Shown: one piece after another, positions 1 through 64,000 of the stretch | Layout: each line of letters opens with the position of its first letter | Numbering within the stretch: the first letter of the stretch is position 1 | Assembly: GCA_032622095.1 (NCBI GenBank) | Contig: CP136063.1 | Location: 83,863,980-83,927,979 of the forward strand | Source: Siphonodentalium dalli | Taxonomy: Eukaryota > Mollusca > Scaphopoda > Gadilida > Siphonodentaliidae | Length of the DNA: 64,000 bases | Direction: 5' to 3' | The notes under the pieces: model-generated | Database searches by the model: none | The model's input: only the letters and a program-made list of their open reading frames with translations | What the model was told of the DNA's origin: nothing | Program-made: the position numbers and the translations under genes

Positions 1-1
1 G

Positions 2-1039
2 TTCAGATATCGAGGTCAAGAACTCGAGACAGTCAAAGAATTTGTATATTTGGGAGTAACCTTTTTTTACAATGGTAGATTTTGCCAAAATTTGAAAAAA
101 ATAGTTACTATTGGCACAAGAGCAATGTACGGATTACTAAACAAAGTGAGATCTCTCAAGCTTCCAATCGATATCATGTTAAAACTATTTGACTGTATGA
201 TAGTACCCATCCTATTATATGGGAGTGAAATTTGGTGTCACGAAAGGACTCAAATTATTGAATCGCTTCATCTTAAATACTGCAAAATTATAGGATATTT
301 GAAAACAAGTACACCAAATTATATGGTTTACGGCGAATTTGGCAGACACCCTCTGTCCATTGAGATAAAGTGCAGAGCACTATCCTACTGGTCCAAACTA
401 CTATCAAATGAGGGCTCAGAACTTGCCAAAAATATATATGTTCTTGTTAAAGAATTGGACCACAATTCTGATGGCTCATTTAATAGCCCATGGCTATTTT
501 TTATTTCTAACACCCTGAAAGAACTTAACATGGAAAGAGCATGGACAAATCAGTCAGGTTTAACAAAAGCTGAAATTAGAACTATAAAATCAGAGCTTAT
601 TGAGCGACACAAGACAGAACAATTTACTGTAATGCAGAATGCAAACTCATCTAGAGCACGTTTTTATATGAGTATTAAAACGAGACCGGGCATGGGCCGC
701 TATCTGAATTTCTTACCGGCTCACTTAGCAAACATCTTGCTAAAATTTAGAACCGCAAATCTAAAACTGCCTGTCGAATATACAAGATGGAAATCTAAAT
801 CTGTGGATAATTGTGACAAAATCTGTGATATTTGCGGTGATGGCACGGGTGATGAATACCACTTTATTATTATTTGCAAAGAACTACAGGCAATTCGATC
901 AGACTATATCCCGAAATATTACTGGGAGAATCCTACGAAAGAAAAATTCGAAAGACTGTTATCTTTGGAAAATCAACTACTACTGAAAAAAATTAGTATT
1001 TTTATCAAATTGGCATCCAGAAAATTAAAATATGACTGA
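2..1039 (+). mobile_element. 3' part of a non-LTR retrotransposon ORF2 (reverse transcriptase C-terminal region)
   Basis: One reading frame stays open from base 2 at the window edge to a TGA at 1037-1039, about 345 residues, so the element continues to the left. It opens with the end of a reverse transcriptase domain: the VKEFVYLGVTF block after the palm, then a thumb-like region with ILLYGSEIW. Near the C-terminus is a CX2CX8HX4C zinc-knuckle-like motif (CDIC...H....C, about 835-890) followed by a basic tail. This order of blocks is familiar from LINE ORF2 proteins of molluscs and other marine invertebrates; assignment to a clade (CR1/Jockey-like) is inference. The frame is intact over the visible part, so the copy may be fairly young. 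It lies outside the host gene found on the other strand. Confidence 0.85.
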
Positions 1040-1340
1040 GCGATTATTCCAAATTTAAAAACTTGTGATTAGGTACATTATTTATAGTAGCGAATAATTA
1101 TTGCAGTCAAAATATGATGATAATGATATTATAAAGACTTAAATTATAATATAATTATATATATATAAGATATTATAATACATATTATGATATATCTATA
1201 CATTTATCATATTCTATATTAATATATGTATGATTGTGTAACAATTGTTTTTTTGTGACCTATTGTAAATATTGTATATATGTTATAGCATGTTTCGCCT
1301 TAATTGACGACTTTGCATTAAACAATCAATAATGAATGGT
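1040..1340 (+). mobile_element. AT-rich 3' UTR/tail of the LINE
   Basis: Directly after the ORF2 stop comes about 300 bp of very AT-rich sequence with runs of TATAT and TTGTAAATATTGTATAT, ending near TGCATTAAACAATCAATAATGAATGG. Its position and composition fit a LINE 3' UTR. No clean poly(A) tail or target-site duplication was found, so the right boundary is a guess. Confidence 0.45.
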
Positions 1341-2442
1341 GGGTAATATCTTAGTTTGTTCAACATAAGAACAAAAGCAATCCATGTAGGTAATGCTAAT
1401 TCAGCAACGATTCAGTGTGTGAGATTGTTCAAGCGCCCACGTTGGACACCAAAATTGGAGAGGGTGGCTGTAGTTCTCTATAATATATTACAACTGGACA
1501 CTTACCAAAGGCTGATGAGTGAGACTCATGTTTTACAGGGAGGTATTTACTTATTTTTGTGGCGCATGTTGTGACACGAAACACAGCTGACGATATATAC
1601 AGCATCGGTCACTTCATATTTGACAATTGTTTTAAGATGGGGTCCAAAACGGCCAATAAAATCGAAGATTCTCAAACTTACTGACACAAATCTAACCGTG
1701 TTCGTCGTATGAGGATAGTCGAATTGTTCATTACGAAATGCATTCACTGGTGGTCGTCAACAAATTAATGAACTCTAATATCATACGCAGTACACTATGG
1801 CATGTATGCCGCCAAATAGCAATATGTGTTCGATTCGCATGAATCATTGCATTAGTTCCATAACTGCACTTGGATATGGAGGAAGGACTGTTGAAGCGAA
1901 GCGACCATCCATAGCCGTAATTGAAAACCAACCACATACAATCTCGATCATGCACCCAATATATCTCATACACGGTATATATGCTTTCTATAAACTTCTG
2001 TTGTGGGGTCATTTAGCCAGACCAATTTATAAGAATTTCACAGGTTTTATGTAAATATAAATATTATCTCTAAAATATATCCCCATACCTTATCTTTCTC
2101 TTTCCAAAATCTGGTATCCAAACAGCCAAAGTAAATATTGAAGAAGACTAGCAGAAGATTGGACCGGGTCGCCCAGATACACTGTATGTCAAAAGGCACA
2201 GCACTTCAGGATTTCTGGGAACATTTTGGACTACATGTAGCTCTTATATTTCTACCTATCCTGTGGGTATATATTCCTTGTCAAATGAAATAATATGGAA
2301 TCGACTGTGAGAGAGAAAGCATACATTTTTTAACATAAATTTGTCACTTATATACGTAAATGAACGTCAGTGAATCAAACTGATAAGTTAGTATCCAGGC
2401 ACATTTCCCACTGAATGATCTACATGTAGAATCCAACTGATA
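1341..2442. other. no gene seen
   Basis: AT-rich intergenic sequence with only short chance frames. It ends at the A (2442) into which the first Helitron-like element is inserted. Confidence 0.5.
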
Positions 2443-3075
2443 TCTCATATATATTTTGAAGACCTCTGTCTGTCTGTCTGTCTGTTTGTCTGTTTGTCTG
2501 TCATTTATACAAATCTACGATTCTCTACCGATCGGGACGAAACTTGGTACGTGTGTGTAGTTTGACCAGGCGGTGGACGTTGTCGTATTGGCGAGCCCGT
2601 GCGGCGCCCGTGCAGCGCATGCGCAGACGAGATCTCGGAAACGGATGGAGCTTTCGACTTGAAATTTGCTATGTGAATGTATCTTGCCCCGGATACGAAT
2701 TTTATCGGGTCGCCGAGTCCGTGCGACGCCAGCTTCGCGCATGAGCAGACGAGATATCGGAAACGGATGGAGCTGTCGACTTGAAATTTGGTATGTGAAT
2801 GTATCTTGCCCCGGATACGAAATTTTATCGGGTCGCCGAGCCCGTGCGACGCCAGCTTCGCGCATGCGCAGACCAGATCTCGGAAACGGGTAGAGCTATC
2901 GACTTGAAATTTGCTATGTGAATGTATCTTGCCCCGGATACGAATTGTATCGGGTCGCCGAGCCCGTGCGACGCCAGCTTCGCGCATGCGCAGACCAGAT
3001 CTCGGAAACGGGTAGAGCTATCGACTAGAAACTTGGTTTTTGAATAGCCCGGACAACGTCGGGCTCATCGACTAG
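2443..3075 (+). mobile_element. Helitron-like element A1
   Basis: It begins TCTCATATATATTTTGAAG directly after an A and ends in CTAG followed by T, the A|TC...CTAG|T arrangement of Helitron insertions. Eleven bases before the end lies a hairpin, GCCCGGAC-AAC-GTCGGGC, with one bulged base. Behind the 5' end is a (TCTG)n microsatellite (about 2466-2502), then GC-rich tandem units of 122-123 bp: the marker GAT(C/A)TCGG starts at about 2631, 2753, 2876 and 2998. No Rep/helicase is encoded, so the element is non-autonomous. Microsatellite plus core repeats plus 3' hairpin resembles the DINE-1/pearl type of Helitron derivative. Confidence 0.8.
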
Positions 3076-4299
3076 TCTATTATATATTTTGGAAGATCTG
3101 TGTGTGTGGGGGGGGGTGTATGTGAGGGTGTGTGTGTGTGTGTGTGTGTGATCGCGATGAACTCGAAAACGGCCGACCCGATTTCGATGAAACTTGGAAT
3201 GTGGGGGTACTTTCGGCCGTGAACTGGCATAGGCATATTAATTTGTCCGTGCGACGTGACCTTGACCTTCAAAACTCATATATCCGGATCCGGCGTGATT
3301 GTCACCCGATGCAGGGAGGATAACTCTATATTCATACGTCGACGAACGTAAGCAATTTGCAGGCAAATACGAATCGTGTATTTATCCCAAAATTATAACA
3401 TTTACAATATATATTATCAATTTGCAAGCTATTAAGAATCGTGTATCTATCCCAAAATATATCATTTACAATTTCTGATCTATAAATTTTGTTACAGCTG
3501 ATATTCTTAGGTCTATTGTCGATAGATTTATTTTTCGTATATCACACCACGCATAGGCTCAAGTCGTTTACAGTTACCCGAGGGTAAAAGTTCGATAAAT
3601 TATTATCATGTTTATGGTCTGGAATCTCATCCAAGAATCCATTTAGCTGAAATGGCTTCCGTGTACGAATCTACCGGTGGCCCCCAAGCCGTCAATGCCA
3701 ACAACATCGACATTGTTGAATTTTGACGGCGAGAAAATAATTAGTTATAATTAGTTAAAATTTACCACACAATGCTAATTTATCTTTTTTACGTTGAAGC
3801 TTGATAATTAATGAGCGTGTGTATATGAGGCGCGTTTATATACTTGAGTGGAAATCAAATCGGGTAAAACTGGCGGATTTTTACGGACGAAATTTGATAC
3901 ATAGGGTATCTCGGTATCCGCTGGGACGATTTCCCGGGATCCGCTTGGCCGATTTCCACCATTTTTGGGGTGTTGGCATTGGAAAACGGCCAGACGGATT
4001 TTGACGAAATTTGATACTAAGTGGTAATTTTTTCAAGGGAGTGTTTTGGACGGGTCAAATCGTGACCCCGACCTGACCTTGACCTTCAAAATGATCAATT
4101 CGAGGTCAAATCGGGTAAAACCGGATGGATTTCGACGGGTACTTTTGTCGGATACTTTTGTCCGGGCAGTGTTTTGGACGGGTCAAATCGTGACCCCACC
4201 TGACCTTGACCTTCAAAATGGACAATTCAAGGTCAAATCGCGCAATTCGCCGAAAAGCAGAGGGGAAACAGCCCGGACGTAGTCGGGTACACCTGCTAG
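3076..4299 (+). mobile_element. Helitron-like element B1
   Basis: It starts TCTATTATATATTTTGG immediately after the CTAG of A1 and ends with the hairpin CCCGGAC-GTA-GTCGGG, a 12-nt tail and CTAG (4296-4299). A (GT)n/poly-G microsatellite follows the 5' end. The body carries several TGACCTTGACCTT / AAGGTCA blocks also present in element B2. Between about 3318 and 3800 it holds a module absent from B2 but shared with C1, with one copy of the CCGT(C/G)AATGCCAACAAC unit that C1 carries as a 160-bp tandem repeat. No protein is encoded. Confidence 0.78.
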
Positions 4300-4303
4300 T
4301 CTA

Positions 4304-4872
4304 TCTCATATATATTTTGAAGACCTCTGTATGTTTGTTTGTTTGTCTGTCTGTCTGTCTGTCATTTATACAAATCTACGATTCTCGACCGATCGGGACG
4401 AAACTTGGTACGTGTGTGTAGTTTGACCAGGCGGTGAACGTTGTCGTATTGGCGAGCCCGTGCGGCGCCCGCTTCGCGCATGCGCAGGCGAGATCTCGGA
4501 AACGGGTGGAGCTATCGACTTGAAATTTGCTATGTGGATGTATCTTGCCCCGGATGCGAATTTTATCGGGTCGTCGAGCCCGTGCGACGCCAGCTTCGCG
4601 CATGCGCAGACGATATCTCGGAAACTGGTGGAGCTGTCGACTTGAAATTTGGTATGTGAATGTATCTTGCCCCGGATACGAATTTTATTGGGTCGCCGAG
4701 CCCGTGCGACGCCAGCTTCACGCATGCGCAGACGAGATCTCGGAAACGGGTAGAGCGATCGACTTGAAATTTGGTTTTTGAATAGCCCGGACCAGATCTC
4801 GGAAACGGGTGGAGCTATCGACTTGAAATTTGGTTTTTGAATAGCCCGGACAACGTCGGGCTCATCGGCTAG
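4304..4872 (+). mobile_element. Helitron-like element A2
   Basis: A second copy of subfamily A begins TCTCATATATATTTTGAAG after the four bases TCTA that follow B1. It has a (TGTT/TCTG)n microsatellite, GC-rich core units near 4480-4790, the GCCCGGACAACGTCGGGC hairpin and a CTAG end. The units repeat GAGATCTCGGAAACGGGTGG and GCCCCGGAT(A/G)CGAATTTTAT blocks at about 120 bp, with one short unit near 4790. Confidence 0.8.
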
Positions 4873-5378
4873 TCTCATATATATTTTGAAGACCTCTGTC
4901 TGTCTGTTTGTCTGTCTGTCTGTCATTAATACAAATCTACGATTCTCGACCGATCGGGACGAAACTTGGTACGTGTGTGTAGTTTGACCAGGCGGTCGTC
5001 GTTGTCGTATTGGCGAGCCCGTGCGGCGCCCGCTTCGCGCATGCGCAGACGAGATCTCGGAAACGGGTGGAGCTTTCGACTTGAAATTTGCTATGTGAAT
5101 GTACCTTGCCCCGGATACGAATTTTATCGGGTCGCCGAGCCCGTGCGACGCCAGCTTCGCGCATGCGCAGGCGAGATCTCGGAAACGGGTGGAGCTATAT
5201 ATCGACTTGAAATTTGCTATGTGAATGTATCTTGCCCCGGATACGAATTTTATCGGGTCGCCGAGCCAGTGCGACGCCAGCTTCGCGCATGCGCAGACGA
5301 GATCTCGGAAACGGGTAGAGCTATCGACTTGAAATTTGGTTTTTGAATAGCCCGGACAACGTCGGGCTCATCGGCTAG
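4873..5378 (+). mobile_element. Helitron-like element A3
   Basis: It abuts A2: the T after CTAG of A2 is the first base of TCTCATATAT of A3. It has the same (TCTG)n microsatellite, GC-rich core units and the GCCCGGACAACGTCGGGC hairpin 11 nt before CTAG (5375-5378). Apart from unit number it is nearly the same as A2, so the pair is probably recent. Confidence 0.8.
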
Positions 5379-5401
5379 TACTATATATTTTGAGAACTCC
5401 G

Positions 5402-5434
<33 letters not shown>

Positions 5435-6651
5435 ATATATATATATGTGTGTATATATATGTGTGTGGGTAGTTCATAGAATCTAAAACGGCTGTGCGGA
5501 TCGAGCTCAAATTTCGTATATAAGAGTAAAAACCCACGGGGATCGTCCACGTCGCATTTTGGACAAGCTCTGAGCACTCCTTGACCCTTAAAGTGGGACA
5601 TTCGTTTCGATACGATGGGTTTCGCTATCGATTCGCTCGCGATCCCAGATGTGTAACTCTACATTTTTTATATCTGTATATGTATATTTTTATATCCATA
5701 TTCACTTCAAACTGCTAAACCCGTTGAGCCAAAAACTTGCTAATACCTTCCAAAATATAGAATTTACATTTTCTCATATATACATTTCTTGTTACGGCTG
5801 AAAATCTTAGTCTATTTTCGATACATTCATATAAACTAGCTCTAAACTTACACCCCTCAATTCGTGCTAACTCACGCACCTTATATGGCTGCTAAAATTT
5901 AGTAAATACGAGGCACTGTTATACGTCCCAGAATCTGGCGGGACTTCCACTGCCTCAAGCCGTGAATACCAACAACAACGACATTGTTGGACTCGCCAAG
6001 CCGTGAATGTCAACAACAACGACGTGGACGAGAACGCAGCTTATATGGCTGCTAAAATTTAGTAAATACGCGGCACTGTGATACGTCCCAGAATCTGACG
6101 GGACTTTCACTGCCTCAAGCCGTGAATGCCAACAACAACGACATTGTTGGACTCGCCAAGCCGTGAATGCCAACAACAACGACGTTGGCGAGAACGCAGC
6201 TTATATGGCTGCTAAAATTTAGTAAATACGAGGCACTGTGATACGTCCCAGAATCTGACGGGACTTCCACTGCCTCAAGCCGTGAATGCCAACAACAACG
6301 ACATTGTTGGACTCGCCAAGCCGTGAATGCCAACAACAACGACTTTGTTGGCGAGAAAACACACAATGCTATTTTCTCTTTACGGCAATGTGAGAATTTT
6401 CGATTGGCCCCAAGCCGTGAATGCCAACAACAACGACATCGTTGGCATACCTCTTTTAGGGACGGGTATCATAATTCCTCTTGATTAAACAATTTTTCAT
6501 CGGGTCAGGTCTTTCCGCCCGATGTACCTTAAATCTTTTAGGGACGGGTACCATAATTTCTCTTGATTAAAAAGGCACAATTAACTCATTGGAAAGCCAA
6601 AAAAATGTCATGTTTCGGACCAACGCCGCCAGTGGCGGGCTAACCTGCTAG
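5379..6651 (+). mobile_element. Helitron-like element C1
   Basis: Subfamily C opens with CTATATATTTTGAGA and a (TA)n/(TG)n microsatellite (about 5400-5466). A conserved block follows with GAGCTCAAATTTCGTATATAA and AAACCCACGGGGATCGTC. The end is GCCGCC-AGT-GGCGGGC, an 11-nt tail and CTAG (6648-6651). The middle (about 5650-6430) is a module with the 160-bp repeat listed separately. The exact 5' base is uncertain by up to six nucleotides because bases between CTAG and CTATATATTTT vary between copies. Confidence 0.75.
5881..6360 (+). repeat. 160-bp tandem repeat inside Helitron C1
   Basis: The block TTATATGGCTGCTAAAATTT recurs at 5881, 6041 and 6201, a spacing of exactly 160 bp, giving about three units. 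Each unit contains two copies of AAGCCGTGAATGCCAACAAC; the inner CCAACAA...TTGTTGG can form a 7-bp hairpin. Core repeats of about 160 bp are a known property of bivalve pearl-type elements; membership of that family is inference. Confidence 0.85.
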
Positions 6652-7479
6652 TCTACTATATAATTTGAGACTTCCGTATATATGTGTGTATATATGTGTG
6701 TATATATGTGGGTACTTCATAGAATCTAAAACGCGTGGACAAATTGAGCTCAAATTTCGTATATAATGGTAAAAACCCACGGGGATCGTCGACGTCGCAT
6801 TTTGGACAAGCTCTGAGCACCGATTCTCCACTCCCAATCATCAAAATCACCGCAAACGCTACTTCGGGGGTTAAGGCATCAACGATCTTTATATTGACCA
6901 TATACGGAGTTGTTAACGACGAACGCTATTTATTGCAATCGACGTGGCTAAACGACTAGCCCCATGCGCCCGAAATACGGATGCGGGACAACATGCAATT
7001 ATCTCGATTAAAAAGGCCGAATTGATCTAAGAAGCGTTGTTTACAATTCAACGCAACCTTAGTGCTCGAAATATTATGCAGAGAGATTTCACGACGGGAT
7101 TAATTGACTGTCCGCTCTTTTCTGGGACTACGGGGAAGTTTAGGACGGGTACCATGAATATATTCCTAGGAAGGGGGATTTCATCGGGTCAATTTTTCCG
7201 CCAGAAATAAAAAAATCATTTAAAAAATTAATTAAAACAATTTAAAATTAAAAAAATTTAAAAATAAAAAAACAATTAAATTATAAAAAAGTTTAAAAAT
7301 TAAATAAATATTTAAAAATTAAAAAAAACATAAATTAAATTTAAAAAACATTAAATTAATATTAAAAAATTAAAACAAAATAAATATTAAATTTAAAAAA
7401 AAAATAGAAATAAAAAAAAAATAATTTAAAAAATGTCATGTTTCTGACCAACCACGCCAGTGGCGGGCTAATCTGCTAG
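6652..7479 (+). mobile_element. Helitron-like element C2
   Basis: It starts right after CTAG of C1 with TCTACTATATAATTTGAGAC, has a short TATATGTG microsatellite, the conserved GAGCTCAAATTTCGTATATAA block and a long A-rich low-complexity tract (about 7200-7440), and ends CGCCAGTGGCGGGC, 11 nt, CTAG (7476-7479). Short frames inside it are not genes. Confidence 0.75.
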
Positions 7480-7505
7480 TCTATACTATATATTTTGAGA
7501 CTTCC

Positions 7506-7553
<48 letters not shown>

Positions 7554-8668
7554 TTTATAGAATCGAAAACGGCTGGCTCGATTGAGTTCAAACTTCCCAT
7601 CTAAGGGTAAAAACCCACGAACACCGTAGTTGTCGCGTTTTGGAGAAGCTCTGAGCAGCCTTTATCCACTCCCAAATCACCGCAAAGGCACGGCGTGGGT
7701 TAATCAAGTGATTATTTAATGAGCGTTTGTTTTTGACGCATCGCTATAAAGAGCGTCTGTTTACCATTCAACGTTATTAGCATCTGCAGAGAGATATACG
7801 GGAACATTGAGTGTGCTTTCCTATGCGGGGAGATTTATTGGATGCCATAGTACTCTTACAACATCATTGTTATAGTATGTATGACACTTAGGTCAGGGCT
7901 TAGGGGGGTAGTTATAGGCATAATGCTTCTCAGAAATCCCGGTTACAAACCAACACTCACAATTTCGTATTTACGCAAACGTATACGGGAATCTTTCCTA
8001 TTTTTAGAACGCAACACATGATACCAAACAAAATTACGTCGCGTTGGTGATGGCGTTCACGACGGGATTAATTGACTGTCCGCTCTTTGCGAGGATGGGG
8101 TTCACGACGGGTTTAACTTTGCGGGGACTATTGACCATCTCGTAAGGGTGGACAACCTCTGCCAGGGGCTGCTCAATGGCCACGTGCAGGTTAAATAAAA
8201 TCATACCTCTTCTGGGTCTGGGCGTGTATAGACATGAGCGTGTTGTGTTCCTAAGAACGCGGAGCGTGTTGTGTTCCTAAGAACGCGGATCGGGTAAGTT
8301 TTTCCGCCCTAGGTGAGCTCAAACTTCGTATATAAGTGTAAAAACACACGGGGATCGTCGACGTCGCATTGTGTGAAACATTCTTATGTCTGTCGTTCCT
8401 AGGAACGGGGGAATTTTTCATCGGGTCAGTCTTAACCTTCAAACGGGTACCCACAAATTATATATTATTGAAAAACCCAATATTAACTCATTGAAAAACA
8501 CAATCAAAACATAAAACATTGTCATGTTTCTGACCAAGCACGCCAATTCAAAAAAACATAAATTAAATTTAAAAAACATTAAATTAAAATATTAAAAATA
8601 TATAAATAAAAACAAAATAATTCAAAATGTTTCGGACAAACGCCGCCGGTGGCGGGCTAACCTGCTAG
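7480..8668 (+). mobile_element. Helitron-like element C3
   Basis: It has the 5' subfamily C block, a pure (TA)n run (about 7507-7550), GAGTTCAAACTTCCCATCTAA, and a 3' hairpin GCCGCCGGTGGCGGGC with CTAG at 8665-8668. A second copy of the GAGCTCAAACTTCGTATATAA block near 8312 shows that part of a 5' region has been copied inside the element, so it is a mosaic or holds an old nested insertion. Confidence 0.7.
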
Positions 8669-10511
8669 TTTACTATATATTTTGAGACTTCCGTATATAT
8701 ATATATGTGTGTGTTTGTCCTTTATAGACTCGAACACGGCTGGTCAGATTGAGCTCAAACTTCCCATCTAAGGGTTAAAAACCACGGGAATGGTCGTCGC
8801 GGCGTTTTGGAGAAGCTCCGACCATCCGTTCTTCACTCCCAGTCACAAAAAAACGGCATTTCGGGGTTAATCGCGTTGATAGTTAAAGAGCGTTCCTATC
8901 CGCAGTGTAGTTGATAAAGAGCTATATACATGATGCTATATACATCGGAAAGAGAGACATCTTATGGTCATAATGGTGTATAATAATCTAACTTTCATGT
9001 TAAATTACGCATAGAATATTCCGGTTGATTGTCACCAACATCGCTGTTTTTTCTGTTTGTTTACTTAACTGAAAGCCGAACTCAGGTTCCGAAGAACTTC
9101 GGCATTGTCCGGTGTTTGTTCTGAGTATTCTAGTTTCCGTTTCTATATATAGCGCGGGGTTTTCCGAACAAAATAGCGAAAACCGATCGCCGCAAAGACT
9201 GAAGTCCAGTTTCCAATGTGCTTTGAGAACAATTCCCGCACTAAAAACTTAATGACATAATGGAGGATCAGAAAGTAGTTTTGTTGACAATTTTCGCAAG
9301 CAACTTGTCAAAATTGGAGCAAATTAGAACTCTTGTGTCTGACTTGCCATGCGTGTGATTTTCATCCATGTGCATTTTGACTTTTGTGTTGATAAAATAA
9401 TCGGAGAACCGAATCACACAGTTTCGAAATATAGTTCTTCCGTTTTAGTGGGACTTTTCAAACTTAAGGTTAAAAATTTATACAAATTTTGTTTGATTTT
9501 TTGTGTGCTTAACAAGAGCAGTATATTGTTCTGTTCGCTTAGTATATATCTTAATTTCGCTGAAGTCCACCAAATGTGGGAAATGTAGCACCATATTATT
9601 TATTCTAATGGTCGTTGTGTTTACACTGTTTTAAACTTTGAGAGGGTTGTAATTCCCCGTAATTTATTTAATGTATTACATTTATATCTTCAATGTTTCA
9701 TTAATCTATTTATTTTTTATTTTTATTGACACACATATTTACGATTACAATGGAGAATTCATCGTAATTTGCGTTGTCAGTCGAAAATCTACGGAATATT
9801 TTCAACGGAAAATGCCGAACACAGTTCGCGAGGTCAACTGAGTTCGCATACTTTTAAAAATTTGTAAACATTGCGGTAAATGTCTCTTTTCGCATTAAAT
9901 TACCGCTTTCAATTCACAACTGATGTGGGTTTCAGATCAAATAGCATGTCTTCTGCGGAAAATATCCGTTTATTGTCGCAATTGTGATATTTTATTTCAT
10001 ATAATTGTGGTTTTATTTGAGCGGGTCACTAACGCTTAAGTCGTGTCATAAGAATGCATGGGCCAGGAACTCGGACTAAAGACCGGCACCTCCATCCCAA
10101 TATCTTATCCGGTTTTAGTACGAGAAGACTTGGACTATTACCATACATGAGCGTGTTGTGCTATTCTTACGTACTTAGGACTTCCTAGGAACGGGGATCG
10201 GGTCAGTTTTTCCGCCCTTTGTGATCTTCACCTTGAAACGGGTACCCACAAATGATATATATGTGTGTGTCCTTTATAGACTCGAACCGATTGAGCTCAA
10301 ACTTGCTACCTACGGGAAGTGCCATGGACGGGTGACCCCGACCTGACCTTGACCTTGGAAATGATCAATTCATGGTCAAATCGGGTGAAATTGGCGGATT
10401 TCGACGAAATTTTACACCTATGTGCATCATACGTGTCTCGGAAGCTGTTGCAATTGCTTTTTCGAACAAAGCCTTGAGACGAACCACGCCAGTGGCGGGC
10501 TAACCTGCTAG
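8669..10511 (+). mobile_element. Helitron-like element C4, enlarged
   Basis: It starts TTTACTATATATTTTGAGAC after CTAG of C3 and ends CGCCAGTGGCGGGC, 11 nt, CTAG (10508-10511). At 1.84 kb it is the longest array member. About 8990-10040 has no counterpart in the other copies and no recognisable coding sequence; it may be inserted or captured DNA. Near 10250-10420 it contains a subfamily B-type block with GACCTGACCTTGACCTT. Confidence 0.65.
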
Positions 10512-10533
10512 TCTACTATATATTTTGAGACTT

Positions 10534-10602
<69 letters not shown>

Positions 10603-11209
10603 TGTACTTTATATAATCGAAAACGGCTGCACCGATCGAGACCAAACTTCCCATCTAAGGGTAAAAAACCACGGGAATGGTCGTCGCGGCGTTTTAGAGA
10701 AGCTCAGACCACCCGTTCTCCACCCTAAGTCACAAAAAACGGCACTGCGGAGTTAATCGCGTTGATAGTTAAAGAGCGTTCGTATCCCCAGTGTCGTTGA
10801 CAAAGAGCGTCTATATACACGACGAGTATAACTACGGCTCCATTGACCGCCTCGATGCGAAATTTCGTACTTAATTCCGTACTTAGGGCTTCCTAGGAAC
10901 GGGGTACATTTTCATCGGGTCAGTTTTTCCGCCCGATGTGATCTTCACCTTGAAACGGGTTCCCACAAATGATATATATGTGTGTGTCCTTTATAGACTC
11001 GAACCGATTGAGCTCAAGCTTGCTACCTACGGGAAGTGTCATGGACGGGTTAAATTGTGACCCCGACCTGACCTTGACCTTGAAAAAGATCAATTCAAGG
11101 TCAAATCGGTTAAAATTGAAAAACAAAAAATTAAATTAAAAAATTAATTCAAAAAATTAAAATTGTCATGTTTCTGACGATTGCCGCCAGTGGCGGGCTA
11201 ACCTGCTAG
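10512..11209 (+). mobile_element. Helitron-like element C5, last of the array
   Basis: It has the 5' subfamily C block, the longest (TA)n run of the window (about 10539-10600), the GACCAAACTTCCCATCTAAGG block, a B-type GACCTGACCTTGACCTTG block (about 11040-11120) also present in C4, and the end GCCGCCAGTGGCGGGC, 11 nt, CTAG (11206-11209) before T. It stops 247 bp from the host gene's stop codon. Confidence 0.75.
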
Positions 11210-11456
11210 TAACTTTATATTTCAGCAACGTTAATCGAATTCTTTCAGAAAACAAATTTTCCAGTTTTACTGGAACGAATTTTCGCCGACAAACAGCAGT
11301 GATTACTAATTGAGAGTTTGACTTGTATATAAGAATAAAGTTGATTGCCGTCAATTTGGAAATATTTTTTAAAGTTATAAACCTTCAAAAGATAAAATTT
11401 TGTTGCATCCTTCAGCAATCTGGTCTAATATTACTATCATGCATATACAGTTTTCC
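11210..11456 (-). other. probable 3' UTR of the CTLD gene
   Basis: This stretch lies between the stop codon of the minus-strand gene and the Helitron array. Read on the minus strand it has no AATAAA; variants AGTAAA (near 11266) and TATAAA (near 11213) occur. Either one serves as polyadenylation signal or the transcript runs into the Helitron array. Confidence 0.35.
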
Positions 11457-11674
11457 TTAAATGTCGATCTGACAGAGGGAGCACATGATGTAGTCGCATT
11501 GCTGACCACACATGCCTTGGCCTTGGTTGTTGCTACTGTAGAGACACATATATAAACACTGCTGATCCCCTCCACTCGGTTCGCCTATAGCCCACAAAGA
11601 GAACGCCAACGGCATCCCGTTTGAGTATTTCCACGAGCCTGCAATTTCGGATCCATCTAGCCAGGTGCCAATGC
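11457..11674 (-). CDS. exon 5: C-terminal half of the CTLD and stop codon
   Basis: The acceptor is TGATTATATTTTAG before GCATTGG; the first two bases complete AGC (Ser280) with exon 4. The 71 residues run to TAA at 11459-11457. They contain TWLDGS (the WIGL-like strand), W.YSNG.PL, W..GEPSGGDQQCLYM and the closing CDYIMCSLC. The usual calcium/sugar motifs EPN or QPD and WND are not present as such: EPS stands at the EPN place and no WND is seen. Canonical mannose- or galactose-type binding is therefore doubtful. Confidence 0.85.
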
Positions 11675-14600
11675 CTAAAATATAATCATTGTGAAATAAT
11701 TACACCCACTTCAGTTTCTTAAGTAAATTCTCATCGAGTCAGGGGAAAAGTACAGGAGACAAGGTTGAAATATATTTTTTTTTTTTATTTTGGGACCACC
11801 ACCCCTCCAACACAAGTTTTTCCAAGGACAATTGGGCACCCACCACAAAGTTTGATGAAAAACGGTGAAAATAGCAGGATAAGGCTGCCAGAGGGTGTGA
11901 AATGTTATTAAATAACCATCCGGATAAAATGCCAAACAGGTAAGCACCAGAAAAATAATTATATAATTTTCCATCTGCACTCTGTTCCATTATCCAATGA
12001 CAAGTAAATGAAGAATGCACTGATAAAATACATGTATTCTTTGCAAATGGCGGAAACACAAGGGCTTGTAACGAACTCGCTGCTCCGACACACCCCACCC
12101 ATCCGCACTACCCTTATACGCCAAACCTTTTCGGAGTGTTTATCCCCCACACACAGACCCAATGAACCATACCTACTAGTATGTGTGTTCCTGCTTTACG
12201 TCGTTGTAGTCTACATTAGACACATATATACTACCATGATGTATAGAGCAGGCACATATGTAGGGACGGTGCATATGGTCATTGGGGCTTTGGAGTGGGG
12301 ATTGGGCTGTAGGTCGCATTACACGCCCGTGCGTCTGGCAGAAACAGTAATTAAGGTCACACATGGTCTGTTATGCACACAGAAGTAGCAGTATAGTATA
12401 GTATTATTTGGCTTACCTTTGTCATTCAAAGTAGCCATTAAAATATTCAATATGTTCTTACACCACATATGGTCACAAAACACTATACGCGGCTTTCGAA
12501 CGTGCATATCACATGGATACACACGCGTGTAAAATACACGAGCGTCACATATATGAAAACACATCAGAACACAAAAAAGCCCCCCTCCGGACATATTACA
12601 CTGTAACTCATGAATCCTGCGGCCGATTGTTGGGAAAGTTTACATATATATTCAGTATATTATGACTGATGAAGTGAGGTGATATATATCCACTGAGAGC
12701 CTTATATGCTTGAGTGAGCACCGTTCACATGAAGGTATAGTGCGTAGTTCAAAAGTAGTTTAAAGACTCAGCTTAGTTCTGCAATTCAAAGTAATTTAAA
12801 GACTCAGCTTAGTTCTGCAATTCAAAAGTAATTTAAAGACTCAGGTTAGTTCTGCAATCCAAAAGTAAGTTAAAGTCTCAGCTTAGTTCTGCAATTCAAA
12901 AGTAATTTAAAGACTCAGGTTAGTACTGCAATCCAAAAGTAAGTTAAAGTCTCAGCTTAGTTCTGCAATTCAAAAGTAATTTAAAGACTCTGCTTAGTTC
13001 TGAAATTCAAAAGTAATTTAAAGACTGATCTTAGTTCTTCAATTCAAAAATGATTTAAAGACTCAGCTTAATTATGCAATTCAAAAGTAGTTTAAAGACT
13101 CATCATAGTTCTGCAATTCAAAAGTAATGTAAAGACTCAGCTTAGCTCTGCAATTCAAAAGTAATTTAAAGACTCAGATTAGTTCTGCAATCCAAAAGTA
13201 ATTTAAAGACTCAGATTAGTTCTGCAGTTCAAACGTAATTTAAAGACCAGCGTAGCTCTGCAATTCAAAAGTAATTTAAAGACTCAGCTTAGTTCTGCAA
13301 TTCAAAAGTAATTTAAAGACTCAGATTAGTTCTGCAATTCAAAAGTAATTTAAAGACTCAGCTTAGTTCTGCAATTCAAAAGTAATTTAAAAACTCAGCT
13401 AAGCTCTGCAATTCAAAAGTAATTCAAAGATTCAGCTTAGTTATGCAGTTCAAACGTAATTTAAAGACCAGCTTAGCTCTGCAATTCAAAAGTAATTTAA
13501 AGACTCAGCTTAGTTCTGAAATTCAAAAGTAATGTAAAGGCTCAGATTAGTTCTGCAATCCAAAAGTAAGTTAAAGTCTCAGCTTAGTTCTGCAATTCAA
13601 AAGTAATTTAAAGACTCAGCTTAGTTCTGTAATGCAAAACTAATTTAAAGACTCAGCTTAGTTCTGCAATTCAAAACTAATTTAAAGACTCAGCTTAGTT
13701 GTTCTGCAATTCAAAAGTAATTTAAAGACTCAGTTTAGTTCTGCATAAAACCCCATGCCACGACGATACTTGGGTCGCCTGACACATTTCGCGACAATAA
13801 TCTTAGGAATGACATATCGTTAAATGATAATATCCACTCTTTTGTAGACTACTCCCTTCCTTTGAAGCCATATGTGCCAAGTCACAATTAAGGAGATTCC
13901 CAACTGTCGTTAACTGAGAATTCTGACATTTGAACATGACCAAATGTCCAGCATACGATAACATATTCCCCTCTTATTCTGTCATTTTGAGATTTTTGGA
14001 AAGTTAACTCTAGCCATTCAACTGGTGTTCATTCAATCATATAACCACTCACAATATTATTAGGTATGAGTTATGTTGGTGATAAAATAAGAAATTATCT
14101 TCCCAACATTTCATCCCATTACTTTTGTTGGGGTGTTTACCTTAAAGTGATACTGTACTCAAATGTTGTTATTTGTTTCTATAGTCTCTGAGTCGTAGAA
14201 GAAGGTAATCAGATTTCCATTATTTGAAAGTCTGTTGAGTACGAAATAATGTTACGGATAGCAGATCAGCCGAATGGGAAAATACAAATTGTCGTTGTCG
14301 AGTAATATTTGTACAGTTTTCAAGCAAATGTATCAAATAAATATTATGTTACATGCATACTAGTCCCATATTCTCATTTAAGTTATTGTATAGTCACTAA
14401 TCAGTGAGTGGTTTGAGTTAACGCCACGTATCTACATATTTTAACACGATCGTGTGTGCTATGCGATGCCCAATCCACTGTCCTCAATTAATTTGATTAC
14501 GTCTTCAACACAGAAATTCGTAATTTAATTTATAGCAAATAATTAACTTTGATTTTAAGATGACCCATTAACCTGGACGTTTACAGAATACATCTTCGAC

Positions 14601-17600
14601 TCAAATTACTTATTTTTCTATAGGTTATCGATATTAGGTCGTTATTAACTGGAATTTATTGAAAATGGCGTACAGTACCCCTTTAACAGTATCCACACGT
14701 GTAATTTATTACTTACTTGATCCATCATAGGATACACACGAGGAAAGCGAGCCTACCACAAGAGCTGCGTCCCATGTAGCCGCGTCGTCTACCCTCAGGA
14801 GGTGCCCACCTTCACTCTGACATATAGTTTGGGCAACTGGTTGGCTGTGATATGTTGCTTCTAGTCTGATGCAAATTTCTTTGCTGCCAGCAGCCTTCAA
14901 CATGTAGTTTGTGGGACAGTCTGAACAATGTTAATAAGAATGTATCATAATGTGTGTATATATAAACAGACGACAAACCGGAAGTCAAAGATCACCTGGC
15001 ACTATTTCCTGTTAGGTAACGAACGTTTCATATCACAATTTATAGAATGGGTTCATTGAATGGAATAAGAGTAGGATCATGTAATAAATAACTGTTTGAC
15101 CAGGGGGGGGGGGGTCGCGCAAAAAATTCCGACACAAGGCCGGGGGGTGGGGGTCGCAGCTCCTGAAAAACATGTTTTTCCTTTTGCCCTTTTTTGACCT
15201 AATTACAATCTGTTTAGCCTATATAATGATTGTTTTGACGTGTTATGATCTAAATAACACATGTAGTGTACACACAGTATACTAGGTACATTTCCCTGTG
15301 GTCAGGTTGGTCCCTTCTAATACTTAGTAAACATTCGTAAAATAAAATATCACATTACCACTGTCTGTGGTATCAAACTGAAATTCAACTCTCCAAGTCT
15401 GATATGAAACTTAAATAATGTGTAAAATAAATGTAGAACATGCCTGTTCTCTAATCTATAAACACGTTTCTGGCACAAAGTTACTAATACTATAAAAGAC
15501 AAAAGTGCTATTCTACAGTGTTACATATCCAATTATTAATGAACAGACATTCACATGGATCTCAATCAGTCTCAATAGCATTTTCTTAGTAAAACATGAC
15601 TGTCTTTCACTTGTGAAACAATGAGATATTATTTATTTATATGCGCTATTCTACAACCATTTAGTTATTGTTAATATTAAAATGATCCATCTAACCACGT
15701 ACACGGCATATTGTAAAACAGGCAAGAAACAGTTTGATAAGTGTCTAGTCTGAAATACTTGGGTAATTTTGTGCCAGAAAATGTAATCAAAGTTTCTTGT
15801 TAATCTCATTCATGTCTTAATCCAGATTAGATAAAGATTTTGTAAGTCACTTTGCACAACGATAATTGAATCTTCACCTGAGTTTAAATTAACTTAAATA
15901 ATTCTTCAATCAGCTTCAACGTTTTTCAAAATTCAATTTAGAAATGTCAGTTGAACGACATCGATGATAAAATGAAAATGAATATATCTGATACATTTTG
16001 CATAGAAAGTCACTGCTACATCTGACTCCATTAAATCCAATAAGATTGGCGTGGATCGTTCATAGGAAACTATATTAATACCACCAGTCAAAACACTTAT
16101 AAGGACACACGTCCAATGGAAATATATAGGATATACACTTTATGAAATACCGCATAACAAAAAGAGCTGAACTCTCAACACAAGCAATACACTCAAATGA
16201 GATTTAAAACATTTATCTAGAAAACCCCATCTCAGCCTGGGCAGCATATAATTTTCCGGTGTGTTGTGTGTTTACAACTTCACTTTAACTAGCAACTTTA
16301 AAAATATATATAAAGTAAACACGAGTGCATTTCATGGATAAATGCACATTACACAAAGTCCAGTGCAAAGTCTGGAATAAATAATTAGATAAAATAATTA
16401 TTTTTTAAAAGTTGTTTCACTGGTTGTGTCAGCTGGTTGTTTTGAGTTTTTCATGATAAATGTTTTTAATCTCATGAGTGTATTGCTTGTGCTCATAGTT
16501 ATAATTTATTAGTATTTGAGTTCAACTGTTGGCGAAAGTACACCAAAGTTGGATGATGCTGGAAAAAACAGAATGGTCAAATTACGAATGACTGATAATT
16601 ATTATATATGTTCATTCTAATTTAACCATTCTCTGTTTCTCAACACCAGCCACCTTCACTGGACATTCTACACCCTGATGTGTTTGCCTATAATGGCTCT
16701 CCAGCTTGATAAATTTCATTCAAATGTGACTGGAAAGGGGGGGGGTCCCAAAATCATGATGGAAAAAAAAAATTGCACAAAAAGGGGGGGGGGGGGTCGG
16801 GTCCAAAATGCTGCAAAAAAATTTTCAGCGTTGTGTGTGCAAATTGTTTCCTGGCCCCCCTAGTTTGACTGGAAATAATTAGCCAAAGAGCGGGCTGAAC
16901 CTTTTTTTCTTCGATAAAGCCGCTGTGCGTTGAAGTTTTGGGTTCTCGTCACTGCGTAGGAACTGTAACACTGGAAGTCATTCTATTGCCGGTTTGAGAT
17001 GATTTAGGAATGATTTGTTTCTTCTGATTAATATTTTTTTTTATCCATTTGTTTGAAAATTATATTAATTTTCCCATTCCACTCACAAAGAACGTGATAA
17101 TAGCGAAAACTCTCTTGTGTGAGTTATAGCAACGACGAATACCGCTCATTTTGATGTACGTGTGGGTTCTATATCTCAATCGAGTCTGTGCTGTTCCAAT
17201 TTAATAGGTTCTATTCGGCAAATACTATTGACCAATATTTGGAAGGATACTTGGAGCAAACTGACCATGACGTGAAAACAACCAAGTGAACACAAAAAGT
17301 TGAAAGCTGCACCACTTCTCACCCACTTAGGCGATGTTTGCGTTACCTTGCTATGCATTATAGCAGGGCGGCTAAGTGTCAGATGTAATTGTGCATTTCG
17401 TGATATAATCATAACATTTGGCTTCAATGGTGCCTGTGATGTACTGAACATTTTTCGGACAAACCAATCAGAATGATCGACAGATTCAAAATGACCGCCA
17501 TTTCAAATTGTGCCCTTTGTTTTCACATGAGTTCAGTAAATCACAAGAATAAGATAAGCAGTTATAGCCATGCGAAACTAAGTCCAGTTTATCCAATAAT

Positions 17601-20600
17601 GATCAATATTTTCTTATATTTATACTTAAAATGTATCAACAATGGTCGAAACGATAACAATTTGGCATGAGTGATCAGAATAAAATACTGAAGACAGTTT
17701 TCCTACCAACCTGTCAGAATGGTAGACAGATTTAAGATGACCGCTATTTTTTCAAAACAGCCACTATTTTCAGCTTGTAACATCTATTATATAATTTTTG
17801 GAAGATCTGTCTGTGTGTCTGTGTGTGTGTGTCTGTCTGTTTCCAATGGACTCGAAAACGGCCGAGCCGATTTCGATGAAACTTGCTATGTGGGGGTATT
17901 TTCGGCCGGGGAGTGACATAGGCCTATTAATTTGCCCGTGCGACGTTACCTTGACCTTGAAATCGGGTCATTTCAAGGTCAAACGCACGAATATCACGGG
18001 ATTTTGATGAAACTTGGTATGTGGGGGTACTTTCGTATGGGGAGTCTCAAAAGCCTATTCATTTGCCCGTGCGACGTGACATTGACCTTGAAATCGGGTC
18101 AATTCAAGGTCAAATCGCGAATTTTGATGGGATTTCGACGAAATTTGATACGTAGGGTTACTTTTGTCCACTGAGTGTATTGGACGGGTCGAGTCGTGAC
18201 CCCGACCTGACCTCGACCTTCAAAATGATCAATTCGAGGTCAAATCGGGTAAAACTGGATGGATTTCGACGGGCACGTTTGTCGGGTACTTTTGTCCGGG
18301 CAGTGTTTTGGACTGGCCAAATCGTGACCCCACTTGACCTTGACATTCAAAATGGACAATTCAAGGTCAAAGCCCGGACGAAGTCGGGTCACCTTCTAGT
18401 CTATACTATATATTTTGAGACTTCCGTATATATATATGTGTGTACTTTATAGAATCGAAAACGACTGCACCCATCGAGCTAATATTTCGTATATAAGTTT
18501 TAAAACCCACAGACACCGCCGTGGTCGCGTTTTGGAGAAGCTCAGAGCACCGTTTCTCCCTTCCCAATCATCAAAATCACCGCAATCGGCACTTCGGGGT
18601 TAATAGCGTTGATATATAAAGAGCGTTCGTTTTCCACAGTGTCTATATAAAGAGCGTCGTTTTCGCTATCTACTTATCTGTATGACGGGAGTCTGATTGT
18701 AGCCTGTGGCTCGAAATATTATGCAGAGAGATTTCACGGCTGAAAGCGTTTGTTTTCAATTCAATGCAATGTTATCGCTCGAAATTATCGCTCGAGAGAT
18801 TTCACGACATTAGGACGGGTACGGCAGACTCGAAATATTATGCAGAGAGATTTCACGACGGGAAGCGTTTGTTTTCAATTCAATGCAATGTTATCGTAGA
18901 GAGATTTCACGACGGGAAGCGTTTGTTTTCAATGCAATGTTATCGCTCGAAATATTAGACGGGAAGCGTTTGTTTTCAATTCAATGCAATGTTATCGTAG
19001 AGAGATTTCACGACGGGAAGCGTTTGTTTTCAATGCAATGCAATGTTATCATTCGAAATATTATGCAGAGAGATTTCATGACATTAGGACGGGTACGGGC
19101 AGGTTAAAAAAAAGAAAAACAAAGAAAGCGTTGTCTGTCGTTCCTAGGAAGGGTGGATTTCATAGGGTAAATTTTTCCGCCAGAAACAAAAAAATTAATT
19201 AAAACAATTTAAAATTAAAAAAATTTAAAAATTAAAAAACAATTAAAAAAAATGTCATGTTTCTCACCAACTGCTAGTATAATATATATCAACACTTTAT
19301 TTTTTTTTTACTAATTACAATGCTTCAGAAATGATCGAAACGGAAACAAAATCATTCACTTTTTTGATACAACCATAAACCTTGGCACGGATAGATGATC
19401 TGGGTATGCACAGTACATCAACGTGTTTTCGACCAGCCAAGAAACATGACCATCTCATTCATGATGGCCGCTATTACACAATCGGTTGTTATTTGCATAT
19501 TTTGCTCAACATATTAGATTATACTAAAAAGTTTATTGGTTTTTGGTTTTTCAAAGCAGTTGATGAAGTCGCAATAATAAGAAAAGGTGATTATTAAAAT
19601 ATATGCAGTTAACCAGCGGAGAGATCTGCGTGCCCTACTTTAAAATAATGGAGGATTAAGAGAGCCTTCATGGATTGGAAGTTCTTCGTTTCCAGTGCAA
19701 CATAACCGGTTGTTCCACCTAGGATGGAAGTGTTTGCAGGATCCCCCATGTTTGGTATCCCTGGATGATTCGGTGTGTGCACATGAAAATTCAGTGGATG
19801 GTTAAATAAATGTATTCGTTAGCAGATAATCAATGCAAATGTTCGAGGAATGCCGTCATGGTTACACTGGTGTAAATGTTTGCCATAGGCCTCAATGCTA
19901 ACGTTTTCGTGTATGCTGTTGGCTATATAAATATTGGGTCCAAATATTTTTTTTAATCTGAAAAATTGATATTTGGGGAAACCTTTTAGACAAAAAAAAT
20001 CATGTCTGTCTAGCAGGGAATTCGCCTTTAAATCTTGTGTTTTCGTAACTAGTGCCAGATCCGCATAAAAAATACTGTCATATTTTAGACCACACCAAAA
20101 AATTCAAACTTCACTACAAAGGGTTAATTCCTGTGCCAATGGCTATTTTACCTGTGGGAAATCATAGGGAAGAGGTGTGATGATTTTTTTATGCAAAAAG
20201 CACACAAGGCTATTGACCAATCAGGGCCCAGTGTCTTTTTATTCTCTCCTATATATTCCTCCCACATCCGCTAGATGTCACTCGGAACCTTATTTACACC
20301 AGTGTAACCTAAAGTGCGGCAGTAATTCCTGAAAAAATATATATAGGCATGTATGTTATCCGATCAGCGTCTGTTGAGCAGTCATTTGAAGGAGGTAGCA
20401 GGTATCCATCAATTCTGCACAGATATGTGCCTAGTGTTCGGTGTGGAATGGCAGCGGTATTCTGGAGATAAAATGTGCTTGTGCTTGGCGTTCTGTAACG
20501 TTATGACGTTCTGTGCCGAGATATGGGTCACTGTTGACCAGTATAAATCGAGTATTCGGCATAATGTGTTGCCAGGTAGAGCCGTTAAGCGGTCGTTCTG

Positions 20601-23600
20601 TGCTTCATGGCACGAAAATCTTGTATGTGCATGCATCATACAAGTGGTTGTGTTCCGTTGAGAGAGATGTAGCAAGAAAATGGATATTGTGAAGTTCTAC
20701 GTTATAGTACACATCGAAATATTAAATGCCGCATCGCCAGTATCCAAAACTGATTTGTTTGTTGTTTTCCCCGGTGTATAGGGTATTGATTTGCGGGGGT
20801 GACGGGGTTCATGGAGAACAACAATTTCCTTTGGCTCACCATGCAGGCCGCATACCTCATATGATCGTCAACAAACTTCTTACGGGTCATCTGGGTGACC
20901 GCTAGATGGGAGCCATCGGTTTTTCTCTTCCGAAATTCGTTAAAAAATCATGGCCAGTAGCAGCCATTCTGGATTTCAAATTTGAATCAATCGGCACACC
21001 ATGCAGCCCGCATTTATTGGAGAATTTTTTTGAAAAGTTAAAAGCATGTTTAGGTTCACCTCCAGATGGGAGCTATCGAATCTTAGTGATTTTAATGAAA
21101 AACATGGCCCGCGCAGCTATCTTGAATTTTACTTTTTGCAAGACTAAATGTTTACCACACACTACAGACCACATCCCTAATCTAATCGCCACCAAACTTC
21201 ATATGGATCTTCGGGGCGACCTCAAGATGGGAACCATCGATTATTTTCGAAATTAGTTTAAAAACATGGCTGCCAGCAGCCATCTTGGATATTACTCTTA
21301 GCATGACTAAATCCTTTGGCATACCCTACAGTCAACATCCCTCGTCCGATCGGCGTTAAACTTCATATGGGTCTTCGGGTTTACCTCTAAATGGGAACCT
21401 TCGATTATATCGGACATTCGTTAAAAACATGGTCACCAGCAGCCATCTTGGATTTCAAATTTGAATCCATCGAAACACTGCAGCCCGCATATATCTAAGA
21501 AATATTTTGTAAATTTACAGGCATGATTAGGATCACTTGTAGATGAGAACTATTCAATTTGAACGATTTTCGATTAAAACATGGCCGCCGGCAGCCATCT
21601 CGGAATTTACTCTTTGCATGACTAAATACTTATAGGCCACATCCCTCGCCCCTCATCCAAACTTGATATGGTTCTTTTGTTTTACCTCTAGATGGGAGCT
21701 GTCCAGTTCTGCCGAAATGTGTTAAAACATGGGCGGGTGGAGCCGTCTTGGATTTCACATTTGAATCCATTGGCACACCCTGCAGCTCATATTTAGTGTA
21801 GAAATGTTTGAAATGAAATCAATTTCATTTACAAAATACAATCCATTTACTGAAACTTATAGACTTTCCTTCTTATCATTCTATTGACTGCTCAGCATAA
21901 AATTATTAACGCCTTCCCAAGTTGAGCTTCAGTGTCATTGTTACTTTCATTTAATAATAGAACATACCCACAAGTTTATTCATACCATACAAAGTTTAGT
22001 CGGTTCGGAGCGGCGATCTCGTATTCACTAACTTAAAGCGTTGTCTGATACAGACAAAAAACAACATATATCTGGCTATATTCGAGTACGTTTTTCGCAC
22101 ATGTTGCATTAGCATTGTGATAAGCCACATATCATATGATATCAAACCACGACCAATGACAAAATCAGGTACACGTATCAAAAAGATCGTAGCGATGCAA
22201 CTTTGTAGATAAATCAGACAATGTATTAGTTTAAAACAACGAATTGTGCACAAATAAAAGCATATTTCCAAATGGAACCAGGAATATAAATTCAAGAACT
22301 GACTAGAGCGTTAGCATAAAATAAAAAGTGGTACAAGAGTGCATAATCAATAGCAAATAAACAACACGAAATTGCCAAGGCTGCACATCGAAATATGTGA
22401 AGTAGTTTTAACATCAGATTTTGCATTGTTCTGATATTTATGATATTTGATAAATTACACATGAACCTTTATCAATGCGTCAGCTGATGGTCGGGTGGGT
22501 GAGACAGAAGAATACCATCCTTCACCTAAACGACAGCCTCAATCCACAAATACTGTTTGGTGCATTTTAGTGTTAATCAATACGGACAGACTGTGTTGTA
22601 ACTGGCTCAACTTGAGTAGAATGCTTGGGAGCAATGGGTGCATCTTTAGTAGGGTTCATATGGCCTGTGGTGCAGGTTCTGGGGCAGGAGGTTCGTTGGT
22701 TACGTCAAGTTGTGTTGTGCTTGTGATACGCGAATGGTGTTTGTCTGATTGGTGTCTGTCTGATGGCTGACAGCAGAGCACTTTATTCGTAGAAACGACA
22801 GTAGAGTATGTGACTGGTTGAATTGATGGTCGAGTGCCAACTATATTCTTTGCATTGAATTTTGAATTCATAGTCCCATATTGCAGGATGTGACCCTTGA
22901 CAGTTTGAACAGCGTATTTGGTTATTACAATCCTTATGATTATGACCAGAAACAGCGTGCGCATATAAGTTCTTCACATTTACAATTTTCTTGGACCATA
23001 CCCCTGACATTTAAAACATCGTAAGGAATTTAGAACATATGTATAGACAAACCTATCTTCTTATATCCAACCTTCAATGTCGGCGGATGTTCGCAACGAT
23101 TAAAAGTCAAAAGTCACCCATGGAAAGGTACCTGCGGTCCTTCAACTATCTTAGAAAATCTGCGATTCCTGTGTTGCCAATTCAGCCAATATCTCCGATT
23201 CAGAAGAGACGGAGATATCGCGGGTCTCAAAATTCTCTGCTACTATTTAATGTTTTGCGAGGAGAAATTTTGCCTGGTATTTGTGCAATATATGTTAACA
23301 ACAACAAAGCATCATATTGAACTTTCTTTGAACATTCAGTCAGGAGAGAGCCAGTCACTGGTCCTGTCTGATCAGTTTAACAGACTCCAATTGTCCAGTA
23401 GTACTTTAAAATGTCTTATCAATGACAAATACATAAGGTCTTTTAAGAGTCGAAGCAAAGAACCAAATACTGAGGGAATACCCCAGCATCATTGGAACAT
23501 AGTGAGTCATCATTCTTACGATCAGGTTGTGGTGTATTGTTTTGAATGGCCACAAAAAGCAAAACACGGACAACTAGCCCAGCAGCCGCCGCCGCGGACC

Positions 23601-26600
23601 ACCCTTCGAATTCTGTCGGGCCAATGACGGGTACATAGCTGAAGCGGTTACTCGTTTAGCCACTGCATGTAGCAGCATTCCGGTTGCAGGTGGTACCTCC
23701 CCACAGCGAGAAGGCGTGAACAAAACATAATTCAACATTCAACAATCATTAGGACGAAAACCAAAGAGACTGGAGCGAACGTTAACAAAACAGAAAACAG
23801 TACTTCAAACATCAGACGAACAATATAATACTACATATATCACAAATTAAATCTGAATCAACACGGAGAGGCGTGTCTAGCCGATTGATTGAGCTGGGCC
23901 AACTCAACCACCCGTCTTGAAGAATGCAGAACCAAAGTGGATCATGAGCTAAACTCGATGCCTCATGCGATACGGCCGCCCTAGTACCACCGGGGCCCTA
24001 ACGCCACACCTCACGGGATGAACCCTAAGGCAAACAGGGTGCCACATTAGGGGATTCTTACCTCTTGCAATGGGTGGTTGGCCTATTCTACCCGGGCCCA
24101 CACATGGACATGTATAGTTATTATTATTGCTCATTGATATTAACAATGCATTGTTCAACGCATCATACTCGAAATCAAGCTGAAAGTGTTCGTTTAGATA
24201 GCAAATAAGATGGCGCCCAACACGGTCGCCGTTTTTTAAATATCCGTCATATTAGTAAAACTCTTCACAAGTCTTTATTCGTATGGTAACATAATTTAGT
24301 TCCGTAAGAAGTAATTATACTGCTTGGGTAACGACTGATTCTTTCTATGTCAACTTTCAAAGCCATGTTCAGATTGGATACGCAGCTGAACTCTCGACGA
24401 AGGCGTTTTAAAATGGGTCCCGGTAGGCGATGGTGTTAGGCAGCAGGCACAGCTTCGACCACAACATGCATGGGCGAAAATCGGAACCATTTAAAATCAT
24501 AGCAAGTGTTGAGCTATGTGGATTTCGACTTTCCGATTGACATGTCAAATTTCGATAGGAAATGAGAATTTAGAATTTCTAGAAGAAAACGGCAAAAAAA
24601 AAACGGCAAAAAAATAATCAGAAATGAGAATATTGACAACCGTCATGAAATACGGATAACTCGTTCCGTTTTGGGTCAAACACTTAGTCGGCCAGTCTTA
24701 GTGACTTTGATTACGTTGTAAGACTTACAAAATGGACAACGTAAAGGGAAAACGTTGGGTCGCATTGGGAAATAAAGTCACTCAGAAAACATCCTCGTCT
24801 CCAGCAGAAGTAAATGAATACAACAAGTAAGTACTCATAATCTTATCAAACAATTTTCCAAATATATGCAATTCAATTTGTCAAGCAATGAATGCACGTA
24901 GACGAAACGACCTTTTACATATGCAGCTCTCTGAAGTTATATATTACCTTCTTAATATCATATATACACTATACAGCCTAGGCCTACTACAAAATAACCA
25001 TATGTGTAATATGTATGCATACTCTCCGTATATGGATGTTTTACCAATTAAACTTATCTTACACTCTTAAAAAAATAGGTACTTCAGAGTACCTACGTAG
25101 GTACTAAGCTTTGTCCCAGGGGGAGTACCAACTGTCTGGTACTCTGGGGTACCAAAAGTGGTACTCTGGAGTACCAAAAGTTTAGGTACTCTGGAGTACC
25201 AGAAGTTTAGGTACTCTGGAGTACCAAAAGTGGTACTCTGGAGTACCAAAAGTGGTACTCTGGAGTACCAAAAGTTTAGGTACTCTAGAGTACCAAAATG
25301 ATTGGTACTCTGAATTACCTTATAAATATTTAGATTCTATCCGGGCATTGTGCATATAATACCCACTCTGCCTTTATGTCACCGAATTCATGACGCACAC
25401 GACATGAAGTACCAAGAAATACACGCTTTCTTGACACACCCATTATATTATATGAAGTACCGAATATAAAGACAGGTACTCTGAAGTATTTAGGTACTAT
25501 GCATAGTACCTAGCAATTTGGTACTCTAGAGTACCAAACATATAGGTACTAAGTGGAGAACCTGCCCAGATACCAAGCACTCGAAATTACGAAACATGGC
25601 CGACGGCAAATTTAACAATGTGGCAATTTAGATTCCAAATGAAGCTATGGCGTTTAAACATTGAATAAAGTACAAAACCACTCCATTACATAGTGATAAT
25701 GAAATAATCCGAATTATACATGCATTACTTTTATTAGTATAGAACCTTGATCGTGATTTTGTACTTAAATTAAAGTTTAAGATCTCGATTTCAGGATTCC
25801 CTGTTCCCTGCATGTGTAGTAAAATTGGTCTGAATGTCCAAAAATAATTTCTTAATTTGTGTGCAATAATATTAAGTAAACATAAATCAAACATCTTGGA
25901 ACTGGTCTGGATGAAACACCGATCGATCTAGAATAGCCCGATAAATAAAAAAACTACCTTGCGATAAATCGCAAACCTTTGCGATTCGCAAACAACTTTG
26001 CAACAAGTACCGGTATATATCAGATTTAGTGTAAAGGTTTTCGATTGATTACAAAATGTTTGCGATTAATCGCAATGGTTTGTGATTTATCGCAGATATA
26101 TTTTCATGCATTGGCATTAATGGACTTGAATCGTATAAATATAAATATAATCCGACAACTTCAACAGGTCTGGGTAAACCACCAATCGATCTATAATAGC
26201 ATGGTTGGGCTAAAATAGACCGATCGTTCTTTGGCAGCAAGCATGTGGTATAAGGCGAGCAAACCTTCGCGATAAATCACAAAACAACATTGCGAAAAAT
26301 TACAAACACTTTGCGATAACGCGCAAACCTTTACGATAAATCTCAGACATCTTTACGAGGACTCTCAGACTGCGTACTGGGTGATTAAATTTTGCGAATT
26401 ATCGCAAACAGGTCTCAGTGAACAACCTATCAATTTATAATTGAACGGTCGGGCTAAAATAGACCGATCAGTCATTCACAGCCAGATTCAGGAATGTTCA
26501 GAGAAGCAAAACTTTGCGAAAAATCACAAACACCTTCGTGATAACACGCAAACCATTACGATAAATCTCAAACATCTTTACGATAAATCTCAGACTACGT

Positions 26601-29600
26601 ACTCTGTGAATAAATTTTTTTATCTATCGCAAAGATGTTTGAGATTTGTCGCAAAGATTTATTGGCACTAATGGGCTTCTGTGAATATTATAAATCAGAA
26701 ATCTTAAACAGGTCTGAGTGAACCTATCAATCTATACCCGGTCGGACTAAAATAGACCGATCAGTCATTCACAGCCAAATGCATGAGTGATGAGGGAGCA
26801 AATCTTTGCGATAAATCACAAACACTTTTGTGATAACACACAAACCTTTACGATAAATCTCAAAGATATTTACGATAACTCTCAGACTACGTACTGGGCG
26901 ATTATATTCTGCGATTTATCGCAAAGATGTTTGAGATTTGTCGCAAAGGCTTTTTGCCGATAATGGGCTTCTGTGAACATTATAAATCAGACATCTTAAC
27001 AGGTCTGAGTGAACAACCTATCAATCTATAATTGCCCGGACATGCTAAAATAGACCGATCGGTCATTCACAGCCAATGGAACAAATCTTTGCGAAAACTC
27101 CCAAACCTTTGTATTAGTGTGCGATAAGCAAAATACTCAAAATTGGGGAGACCATTACGGTAACTTTGGTTAATTAACTGTTGTTTGAAAAATACCGCTA
27201 TAGCGCTCACTAGTCCTCGCTACAAGGAGATGTTGAATGGGTTACCAGAATTATTATCACTCTCCAAAAAAAATTGCCACAGTGTTCAGTGTTTTGTTTA
27301 TCGTACACTTCCAATGGGCTGTATCAGTAAATGAACAAATACTAAGATACATGTAACACAAAGAGAGTTTAATGTATTTAATATATGATAAAGTTTGGTA
27401 AAGCCATAGCTAATAAATTATTCTCCATTCGCATCTATGCGTCAATAAGTCAACACTTGGCATTGCCTGATCACCAGAGCCATATAATGTAGAATTTCGC
27501 TAATATGGCTTCCAGTTACAGTGTATGGATGAGGTTATTTCCTAGCAAAGCGGAAATGGCTGAATCGCTCAGAATGATAACCACACATGTAGCCAGACAT
27601 GTTTTGATAAGAACATGAAGCATCTGGACATTGGAATGGTCTACATGTTCATGTATGTATACAGCTAAGCTCTAATTGACCCCTCCCCCTTAACGACATT
27701 GGCCACCGATATTACGAGTAGTTGCGAATGATGGTCAGTAACTGGGCGACATATGTCATGGCGACATGGTTCTCAAATCACGTTTCGATGAAAATTGAAG
27801 AATATTATCTGTCGTCCTTTGCACAGGTACTTGTACGTTATACCCATCAAACTTGTTGAACTGTGACGTCATGACTCTGACTAATTTCTACAGAATCGGA
27901 TGTCTCGTAATCAGTCACCAGTGGTTGACGCTTGTGAGTTAATTCAGGTTTATAATGTTGTGAAACTTAAGTATCTGTCTTTTGTAATTCACAATACTTT
28001 TGTGTTGTGCATGTAACACCACTGCACTCAATGACTTTTCAATTCGGTCTGGTTCGGTTCACCGAATATTTGCTCTTTCAATAATGTAAACGCCCGTTAT
28101 TTTTTCGGAGGTTATATATCATCTTGTCCCGTCCATGTACAACCATAATCCACAGAGTGCTGACAATATTCCAGGTTATTGAGAAGCCAGTTAGGTCCAA
28201 TTTCACACACAAAAAATATGTTGATGAATTTCAGAGAAGTTACTTCCCTAATCTTAAATCCACCCAGCGAGCGAACAACGTATCTAGAAACTGGCACAAT
28301 ACTAAGGCGTGTAAGCCGACTCCGATACCAACATAAAATGTCTAAGTCTGAGGTTTGTTTGTCTCTTCGTCCATGTTTATAAACTGTGAAAAATCTCAAT
28401 CGTCTCAACTTGAAGTGATGAACGCCGCCATTTTATCGAGATCGGCTAGTACCAAAATAATTATATCACGTGATGCCATCACGTGGGTAACACTTGGGTA
28501 CCGAGATCGCGCTAGTGCCAAATTAATTATCACGTGATGCCATCACGTGGCTAACATTTGGGTTCCGAGAGTGGATAATACCAACATGTGTGGTACTATA
28601 TCAATATTTAGAACCAAATTCTTCTCGGTACCCGTTACTAACAGACATATTGGCACTACCTTAGTACCTATATGGCTTGTTATTTCTAAGTGTGTATATG
28701 ACCAAAATGTGTCCTGAGTTGCGACTTGTTGTGACTTGGTTTACGTCTTTTTTCACTGACTAGATACATGTATATTATATACGTATCTAGTCAGTAAACA
28801 ACGTTCTCATCACACGAGAACGTTGTTCCATTTTAGAGAAGGGTAATTTGCACTTAGCGAATTTAATATTAATGTTTAGAGACATACATTGGATATACAA
28901 AACGGACGGAAACACACACTATATCAGCTGTGTTTAAATTCGACATATAAATGCCCTATTTCAGACACGTGCCATGCCCGCCTAATTTGAGAGTCAAATT
29001 ACAATATTTTTGATATTCAGAACGTATGGTTACAAGTTATTAACATTCACGTGGAATTAGAGAACACTAGAAGCAGGAAACGACAATTGTGGTAATATTG
29101 GTCGAGTATCAACAATACTGTACAGCTTGCATTCACAAGATATCTTAACACAATCGAAAGAAGCAAACATCATCGATTTCGTTAGGTGTCATACCGTTGG
29201 ATGCATTGACGCTTCCTGAAATACGTTCAAGTGTGGAAAGATCGAGTAGGTCAATACCCGACACCAGAGCGAGAACAAATGTTATCGACGATGTTTGAAC
29301 TATGGAATCCACGATTATAAATGCAGACACTGTCTACAATTAGAAGTGGCAGCTAACGTGACGTCAGTGATATATGTCAAATTGTTCGAACCACACTTAA
29401 CATCACATATATCGATATCTTTCACACACTGTCACTGAAAACGCCTATAGAATTCCGGACCAAAACGCCCTTCATTTTGGCTGACAAAAATGTCAATAAT
29501 GTCGCTCTGTGTTTTTAATGTCGCACATTGCAATATATTATCGAGCCCACGAGTAATTTAGACTGTTGTCTGAAGTTGACTGCGAGATAGTAAAAAAAGA

Positions 29601-32600
29601 GACCAGAAAGTTATATATTTATGCCACAACATACAACTAAGCTGCCCTCTGTCCATGCATCTTCAAGAGTTGATACCACTCATCGTATCTTACGTATAAA
29701 AAATTAACACCTGAAATGCCAATGGACACAATTCGCATAATGAACGACGGCAGATAAGAATTATGAATAGGGTACAACGTCATTAGAATGTGTGTTCTGT
29801 ATATCAGTTGTCATTTTGCCTTATTCATTGTTCAATTACGGTTTCAAGTAGCGAAGCATGGGCACGCTAGCTTTGCGTGCAATAATCGAGCCTACCATTG
29901 AACATGACATAATATCAACACAACTAAGTACAAACTAAACCAAGCAAACATAATTATATCGCCTTATTGCGAGTGGCAAGTTTGAACGGCACTATTTTCT
30001 CACAAACGGACTCGTAGTCGTCAATTGTGTGAAATGTAAACTCAGGCTCAGCGAAATCATTCCAATGTACATGGAAACCACAGAACCCGAAAAGCTACTG
30101 ACAAACTTGTCCAGATACACGAATCTACCCCCCCCCCCCTTTGGTCTGATCACAAAGTTACAAGTAGGGAAAGGCGGGGACGTGGCGTCATCAAACCATT
30201 GTATAGAGGCGAACAAGTCAGCTTACGTTCTGGCCACCCAGATCATGGATATGGCTAGATGATTCACATGGGGGTCCCATGGGGGATTCCCAATTTCGAA
30301 TTTTCATCTGCACCCATTAAACCAAACCGAAATACTAAATTATGAGAAATTCCATTTGCATCTGCATTTCATTTTCATGAAGTACAGTACATGTTGTTCC
30401 TTAACATCCTGTTATTTTGGAATTTCCAATGTGAGACCTCCTATGTTTGGGCATTTTCCAACTAATAACCATATAGTTCAGTTTAAAAAAATTAGCAAAA
30501 GTTGGAAATTGTTCGACCTTTGGTCTAAAACATAAATGACACATCATATACAGTTTGGAAAATAGAATTATCAGAAATATTTTCACCTATTTTTTGTCTT
30601 AAATTTTCAACTCATACTGTTTCAGGCATGATATTTCCAACTGTGAAACTTTTAACAAGAGTTGTAGAAGTAATACACAAGCATGCGCATATATGATTTC
30701 GAAATAAGTTTATATGACAATTGTTTCTCAACTACGTTTCCTGTAAAACAAAATGCGTGGCGCACCATTTTCACGGGGTTATTGAGTCAGTATTGCTTTA
30801 ATCGCAGACATTTTTCAATGGTACATGAGATTAGCTATACGTACACCATCATGGTTAAAAGAATAAATAGAAACTGTGAACATACAATGCACTTAGAGAT
30901 AGAAACTTAGAGAAGTGATAGCAATGTAACTATTTTAGTTATGTTTTACCAAATCCGGCAAAAGTAATCGTAGAATCCCCAGCACAGCACAAGCAATGTC
31001 AACTGGCACCCAATATGTTAGGGAATTGGGCGATTCCAAGCGGGAGAATTTGTGTTGAAATCCCATTGTCAATTGCATGAACATGGCAATCAAATATATT
31101 TAAAATAAACCAAATGCTATTATTAGAACTTGGAAAAATTTAAATGGCATATCATTCATTATTAGAGAAAATGATTGGTTGATTTGGGGTTGAGTGTTGT
31201 TTTATTGGTTAGGCCATATCACGACTAAGAATTGTTGTAAAGTTCCAAATAGGGAGCCACGAATTAATAAAAATTGTTATATGTTTTCAAATGTACACAC
31301 CATGCAACATACATCTTATGCCAATGGTTGATCTACTAGTCTACTAGATCAACCATTGGCATAAGATGTACTTGAAGTAAAGCTATAGCGCTGGTCGGAA
31401 TGTGGAACTGCGTTTTAGTAAAGTTGGATCATGTCAGATTTCCTGTTGCTGTTTATTTATTGCCAAAATTTGCGGCCAGAAATAAGGACTAACTGGTTAC
31501 GATTATGCATATATATAGTGCAGACGTTGAGTTTCCTGACATGATGGGCAAAGTACCTGTATACACACTTGTCGGTTTGATTCACTGCAATAAGTACACA
31601 CTATGTCTTTAATCGAATTAAGATACTTTCACAATAAATTGACGCAGAATTGTTCTTTGCGAGCAACCATTATATCTTGGTAACAAAGTTCACAAACACC
31701 TGTCGAACACGACTCCAGTTTCATTATTGTGAATTTTGAAGGTAGTTATTAGAAAAAATATTTTGTATTTCCTCTAATATAATTAGCCTCTTGTGGGTCC
31801 GCGTTGAATGCACCCACTGCCTGGTCTGTACCACTTCGCTCCTGCAGTACGCCAGGCGGGCGATCGAGTTAACCCGACTCAAGCAATTGGCTAGTTACGC
31901 CTTAGGGCACGTTCATACACTGGCAAGTTTGCACGGTATGGTTTGCAGGCATTTCATCGTAGAAAACTATATGGTGCTAGAATATGAACGGAAACATGCA
32001 TATAACATGCATCTGTACCACAGATAACTACGTGAGAAGTAAACTCTCTGTTGTTCAACCTATAGCAATGCTACCGGAATTTGCCTGTAAATTACCTGCA
32101 ATTATCTCGCAAGAATCAATAATACAGGTTGAAGGAAAATGTCAGTAGCACCGTTACAAGTGGAGCTACCGAAATTTTACTTCTCATGTTGTTATCTTTG
32201 GTAAAGATGAATGTTATATGCATGTTTCCGTTCATATTCTGTCACCATGTGGTTTTCTATGACGAAATGCCTGCAAAACTTACCGTGCCAATTTGCCAGT
32301 GTATGAACGTACCCTTACAGACTAAATTACTGTTGTATGGTGTATTGTCTCCTTGTCGTTTCCTTGTTTCGTTATGTGCAGTCGTATTTGTTGTATTGTC
32401 ATGTTGTATTTATTTGAATTCCGTTTTTTATTACTTGGTTACAAATTAACTAAAAAAAATAAATACCCATTTCATTTTTATTTTTCCCCTCCCGCCTACC
32501 CTACCTTTGAGCCAAACAAAAAAATCTGTAAACCAAGTGATAAAAATGAAATGCCCGATTAATGTTTAATTGTTTGAATCTAGTTTTGTATACACCCCTC

Positions 32601-35600
32601 TCGTCGTGTAGAGGTACCGGGAGGCTGTCATAATTATGCAGTGGCTAAATGAGTCACCGCTTCAATTGGTGGTTCCTGTTGATTTAGCTGTGGTGTAACT
32701 GGTGGGCTAGAATGATGCTGCCAAGAAAAGGTACCGTTATTGTTCATAAATTGTCCACACAAAAAAACGGTTCATAAAAAGCCATTATCTATAGACAAAT
32801 TTCAGAACAAATATGTTTGCGTTAGTTGCTGCAACAATATTCAAGATAGCTATTCCGATCGTTTTTCGACCAATAGAGTAGTACACTCATTGTTAAAATA
32901 ATTTTAAAATTAAATGTTCTTGAATGTTTCATGCACACTAGCTTTTCGTTGGATAAGCCAAAGGCCGCAAAAATGTTAATTTTGGAAAAATAGCGGCACT
33001 TTTTTATTAACAACATCACTTTGTCCCCACAAACAACATAGCTAAATCTGCAGGACCCAACAGCATCGTATAACAGTAGCAGGATCACTTAACTAGCGTG
33101 GGTATATTATGTTGGTATGGGCATCTCAGCCATTGTGACTCTGCCTAACACGACACAAGCGTGAATGTGTGGTGTTATATGGTCGTCAGCTTATACTCCC
33201 TGAACATCCATCCAGATAAATAATAGACCATTCCAATGTATATACTTTCATAACTAAACAGGAGAATACATTTTGTAAAGAAATGGTTAACTCACTTGGT
33301 AATTCACAGTGGTCGCCGATGAAGCGTGATGTACACGCACATATTTTGCCTCCCATCAGTGATCCACCATTTAAGCAGAAGAATATCTGTGGGTATAGAA
33401 AAGTGGTGACAACTTAATGATACAGGTCTGATATGGGCCAAATTAGTTAACCTTTCCTATTGTAATTTCAGTTTATCATAAAAAGAAAAATTAATTGCAA
33501 TCAGTTTTATTTATCTAGGGACTATTTCTTTACGTGGGCAAAATATGTGAAATGTCATCCCACGCAATATAGAAACCGCTGTTAGTTTCACATCACATTT
33601 ATTGATTAAGTGTATTTTATGTGAGGTTTTGGATCTAGTAAATAATAATATCCACAACTCGTCCCCACTTTATATAATAATAATAATAATAATAATATAT
33701 CATGTTTGAGCCTTTGGTGAAGTCCATACCTAATTTACTGGACTCGTTTTGTAAATTCCGCTACAAACTGGAGACTTGTTGGCTGCGGACACACGTATCA
33801 CAGTAGCGATGGCATAGTAGGTGTGACAATTTATTATGGTGGGGGTTTGGTGACAATTGGTTGTCATAATTAATATGCCATAGCCAGCAATGTCGCCCGC
33901 TGCATATTCGCACAATGAGTCATCCAAAATTCGTTATAATCAGTCTTTTTCTTCTTTTTGGACCTTGTATAGTTCGCTTTGTTTATGCTAGATACTTTCT
34001 CGCAGCTGCATTTTCTCCAACAGTTCCGACACAGCTTCATTGGCCCACGCGGTAATATTAGCGGAGTTATGCGGAGAACTAAATGTCGCAAAATAAAAAA
34101 CGCATGAAATTAATATAAGTGGATAAGCATGAATTGAGATCATATCAACAAAGCGTAATACATGCATGATATGTGAGTGAATGAGGGATTGCCACGGTCA
34201 AACACAATTCTGGATGATCGATCGTGCAATTATATATATATATCGTATAGTGAATACAATGTAGCAAAACGTAATGAGTAGAGATCAACCTTTGTGGAAC
34301 GCAATGGTTAATTAGTCGAGTCGACTCATTGTGCGGAAACTCATCGGGCAACATGGCTAGCTACGGCACAGAAATATGACGACCAAATGTCACAAAATTG
34401 CACCATAATAAATTGTCACACCTACCATGCCATCGCAACTGTGATACGTGTGTCCGCACCCGTTGTAGATCCTCTATATTCTGATATATAAATTGCAATG
34501 ATGGTTGTGTTAGGGTATCATATCGGACCGAGGATACTCATCCAATTTACCATAAAATAAAACAATAATATTTGAATGTTTAATATCATAACGTTATGCA
34601 GTTGATGATACGAACCAATTCATTGGAGGTCTTTGTAGTCATAAATATTGACTTTTAAAATAGTCAGTCTTTTATAATGTTTTCAAACCAGGTCGCCTGC
34701 CGATAGAAGTCAAATTTATTGTGTTAAGTTTACTTTATCCATTAATTAGCTACGGATTTTGACAGGATTTAACAAGTTTCACAATCACTGGACACCTGGA
34801 ATATATATCTTGAACAAAGAATTTAAATTTTCAAAGAATTTCATGTTTGAAAATAAACTGTGACAAAACGTTTGCCGGATGGATAGGTCCTAGACGCAAT
34901 AAGCATGACTGCGCCTAGGCGATTTGTGATAAATAGAAAATAAGACATTCAGTAACCAAATTTAAATTATTGGGTGTCAAGTTTGATTTATCAATTGATA
35001 ATATGTTTCTCTCGAACTATTTGAATCTTCAAACAAATGAAAAAATGGAAGAAAGGGATCTGTTTTTGGTAGGATCATATTAGTGATACAAATTGGTGCC
35101 GTTTGGGTGAAAGATGGTGGGAACTAAATTTGAATTTGTTTAGTTGGCGGTTACTACCAAACTTATACATAACCATCCCCATGATATGTGTATAATGGAC
35201 GTGGTTTAAATATGTCAAAAGTTTGAGTCATGAATGCGGAGGAGCAGCAATGCCGATTCAAATACTTTCAGCACTAATTTCCAACAAATTCATACATGTT
35301 TTCTCCAATGGTACGAGTAATAAAATCATGTGTGTTAAAGACGCCATATTTGTTGCCGTTTGGGTCAGGGATTGCGAGAAGAGGAGCACTAACAAAGAAA
35401 AGAGTGCTTTAGTAGCCGATATCCACCAAAATTATATACAGTCATCTCCATAATTCGTTCTAAGGATTTTTTGGCGTTCAAACTTCACAACCTCGACAAA
35501 TGGTGACCGAATTAAGCCACTTGAACAAATATATCTTATCAGCTGTCATTTTTATATGGGGACAGGAATCAGGGCATTCATAATAGTGAGCTAGCAAAAC

Positions 35601-38600
35601 ATATACACTAAAGATAGCATTGGTAGTATATTTATCATTTTATGTAAGAAATACATATATTCTTGGAGATTCAGGGATCTTGAACCATTAGAGGATGTTA
35701 GCATTGATAATTTATTATAACACCAATCTGTCTCATTCAAGATATATTTCCCACAAAAAAGATAGAATTTGTCAAGATAGATGGAAATGTTTAGAATGCC
35801 TGTTCAAAATAGCGGCACAGTGTGCAGTCAGATATAGTTTCTTCTGAGATAAAAGAAAACATAGTCAGTAGCAGATGGCTGTTTTAGGATTATCCAATAC
35901 GGGCATATACCACATACAGAGGATATCTTAAAATATTTTGGAACAGACTCATAGCCTAACATAAGCAACTTAAAATCTCGCTATGTGTCGGGCACATGTA
36001 GCTGATATATGGCAACATTTATTTTGAACTGAGAATAATTAGCCAGTATGGCACCATAAACAGAGGACCTGGACATTTCTTTAAAAAATCATTATCTTTA
36101 AAATCTTAGTCTAGCCCACTAGAAAGATTTATACATCTCTAAGTGATACCTAATGGTCGTGGTTTAATTCCAATAAAATATATATTTTTTAACAAGTGTT
36201 TAAAAAAATAATAAATAAAGTCAAATACAACCACGTCGACTCTACGATTTTAAAACATGACGGTGTCGGAACTACGCTCGGTTATAAATAATTAAATATA
36301 TATAAAATATCCAACGTTTGACAGCTATCGATCCAACTCATAATATAAATGAGAACGGTCGCGATCTATGGATATGACCTGTGTTGTTGGTATCTCAATT
36401 AGGAGAGCTAAAACAATGGCGATCTCAATAATCATGTTGGCAATCTGCGACTGAGCTGCTGATATCGACGTGCCGCGTCTGTCGTGGAAAACCATTGTTG
36501 TCAGAAGCAGCATATCCACTAATTTAAACGGGAACATCGAGTAACGAGAATATTAATATTATGCGGTACCTATTAGCACTGCAGCTGACATAGCAAAACT
36601 TCTTTTAAACAGAGAATAATTATCCAGAGAACCACCATGAACAGAGAAGCACCTGGACATTGCTTTAGCACATCTGTATATTCATGGATATATGATAACC
36701 ATGCAGGTGTTCTCAAACCTACTGATTGATTTATACATCTCTATGTTAAACCCAATTGTTGTCTTTTATTTTTGCGGACTAATGTGTTTTTGATGTTCAT
36801 GAATTGATCCCAATAACAAATATTTAAAAAAACTATAAAAAAAATTAAAAAAAACGAACGTCAATTCTAACCACGTAGACTGAACGATTTAAAACATTAT
36901 AACATCTGATGTACGCGCAGTTGTAAATAAATACATACTTCTATATTGGTGGACGAATTAATCATGATAAACACAATGGCAATCACTCCGACAAGGTGAG
37001 CTAGTACTTATGCTCCATGCATAAGAATTACGTTTCGTGATGTCATTTGGATATACCGTTTATAAGAATACGTGTAACATTTGAGCAACATTATTCTCTA
37101 TTCCGTCAAATGTCAATGAGGGTTTCACAGTTTAACTGAAAAATATCATATAATTGGACCATCAACACTGAAAATATCTGTAAACTAAATTGCTGCGAAA
37201 TAGAAACTTATGGATTAAATTTGATGAATGATGTGATCTTCAAATATGGAACAGTCATGACGTATAATGAAGGAAATGAAAATCATAAGATAAACATGAA
37301 TTTCTTAAGGTATAATGATCTGCAATCAGACTGACCCTAAAGAATAAAAAAGGTGATAAACCCCTGTTAGTGATCCAAATCATCCTTTCTATTTATCCTG
37401 TTGCTTAAATAAGTCAAGTAAACACATATATGAGGAACTCATTGTCAGAAACATGAATTATAAACAAATAGAAAAGTAGAATTACCTATTGACAGAGGAT
37501 CATAATGATAAATGGTGGGGGATGTAATTTCGGTACTGCCGTAGTGATATAAAACACAAGTAGTTTCAATTTAGAACTAAAATGAGAATACTTGGAAAAA
37601 ACAGATTACTACATAAAATTAATTATTCATGAAGTCATGTATCTCCTGTGGCAAATATTCTGAAAGCATAACTCACTTGTTTTTGGGAATGTGAAATAGC
37701 GAAAAACTGTGGCTGTGTATCCAAAATATCAGGGGAACTTACTTTGTATGTGTTTACTTTCCTGACTGACATAACCACCCGGTGTCCAAATACCCTCAAG
37801 ATATATTATTTTCTATTTACTGTTTGCAAATCTGATTTGATAACTGGGTATGATTTGCTACATTTTACAGTGTACATCCGTAAATGCTGATTGTATCAAT
37901 TTTATTTAGAGTAAATGAGTAATAGATGGCTGAACAAATATAGTGTGCGTAATATCAATGGTTCAAAGTGAATTATTGTTCAGATGCAGCTTGCAATGAG
38001 AGCAGTTGGCGCCTGCAATTAATGTCATGGTTTTACCGTAATTTTCTCTTCGAAGATAACACAAATCTCACACATTGTTATGAGTAATTGTGATATGTAG
38101 GAAAACCATAAACGTCTAGAAAGTTACGAGCTGAATTTCAATACCAGATAAGTATATGCTTATATAACTAATGCTATGAAAATATTGCCAATATAGGCTC
38201 TAATAGATAAAAAGAAACTGCTCAAATAATATATCTTGTATGGTAGGGTTAAACTTATCACCGGCTCTCCATAGCGTCTGATGTTAGATATGGGTTATTA
38301 TATGCACCTGTGTAATTGCGCTACATGTGGTGTCCACATGGGTCCATGGCATATGTGTGGCTGTGATTATAGCCTAGATAGTCATGTAACTTGTACATTC
38401 ATGGGATGGTTTCATATCTTACATATAAATGCCTGGTAATAAGGTCATAACTGTTGGATAATGTCATAGCTAAATCAGCCTGGATACATGGGCTGTCCAT
38501 AGTGGCCGTCTCAATTTCCTACTTGTATGAGCCTAAATCCATAGCCATAGTGGTGCACACGGCCAATCTATAGGGACCTCCATCCTATAGGGTGTTGCAT

Positions 38601-41600
38601 GGCATGCACATAGAGACGTGGATCCATGCACAGCCATTTTGTTCCATGACTTACCCATAGGGCCTGGATTCCATATGTCTCCTATATATGTGGACCAGTC
38701 CATTACCTACCAGCATATATGTGAATCTATGAACTGACTAGTAACGTCGGTTCCGTAGCTTATATGTTTGGACCTGCATCCAATACATACATAATTATAT
38801 ACACATGGGTATTAGCGCTACTTAAACGTGCCTGGGTCTTTGGTGTAGATATATCACGTATAAGGGGTGGATCCATATCCTACATATAGGCATCTGTTTA
38901 TGCCTGGGTACAATGCTATATGGCATACATATATCGGCCTTGGTCCATGGTCTACACAAATGGCATGTGCCCATGGCCAACCTACATTGACATGTGTGTG
39001 GCCTATTTATAGGCGCATCCACCCTTAACCTTCATATATGTGGCATCGGTCCAATATCTATGTATAGGTTGATATGTCACAAAACTGTCCCATTACATAT
39101 GATCATACCATATATATGGTCCTGAATCCATGGTGTACTAATGTATTGTGCATCGGACTTGGTCTATGGTATCTGAGTACACGGGCACTTGGGTATTTGA
39201 ACCATGCAACCGTGTCATGGTCCTTGAAAATGCAGCTTAGGTAGCATACATGTATAATAGGCTTGGTCTATCGCCATAGAGTATACTATTGTATTTCCAT
39301 AACACGTCATCGCTCCACTGCTGCCTTGGTGACCAGGTATAACCCGTTTAACATCGTGGTTAAATGCCTAGTCTATAGATGCCTGGATCCAATGCCAATA
39401 TATAAGGGCTTATATGAAGCGGTCTGGTTCATGGAGTATAACATCCTAGTCTATATGTATGGCCATGGGTCCCATGATATGTATGTGCCTGGGTCCTAAC
39501 CCAACTATTGAAGGCTAGGTCCATGGCTAACATATTGGTGGCTGGCCATATGTTCTTCATATATAGTAGAGTTGGTCCGTGACTTACATTATAAATCTAG
39601 CTGTGTTGGTCTATGGCTTATATAACTATTATGGTAATGCCTCATATAAAATATAAGCAACGACTTTTCAACTCTCACTTTGAATTCCAGATATCTGAAC
39701 TGGTGGAGCATAACTGATAATTGTACCCATATGGAAACTAAATTTGTAGCACATTCTGGTTAGGCTCACATTAACACCATAAAAAACGAGTTTAGTTAAA
39801 ACTACCATAATATCAGTGCATTTTTGGTATTTCGGGTATGACCCTGGCAACAGACACCACTCAAATAAGTAAGAATTATATGGTACTGTTTTCAGCCAGC
39901 TCAACACCAACAACAACTATTATAATTGTTTTCAACATAATAGTGCTATTTGGTGTAGTTTAGTTTGTTAAAGCAACCATAATATCAGTCATATGTGCAT
40001 TTTTATATTTCGGGTGTGTCCCTAGCAACCGTCACGACCTGTAAGTAAAAAATATGGCAGTTTGTCGGTCAGGTCAAAACTGACAACACATTTTGTTCAC
40101 CTTAAAAATGCTACACGACGTAATTTAGTTTGTTAGAACTCACATAATATCAGTCATATGCATTAATTCGATGCCGGGTAGTTGCCTAGCAACCGTTGAT
40201 AAGAAGAGCCTGTTGCGAATGTCGCCACATGTGAAAATGAGCAGTACTGTATAAGAAACATATGTGCCAAGTGTTATGCTTTTACCACCTTTTTCACAGT
40301 TGTGGTGTTTTCTACAACAACCGCTTGGACCAGCAGAAGAGCAAAATGTGACGAGAGCCAGTTTAGGGGGTAGGGTTATATTTTTACAAGTATTGCCCAC
40401 TTATCATATGTATAGTCGCTAATTATGTTGAAGGAGTGATGTATGTGCAGTTTTTAAAACAAATTGCTCACGCCTACGTAATGAGTAGCCCGAGAAATTT
40501 GACATCGACTACGACCGTTTGTCTGAAAAAATCGTAATTTTTTGGGGTCATTAAGTTATTTTTGTCCATATCTGCGAAATTCATTCAAATCCCCCTGTTT
40601 AATTGGTATATATGGTTCGAGAATTGTGTATTGAACAATATTGATTACATTGGTATATGTTTCGGCTGAAAAAATGATATAGCATCCAATTATTCCCATG
40701 ATTGTGAAAAGAAAAATATAAAAGTTAGTTTTTTTATATGGAAAAAATGGTTTAACTCAGAAAGCTCAACTCGGATTTTAGGGGACTTTCGTGACGCATC
40801 CGCGATGTTATGGCCTAAATAATAAAAAAAAATCAGCTTTCCCCTATTTATTTCCTTACTTTTCCCCTTTCACGCCTAATGTGCCTGAACTATATACTTT
40901 ATATTCTGTCTTTAATTGATCAGTTTTCTAATGATCGTAACTATATAAATGTTAAATTAATTACTTTTCTTCAACAGTCTTTGTGAAAATTCACCGAGAA
41001 AATTATGAGTTATGTCCTCTATTAGGTGCTACTGTACATTAAATCCGTCAATTTATGGAACCATGTGCTATGTGAACGATGCAAACAACATGGTAATTAT
41101 AATGAAATTTATGAATTAATGACTCCTGCCATAAATTCATTTTAATTATAATTACCATGTTGTTTGCATCGTTCATAGAGCATATGAGTGTATTTTGCAC
41201 TAATCCATGGCTCTAATGAATTCATCTGTTGCATATATTATGTTGAATATAAAAGGAGATGGCCCCATAATGACCGGGTTTAGTGTACAGTACCCCTTTA
41301 AGTGTATTTGAACGTAATAGCTCTCACCATTTGTTTATGCCATTATCATTAATACTGCTATGGCTAATTGTAAAACATATTTTGGTAAATATGGTATACA
41401 ACTGTTTAAAAGAATACTGAAGACGGTTTATCGTTTTCATATTACCGGAATTGTCTACATTTCGCCATTAGTTACAAGCTTGTGACACTTTACTCTTCGT
41501 ACATTGATTCTTGTCTACCTATATGATTGTTGATGTTATGGAGTGTTTGTCCCAATTATGTGTAAGGTGCATCAATTTGTATGAACGTTTAGACATCCAG

Positions 41601-44600
41601 CTTCCTAGATAATAAATTGCACTTTTTTTGGTGAAAAACCAAAATGCAAGTAAACTCAACCGACCTCTAAATCGTTGCTTAACATGTGCTCTCCTACTCG
41701 TTATTTTTTATTTGGTCATACGCGAGGTGAGTCGTATTGTTTAGAATGGAAGCTACAATATACTACAGGCAGTGTTATAAGATATATTATATAGATAATT
41801 AGTGGCTTGGAGTTGACTATGCCAAAATAGTGTTCCTCGAGGAGGAATAGTCCACGAGCCGCAGGTGAGTGGACTATTCCTCCTCGAGGACCACTATTTT
41901 GGCATAGTCAACGACAAGACATTCACTATTTATTATATTATATTGAACATTGGTGCCAATTCTCACACAATATCTGTGTCTGATTTTGTCACATTTTTTA
42001 TTTAGAGTGAATTTTGGAAATCGGTCTCAGATTTTACAATTTACGGCAATCTGTTGACGATGGCAGGGTGCAATAACTATGTTATTAGTTACAGCTAACA
42101 GCACCTCTTCGTGATTCATGCATTTACTGCTATAAATACATAATTAGCGAAGACATTTTGGCGAAATTGTAGAAGTTAACTTGCTTAACTTCGATTAAAA
42201 CGGAAATGGAAGTTATAAATAACTTCCACTGGCATTACAAAATTAGGACTGGCCGCTTGCCAACCAAACAGACAAACTATTAAATACATTGGCTGGCTAT
42301 GATCGGATATTTGTAAGATCATTACAATTCACCAATAAATCTAATGATATGTCTATATTGCAATAAGTATCGTACACGGTATAGTTTAAGATTGGCCGTA
42401 TCTTCAGGCGGCAAACTGATTTCGCGAAATGAGTTTGTTACTATAAATAGAAGAAAAAAAATAGTAGGCATGTAGGAATCCTACTGGGGTACTATCGTAA
42501 AATAGTATAGCAGTGTGCAGCCAATCAGAATGCGAGAAAGTCACGTGAGATATAATATTTACAACTATGTTGCATGGACTATGCTGTTGGTTTCACAACG
42601 CATATCTTTCTCATTTTGTAGTGGATCTTCACCCACTTAGACATTACATTATAACCTCGCGAAATAAAAAAAAACATACAAAACATAAACTAAATCAACG
42701 AGATAATGCGAGGAATACATGTTATTGCAGTTAAGCATTAGTTTATTTGCTCACTTTTTTCATTAGTTTCCAACCCAGAGTCTCTGGTAGCTCTGCAGTC
42801 ACATTCTTAATCCATTTCCGCGACATTCTACATTTCTTTGTGACTGAACGATATGAAGCAATCAGACATCTCGAGTGCAGAGCACACCTTCGTTCACAAC
42901 TTTCCTTTTTTGTAGAGTCCACTGTTTTCAGAAATTCTTCGCCTGTATCGGCAACCGCCCGATCATCAGTTTCGTTCATAGGTGGCGTCTCGATGTCTGT
43001 CTGCATAAGGAAAAAACATTCACTTAAGCAAAGCCACATGACCGAATCTTGAGGCTAATAGTGATTGTCAGACTAAGTCATAAGTACCCTAAAGATGTAT
43101 AGGGTTACACTCACTATACATGCCTTCGAAAAACTTGTGGAGGTCATAGAATGTATCGCCTCAGTAGAAGCCAATGGTCCTTTCTTTTGGCGTGGAACAT
43201 TACATATATAGTATGGTCGTAGTACGCGAAATGATGGGTTAACCCTGAATAAATTGGTAACGAAGCGATGTTGGTGTCAATAGACGCAGGAGTGTCCTCA
43301 GTATAACATATCTAAAATCCGTTATCGAAATAAGTCAATATACGATATATTGTGGCATGGGAATTACGCAGACATGCTAGTGGGTGTGAAAATAGAGTAC
43401 GAAAGCGAATAGAGGAACACGGTCGGAAAATAATACACTCGCGGACATGAAAATGCATGGCCGTCAAAATGGCTGCAACTTCAAGCCATGCCACTACCAA
43501 AGCAACATACTGGATAACCCATATTCGTAAAAATACGTATTGGTAATATACAAGTCTGGTGTTAAATATCGTTAAAGATAAACAGATCATTAAAACAGAT
43601 CCATCTGAAGGATTTATTGGTGACTACAACGCAAGTCAATCCGGTGTTGAAAGTTCGGGTTTTCTCCATAGAATACACACAACAGCCGGACCAAACATAA
43701 TAACATTGGGCATGCAGCACACGAAGCAAAGTTACGCCACACAGGGTGTGGTAGTTTCATTCGGCATGATGATTCATTATGGAATGTAACGCAAAAACTG
43801 AAGCGCATAGCCTTGTGGTATGCATAATAGTTAAATTCCCGAATGTTTCAACACTCTCCGTGATAATAAACCATACACGTATGTCGCAATGCTTATTATA
43901 CTGTAAAGAAACACTCATATATTCACTAGATTAGCCCACCATCTCACCATGTCAAAGAGACGGTACATCGTACATTCAGTTAAATACTAAAGTTAATGCT
44001 TCTACCAACCCGGTTTCTTAGTTGACAGTGTTGTTAAAATGACTTCAGTCGGTACTGTACAACTGGAATATGCTACCACGCAATGCACAATATTAATGTT
44101 CAGTATGTTGTTGTTTTAAAATATCTTGCCAATACCACCCACTAAAGTGTGCTAAATATCAGGTTATTAGCGTTTAAAGCTGTTATTTCAACGTTGAACA
44201 GCCACCCAATGTTGCTATTTGTGGTTTTGTGTGTAGCATATGTGTGTAACATTAATGATAATGTGTAAACGCGGTTATGCGGTTGCAAACAACGTAATAA
44301 ATTTACCGTATATGCGGCATTGGTGAATATAAGTAAATATAATTTTCACGTATAAACCCAGTCTCTGCCACAGAGTATGTAGGCAATTTTGGTAAAGTTT
44401 AGAATTGATTGAATATACTATATGGTACTCCTTTGTGGTTTGATAAATTGCGTTCATAATATACCAACATGCATTTTTGTGATACAATCGAAATATTCAT
44501 GTTTCATCGCTTGATTGGAAGCAACTATGACCAATATTTACAGACGCGAACAATAGGATCTACATATTTTTCCCAATACTCTATGAATATCTCTCAAACT

Positions 44601-47600
44601 GTACTGTAGCAGTGAATTTTAACAGGTTTGGTGTTGTATATATCAAAATAAATTATAATTGGTCACACTCGTGATACTGCTTTGAGTACATATATCTCTG
44701 CTTCTCTAAAAGGTCACAGATTCAATACATCCATACTAAATCCCATTTAGCTGTTTAGTTACACATATATATCTCACGATTCAAGACAAAAATTACAGAT
44801 AAAACTGCGTTGTTATTCCGTTTCTAGGCGCCCAAACGTCAGGATTTAACCGTCGTATGAGACCCTGCTTTCGCTTGCTCTCTCTTGAGATACATTCGAG
44901 AGAATTCGTGCATCTCTAACAAAATGTTTCTCCTGTACTCTGCAATCATCTTTCCTCGCGTAATTCGAGCGTTTGTTTACTCTTATAGGACTAGCTAATC
45001 AATTTTGCAAAAATGTAATTTTCATTCGATTTTGTCCAGTTTGGCGGCCATTTTGGGACAAACATTCTACATATATGGTTTACGACAAAGTACCGCTATT
45101 GCATATTTCAATTTATTACAAATTTGGCAATAATGGATGCACTTACCACAGAACCTCGGCATTTCCCGATACCAACTGCCATTTTGGACGCCATGTTGAA
45201 TTGAGAAGTTTCCCCAAAGCGGATTTTAGCGGATTTTGTATATGTTGTTCAGCAAACTAGTCCGCGCGTTTTTAGACCAAAACGGCTTCTTTACCAATTT
45301 ATTCCGGGTCTAACCGCCTAACGACCATACTAATATGGTAATATAAGATGTATCATTTATGTGCGGATTTGAGAACAGCCAATAAATTTATTATGTCTTC
45401 GGTTATGCTTTACAAAGTATTTATTACATTCAAATGTGTGATTTACCTTGATTTCTCGACTGATTATAACGATAATTTCACTTGTGAATTGTTACACTTT
45501 AACTAGCGCCTTAGGTATTCTTACACGCTATCGAATGTTGTGCGTCATATGTATAATGACGGTATTGTTCGGATTTATGGTAAATCAGATGTTTATAGTG
45601 GGATATAATAAACAGAATAATCAATTGAACTAGTGACGTGAAATAATTCATGAGAGGCAGGGACTATTTTGTAAAACACTCGAGCGCATTGTGCTCTCGT
45701 GTTTGTACAACGCCCCTGCCCCTCATTAATTATTTCACGTTATCAAGTGATTATGTTATATATAAAATCGGTATTATTCCCGTGTGTTTATCGATCAAAT
45801 TTAAAGATGGTGTATCTCTTATCTGAACAATCTGTATAGATTACAAATTATAAGATAATTCTTTAAAGTTATTGAGACTAGTAAACTTGATGTTCTGTTA
45901 CTCGAAATTACTTTTTTTTACAACTTTTTGATCACGAATAAGGAAGTAAGGTGTCTACGTGTATTTTAGAAATTTTATCGACAATCCATCGTTTAAAAAC
46001 ATATTTAGGTGAACTATTTCTAACACCAGATGGTTCTCTCACGTTCTTTTGGAAACAACAATGCAAATGTGCCTTCAAAACAAGCTCCATAGGCATTGTT
46101 TGTTGGTGGTGGTGGTGGTGGTGTCGGGAAGAGATAGCTCATCTTTCAGAATACGATACAAGTGATAAATTACAACAGTGTGTCAAATACGAGGCTTGGA
46201 GAAACAAATCCGATATCTCCCGGTGTGATATTTAGCCTTAAATTGTGATTGATCACTTATGACATATATCGTTGACTAAAATAGGTCGGCAAAGGCACGA
46301 AGTGCTGATATCAAGATTGTCAGCCGAAAGTATCGAGCCCAAAATTAATATAGATGATCATATGCATGTAGCCCATTCTATATTCTGATAAAATGGTCGT
46401 CTGATCGTCTCGGTTATAGGTAAATATGGCTAAATATGTTACACAAAAACACATCGATTACAAAGTCATCCTCTATGATCATACAAGCAGCACCTGCTGG
46501 GTTAAGATAGATAACTGTAACACACCACATTAATGGTGCGTTCACATGACGGGCAAGGAAACATCAGGTATGTCCCATGTGACTTACTTGACCAATGCAA
46601 AAAATAATACAGGAAAATATCCGATGGAGGCAGTGCACTGATATGTTGTCGCCTGTGGGTGATTTGAGTTCACCATGATTGGTGGTTATCGGTATCCGTT
46701 AAAGACACGGTTGGTCTTGGCGGTGGGTATCCTGTGAAAATATATCCACCCGTCAAAAACCGCCACAAACAGAAAGAACAGCAAAATGTAGATATACTTT
46801 GTCCGTATACAAATAAGAAATATCACATAAACAGTATGTTATGGTCATATGTTTGACCATTGTTATGTAAACAAAAGCATAAAAAGTTACTTTTCTGGTG
46901 TTTGTTTATATTATGATGGTAAACATAAAGAGCGTTCTTTGTTGGTGAATACCTGATATGGAACTAATAAAGAGCGTTTATGCCATTTGTGTGTGATTAG
47001 CCAGTAGCATTGTGCTGTCTTCTGTAACACAATCAGGCTCTTGCTTAGGTAAAATATAGTAGGTCTTTATGATAACATGCTGTTTACCCGATGGTCATGG
47101 TATATATGAACGGAACTGTATGCGTTTTAATGTTTTTCTGTTTACGGTGTTTGGAACAAATATGAATATTTTCAACAATTAAGGCCGCACGTGCCTTTAA
47201 ATAATCTCAAAGGGATACGATGGTAACCGTTCACGCACTCGAGTTATGATCAATCACATGGTATCGTCTGTTTCAACAACTCACTTGGTAATTCCATTTT
47301 TAGATGAGTTGACAGAATCGCTGAAGTATTATATGGATGTGCGTAGGGACGTATATCTATAGAGGATGTTCATGTTGGATTTCCAACTGCAACCCCCCCC
47401 CCCTTGAACCAGGCCCAAATACTAAGATCACATAATTAAATTTGCACCCATCCCCTCGGCTTTGAATTCCCACCTGGTGCCTCACATGCCTTGTTTTTAA
47501 CGTGAAATTTTGACTGAACACCGGGGAGGGAGGGACCTCCAAGATATTTCAAACTACTATTTTGACCAAAAGTAATAGAAATGTAAATGTTGGTCTAAAA

Positions 47601-50600
47601 CAACAAATTCCACATGCATTACTGGTTGAAAAATCAGACTAACAGAACAATCTGAACTCATTGTTGGTGTGAAATTTCCAACTAATATTTTGTCAGGTTT
47701 GAAATTTCCAACTAGTGAAAACTTTGACCATAGTGAGAGGGGTTCCATGTCCACACATGCACCCCTGTATATTTGGTAATGTAATATACACCACAACCTC
47801 ACGAACCAAGCCAAAACTTCATATGGGGTCTCGGTGGGGATGGGGTCATCCGATTGCCACAAACCATCATCATTTTTGTCATCCCACATATGCATGTACT
47901 TTGAAATTATAACAGGCGTGAACCTATTTTCAAATGACGTGACCATTTTATCATATATCGAAGGTTTTTATGCACGAGAGCAGCAACGTGGCTTCAGGTC
48001 GGTAGGTGCCGCATCCCACCCGACTACGGTAATATATGTAGAGTTGGAAAATTCATAATTTAATGAATTGCCAATATGGACTATAGGTTGTTTACCGGAC
48101 GCAATTCACTTGAACCACCACGGCTAATACTGTTATGATTGAGCTCAATCAACGCTATCAAAACCGCCGCGTTTTCACGAGCGTAATCTTTGCAGCAAGA
48201 AAATAACAGGGTACAATTGAACCTGATATTTTCTTGCAGATATTTTCTTGCAGCTTCATGTGAACGCACCATAATGGTGCGCTCACATGTACATGCAAGA
48301 AAATATCTGCAAGAAAATATCAGGTACAATTGTACCCTGATATTTTCTTGCTGCAAAGATTAAACCCGTGAGAACGCGGCGGATTTGATGACATTGATTG
48401 AGCTCAGTCAGAACAGTATTAGTCGTGCTGGTTCAAGTGAATTGCGTCCGGTAAACAACCTATATAGTCCAGGAGATATTGGTAGACCTCTGCACCCCCC
48501 CCCCAGGACTCAACTTCACCCCACTAATTTTCTTCCTTAAGGTCTCCTTTAATTTTATTCACTTGTTAACAAGAACAAAAAGTGGCCGCAGAGACTCCAG
48601 ACAAGATGGCGTCCATCATGGCGGCCATTTTTTTTATATGCACCAGGTCTCTTTGATCGCCGTTATAGTAAAGATGATGTCACATGCGGTCTTGTTTTCC
48701 GTTCGATTCGTTATGGTAATATACAACCCTTACAAATTAGCCAAAAATCCGACACAAAAATCCAATATGGCGGCCAAGATGGCCGCCTAAATGTGAAAAA
48801 TTGCTATTTGTTGTACATTTCACCACCTTTCGTTTGTCTCTGTGGGAAAATATTGGCACCTTGACGCGATTTTATACATTTATCGTCTAGAAGAGTCATT
48901 GGCGAACACACGAGGACCATAATATACATTCCTTGATGGATATTTTTGTCCGATATCACGTTTTCCCCAAATGCCGGTATAATCCGATCAAAGCCAAAAC
49001 GACGCTAATAACGCAATGTCTGTTTCGAATCAATGAGTGGTATTGCTATTATTACTACAGCCATGATTATATATGTGCAGGAGATACTCGGGCTAGGATT
49101 CCTCTTATACCTGAGTTGAGGAATATTTACCCAAATCCAAGATGGCGGCCAAAATGGCCACCAGAAATAGAAAAATCGCCGAAAATCGCTGATTTTAACA
49201 TCAGTGAGAGTTATTGTCACGACAACTCCACACCTGATTACTATTGTGAGTTGGGAACACTTAGTCGAATAACTGTCCTTATATTGCATCCAAATAAAAG
49301 TCCCCCAAATCCAAAATGGCGCCCACAATGGCGGACAAATTTTGAAAAATTACCGAAATTCCCTCATGTTTACATCATTGGGCATTATTGTCGAGAAAAC
49401 TCCACACATGCTGACAGTTGAGTTATAAATACTGAGGTGAAGTAATTACCTTTCATCCCATGCAAGAAATGGTTTTCCAAATATAAGATGGCGGCCAAAA
49501 TGGCGACCGATATTTGAAAACACGCCTACATTCCTTTACTTTCATACGATGGGCGTTATTGTTTCGCGAATTCTACCAACCATCACATGTTGATATGGAA
49601 TATTGGTATGAAGTATTCATTTGAGTTTGGCAATTGATACCCAAGGTCAAAATGGCAGCTAAACTGGAGGACAGAAATTGAAAAGAAATCGATATATTCA
49701 CATACAAATTTCAACTTTTTGTCATAGTATCGATATGTATGGGCGAAACTATACACAAACCATATATTAGTTCAACTTAAAACGTATCAAAACGCATAAC
49801 ATTGATCGTGTCCTTCTGGAAGTACGAAAACCCACACTTAATATAGCGATGTGTCATTTCGAAATCCATTTTACACTTCGCGCCGATAATGGCCGTAACC
49901 GTAGGTGCGCCGAATAGCCACATTAGAACAATTACCAGGTAAAAGATTCTGATTTGCCACGTCCTTAATGATCTGGACCAGTTTCCATTTCTTTGCCTGA
50001 TAAATCTAGGTCGCTCACACCGACAAAGTATTCAACACTTCCTGAGAGAAGGGTCCCTTTAATCGCAACGTTTCAAACAATTAATTTCCCGGTGTCTGGC
50101 TTAAGATTTTAGATGCTTTCTAAATATGGGATTTGTTCGTCATCCTGAACTAGAAAGGCATATGGTCGATAAGTATACAAGCTTACAGAAGGTCATCTCT
50201 ATGTATGTCTTTCTCATACCCGTGGGGATAATGACATGTATACCTGGCGAACTTCCCAGTTAACTAGTCACTTCTCAATAGATGGTTCAACTCACAAACT
50301 TAGCGAACGTATTGGCATACGTGGACAACTTCGGCAGTGTTTCGGAGGTAGCTAGCTGTCTCATTCTCTTGGACAGATGCCTATCTGCTAAGGAGAAGAC
50401 CATAATGTACCGACTACCCACACTTCTTGACCATGATCCTAAGCAAACTGTGACGTCCCGCAGTCGTCTCATCGAATAGCTCCCAGCAGAGAAGAACAAT
50501 ACTCGCGGTGCTAGTTTGTGGACATGCGCCATGACAGTGGGAATGAAATGGGCCACAGTATATAACCCTACACCAGGTGCATGTTTCAATATAGAATGTC

Positions 50601-53600
50601 ATGCGTGTTGGTCTTTTTTGTGTGGTAAGATTGTATTTCCACATCCGTTTCAATGCCGTTCTGAATCAACATGACCAGACGTATAATTTTGTCTGGATAA
50701 TACTATCCTAGCTAGTCGGATGGGCTAAAGGATACTGTCTTTATTGAATGGAGGTATGCATTGTTGTTATGATCTCTCAGGGTTAGTGTCAGTATGTGGG
50801 CGGTATTATTCAAGAAAATGTCAGGAACTGTGGTGCATTTATTTCACTGTGTTTAAAAAACAATTTATAGTCTCGATGGCAACGGATGTAGACGTTGGTG
50901 AACGTGCCCTTTATGATCATATAGCTTTATATTATATAACTTTAGAATATAGTAGTTAAGATGTCTCATGCAGGACAATGGTTTTGAATGGTGATGTTAC
51001 CAATAAATCACTTGGTGTACCCAACGTAGGTTAAACTGAATGCAAGATCTCATCAAAGTAACATTCCTCTAGATGTTCTTCGCGTTGAACATTTCACCCT
51101 TGTGTTGATGGCATTGTACTTTCTTGAACCATACCGACCACCACCCAGCGTGAGTATGACATATTATCGGTAACTATCAAATGCATCGTCCTGAAGACTA
51201 CATCCCAGTCTGGTGGGGCTTATATAGTAGTAGCCAATGGTACACGTCTGGTGCGTTGATTAAGAACGACTTCCAAGCGGATTGAAAGATACAATCTTAG
51301 CATACAAGGAAAGCAAAGCCACGTGAGATAATGTCTGAATCTAAAACATACCCAAAGAAGGGGTGGTGCAGCCATGGTCCAATTTCATTTCCACTATCAT
51401 GACACATGCCCACAAACTAGCACCGCATGTATTGTTATTATCTGCTTGGATCTGTACGGTGAGACGATTGATGGACGCCACCAGGACTGTTCTTATGATC
51501 ATGGTCAAGAAGTGTGGGTATATTATGCATTATGGTCTGCTATGCCTTAGCAGAGGGGCATCATTCAAATGTTAGGCTTTCAACACTCGAAGCCATATAC
51601 AGAGGTTGTCCGGCTACGTCAGTATGTGAATATGTGAATTGATGAACCATATATTGAGAAGTGGCTGGATGGGAAGATCACCAGATGTACAGTTTGTTAT
51701 CACATTAGATAACCAAATCTGAAAAATACGCAGATAGAGAGGTCCTTCTGAAAGCTAGAATACGTATCGACCGCATACCTTTGTAGTTTATCACGAAAGA
51801 TGACGCTCAGATTACATATGTAGCATCTGAATTATACCATAAGCTACCACGAATGAAGCTCGCCAAGAATAAGGATAAGAATTCCCAACTTTCGAGACAA
51901 AAACGTGAGCTTGACACCAGCATATGTGTTGTTTGAAACATTCCGATTAGTGGGACCCTTCTACCAAGAAGTGTAGAAAACTGTGTTGGTGTGAGCGAGA
52001 TAGATTAATGTGACGAGACGGATGCTGATCCAGATAATGCTGAATGTGGCAAATCAGAATAAGATCAGGTACTGTTGTTTGGATTCTTGGAAGTCATAAT
52101 ATGACTATTCGGAGCACCCATATACGTTACGGCCATTATGGGCGCTTAGTGGAGAAAAGATTTCGAAATGCCACATCGCGATTATTGTGGGTTTTCATCC
52201 TTCCAGAAGGCGACGACCTATGTTGGAACTAATAGATGGCTTATGTACCGTTTCGTCCAATCCATATATATTGATATTATGACAAAAAGTTGAAATTAGT
52301 ATGTGACAATTTCGACTTCTTTTCAATTTCTGGCAGCCAGCTTGGCAGTCATCTTGACAGTGAGGGTTGGCCAAACTCAAATGAATACTTCATATCAATG
52401 TTCCATATGAATACTTCATATCAATGTTCCATATGGGTATAATTCGCGAAACAATAACGCCCATAGTAAGAAAGTAAAGGAATGTAAGCTTGTTTTCAAA
52501 GTTCGGACGCCATTTTGGCCGCCATCTTCGATTTGGAAAACAATTTCCTTCATCAGATGCAAGGTAATTACTTCACCTCAGTATTTACAACTTAACTGTC
52601 AGCATGTGTGGAGTTTTCTCGGCAATAATGCCCAATGATGTGAACATGAGGGAATTTCTGTAATTTTTCAAAATTTGTCCGCCATTGTGGGCGCCATTTT
52701 TGATTTGGGGGACTTTTATTTGGATGCAATATAAGGACAGTTATTCGACTAAGTGTTCCCAACTCACAATAGTAAGCAGGTGTGGAGTTGTCGTGACAAT
52801 AACTCTCACTGATGTTAAAATCAGCGATTTTCGGTGATTTTTCTATATCTGGCGGCCATTTTGGCCGCCATCTTGGATTTGGGTAAATATTCCTCAACTC
52901 AGGTATAAGAGGAATCCTAGCCCGAGTATCTCCTGCACATATATAATCATGGCTGGAGTAATAATAGCAATAACACTCATTGATTCGAAACAGACATTGC
53001 GTTATTAGCGTCGTTTTGGCTTTGACCGGATTATACCGGCATTTGGGAAAACGTGATATCGGACAAAAATATTCGTCAAGGAAGGTATATTATGGTCCCC
53101 GTGTGTTCGCCAATGACTCTTCTAGACGATAAATGTATAAAATCGCGTCAATGTGCCAATATTTTCCCACAGAGACAAACGAAAGGTGGTGAAATGTTCG
53201 AAAAATAGCAAATTTTCACATTTCGGCGGCCATTTTGGCCGCCATATTGGATTTTTGTGTCGGATTTTTGACTAATTTGTAACGGTTGTATATTACCATA
53301 ACGAATCGAACGGAAAACAAGACCGCATGTGACATCATCTTTACTATAACGGCGATCAAAGAGACCTGGTGCATATAAAAAAAATGGCCGCCATGATGGA
53401 CGCCATCTTGTCTGGAGTCTCTGCGGCCACTTTTTTTTCTTGTTAACAAGTGAAAAAAATTAGAGGAGACCTTAAGGAAGAAAATTAGTGGGGTGAGGTT
53501 GAGTCCTGTGGGGGTGCAGAGGTCTACCAATATCTCCTGGACTAATAGTCAATATTGGCAATTCATAATATTATGGAAATTCCAACTGTTGACGTGTATT

Positions 53601-56600
53601 ACCGTAGAGTCGGTTGGATGAGGCACTCGCCGACCTGTAGCCACGTTGCTCTCATGCACAAACACCTTGTATATAAGGAGAAAGTGTTCACCATGCAGTT
53701 GGAAATTTCATATGTGACACAATAGTACACCACACATGGGTTGAAATTGTTCTGGTAGTCTGATTTTCCAACCTGTAATGCATGTCGAATTTGTTGTTTT
53801 AGACCAACATTTGCATCTCTTCCTACTTTTGGTCAAAATATTGGTTTGAAATTTCCTCTAGGTCCCTCCCACCCTGGTGTCCAGTCAAAATTCACGTAAA
53901 AAAACACATGGCATGTGAGGTACCGAGTCGGAAATTCAAAGGCCATGGGGAGGGGTGCAAATTGATTATGTGATGTTGAGAGTTTGGTCTGGTTCAATGG
54001 GGGGGGGGGGGGGTGCAGTTGAAAACCCCACATGGATTGACGGAAACCATCTATAGATATACGCCTCTATATATTCATATAATACTTCAGCGATTCTGTC
54101 AACCCATCCAAAATGGAATTACGAGGTCAGTTGTTGAGACAGACGATACAATTGATGGATCATAAGGCCCGTTCCAAACGACGGATTTTTGTCGACTCGA
54201 ATCTAATACCAGACCCACAATTGTATTAAATGCGTCAAAAATGCGACGTTTGAAACAATTAGATCCGTGTCAGACGCATCACAGACGAATCTCCGTCCAA
54301 TTCAGACGAATCTTCGTCGGTGATGCGTCTGAAATCCGTCTTGGTTTCAAACGACGGATTTTTGACGACTCGAATCTAATACATGTGACGAGAAGAGCCG
54401 AAAGTTGCCGAAGAACGAATGCAAATGATATGATAATGATATGATAATGGTATAATAATGAGGGGGCTCCCCTTATCTGAGGAAATACCCACATGACGTC
54501 ATTTGTCGCACGCTCTCTTTGTCCTAAAGAAAGATATATCTATAAGCATTGCTTATGTAACATTGTGCAAATTGTAATTATTTTGGTAGTTTGATTCCTC
54601 AACGAACATGGCATGTCACTGACTCACATCTTATAATGGATATAGTATCAATGTTTTAGAATAATCCATATATACCGGTATAAGGGGTAGGGGTTGTAGC
54701 AACTGATTTATAATAATTCATATAGACCGATATTCCTTATTGTAAGGAGTAGGGGTGGTAGTCTCTGATGTATACTAATTAATATTTACCGGTATTACTT
54801 ATTATAAGGGGCAGGGGTGGTACCACTGATTTATAATAATTCATATATACTGATATTACTTATTATGAGGGTAAATGGGTGGTAACCTCTTATTTATAAT
54901 AATTCATATATTCAGGTATTACTTGTTATAAGGGGCAGAGTGGTAGCCTATGATTTATAATAATTTATATATACCGGTATTCCTTATTATAAGGGGTAGG
55001 GGTGGTAGCCTCAGATTTATAATAATTCATATAAACCGGTATTACTTATTATGAGGGATAGGGATGGTAGCCTATATATGATTTATAATAATTCATAGAT
55101 ACCGGTATTCCTTATTATAAAGGATATATAGGTGGTAGCCTATGATTTATAATATATAATTAATATATTCCGGTATTCCTCATTATAAGGGGTAGGCGTG
55201 GTACCACTGATCTTATTTATAATAATTCATATATACCGGCATTACTTATTATGAGGGGTATAGGGGTGGTAACCTCTTATTTATAATAATTCATATATTC
55301 GGGTATTCCTTATTATAAGGGTAGGGGTGGTAGTCTCTGATTTATAATAATTATTGTATACCTGTATTTACATGCATGGTATACACATATATGGCAATTG
55401 GTTGCACGATCTAACATTTATTTGAAGCGCCTATTATATTATATTATATAACTATATGTACTAGAGCTGAAACGGTTGACCCATTCTTCTAACCGGTTAA
55501 CCATCGGGGTTAACCGGATTTCAACCGGTTAACCGCTAAATTTCTAGCGGACTTCTCTCACACTAATTATGTCGACATTATGCCATGCTCCAGGGACAAA
55601 CCTAGGTGAGAAGTAGTAGCTGAAATAAAGACCTTATTCACGGCATTTAACGATATTCAAAAACACGTATTCCTTGTTCTTTTGCTGGCTCTCGTGATGG
55701 GGAATGAGCAAGTGAAATTTGTGAATGGCAGGAGAGATCGCTTATTTGCCGTGATTAGCATATGTTTGGGCATTTGTAAAACGAGTAAAATAGTATGGGT
55801 ATTGGTAAAACGAGTAACAAAACTATATATTAAAGATCTGTAATATATAATTATCATCATTGGTATATCCTCCAATGCATTATATATAAAGACAAGAAAG
55901 TAATAACTAGAGAACAAAAAGGAAGGTCAGTTAGGTCAGACTCGCCGTCCTATTCAGTATTCGAGCTATTCGTCGGTATCATGATAGCGGACACTAGTGT
56001 TGGGAGGTTATATAATTTACGTTTCGGTTTCGGTTTCGGTTTCGGTTTTAGCATGCAATCACTTAACATATAGCAATTACTGCCAAATTGAGTGTTAATT
56101 AGTCCCACAGGCACAACCAGTTACAGAGTAGCATGGAGCATCAATTTCCTTGATAAAAGGGAAGATTATCGAAGAAGTTTTGGGTTGCTTCAACTACGAT
56201 GTCTGTTTGAGTCAGTAAATCACAACACGGAGGAAGAACGGGAAGATTGAAGACATTGTGCAGCTGATCTCAATCTTCAAACTTTGTCGACTTACATAGT
56301 TTTTATAAACCCCACTGTAAAACAGTTTTATATATAGTATGTCGTGGTGTGGTTCCAATTTGAATCCATGTTGCTTCGTGCAGTATTAACTATTAAGTTA
56401 CGAAAGCACGCATTGCCGCACAACGTCACTTTTACGTTGTCACTTCCTTGTGTGCATTGAGTCCATTTCAGACTTGATACACAGTGACTGCACACGTGCT
56501 TTTGTCGGAAGAAAACTTCAAAGGGTCGGAATTGATTGAAGGTCGCCGACACTTCCAGACAGTTCGAGAATTGCTACTAAGTATCTGATACTACCCCGTG

Positions 56601-59600
56601 TACCAATTAATGCTTGCATTGCACTCTACTATCGGTGACACGGGATTTAGTATTAGTTTTGCATCATTTAACCTAATATTTTGAGGATTATTCACGTTCA
56701 CATTCAACTGACAACGGGATGCGGTTACGTCCGGTTCATTTTTTTCTAACCGGTTACGTCGCTAACCGGATGCTAACCGGTTAACCGTCTAACCGTTTCA
56801 GCTCTAATATGTACTATATACATCCTCATATACATATGCACATATATTCGCGCTGCAATCGCGCATATATTTATACATAATTTATACTGTATTTTAGTAT
56901 ATATATGTATAACATACCGGTATATATAGGCCTCTATATCTACGCGTGACCATTTTGTGATGGTAACATGGAGTGCATAAATCGACCGATGTATTAGATT
57001 CGACGCGACAAAGATGCGTCCGTCTGAAACAAAATTGGCCGCAGACGCATCACCGACGGATTTAATACAATTAGATTCGAGTCGACTAAAATACAGTATA
57101 TAAATTATGTATAAATATATGCGTGCTTGCAGCGCGAATATATGTGCATATGTATATGAGGATGTTTATAGTACATATAGTTATATAATATAATATAATA
57201 AAATATAAAAGGCGCTACAAATAAATGTTAGATCGTGCATCCAATTGCCATATATGTGTATACCATGCATGTAAATACAGGTATACAAGAATAATTATTA
57301 TAAATCAGAGACTACCACCCCTACCCTTATAATAAGGAATACCGGAATATATGAATTATTATAAATAAGATGTTACCACCCCTATACCCCTCATAATAAG
57401 TAATACCGGTATATATGAATTATTATAAATAAGATCAGTGGTACCACCCCTACCCCTTATAATGAGGAATACCGGAATATATTAATTATAAATTATAAAT
57501 CATAGGCTACCACCTATATATCCTTTATAATAAGGAATACCGGTATCTATGAATTATTATAAATCATAGGCTACCATCCCTACCCCTCATACTAAGTAAT
57601 ACCGGTTTTTATGAATTATTATTAATCTGAGGCTACCACCCCTACCCCTTATAATAAGGAATACCGGTATATATAAATTATTATAAATCATAGGCTACCA
57701 CTCTGCCCCTTATAACAAGTAATACCTGAATATATGAATTATTATAAATAAGAGGTTACCACCCCTTTACCCCTCATAATAAGTAATATCGGTATATATG
57801 AATTATTATAATTCAGAAGTACCACCTCTGCCCCTTATAATAAGTAATACCAGTAAATATATTAATTATTATACATCAGAGACTACCACCCCTATTCCTT
57901 AAAATAAGGAATATCGGTTTATATGAATTATTATAAATCAGTTGCTACAACCCCTACCCCTTATACCGGTATATATGGATTATTCTAAAACATTGATACT
58001 ATATCCATTATAAGATGTGAGTCAGTGACATGCCATGTTTGTTGAGGAATCAAACTACCCAAATAATTACAATTTGCACAATGTTACCTAAGCTATGCTT
58101 ATAGATATATCTTTCTTTATGACAAAGAGAGCGTGCGACAAATGACGTCATGTGGGTATTTTCTCAGATAAGGGGAGCCCCCTCATTATTATACCATTAT
58201 CATATCATTATCATATCATTTGCATTCGTTCTTCGGCAACTTTCGGCTCTTCTCGTCACATGTATTAGATTCGAATCGTCAAAAATCCGTCGTTTGAAAC
58301 CAAGACGGATTTCAGACGCATCACCGACGAAGATTCGTCTGAATTGGACGGAGATTCGTCTGTGATGCGTCTGACACGGATCTAATTGTTTCAAACGTCG
58401 CATTTTTGACGCATTTAATACAATTGTGGGTCTGGTATTAGATTCGAGTCGACAAAAATCCGTCGTTTGGAACGGGCCTCAGAGATTATTTTACGGATAC
58501 CGATGACCACAAATCAAGGTGAACACAATCGTATTACACACAGGCGACAACATACCCGTTCAATGCCTCCATCGGATATCTTCCTGTAGTATTTTTTTAA
58601 TTGGTCATGTAAGTTACATGGGGCATACCTGATATTTTCTTGCCCGGCATGTGTACGCGCCATAAGGGTCAGATGTACGTTTTGACCAAAATTTCCTGGT
58701 AATTCTAAATGGATTTTCTCAAAATCTGTAAGGAATTTATTTGTGAAATTTGGTACAAGCGATTATTGTGATACAATATTTAAGAACACTAGAACAATCG
58801 GTTGATATCAACTCATTTACTTCACTTTTATGGCATGGAAATTATTTAAAATGTCAACGTTTTCGGTACCAAGAACTTCTGTAAATTAGATTTGTTTCAA
58901 AAGTGCACTCCATATATCGATTATATCATATCTGGATACCATGAGAGGAGACTTAATTTTTCTTGATTCATGAAATTTTATGATTATTTTCACTTAGAAA
59001 CAGGGGGGGGGTGAAAAAAATATTCCGGCACGTATGCCGGGGTGGGTGGGTGGTCAAAGCCACCAACAAGCAATTTTTTCCGCAACTAACCGTTGTATTT
59101 TGTTGCAAATTTTGAAATCCAAGATGACCGCTGGCAGCCATGTTTTTTTGGCCGAATGACCTCAAAATGACTCATTCCAATTTACATGTCCATGTTAACA
59201 TCCATGATAAATAGTATGCACAGAAATTCAGCTGTTTGCAGTGAATTTCCCCCCCCGCAAATCTCTGTTTTAGTGTTAAAAGGGGGTGGGTGTAAAAAAA
59301 TGGTCGGAAAAAACTGCCGAAAACGGAAAAAAAATTGGCAGTGGGGGTGGGTGGGTACAAAAAATGATCGAAAGGGAAAAAATGCCATACGTGCCTGAAA
59401 TTTTTTTCCGACCCCCCCCCCCCCCCCCTGTTAGAAAGACAACTACCCACAAATAATTTTCTATATTTGAGAATTTTCATGTCATTCATGTTGTTCAATG
59501 ACAAATTTGGCTGAGATGAGTTATGGGTCATGGCTTCATAACCAAGTTAAAGCTGACCACCATATCTTTTAACACTGTGGCATAATTTCTAGTTGATTAT

Positions 59601-61287
59601 GCATGCACTGCTTTATTCATCATCGTAATATATGGGGGTATGACACTATATTATGCAATTAAAAAGGTAACTCCACATAATGATACAAATGAAGCCTCCT
59701 CTGATGGAGCCAAGGCAATACGCTGTTTGGTGATTGGAGTGTTGTGTGAAACTATTAATTATTCTAGCAGTTCTTGGTACCGAAAGGGACAACAAAGAAA
59801 ATAATATGTTCAACCTCTCAAATGTATTAAAATCCATTGTTTTTGTCACCTCTTAATAATTGCTCAGATTCTGCAAACAATGAAAATGATGATATGTGGC
59901 CCTTTTGTCTGCCTCTCTCACATTTTGATGTTTTTGTTTTGTTTTTAGATTGAGCTCAATTCAATAGAACATAATGTTTTGTAATTAAATTTGTTGTTTC
60001 AGATCAGCACTCTTAAAAAATTAACACCGTTATAACATTCGCCCCAGGAGACTGGCAGAAAAAGTGCGAACATACAGACAGATCCTACTCTCCTGGTCCT
60101 GCGGTCCCTTTGTGCGTTAGGGGCCATTAAAAACTTTGTGAGCTTCGCGCATATTTTGGTCTTAGACGGGCTCCCCGATTAAAAACAAATAATATTAGAT
60201 TAGTTTAAATTGTTTTTAATTGAATTTTTAATTTTTTATATAGATTTAAATAACATTTAAATTTAAAGATACTTGGATGACGTGCGCTCCACATCTTATA
60301 ATATTCGCTTTCTAATTTTCCCCGGTATCCAAATAGGTCGATAAATACTTGATCTACCTTCCTACGAGCATGCTATGTCATTTCTACGAGCATTGGAGTC
60401 ATAAAAATACAATTTTGAATACGATGTTTGGGTCCCAAAAAAAAAACAAACATTTGCACGGCATGGAACAGAAAAGATCGTTCTGCGTTAATCTATTGCT
60501 GATATTGTAGAAATAAAGTAGCGTTTGTTACACCTGTGCGAACAATTTAAAATAGCGGGAAAATGGCGGTAACCATAAACAGTATTTTTCAGAGCATATC
60601 AAGCCGGTATGTCAAGAGTTCGTGTGTTTGTCACCCTATCGCATACCTTCTTCCAAATTACGGTGGCAGAATATGGAAGCTCGAATGAGCCTTGTCCGGT
60701 TGATAAAAAAAATTTAAGTTAAATTTTTGTTTTGTTTAAATCAAAAGATTTGATAAACGATCGCCGTTATAACATGATTTACATCCGCAGGGGTACCAGA
60801 TTTGCCGTATCAAATTTGGTAAAAAAATCCGGAACAGGCGTACAGATAGACAGACATATCCTACTATTTTATATAGAGGAGGTTCGGATGAACTGCATGG
60901 GAGACTATATATATGTGAAGTAACTGCCTGCTTGGTATACGTGGATCAAGTCAATATAGATTGCGAAAATACTTCCAAATGTGAACTTACCTTCTGTATG
61001 AAGATGCTACTAGAATTTTGGATAAGTTCAGCTTTTGGGTCCTCTATCCATGTAGATGACATGTCACACTGGCCTGTGTCCTTGATATACAGAGATGAAA
61101 CACACTGATCCCTATTGGAACACTCTGCACCACACTCCAGGGAGCTCCTGGCTATGGTCGAATCCAGAAATCCGTCATCCGCTGTGTAAAATGCTCGGTT
61201 CTTCGTTTGTTTGAAATGCACGGCGTTCATGGAAACTGTTCCTACTATGAACATCAGAAACACAATGGCTGCCGACAGTTTATTCAT
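11457..61287 (-). CDS. secreted PAN-PAN-EGF-CTLD protein, five-exon gene (351 aa, 49.8 kb)
   Basis: Five minus-strand exons join to 1056 coding bases: 61287-60991, 43000-42755, 33386-33296, 14920-14717, 11674-11457. Each intron starts GT(A/G)AG and ends with a pyrimidine tract and AG; phases 0, 0, 1, 1 fit at every junction without a frame break. The protein has a signal peptide (residues 1-20), two PAN/apple-like modules (about 22-99 and 100-181), a four-cysteine EGF-like module (185-208) and a CTLD (213-351). N-glycosylation sequons lie at N91, N108 and N165. These modules are known for extracellular protein or sugar binding, so a secreted recognition or matrix role is inferred. The ligand is unknown. 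Extra exons in the long introns cannot be excluded. I do not recognise a named orthologue. Confidence 0.8.
11675..12744. other. intron 4, no gene seen
   Basis: Intronic sequence between exon 5 and the minisatellite. It has a T-rich run and a CCACCACCCCTCC stretch near 11775-11815. Short frames on both strands show no domain, and no transposon termini were recognised. Confidence 0.5.
12745..13745. repeat. 37-bp minisatellite, about 27 units
   Basis: The unit is 37 bp: TTCAAAAGTAATTTAAAGAC followed by TCAGCTTAGTTCTGCAA. It repeats head to tail with point differences (GCTTAG/GATTAG/GCGTAG, GTAAG for GTAAT) and occasional one-base indels. It begins near TGCGTAG and ends at TTCTGCATAAAACC. It lies in the last intron of the CTLD gene. 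Confidence 0.9.
13746..14141. other. intron 4, no gene seen
   Basis: Unremarkable AT-rich intron sequence between the minisatellite and a TTAA MITE. Confidence 0.5.
14142..14686. mobile_element. TTAA MITE, family 2, copy 1
   Basis: Terminal inverted repeats TTAAAGTGATACTGTAC and GTACAGTACCCCTTTAA bound 545 bp. TTAA at both ends fits the target choice of piggyBac-like elements. A second, shorter relative lies at 41022-41301. No coding sequence is present. It ends 30 bp from the donor of exon 4. Confidence 0.65.
14717..14920 (-). CDS. exon 4: N-terminal half of the C-type lectin-like domain
   Basis: The exon follows TTAACATTGTTCAG and ends TCAA|GTAAGT; 204 bp, two bases, 67 codons and one base (phase 1). 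It begins CPTNYML.. and has C213, C228 and C245 with the CTLD pattern of a first-strand cysteine pair and A..IC.SEGGHLLRVDDAATWDAAL, the alpha-helix/beta region seen in CTLDs. A further cysteine, C273, lies near the end. A TTAA MITE (14142-14686) sits only 30 bp beyond the donor. Confidence 0.85.
14921..16734. other. intron 3, no gene seen
   Basis: AT-rich intron. Near 15100-15160 is a G-rich patch (GACCAGGGGGGG...GGTCGCGC and GGCCGGGGGGTGGGGGTCGC) that resembles termini of the poly-G MITEs at 16735 and 59001, possibly a truncated relative. Confidence 0.4.
16735..16865. mobile_element. 131-bp hAT-type nano-MITE
   Basis: A block starting AAGGGGGGGGG and ending CCCCCCTAGTT is flanked on both sides by the 8-bp duplication TGACTGGA (16727-16734 and 16866-16873). 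Eight-base duplications are the hAT hallmark. The inside is G- and A-rich low complexity with no coding potential. Confidence 0.65.
16874..17782. repeat. intron 3 with a diverged ~246-bp direct repeat
   Basis: AATGATCGACAGATTCAAAA near 17471 and AATGGTAGACAGATTTAAGA near 17717 begin matching blocks that include ATGACCGC(C/T)ATTT, about 246 bp apart. Otherwise nothing recognisable. The stretch ends at the A (17782) used as target by Helitron B2. Confidence 0.45.
17783..18399 (+). mobile_element. Helitron-like element B2
   Basis: It starts TCTATTATATAATTTTTGG after A17782 and ends with hairpin CCCGGAC-GAA-GTCGGG, a 12-nt tail and CTAG (18396-18399). A (TGTC)n microsatellite follows the 5' end. 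At 617 bp it looks like the basic subfamily B form without the module seen in B1. It carries six perfect TCAAGGTCA/TGACCTTGA motifs (17952, 17973, 18083, 18104, 18335, 18361), some paired as hairpins. Confidence 0.8.
18400..19277 (+). mobile_element. Helitron-like element C6, 3' hairpin lost
   Basis: It is joined head-to-tail to B2. It has the subfamily C 5' block, a (TA)n/(TG)n microsatellite and GAGCTAATATTTCGTATATAA. About 18710-19110 holds three to five irregular repeats of GACGGGAAGCGTTTGTTTTC with CGAAATATTATGCAGAGAG. An A-rich tract follows. The end reads TTTCTCACCAACTGCTAG: the CGCCAGTGGCGGGC hairpin present in C1-C5 is missing, as if deleted between two short repeats. Confidence 0.7.
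19278..19859. other. intron 3, no gene seen
   Basis: AT-rich intron between Helitron C6 and the inverted-repeat element at 19860. No coding or repeat signal beyond a T run near 19300. Confidence 0.4.
19860..20309. mobile_element. MITE-like element with 18-bp perfect inverted ends
   Basis: GGTTACACTGGTGTAAAT (19860-19877) is exactly inverted at 20292-20309. Similar sequence extends outside both copies (AGGAAT...GCCG), so the real ends may lie 10-20 bp further out. No target-site duplication was settled and no coding sequence lies inside. Confidence 0.55.
20310..20889. other. intron 3, no gene seen
   Basis: A 102-codon plus-strand frame (20353-20661) and overlapping minus frames show no domain and no convincing splice sites, so they are treated as chance. 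Confidence 0.4.
20890..21810. repeat. degenerate ~150-170-bp satellite, six units
   Basis: The marker AGATGGGA(G/A)C recurs near 20904, 21063, 21221, 21390, 21541 and 21690. Each unit also carries AAAACATGGCCGCCAGCAGC followed by CATCTTGGAT in some form. Two unit types occur: one continues TTTCAAATTTGAATCCATCG with GCAGCCCGCAT (units 1, 4, 6), the other with a TTTACTCTTTGCATGACTAA-like stretch (units 2, 3, 5). Confidence 0.75.
21811..22449. other. intron 3, no gene seen
   Basis: AT-rich sequence with short frames only; no repeat or domain recognised. Confidence 0.45.
22450..23640 (-). pseudogene. decayed LINE ORF1 (gag-like, zinc knuckles)
   Basis: On the minus strand the best part, about 23040-22783, reads VLNSLRCFKCQGYG, then GHNHKDC, then IRCSNCQGSHPA followed by EFKIQ. 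This is the triple CCHC knuckle region of ORF1 proteins of Jockey/CR1-type LINEs. The first knuckle has Pro where His is expected, stop codons interrupt the frame on both sides, and a Pro/Ser-rich tail (PPAPEPAP) follows. The copy is inactive. It sits in intron 3 in the same direction as the host gene. Confidence 0.6.
23641..24110 (-). mobile_element. probable 5' UTR of the LINE whose ORF1 lies at 22450-23640
   Basis: Read on the minus strand this GC-richer stretch (GGGCCCGGGTAGAATAGG, then GCACCCTGTTTGCC and GGGCCCCGGTGGTACTAGGG) lies directly upstream of the ORF1 remnant. Part of it, ATGCAGTGGCTAAACGAGT with ACCGCTTCA, recurs near 32636-32664 on the plus strand, showing it is a dispersed repeat. 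The 5' UTR label is inferred from position. Confidence 0.45.
24111..24731. other. intron 3, no gene seen
   Basis: No repeat termini or domain. It contains AAGATGGCGCCCAACACGG near 24208 and two A-rich CGGCAAAAAAA runs near 24590. Confidence 0.4.
24732..24826 (+). CDS. candidate first coding exon on the plus strand, unknown product
   Basis: ATG at 24732 opens 31 codons plus two bases ending at a strong donor, CAACAA|GTAAGT. The peptide (MDNVKGKRWVALGNKVTQKT then SSSPAEVNEYN) has an ordinary protein-like composition and no repeats. No downstream exon could be placed with confidence, because a repeat-filled element begins at 25062. It could be the first exon of a nested gene, of a decayed transposase gene, or chance. 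Confidence 0.25.
25075..25560. repeat. GGTACTCTGGAGTACC palindromic tandem repeat
   Basis: The 16-base near-palindrome GGTACTCTGGAGTACC, usually followed by AAAAGT or AAAAGTTTA, occurs about ten times with variants. Each unit can fold on itself and the tract as a whole can form many alternative hairpins. Confidence 0.8.
25900..27120. repeat. 240-300-bp degenerate satellite with GCGATAAATCGC hairpins
   Basis: The marker GGTCTGAGTGAACAACCTAT and the following CTAAAATAGACCGATC recur near 25902, 26166, 26409, 26710 and 27000. Between them lie many TTTGCGATAAATC(G/A)CAAAC blocks on both strands that can pair with one another. Units are diverged, with indels. Confidence 0.7.
28438..28570. repeat. 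two-unit repeat with CACGTG palindromes
   Basis: Two ~67-bp units each contain CACGTGATGCCATCACGTG, a perfect 9-bp inverted repeat around one base, giving four CACGTG E-box cores in about 90 bp, with GGTACCGAGATCG / GGTTCCGAGAG flanks. Confidence 0.7.
28755..28827. repeat. two adjacent perfect hairpins
   Basis: ACTGACTAGATAC (28755-28767) pairs with GTATCTAGTCAGT (28783-28795), a 13-bp stem. One base later AACAACGTTCTC (28797-28808) pairs with GAGAACGTTGTT (28816-28827), a 12-bp stem with a 7-nt loop. Neither is followed by a T run. Confidence 0.75.
28828..31309. other. intron 3, no gene seen
   Basis: Contains a poly-C run near 30128 and, at about 30300-30660, TTTCCAACT-rich sequence that loosely resembles the outer palindrome arm near 47370-47720. 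A 61-codon minus frame at 29145-29330 reads like protein but has no domain or splice support. Confidence 0.4.
31310..31370. repeat. 26-bp perfect inverted repeat with 9-nt loop
   Basis: 31310-31335 (TACATCTTATGCC...) is exactly inverted at 31345-31370, with CTAGTCTAC between. It is a strong cruciform candidate. No target duplication or larger element is obvious. Confidence 0.85.
31371..31902. other. intron 3, no gene seen
   Basis: AT-rich intron between the cruciform and a foldback element; a GC-richer patch near 31800-31900 has no recognised meaning. Confidence 0.4.
31903..32317. mobile_element. ~415-bp foldback MITE
   Basis: About 145 bp at each end are inverted copies: left TTAGGGCACGTTCATACACT, right AGTGTATGAACGTACCCTTA, continuing through GTTTGCAGGCATTTC(A/G)TC, AATATGAACGGAAACATGC and ACATGAGAAGTAAA. 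The middle is unique. It has no coding capacity; the superfamily is not settled. Confidence 0.75.
32318..33295. other. intron 3 with a LINE 5' UTR-like fragment at 32605-32690
   Basis: The 29 bases at 32636-32664 (ATGCAGTGGCTAAA..., ending ACCGCTTCA) match the inverse of 23640-23668 with two differences, so a fragment of the same dispersed repeat lies here on the plus strand. The rest shows nothing recognisable. Confidence 0.45.
33296..33386 (-). CDS. exon 3: short EGF-like module
   Basis: A 91-bp exon lies between CTATACCCACAG and CAA|GTGAGT. It starts in phase 0 and leaves one base (A) that completes AAC, Asn212, with exon 4. The 30 residues read FFCLNGG...KICAC...FIGDHCE: the CxNGG, CxC and GxxCE signature of the second half of an EGF domain with four cysteines (C185, C197, C199, C208). 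A full EGF domain has six, so this is a reduced EGF-like fold. It is too short for ordinary ORF finding. Confidence 0.8.
33387..33783. other. intron 2 start, no gene seen
   Basis: Intron next to exon 3, with a short (AAT)n run near 33675-33700. Confidence 0.4.
33784..34457. mobile_element. foldback element with ~135-bp inverted ends
   Basis: 33784-33921 (TGCGGACACACGTATCACAG...GTAGGTGTGACAATTTATTA...CACAATGAGTC) is inverted at about 34323-34457 with roughly 15-20% differences. About 400 bp of unique sequence lies between. No target duplication was found. Confidence 0.7.
34458..35969. other. intron 2, no gene seen
   Basis: AT-rich intron with no recognised repeat or coding signal. Confidence 0.45.
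35970..37010. repeat. diverged tandem duplication of ~0.5-0.6 kb
   Basis: Blocks recur in the same order: GAGAATAATTA(G/T)CCAG near 36031 and 36613, CCTGGACATT(T/G)CTTTA near 36067 and 36650, GATTTATACATCTCTA near 36127 and 36727, CCACGT(C/A)GACT near 36231 and 36871. The offset drifts from about 580 to 640 bp through indels. Confidence 0.7.
37011..38329. other. intron 2, no gene seen
   Basis: AT-rich intron without recognised features. Confidence 0.45.
38330..39640. repeat. very degenerate ~35-37-bp minisatellite
   Basis: Variants of (G/A)TCCATGG..TACATATATGTG(G)CCTGG recur at roughly 34-37-bp steps, for example near 38666, 38700, 38870, 38944, 39018 and 39051. Decay is advanced, so edges and copy number are approximate. 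Confidence 0.55.
39680..40200. repeat. ~170-bp satellite, three units
   Basis: CATAATATCAGT recurs near 39804, 39979 and 40143, each time followed within 50 bp by a T-rich stretch, GGGT and CCTAGCAACCG or CCTGGCAACAG. Spacing is 165-175 bp. Confidence 0.7.
40201..41021. other. intron 2, no gene seen
   Basis: No recognised coding or repeat signal; an 86-codon minus frame at 40140-40400 overlaps the end of the ~170-bp satellite and is not taken as real. Confidence 0.4.
41022..41301. mobile_element. MITE, TTAA family 2, copy 2, with internal foldback
   Basis: Left end TTAGGTGCTACTGTACATTA, right end GTGTACAGTACCCCTTTAA. The termini match copy 1 at 14142-14686, with the left TTAA decayed to TTAG. 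Inside, 41067-41117 (GCTATGTGAACGATGCAAAC...) is inverted at about 41131-41182 (...GTTTGCATCGTTCATAGAGC), a stem of over 40 bp. Confidence 0.6.
41302..41811. other. intron 2, no gene seen
   Basis: No recognised features. Confidence 0.4.
41812..41912. repeat. ~43-bp stem inverted repeat
   Basis: 41812-41855 (GTTGACTATGCC...CCTCGAGGAGG...) is inverted at 41869-41912 with about one mismatch and a 13-nt loop. The stem itself contains the palindrome CCTCGAGG. Confidence 0.8.
41913..42754. other. intron 2, no gene seen
   Basis: It holds small hairpins (GGAAGTTATAAATAACTTCC near 42207) and GCAGCCAATCAGAATGCGAG near 42517, a MITE-terminus-like phrase without a partner. Confidence 0.35.
42755..43000 (-). 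CDS. exon 2: second PAN/apple-like module
   Basis: The acceptor is TTTTTTCCTTATGCAG before ACAGAC and the donor is AAAAAA|GTGAGC; 82 codons, phase 0 at both ends, so the exon could be duplicated or skipped without a frameshift. It encodes a linker TDIETPPMNETDD, then four cysteines (C134, C138, C144, C156) with the same spacing style as exon 1 (SCERRC.....C...........KC), a KWIKN segment matching the WIEDP region of exon 1, and sequons at N108 and N165. Matching phase and cysteine pattern suggest exons 1 and 2 arose by module duplication. Confidence 0.8.
43001..45635. other. intron 1, no gene seen
   Basis: AT-rich intron 5' of exon 2 in gene direction. Frames at 43312-43808 and 44973-45260 show no domain. 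The latter contains TTTGGCGGCCATTTTGG and GCCATTTTGGACGCCATGTT, like the satellite in the outer palindrome. Confidence 0.4.
45636..45740. repeat. 27-bp arm inverted repeat
   Basis: ACGTGAAATAATTCATGAG... (45636-45662) is inverted at 45714-45740 (...CATTAATTATTTCACGT) with few mismatches. Between them ACACTCGAGCGC...GCTCTCGTGT forms a second imperfect stem. Confidence 0.7.
45741..46530. other. intron 1, no gene seen
   Basis: Contains a (TGG)n run near 46104-46122. The 94-codon frame across it has no domain. Confidence 0.4.
46699..47200. mobile_element. TTAA MITE, family 1, copy 1
   Basis: TTAAAGACACGG... and ...CCGCACGTGCCTTTAA bound 502 bp. The interior (GTCAAAAACCGCCACAAACA, ATAAACAGTATGTTAT, ATAAAGAGCGTT) matches copy 2 at 61924-62421. 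The right palindrome arm shows the unoccupied site near 58485-58497, so this insertion came after the inverted duplication. Confidence 0.8.
48087..48462. mobile_element. ~376-bp near-perfect foldback
   Basis: GGTTGTTTACCGGACGCAAT at the left is inverted as ATTGCGTCCGGTAAACAACC at the right, and the arms stay complementary up to the centre CATGTGAACGCACCAT/AATGGTGCGCTCACATG near 48271. The right half contains a further palindrome GCAAGAAAATATCAG...CTGATATTTTCTTGC. It is flanked by TATA-like duplication and is absent from the other palindrome arm near 53545. Confidence 0.8.
48590..49700. repeat. ~170-bp satellite with AAGATGGCGGC boxes
   Basis: Boxes of the type CAA(A/G)ATGGCGGCC(A)AAATGG occur near 48602, 48771, 49136, 49311, 49484 and 49648, 164-182 bp apart or a multiple of that. 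The mirror copy lies at about 52330-53410 in the other arm. Chance frames rich in SNMAAKMAA come from these boxes. Confidence 0.75.
50691..51219. other. centre of the outer palindrome
   Basis: About 0.5 kb where inverted pairing between the arms can no longer be followed by eye. No coding signal. Confidence 0.5.
54700..55380. repeat. ~64-bp minisatellite in the inner left arm
   Basis: About ten units of GGGGTAGGGGTGGTAGCCTC then TGATTTATAATAATTCATAT and ATACCGGTATTACTTATTAT, spaced 62-70 bp. The mirror copy runs from 57290 to 57980 in the other arm with nearly the same unit order. Confidence 0.85.
55462..56806. mobile_element. 1345-bp non-autonomous hAT element
   Basis: Terminal inverted repeats TAGAGCTGAAACGG and CCGTTTCAGCTCTA are flanked by a perfect 8-bp duplication ATATGTAC (55454-55461 and 56807-56814). 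The subterminal regions are dense in AACCGGTTAACCGG. The right arm of the inner foldback has the empty site with a single ATATGTAC near 57170. Inside are a (CGGTTT)n run near 56025 and no intact transposase frame. Confidence 0.88.
57290..57980. repeat. ~64-bp minisatellite in the inner right arm (mirror copy)
   Basis: Inverted counterpart of 54700-55380: units of AGGCTACCACCCCTACCCC, TTATAATAAGGAATACCGG and TATATATGAATTATTATAAA. Confidence 0.85.
58666..59000. other. intron 1, no gene seen
   Basis: AT-rich intron between the outer palindrome and a poly-G MITE. Confidence 0.4.
59001..59430. mobile_element. 430-bp hAT-like MITE with poly-G ends
   Basis: It begins CAGGGGGGGG and ends CCCCCCCCTG, with further inverted pairing: AAAAAATATTCCGGCACGTATG on the left against the inverse of CATACGTGCCTGAAATTTTTTT on the right. 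TTAGAAA lies directly outside both ends (58994-59000, 59431-59437), a 7-bp duplication. CAGGGG starts are usual for hAT elements. The inside has G-rich runs that could form G-quadruplexes. Confidence 0.7.
59438..60990. other. intron 1, no gene seen
   Basis: Two stretches share wording: TTAACACCGTTATAACATTCG...ACAGACAGATCCTACT near 60020-60095 and GATCGCCGTTATAACATG...ATAGACAGACATATCCTACT near 60760-60865, probably related dispersed repeat ends. No coding signal. Confidence 0.4.
60991..61287 (-). CDS. exon 1: signal peptide and first PAN/apple-like module
   Basis: The exon starts with ATG at 61287 and runs 99 codons to AAG|GTAAGT, phase 0. Residues 1-20 are a classic signal peptide: Asn-Lys after the Met, then a hydrophobic core AAIVFLMFIVG. 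The mature part has four cysteines (C52, C56, C62, C74) in the LECGAEC....QC..........GQC pattern of PAN/apple domains, with a WIEDP segment after the last one and a sequon NSS at N91. The ATG is preceded on its strand by TATAAATA only a few bases away, too close to be its TATA box; a non-coding upstream exon is possible. Confidence 0.82.
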
Positions 61288-61923
61288 TATTTATATCTAT
61301 AAAGTAACTTATCTAATATAGACATAATGTCCTTGCTGCATGCTATAACACAACATTCTCTCAGCCCAGATCCGGACTCGTTGGAGAAGTTTTCCGAACC
61401 ACATCTGCTATGTTTCCCGGGTGTCAGGCACGTGACTGAATATATGTATCTGATTGGCGAATTGATATCATTAGCACGAGGGTGCTACAGTCGGAGACTT
61501 GAATTCGTGTTGAAATATTCATGGTATTTCACGCCGACTTTTTGTTCACAGAACCACTTAAACCCGCGTGTGACATTTCGATAGATGCTCCAATTTGATC
61601 CTAACAATGTAACTGTCATGTGTATAAGTGAACTTTAGAATTGATTTGTCAGAGAATAACTCTCTTCTTTTCATTTACACGGATAAATACTTACCCGGTC
61701 GATGTGCGAAATAGAACATACACTGTTAGGGGAGTACCGTGGAATTCACGGCATATAGAGCGGGCAGGACCTTAACATGTTCACGGTCGGCATGACCATT
61801 AACCAGTGTTAAGCAAAGCCGTTAATTGTCCACCGCATGTCCGTTCTTGACCTCACAATCAAGCCGTGAAATAAAATGTCCATTCCGTTAACTAGTTTAC
61901 AGCCAAACTGATTTTTCAAGGCA
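61288..61923 (-). other. 5' flank of the CTLD gene
   Basis: Upstream of the start codon in gene direction. It includes GTTATAGCATGC near 61340 and one CACGTG E-box near 61431. No promoter can be called with confidence. A plus-strand 85-codon frame at 61327-61584 is not convincing as a gene. Confidence 0.3.
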
Positions 61924-62421
61924 TTAAAGATACGGGCGGTGTTGGCGGCGGGTATGCTGTTAAAATGTTCACCTCCGTCAAAAACCGCCACAAACAGAAG
62001 GAATAGTAAGATATAGACAGACTTTGTTCTTATGACAATCAGAAATATGGCATAAACAGTATGTTATTGTCAATTTTTCCCCTTTGTTATGTAAACAAAT
62101 GTAAAAAACGTTACGTTTCCTGGCTTTTGTTTAGATCCGGAAATGGTAAAGATAAAGAGCGTTATTTGTTACTGTTTTATATATTTTTGTGTGATTAACC
62201 AATAGAATTGCGCTGTGTTATGTACACAGAAGCAAATCTTCTGTAACACGAGCAGTCTCCCGTTTACGCACACCTTCGTACGTCTTGACGACAATATAAT
62301 AATTACGCGCTGATTATGTTTGGCATATGAGCGGAACTGTATATATTTTGGCGTTCCTTCTGTTGATGGAGATTTGAATAAATATAAATATTTCTGCAAC
62401 GAACGCCGCCCGTGCCTTTAA
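61924..62421. mobile_element. TTAA MITE, family 1, copy 2
   Basis: TTAAAGATACGGGCGGTGTT at the left is mirrored by AACG.CGCCCGTGCCTTTAA at the right, 498 bp with TTAA at both ends. The interior matches copy 1 (46699-47200). It lies about 640 bp upstream of the CTLD gene's ATG, so it may affect the promoter region. Confidence 0.8.
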
Positions 62422-62849
62422 TGTTACAATAATTTTTCCCCCAACTAAACAATGAAATTTAAAGATCAGCTGAAATGTAATCCTACTTAAGTATTGATGT
62501 ATCATGTCCGGTGCATCTAAGCCCCCTTAACACAACCCCGCAAAAATCCCGTCGAAATATCCCGCAAACTGAAGTTTTGTTATCATTTTGCACCATGGCT
62601 ACTGGAGAACCACGTGACATTACGTCATCGCGATGACACCTACACAGTTATGCTTTGCATCGTATTCAGAGTATTTGTCAGATAAATTCACGCCCGACCT
62701 CAGACAAATTGAAATACAAAAGATATTAATGTTAAATGATGTAATCATATATGTTATATGACACATCGAAATGGGACGTTCTATTTGCCGGCAGTACCTT
62801 ATTTTTGGTGTTAAAATGTGAAATTAAGACAAAATCTAGTGATTTTAAG
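62422..62849. other. no gene seen
   Basis: Upstream intergenic sequence without recognised features. Confidence 0.4.
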
Positions 62850-63340
62850 AATTGGTCTGCCCAAGCCATGACACTATTATTTGTGCCTCACATTTCTCAG
62901 CAATATATAGCGTGAACTGACATTTTGTATAACAATACCGAGGGTATACTGTCGATCAATATGATGGAAAAACCCTATTAATAGTATAAACATCGACAAT
63001 TAAGGCAAATACTAATGATTTTTGGAATCGGTCTCCCCAAGACATGATGATAATGCGTAACATATTTATTGGTATTGTGGAGCAAACAGTCATTTTGTGT
63101 AAGATAAACGAGCGCACTATTGATCAATGTGGTGGAAAAACTCTAATTATTAGGTTAAAACCCAAAAATTAAGGCAAATTCTAGTGAGTTTTGGAACAGG
63201 TCTCCCAAGCCATGGTGATCACAATGTGCCTGATATATCTCAGTAATTTAGCATGGAATGACATTTCATGTAAGCAACCAAATCGAAAATCAAGACAATT
63301 AAATTATTGTGATTTTTGGAATCGGTCTTCCCAATGTGTG
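62850..63340. repeat. ~170-bp satellite, three to four units
   Basis: GGTCT(G/C)CCCAAG recurs near 62862, 63029 and 63200, with a shortened fourth unit near 63323. Each unit also has GATTTT(T)GGAATCGG, TGACATTTTGT-like and TTAAGGCAAAT blocks. Confidence 0.7.
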
Positions 63341-63449
63341 ACATATGTATCGGTAATATGGCGCGAAATTATCAGGAGGGCGCATGGAAGAGTTGTGATA
63401 CTCCATCAGAAATTAGACTTGATATCTAATTATTGTTTATTAATTTAGT

Positions 63450-64000
63450 AGACAATCCGTCTGGTCACTAGACAAGACAGACATGCATGCGAACAAAAAC
63501 AAAAAAAATCATACAGAGAAACATATATCATACCATAGAAGATCATGCAACTGATATACAACATACAAACTCCGATCAACAATAATAAATTCACCATTTA
63601 GCAACACACTGACATACCATACATAAAAATACAACAAACACAAGTAGGATTGCGATTATATTGATATGTGGCCAGATTAATGAGGTTTTGTTAATTATTG
63701 AACATCGAACAAAACCAAGGCATGTCCCGAATCTGTTTTTCTGTAAAGGTTTTATTATCAAACACTACAACTGGATTGAAACAATTTGTCTTTACTTTTT
63801 ACATCTTTACTTTTTACATGCTTGGCTAAAATTGGAGTGTCAGTGCATACTGAATCGTCAGCCCAAGTATTTTGCCCTAGCTCAAAACAAAGAACCCCAA
63901 TATCTGTACAAAATTAACAAAGCTTTCCATTCATATGTCGTATAACATACACAATTTTCTTTAATAGACACAAACGGCCGTCACACTCTGTTGGTTCGGT
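63450..64000. other. no gene seen
   Basis: A-rich then AT-rich sequence to the window edge. The 94-codon frame at 63661-63945 has no domain. Confidence 0.4.

Follow-up and report, generated by a model that had tools for sequence, protein, structure and literature searches.

The 64,000-nucleotide stretch of Siphonodentalium dalli DNA analysed here (the window, C3:83863980-83927979, in a genome of 2,226,750,531 bases and 9 contigs) raises the question whether five short exons scattered among repeats belong to one gene and, if so, what kind of protein that gene encodes. Read on the minus strand, exon 1 (61287-60991, 297 bp) opens with the ATG, encodes a signal-like N-terminus and the first PAN domain and ends in phase 0 before a GTAAGT donor, and exon 2 (43000-42755, 246 bp, phase 0 to 0) carries the second PAN domain between a CAG acceptor and a GTGAGC donor. 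Exon 3 (33386-33296, 91 bp, phase 0 to 1, donor GTGAGT) encodes a four-cysteine EGF-like half module, and exons 4 (14920-14717, 204 bp, phase 1 to 1, donor GTAAGT) and 5 (11674-11457, 218 bp) each encode part of a CTLD, the last base of the TAA being 11457. The four introns on this strand are of 17,990 bp (intron 1, 43001-60990, containing large inverted repeats and tandem arrays of a 62-bp unit), 9,368 bp (intron 2, 33387-42754), 18,375 bp (intron 3, 14921-33295) and 3,042 bp (intron 4, 11675-14716, with a tandem array of 27 37-bp units inside), and AG stands at the acceptor of every one.

When recomputed from the DNA, the joined coding sequence is 1056 bp, that is 351 amino acids plus TAA, with exon end phases 0,0,1,1 and then the stop, no internal stop or frameshift and good splice sites throughout. 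The sequence-only reading had given the same number of exons (one of them 91 bp), phases, GT-AG borders and length, and the same outer ends at 61287 (the ATG) and 11457. A gene that is 98% intron and includes a 91-bp exon was read correctly from raw sequence. Neither AATAAA nor ATTAAA occurs in the 1.4 kb 3' of the stop, and the gene may have a 5' non-coding exon or alternative splicing.

The joined protein was compared with Pfam, a check that had been proposed along with the gene model and could have refuted it, and two PAN_1 domains (PF00024) followed by one Lectin_C domain (PF00059) were recovered, in the order that had been predicted. PAN_1 is found with an E of 9.4e-10 for the protein, its first domain covering residues 25-90, and each PAN exon taken alone exceeds the gathering cut-off of 21.4 bits (25.4 bits for exon 1; 30.9 bits, E 2.5e-07, for exon 2). 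Lectin_C scores 22.6 bits in the window protein, exactly equal to its cut-off of 22.6 and the lowest value among the three copies scored (the window copy and the paralogues C and E described below). The domain is clear in C and E, at 45.3 and 38.8 bits (E 1.6e-11 and 1.7e-9), and these strong scores remove most of the doubt that the threshold score of the window protein leaves. NCBIfam returned 0 families, and an AlphaFold model of exon 2 alone, with a mean pLDDT of 57, was too poor for use. Among PDB sequences the best match to the whole protein is codakine (PDB 2vuv, 1.9e-6); searched with the CTLD alone, the yolk sac IgY receptor chain reaches 1.3e-7, a value summed over six weak stretches, and codakine 4.7e-7. 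Hydropathy indicates a signal-like N-terminus at about residues 1-20, and after residue 30 the highest 19-residue mean is 1.21, too low for a membrane span; three N-glycosylation sequons are present.

An EGF-like domain contains six cysteines in three disulfides. The window protein has four cysteines in each PAN exon, four in the 91-bp exon and ten in the CTLD exons, and the eight PAN-type cysteines pointed out from the sequence alone are kept by all five full copies of the gene known from this genome. The EGF-like module that had been named with them stands only in part: the 91-bp exon is there and encodes four cysteines in all five full copies, but it has neither the six cysteines of an EGF domain nor a score above any Pfam cut-off. 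No Pfam EGF match was obtained in the window protein or paralogue C, and in paralogue E both EGF_2 (E 0.093) and EGF_Teneurin (E 0.046) fall under the cut-off. Its four cysteines resemble the last four of an EGF module, and it is called a half-EGF below. After the signal peptide, copies C, D and E contain 21 cysteines each, an odd number, so that one would stay free for an inter-chain bond.

Genome searches with the window exons as queries, at E up to 0.001, returned at least 89 matches to exon 1 (150 of 272 candidates scored), 63 to exon 2 (all 117 candidates scored), at least 49 to exon 4 (150 of 183) and at least 33 to exon 5 (150 of 340). Mollusc haemocyanin (PF14830), the one phylum marker looked for, gave no match in a search that lacked a positive control. 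Four full five-exon paralogues were identified, B at C3:83.44 Mb, C at C8:6.46 Mb, D at C8:24.63 Mb and E at C8:24.54 Mb, each with the exons in order on one strand and an open frame of 346-352 amino acids, in loci of 18-56 kb. In these and the window copy (A) all 20 introns are GT-AG and show the same phases 0,0,1,1, the EGF exon measures exactly 91 bp in all five, and the exon-1 protein of the window is 61-80% identical to those of the four full paralogues. Because four paralogous loci repeat the same five exons in the same order, strand and phases, the exons of the window are more than a chance assemblage, and a chance joining, incompatible with a design common to five loci, was ruled out. 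The earlier prediction of a single gene is likewise backed by these four intact paralogues, with their identical exon order and phases.

Besides the five intact five-exon copies, the family includes six loci at which PAN exons and one or more lectin exons lie in order, with exon 1 containing stops at two of the six. Copy F (C8:24.50-24.53 Mb) retains the full ordered set of five exons, yet it is broken, exon 1 containing a stop and exon 2 being interrupted; copy G (C8:24.72-24.77 Mb) has exons 1-4, exon 5 not being found in the 4.9 kb beyond exon 4. Copy H (C4:272.95 Mb) shows exons 1, 4 and 5 and no exon-2 match, copy J (C8:117.4 Mb) exons 1, 2 and 4, and copy I (C8:22.84-22.89 Mb) exons 2-4 in the stretch examined, with an exon 3 that reads as 88 bp and an exon-1 match containing a stop. 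F and I were excluded from the trees and selection tests. The region C8:24.50-24.77 Mb is a tandem cluster of four copies on one strand (F, E, D and G), which are the most alike of those compared.

When C serves as outgroup, the lineage of the window copy shows a depletion of nonsynonymous change both in the PAN half (32 of 418 nonsynonymous against 23 of 125 synonymous sites; pN/pS 0.42, p 0.0011) and in the CTLD half (39 of 301 against 23 of 80; pN/pS 0.45, p 0.0018), and this depletion in both halves makes the copy look like a gene retained under purifying selection. On the B lineage the depletion is seen in the PAN half (p 0.0007) and is not significant in the CTLD half (p 0.12). Of the two halves, the lectin one changes more quickly. 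Between the window copy and B, amino-acid identity is 75% in the PAN half and 47% in the CTLD half, and the ratio of nonsynonymous to synonymous counts is higher in the CTLD half in all 21 pairs of seven copies (A-E, G and H, with exon 4 alone as the CTLD of G and exon 1 alone as the PAN of H), significantly so (p < 0.05) in 10 of the 21, although the pairs are non-independent and there is partial saturation at synonymous sites. D and E, the most recent of the full pairs, have a dN/dS of 0.41 in the PAN half, 1.57 in the CTLD half and 1.62 in exon 5 taken alone; the difference between the halves has p 0.038 in one of 21 tests. Counter to the general trend, C compared with D and with E shows CTLD identities of 59 and 64% against 54% for PAN.

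Unequal divergence of the two halves also bears on whether they share one history, or whether PAN platforms and CTLD heads have been swapped or converted among paralogues in a recombining modular family, the window gene then being a mosaic. Synonymous divergence hints at such an exchange, since the window copy and B differ by a pS of 0.392 in the PAN half and 0.651 in the CTLD half (permutation p 0.0012), and the difference runs in the opposite sense between C and D (0.572 against 0.416, p 0.052) and between C and G (0.568 against 0.322, p 0.015, the CTLD of G being exon 4 alone). Joint tests gave p 0.00025 for A-B against C-D and p 0.00135 for A-B against C-E, but p 0.058 for a third, B-C against C-D, and the pairs were picked after the pairwise divergences were known. 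Taken singly, moreover, only 2 of 21 pairs show a pS difference between halves below p 0.05, and approximately-unbiased tests on trees of eight copies (A-E, G and H, with J serving as the outgroup) do not reject either arrangement, whether for the PAN or for the CTLD half (p 0.19 to 0.81, eight trees). Nor do blocks of common intron sequence point to a swap between the window copy and B, which have in common four exons and, in intron 3, a single stretch of 100 bp at 72%. Half-swapping, hinted at by the synonymous divergence and unsupported by the tree tests, is therefore a lead only, and we regard a mosaic origin of the window gene as unlikely. Rather unlikely too is a fuller version, a germline family whose PAN pair is steadier, is under purifying selection and carries fast-diverging CTLD heads that are exchanged between paralogues and bind without a classical calcium site; if true, it would amount to a modular recognition repertoire built on PAN domains, as against the immunoglobulin domains of snail CREPs and FREPs.

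It could also be supposed that the window copy is in decay, or has recently become a pseudogene, and no longer functions as a lectin, given that its Lectin_C score only reaches the threshold, that its CTLD branch is the longest apart from the outgroup and that the sister copy F at C8:24.50-24.53 Mb is visibly broken. It has further lost a PAN cysteine kept by the ten other exon-1 sequences compared (residue 94, in exon 1, is a serine). Against this stand the 1056 bp free of stops and frameshifts, the good splice sites and the depletion of nonsynonymous changes in both halves on its own lineage, and we judge decay of this copy decidedly improbable.

The linkage of PAN and lectin exons was followed by chaining the 20 best of the 89 exon-1 matches, the 19 best of the 63 exon-2 matches and every exon-4 and exon-5 match, with 69 weaker exon-1 and 44 weaker exon-2 matches left out. 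Of the 20 best exon-1 matches, 19 are followed on their own strand, at most 50 kb downstream, by an exon-2 match, with none on the opposite strand; two of the 20 also have a same-strand match upstream. For the best 19 exon-2 matches, exon 4 is found within 40 kb in 10 and exon 5 within 60 kb in 7, at least one lectin exon lies beside 11, and matches to the lectin exons are absent from the opposite strand and occur upstream once for each exon. A lectin part is consequently not seen with every PAN pair, as 9 of the 19 have no exon 4 within 40 kb and 12 no exon 5 within 60 kb, and at the remaining exon-2 loci it may be too diverged for the search to pick up, or truly missing. That the window holds a PAN-PAN gene next to an independent CTLD gene, two transcription units joined by eye, is highly improbable, for although the introns are 3-18 kb long and 9 of the best 19 exon-2 matches lack an exon-4-like match within 40 kb downstream, all five exons recur in order with matching phases at five loci on two contigs, and the exon-3/exon-4 junction is in phase 1, and the end of exon 2 and start of exon 3 in phase 0, in five out of five.

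We consider it probable that the window contains a real and intact animal gene from an expanded PAN-PAN-(half-EGF)-CTLD family with a role in secreted recognition, its exon structure, conserved splice positions, purifying selection and PAN and CTLD homology being established. It is a true gene, though of a generally familiar kind, as the same genome holds other copies of the same build. PAN modules are protein- and sugar-contact domains, and CTLDs are ligand-binding heads. As the best reading, the product is most likely a secreted lectin for recognition whose head is non-classical, a member of this expanded family. The window protein would be secreted, the steadier PAN pair could act as a platform for docking or multimerisation, and the CTLD at the C-terminus could be the variable head that recognises a ligand, either a glycan or another surface molecule. 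Judging from related families, the recognition task might be innate defence, symbiosis or another, and the role may lie among defence, symbiosis, reproduction and shell formation. With a lectin head that changes fast and a PAN base that is steadier, the family could be tested as a recognition repertoire.

Known lectins offer several points of comparison. Codakine, a bivalve single-CTLD lectin that is a close PDB sequence match to the window CTLD, is reported to keep both EPN and WND (PMC12842671), whereas in the aligned window CTLD the EPN is replaced by EPS and WND is absent. The classical calcium-dependent sugar-binding motif (EPN or QPD with a WND-type motif) is thus lacking from the window CTLD, and EPN, QPD and WND are all absent from the five aligned paralogue exon-5 sequences. 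Because the EPN and WND motifs are missing, the CTLD probably binds its ligand in a mode other than the classical calcium/EPN-WND one; the text of PMC12842671 describes bivalve CTLs that lack functional classical motifs and have no strict need of calcium.

As in the window gene, CTLDs are combined with other modules in lineage-specific families among the multi-domain C-type lectin-like proteins of bivalves, where expanded CTL families and bivalve-specific domain orders are described (PMC10140915), and among the CLECT proteins with an Apple-like domain reported from the snail Biomphalaria pfeifferi (PMC10075465). The window gene places two PAN domains and a half-EGF before one CTLD, and the snail account speaks of "an Apple-like domain", its text giving neither order nor number (PMC10075465). 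The CREPs (IgSF plus CTLD) and FREPs of snails, gene families proposed to act in defence, likewise carry a lectin-type head behind another N-terminal module (PMC10075465, PMC10875847). They differ from the window protein, which has no match to an immunoglobulin-type Pfam family at E up to 10, and so lacks what would place it among the CREPs, and in which the N-terminal module is a pair of PAN domains. Rotifer EGF-CTLD secretory lectins resemble the window protein in having an EGF-like module directly before the CTLD, but their module is reported as an EGF domain, PAN goes unmentioned in the text, and the window module has four cysteines; the same text calls the combination of a single EGF with a CTL domain previously undescribed in Lophotrochozoa (PMC8878817). 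The order PAN-PAN-EGF-CTLD is not named in the open-licence literature searched, which includes PMC10075465, PMC12205514, PMC10140915, PMC6836662, PMC12842671, PMC10875847, PMC8878817 and PMC8194122.

The remainder of the window is rich in repeats. One large inverted repeat in intron 1 (48498-49577 and 52436-53514) has arms 95-96% complementary in two blocks, which carry repeat-derived ORFs of 101-162 amino acids. A second large one (54165-55368 and 57290-58479) is 98% complementary over its longest blocks, each arm containing some 11 tandem copies of a 62-bp unit. The 37-bp unit of intron 4 is repeated 27 times at 12748-13745, and arrays of 122-126-bp units lie downstream of the gene at 2592-3035, 4453-4783 and 5014-5338, where they yield long ORFs on both strands. 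The longest ORF of the window, of 329 amino acids at 50-1039, has no Pfam match and resembles the 3' end of a LINE with a zinc-knuckle.
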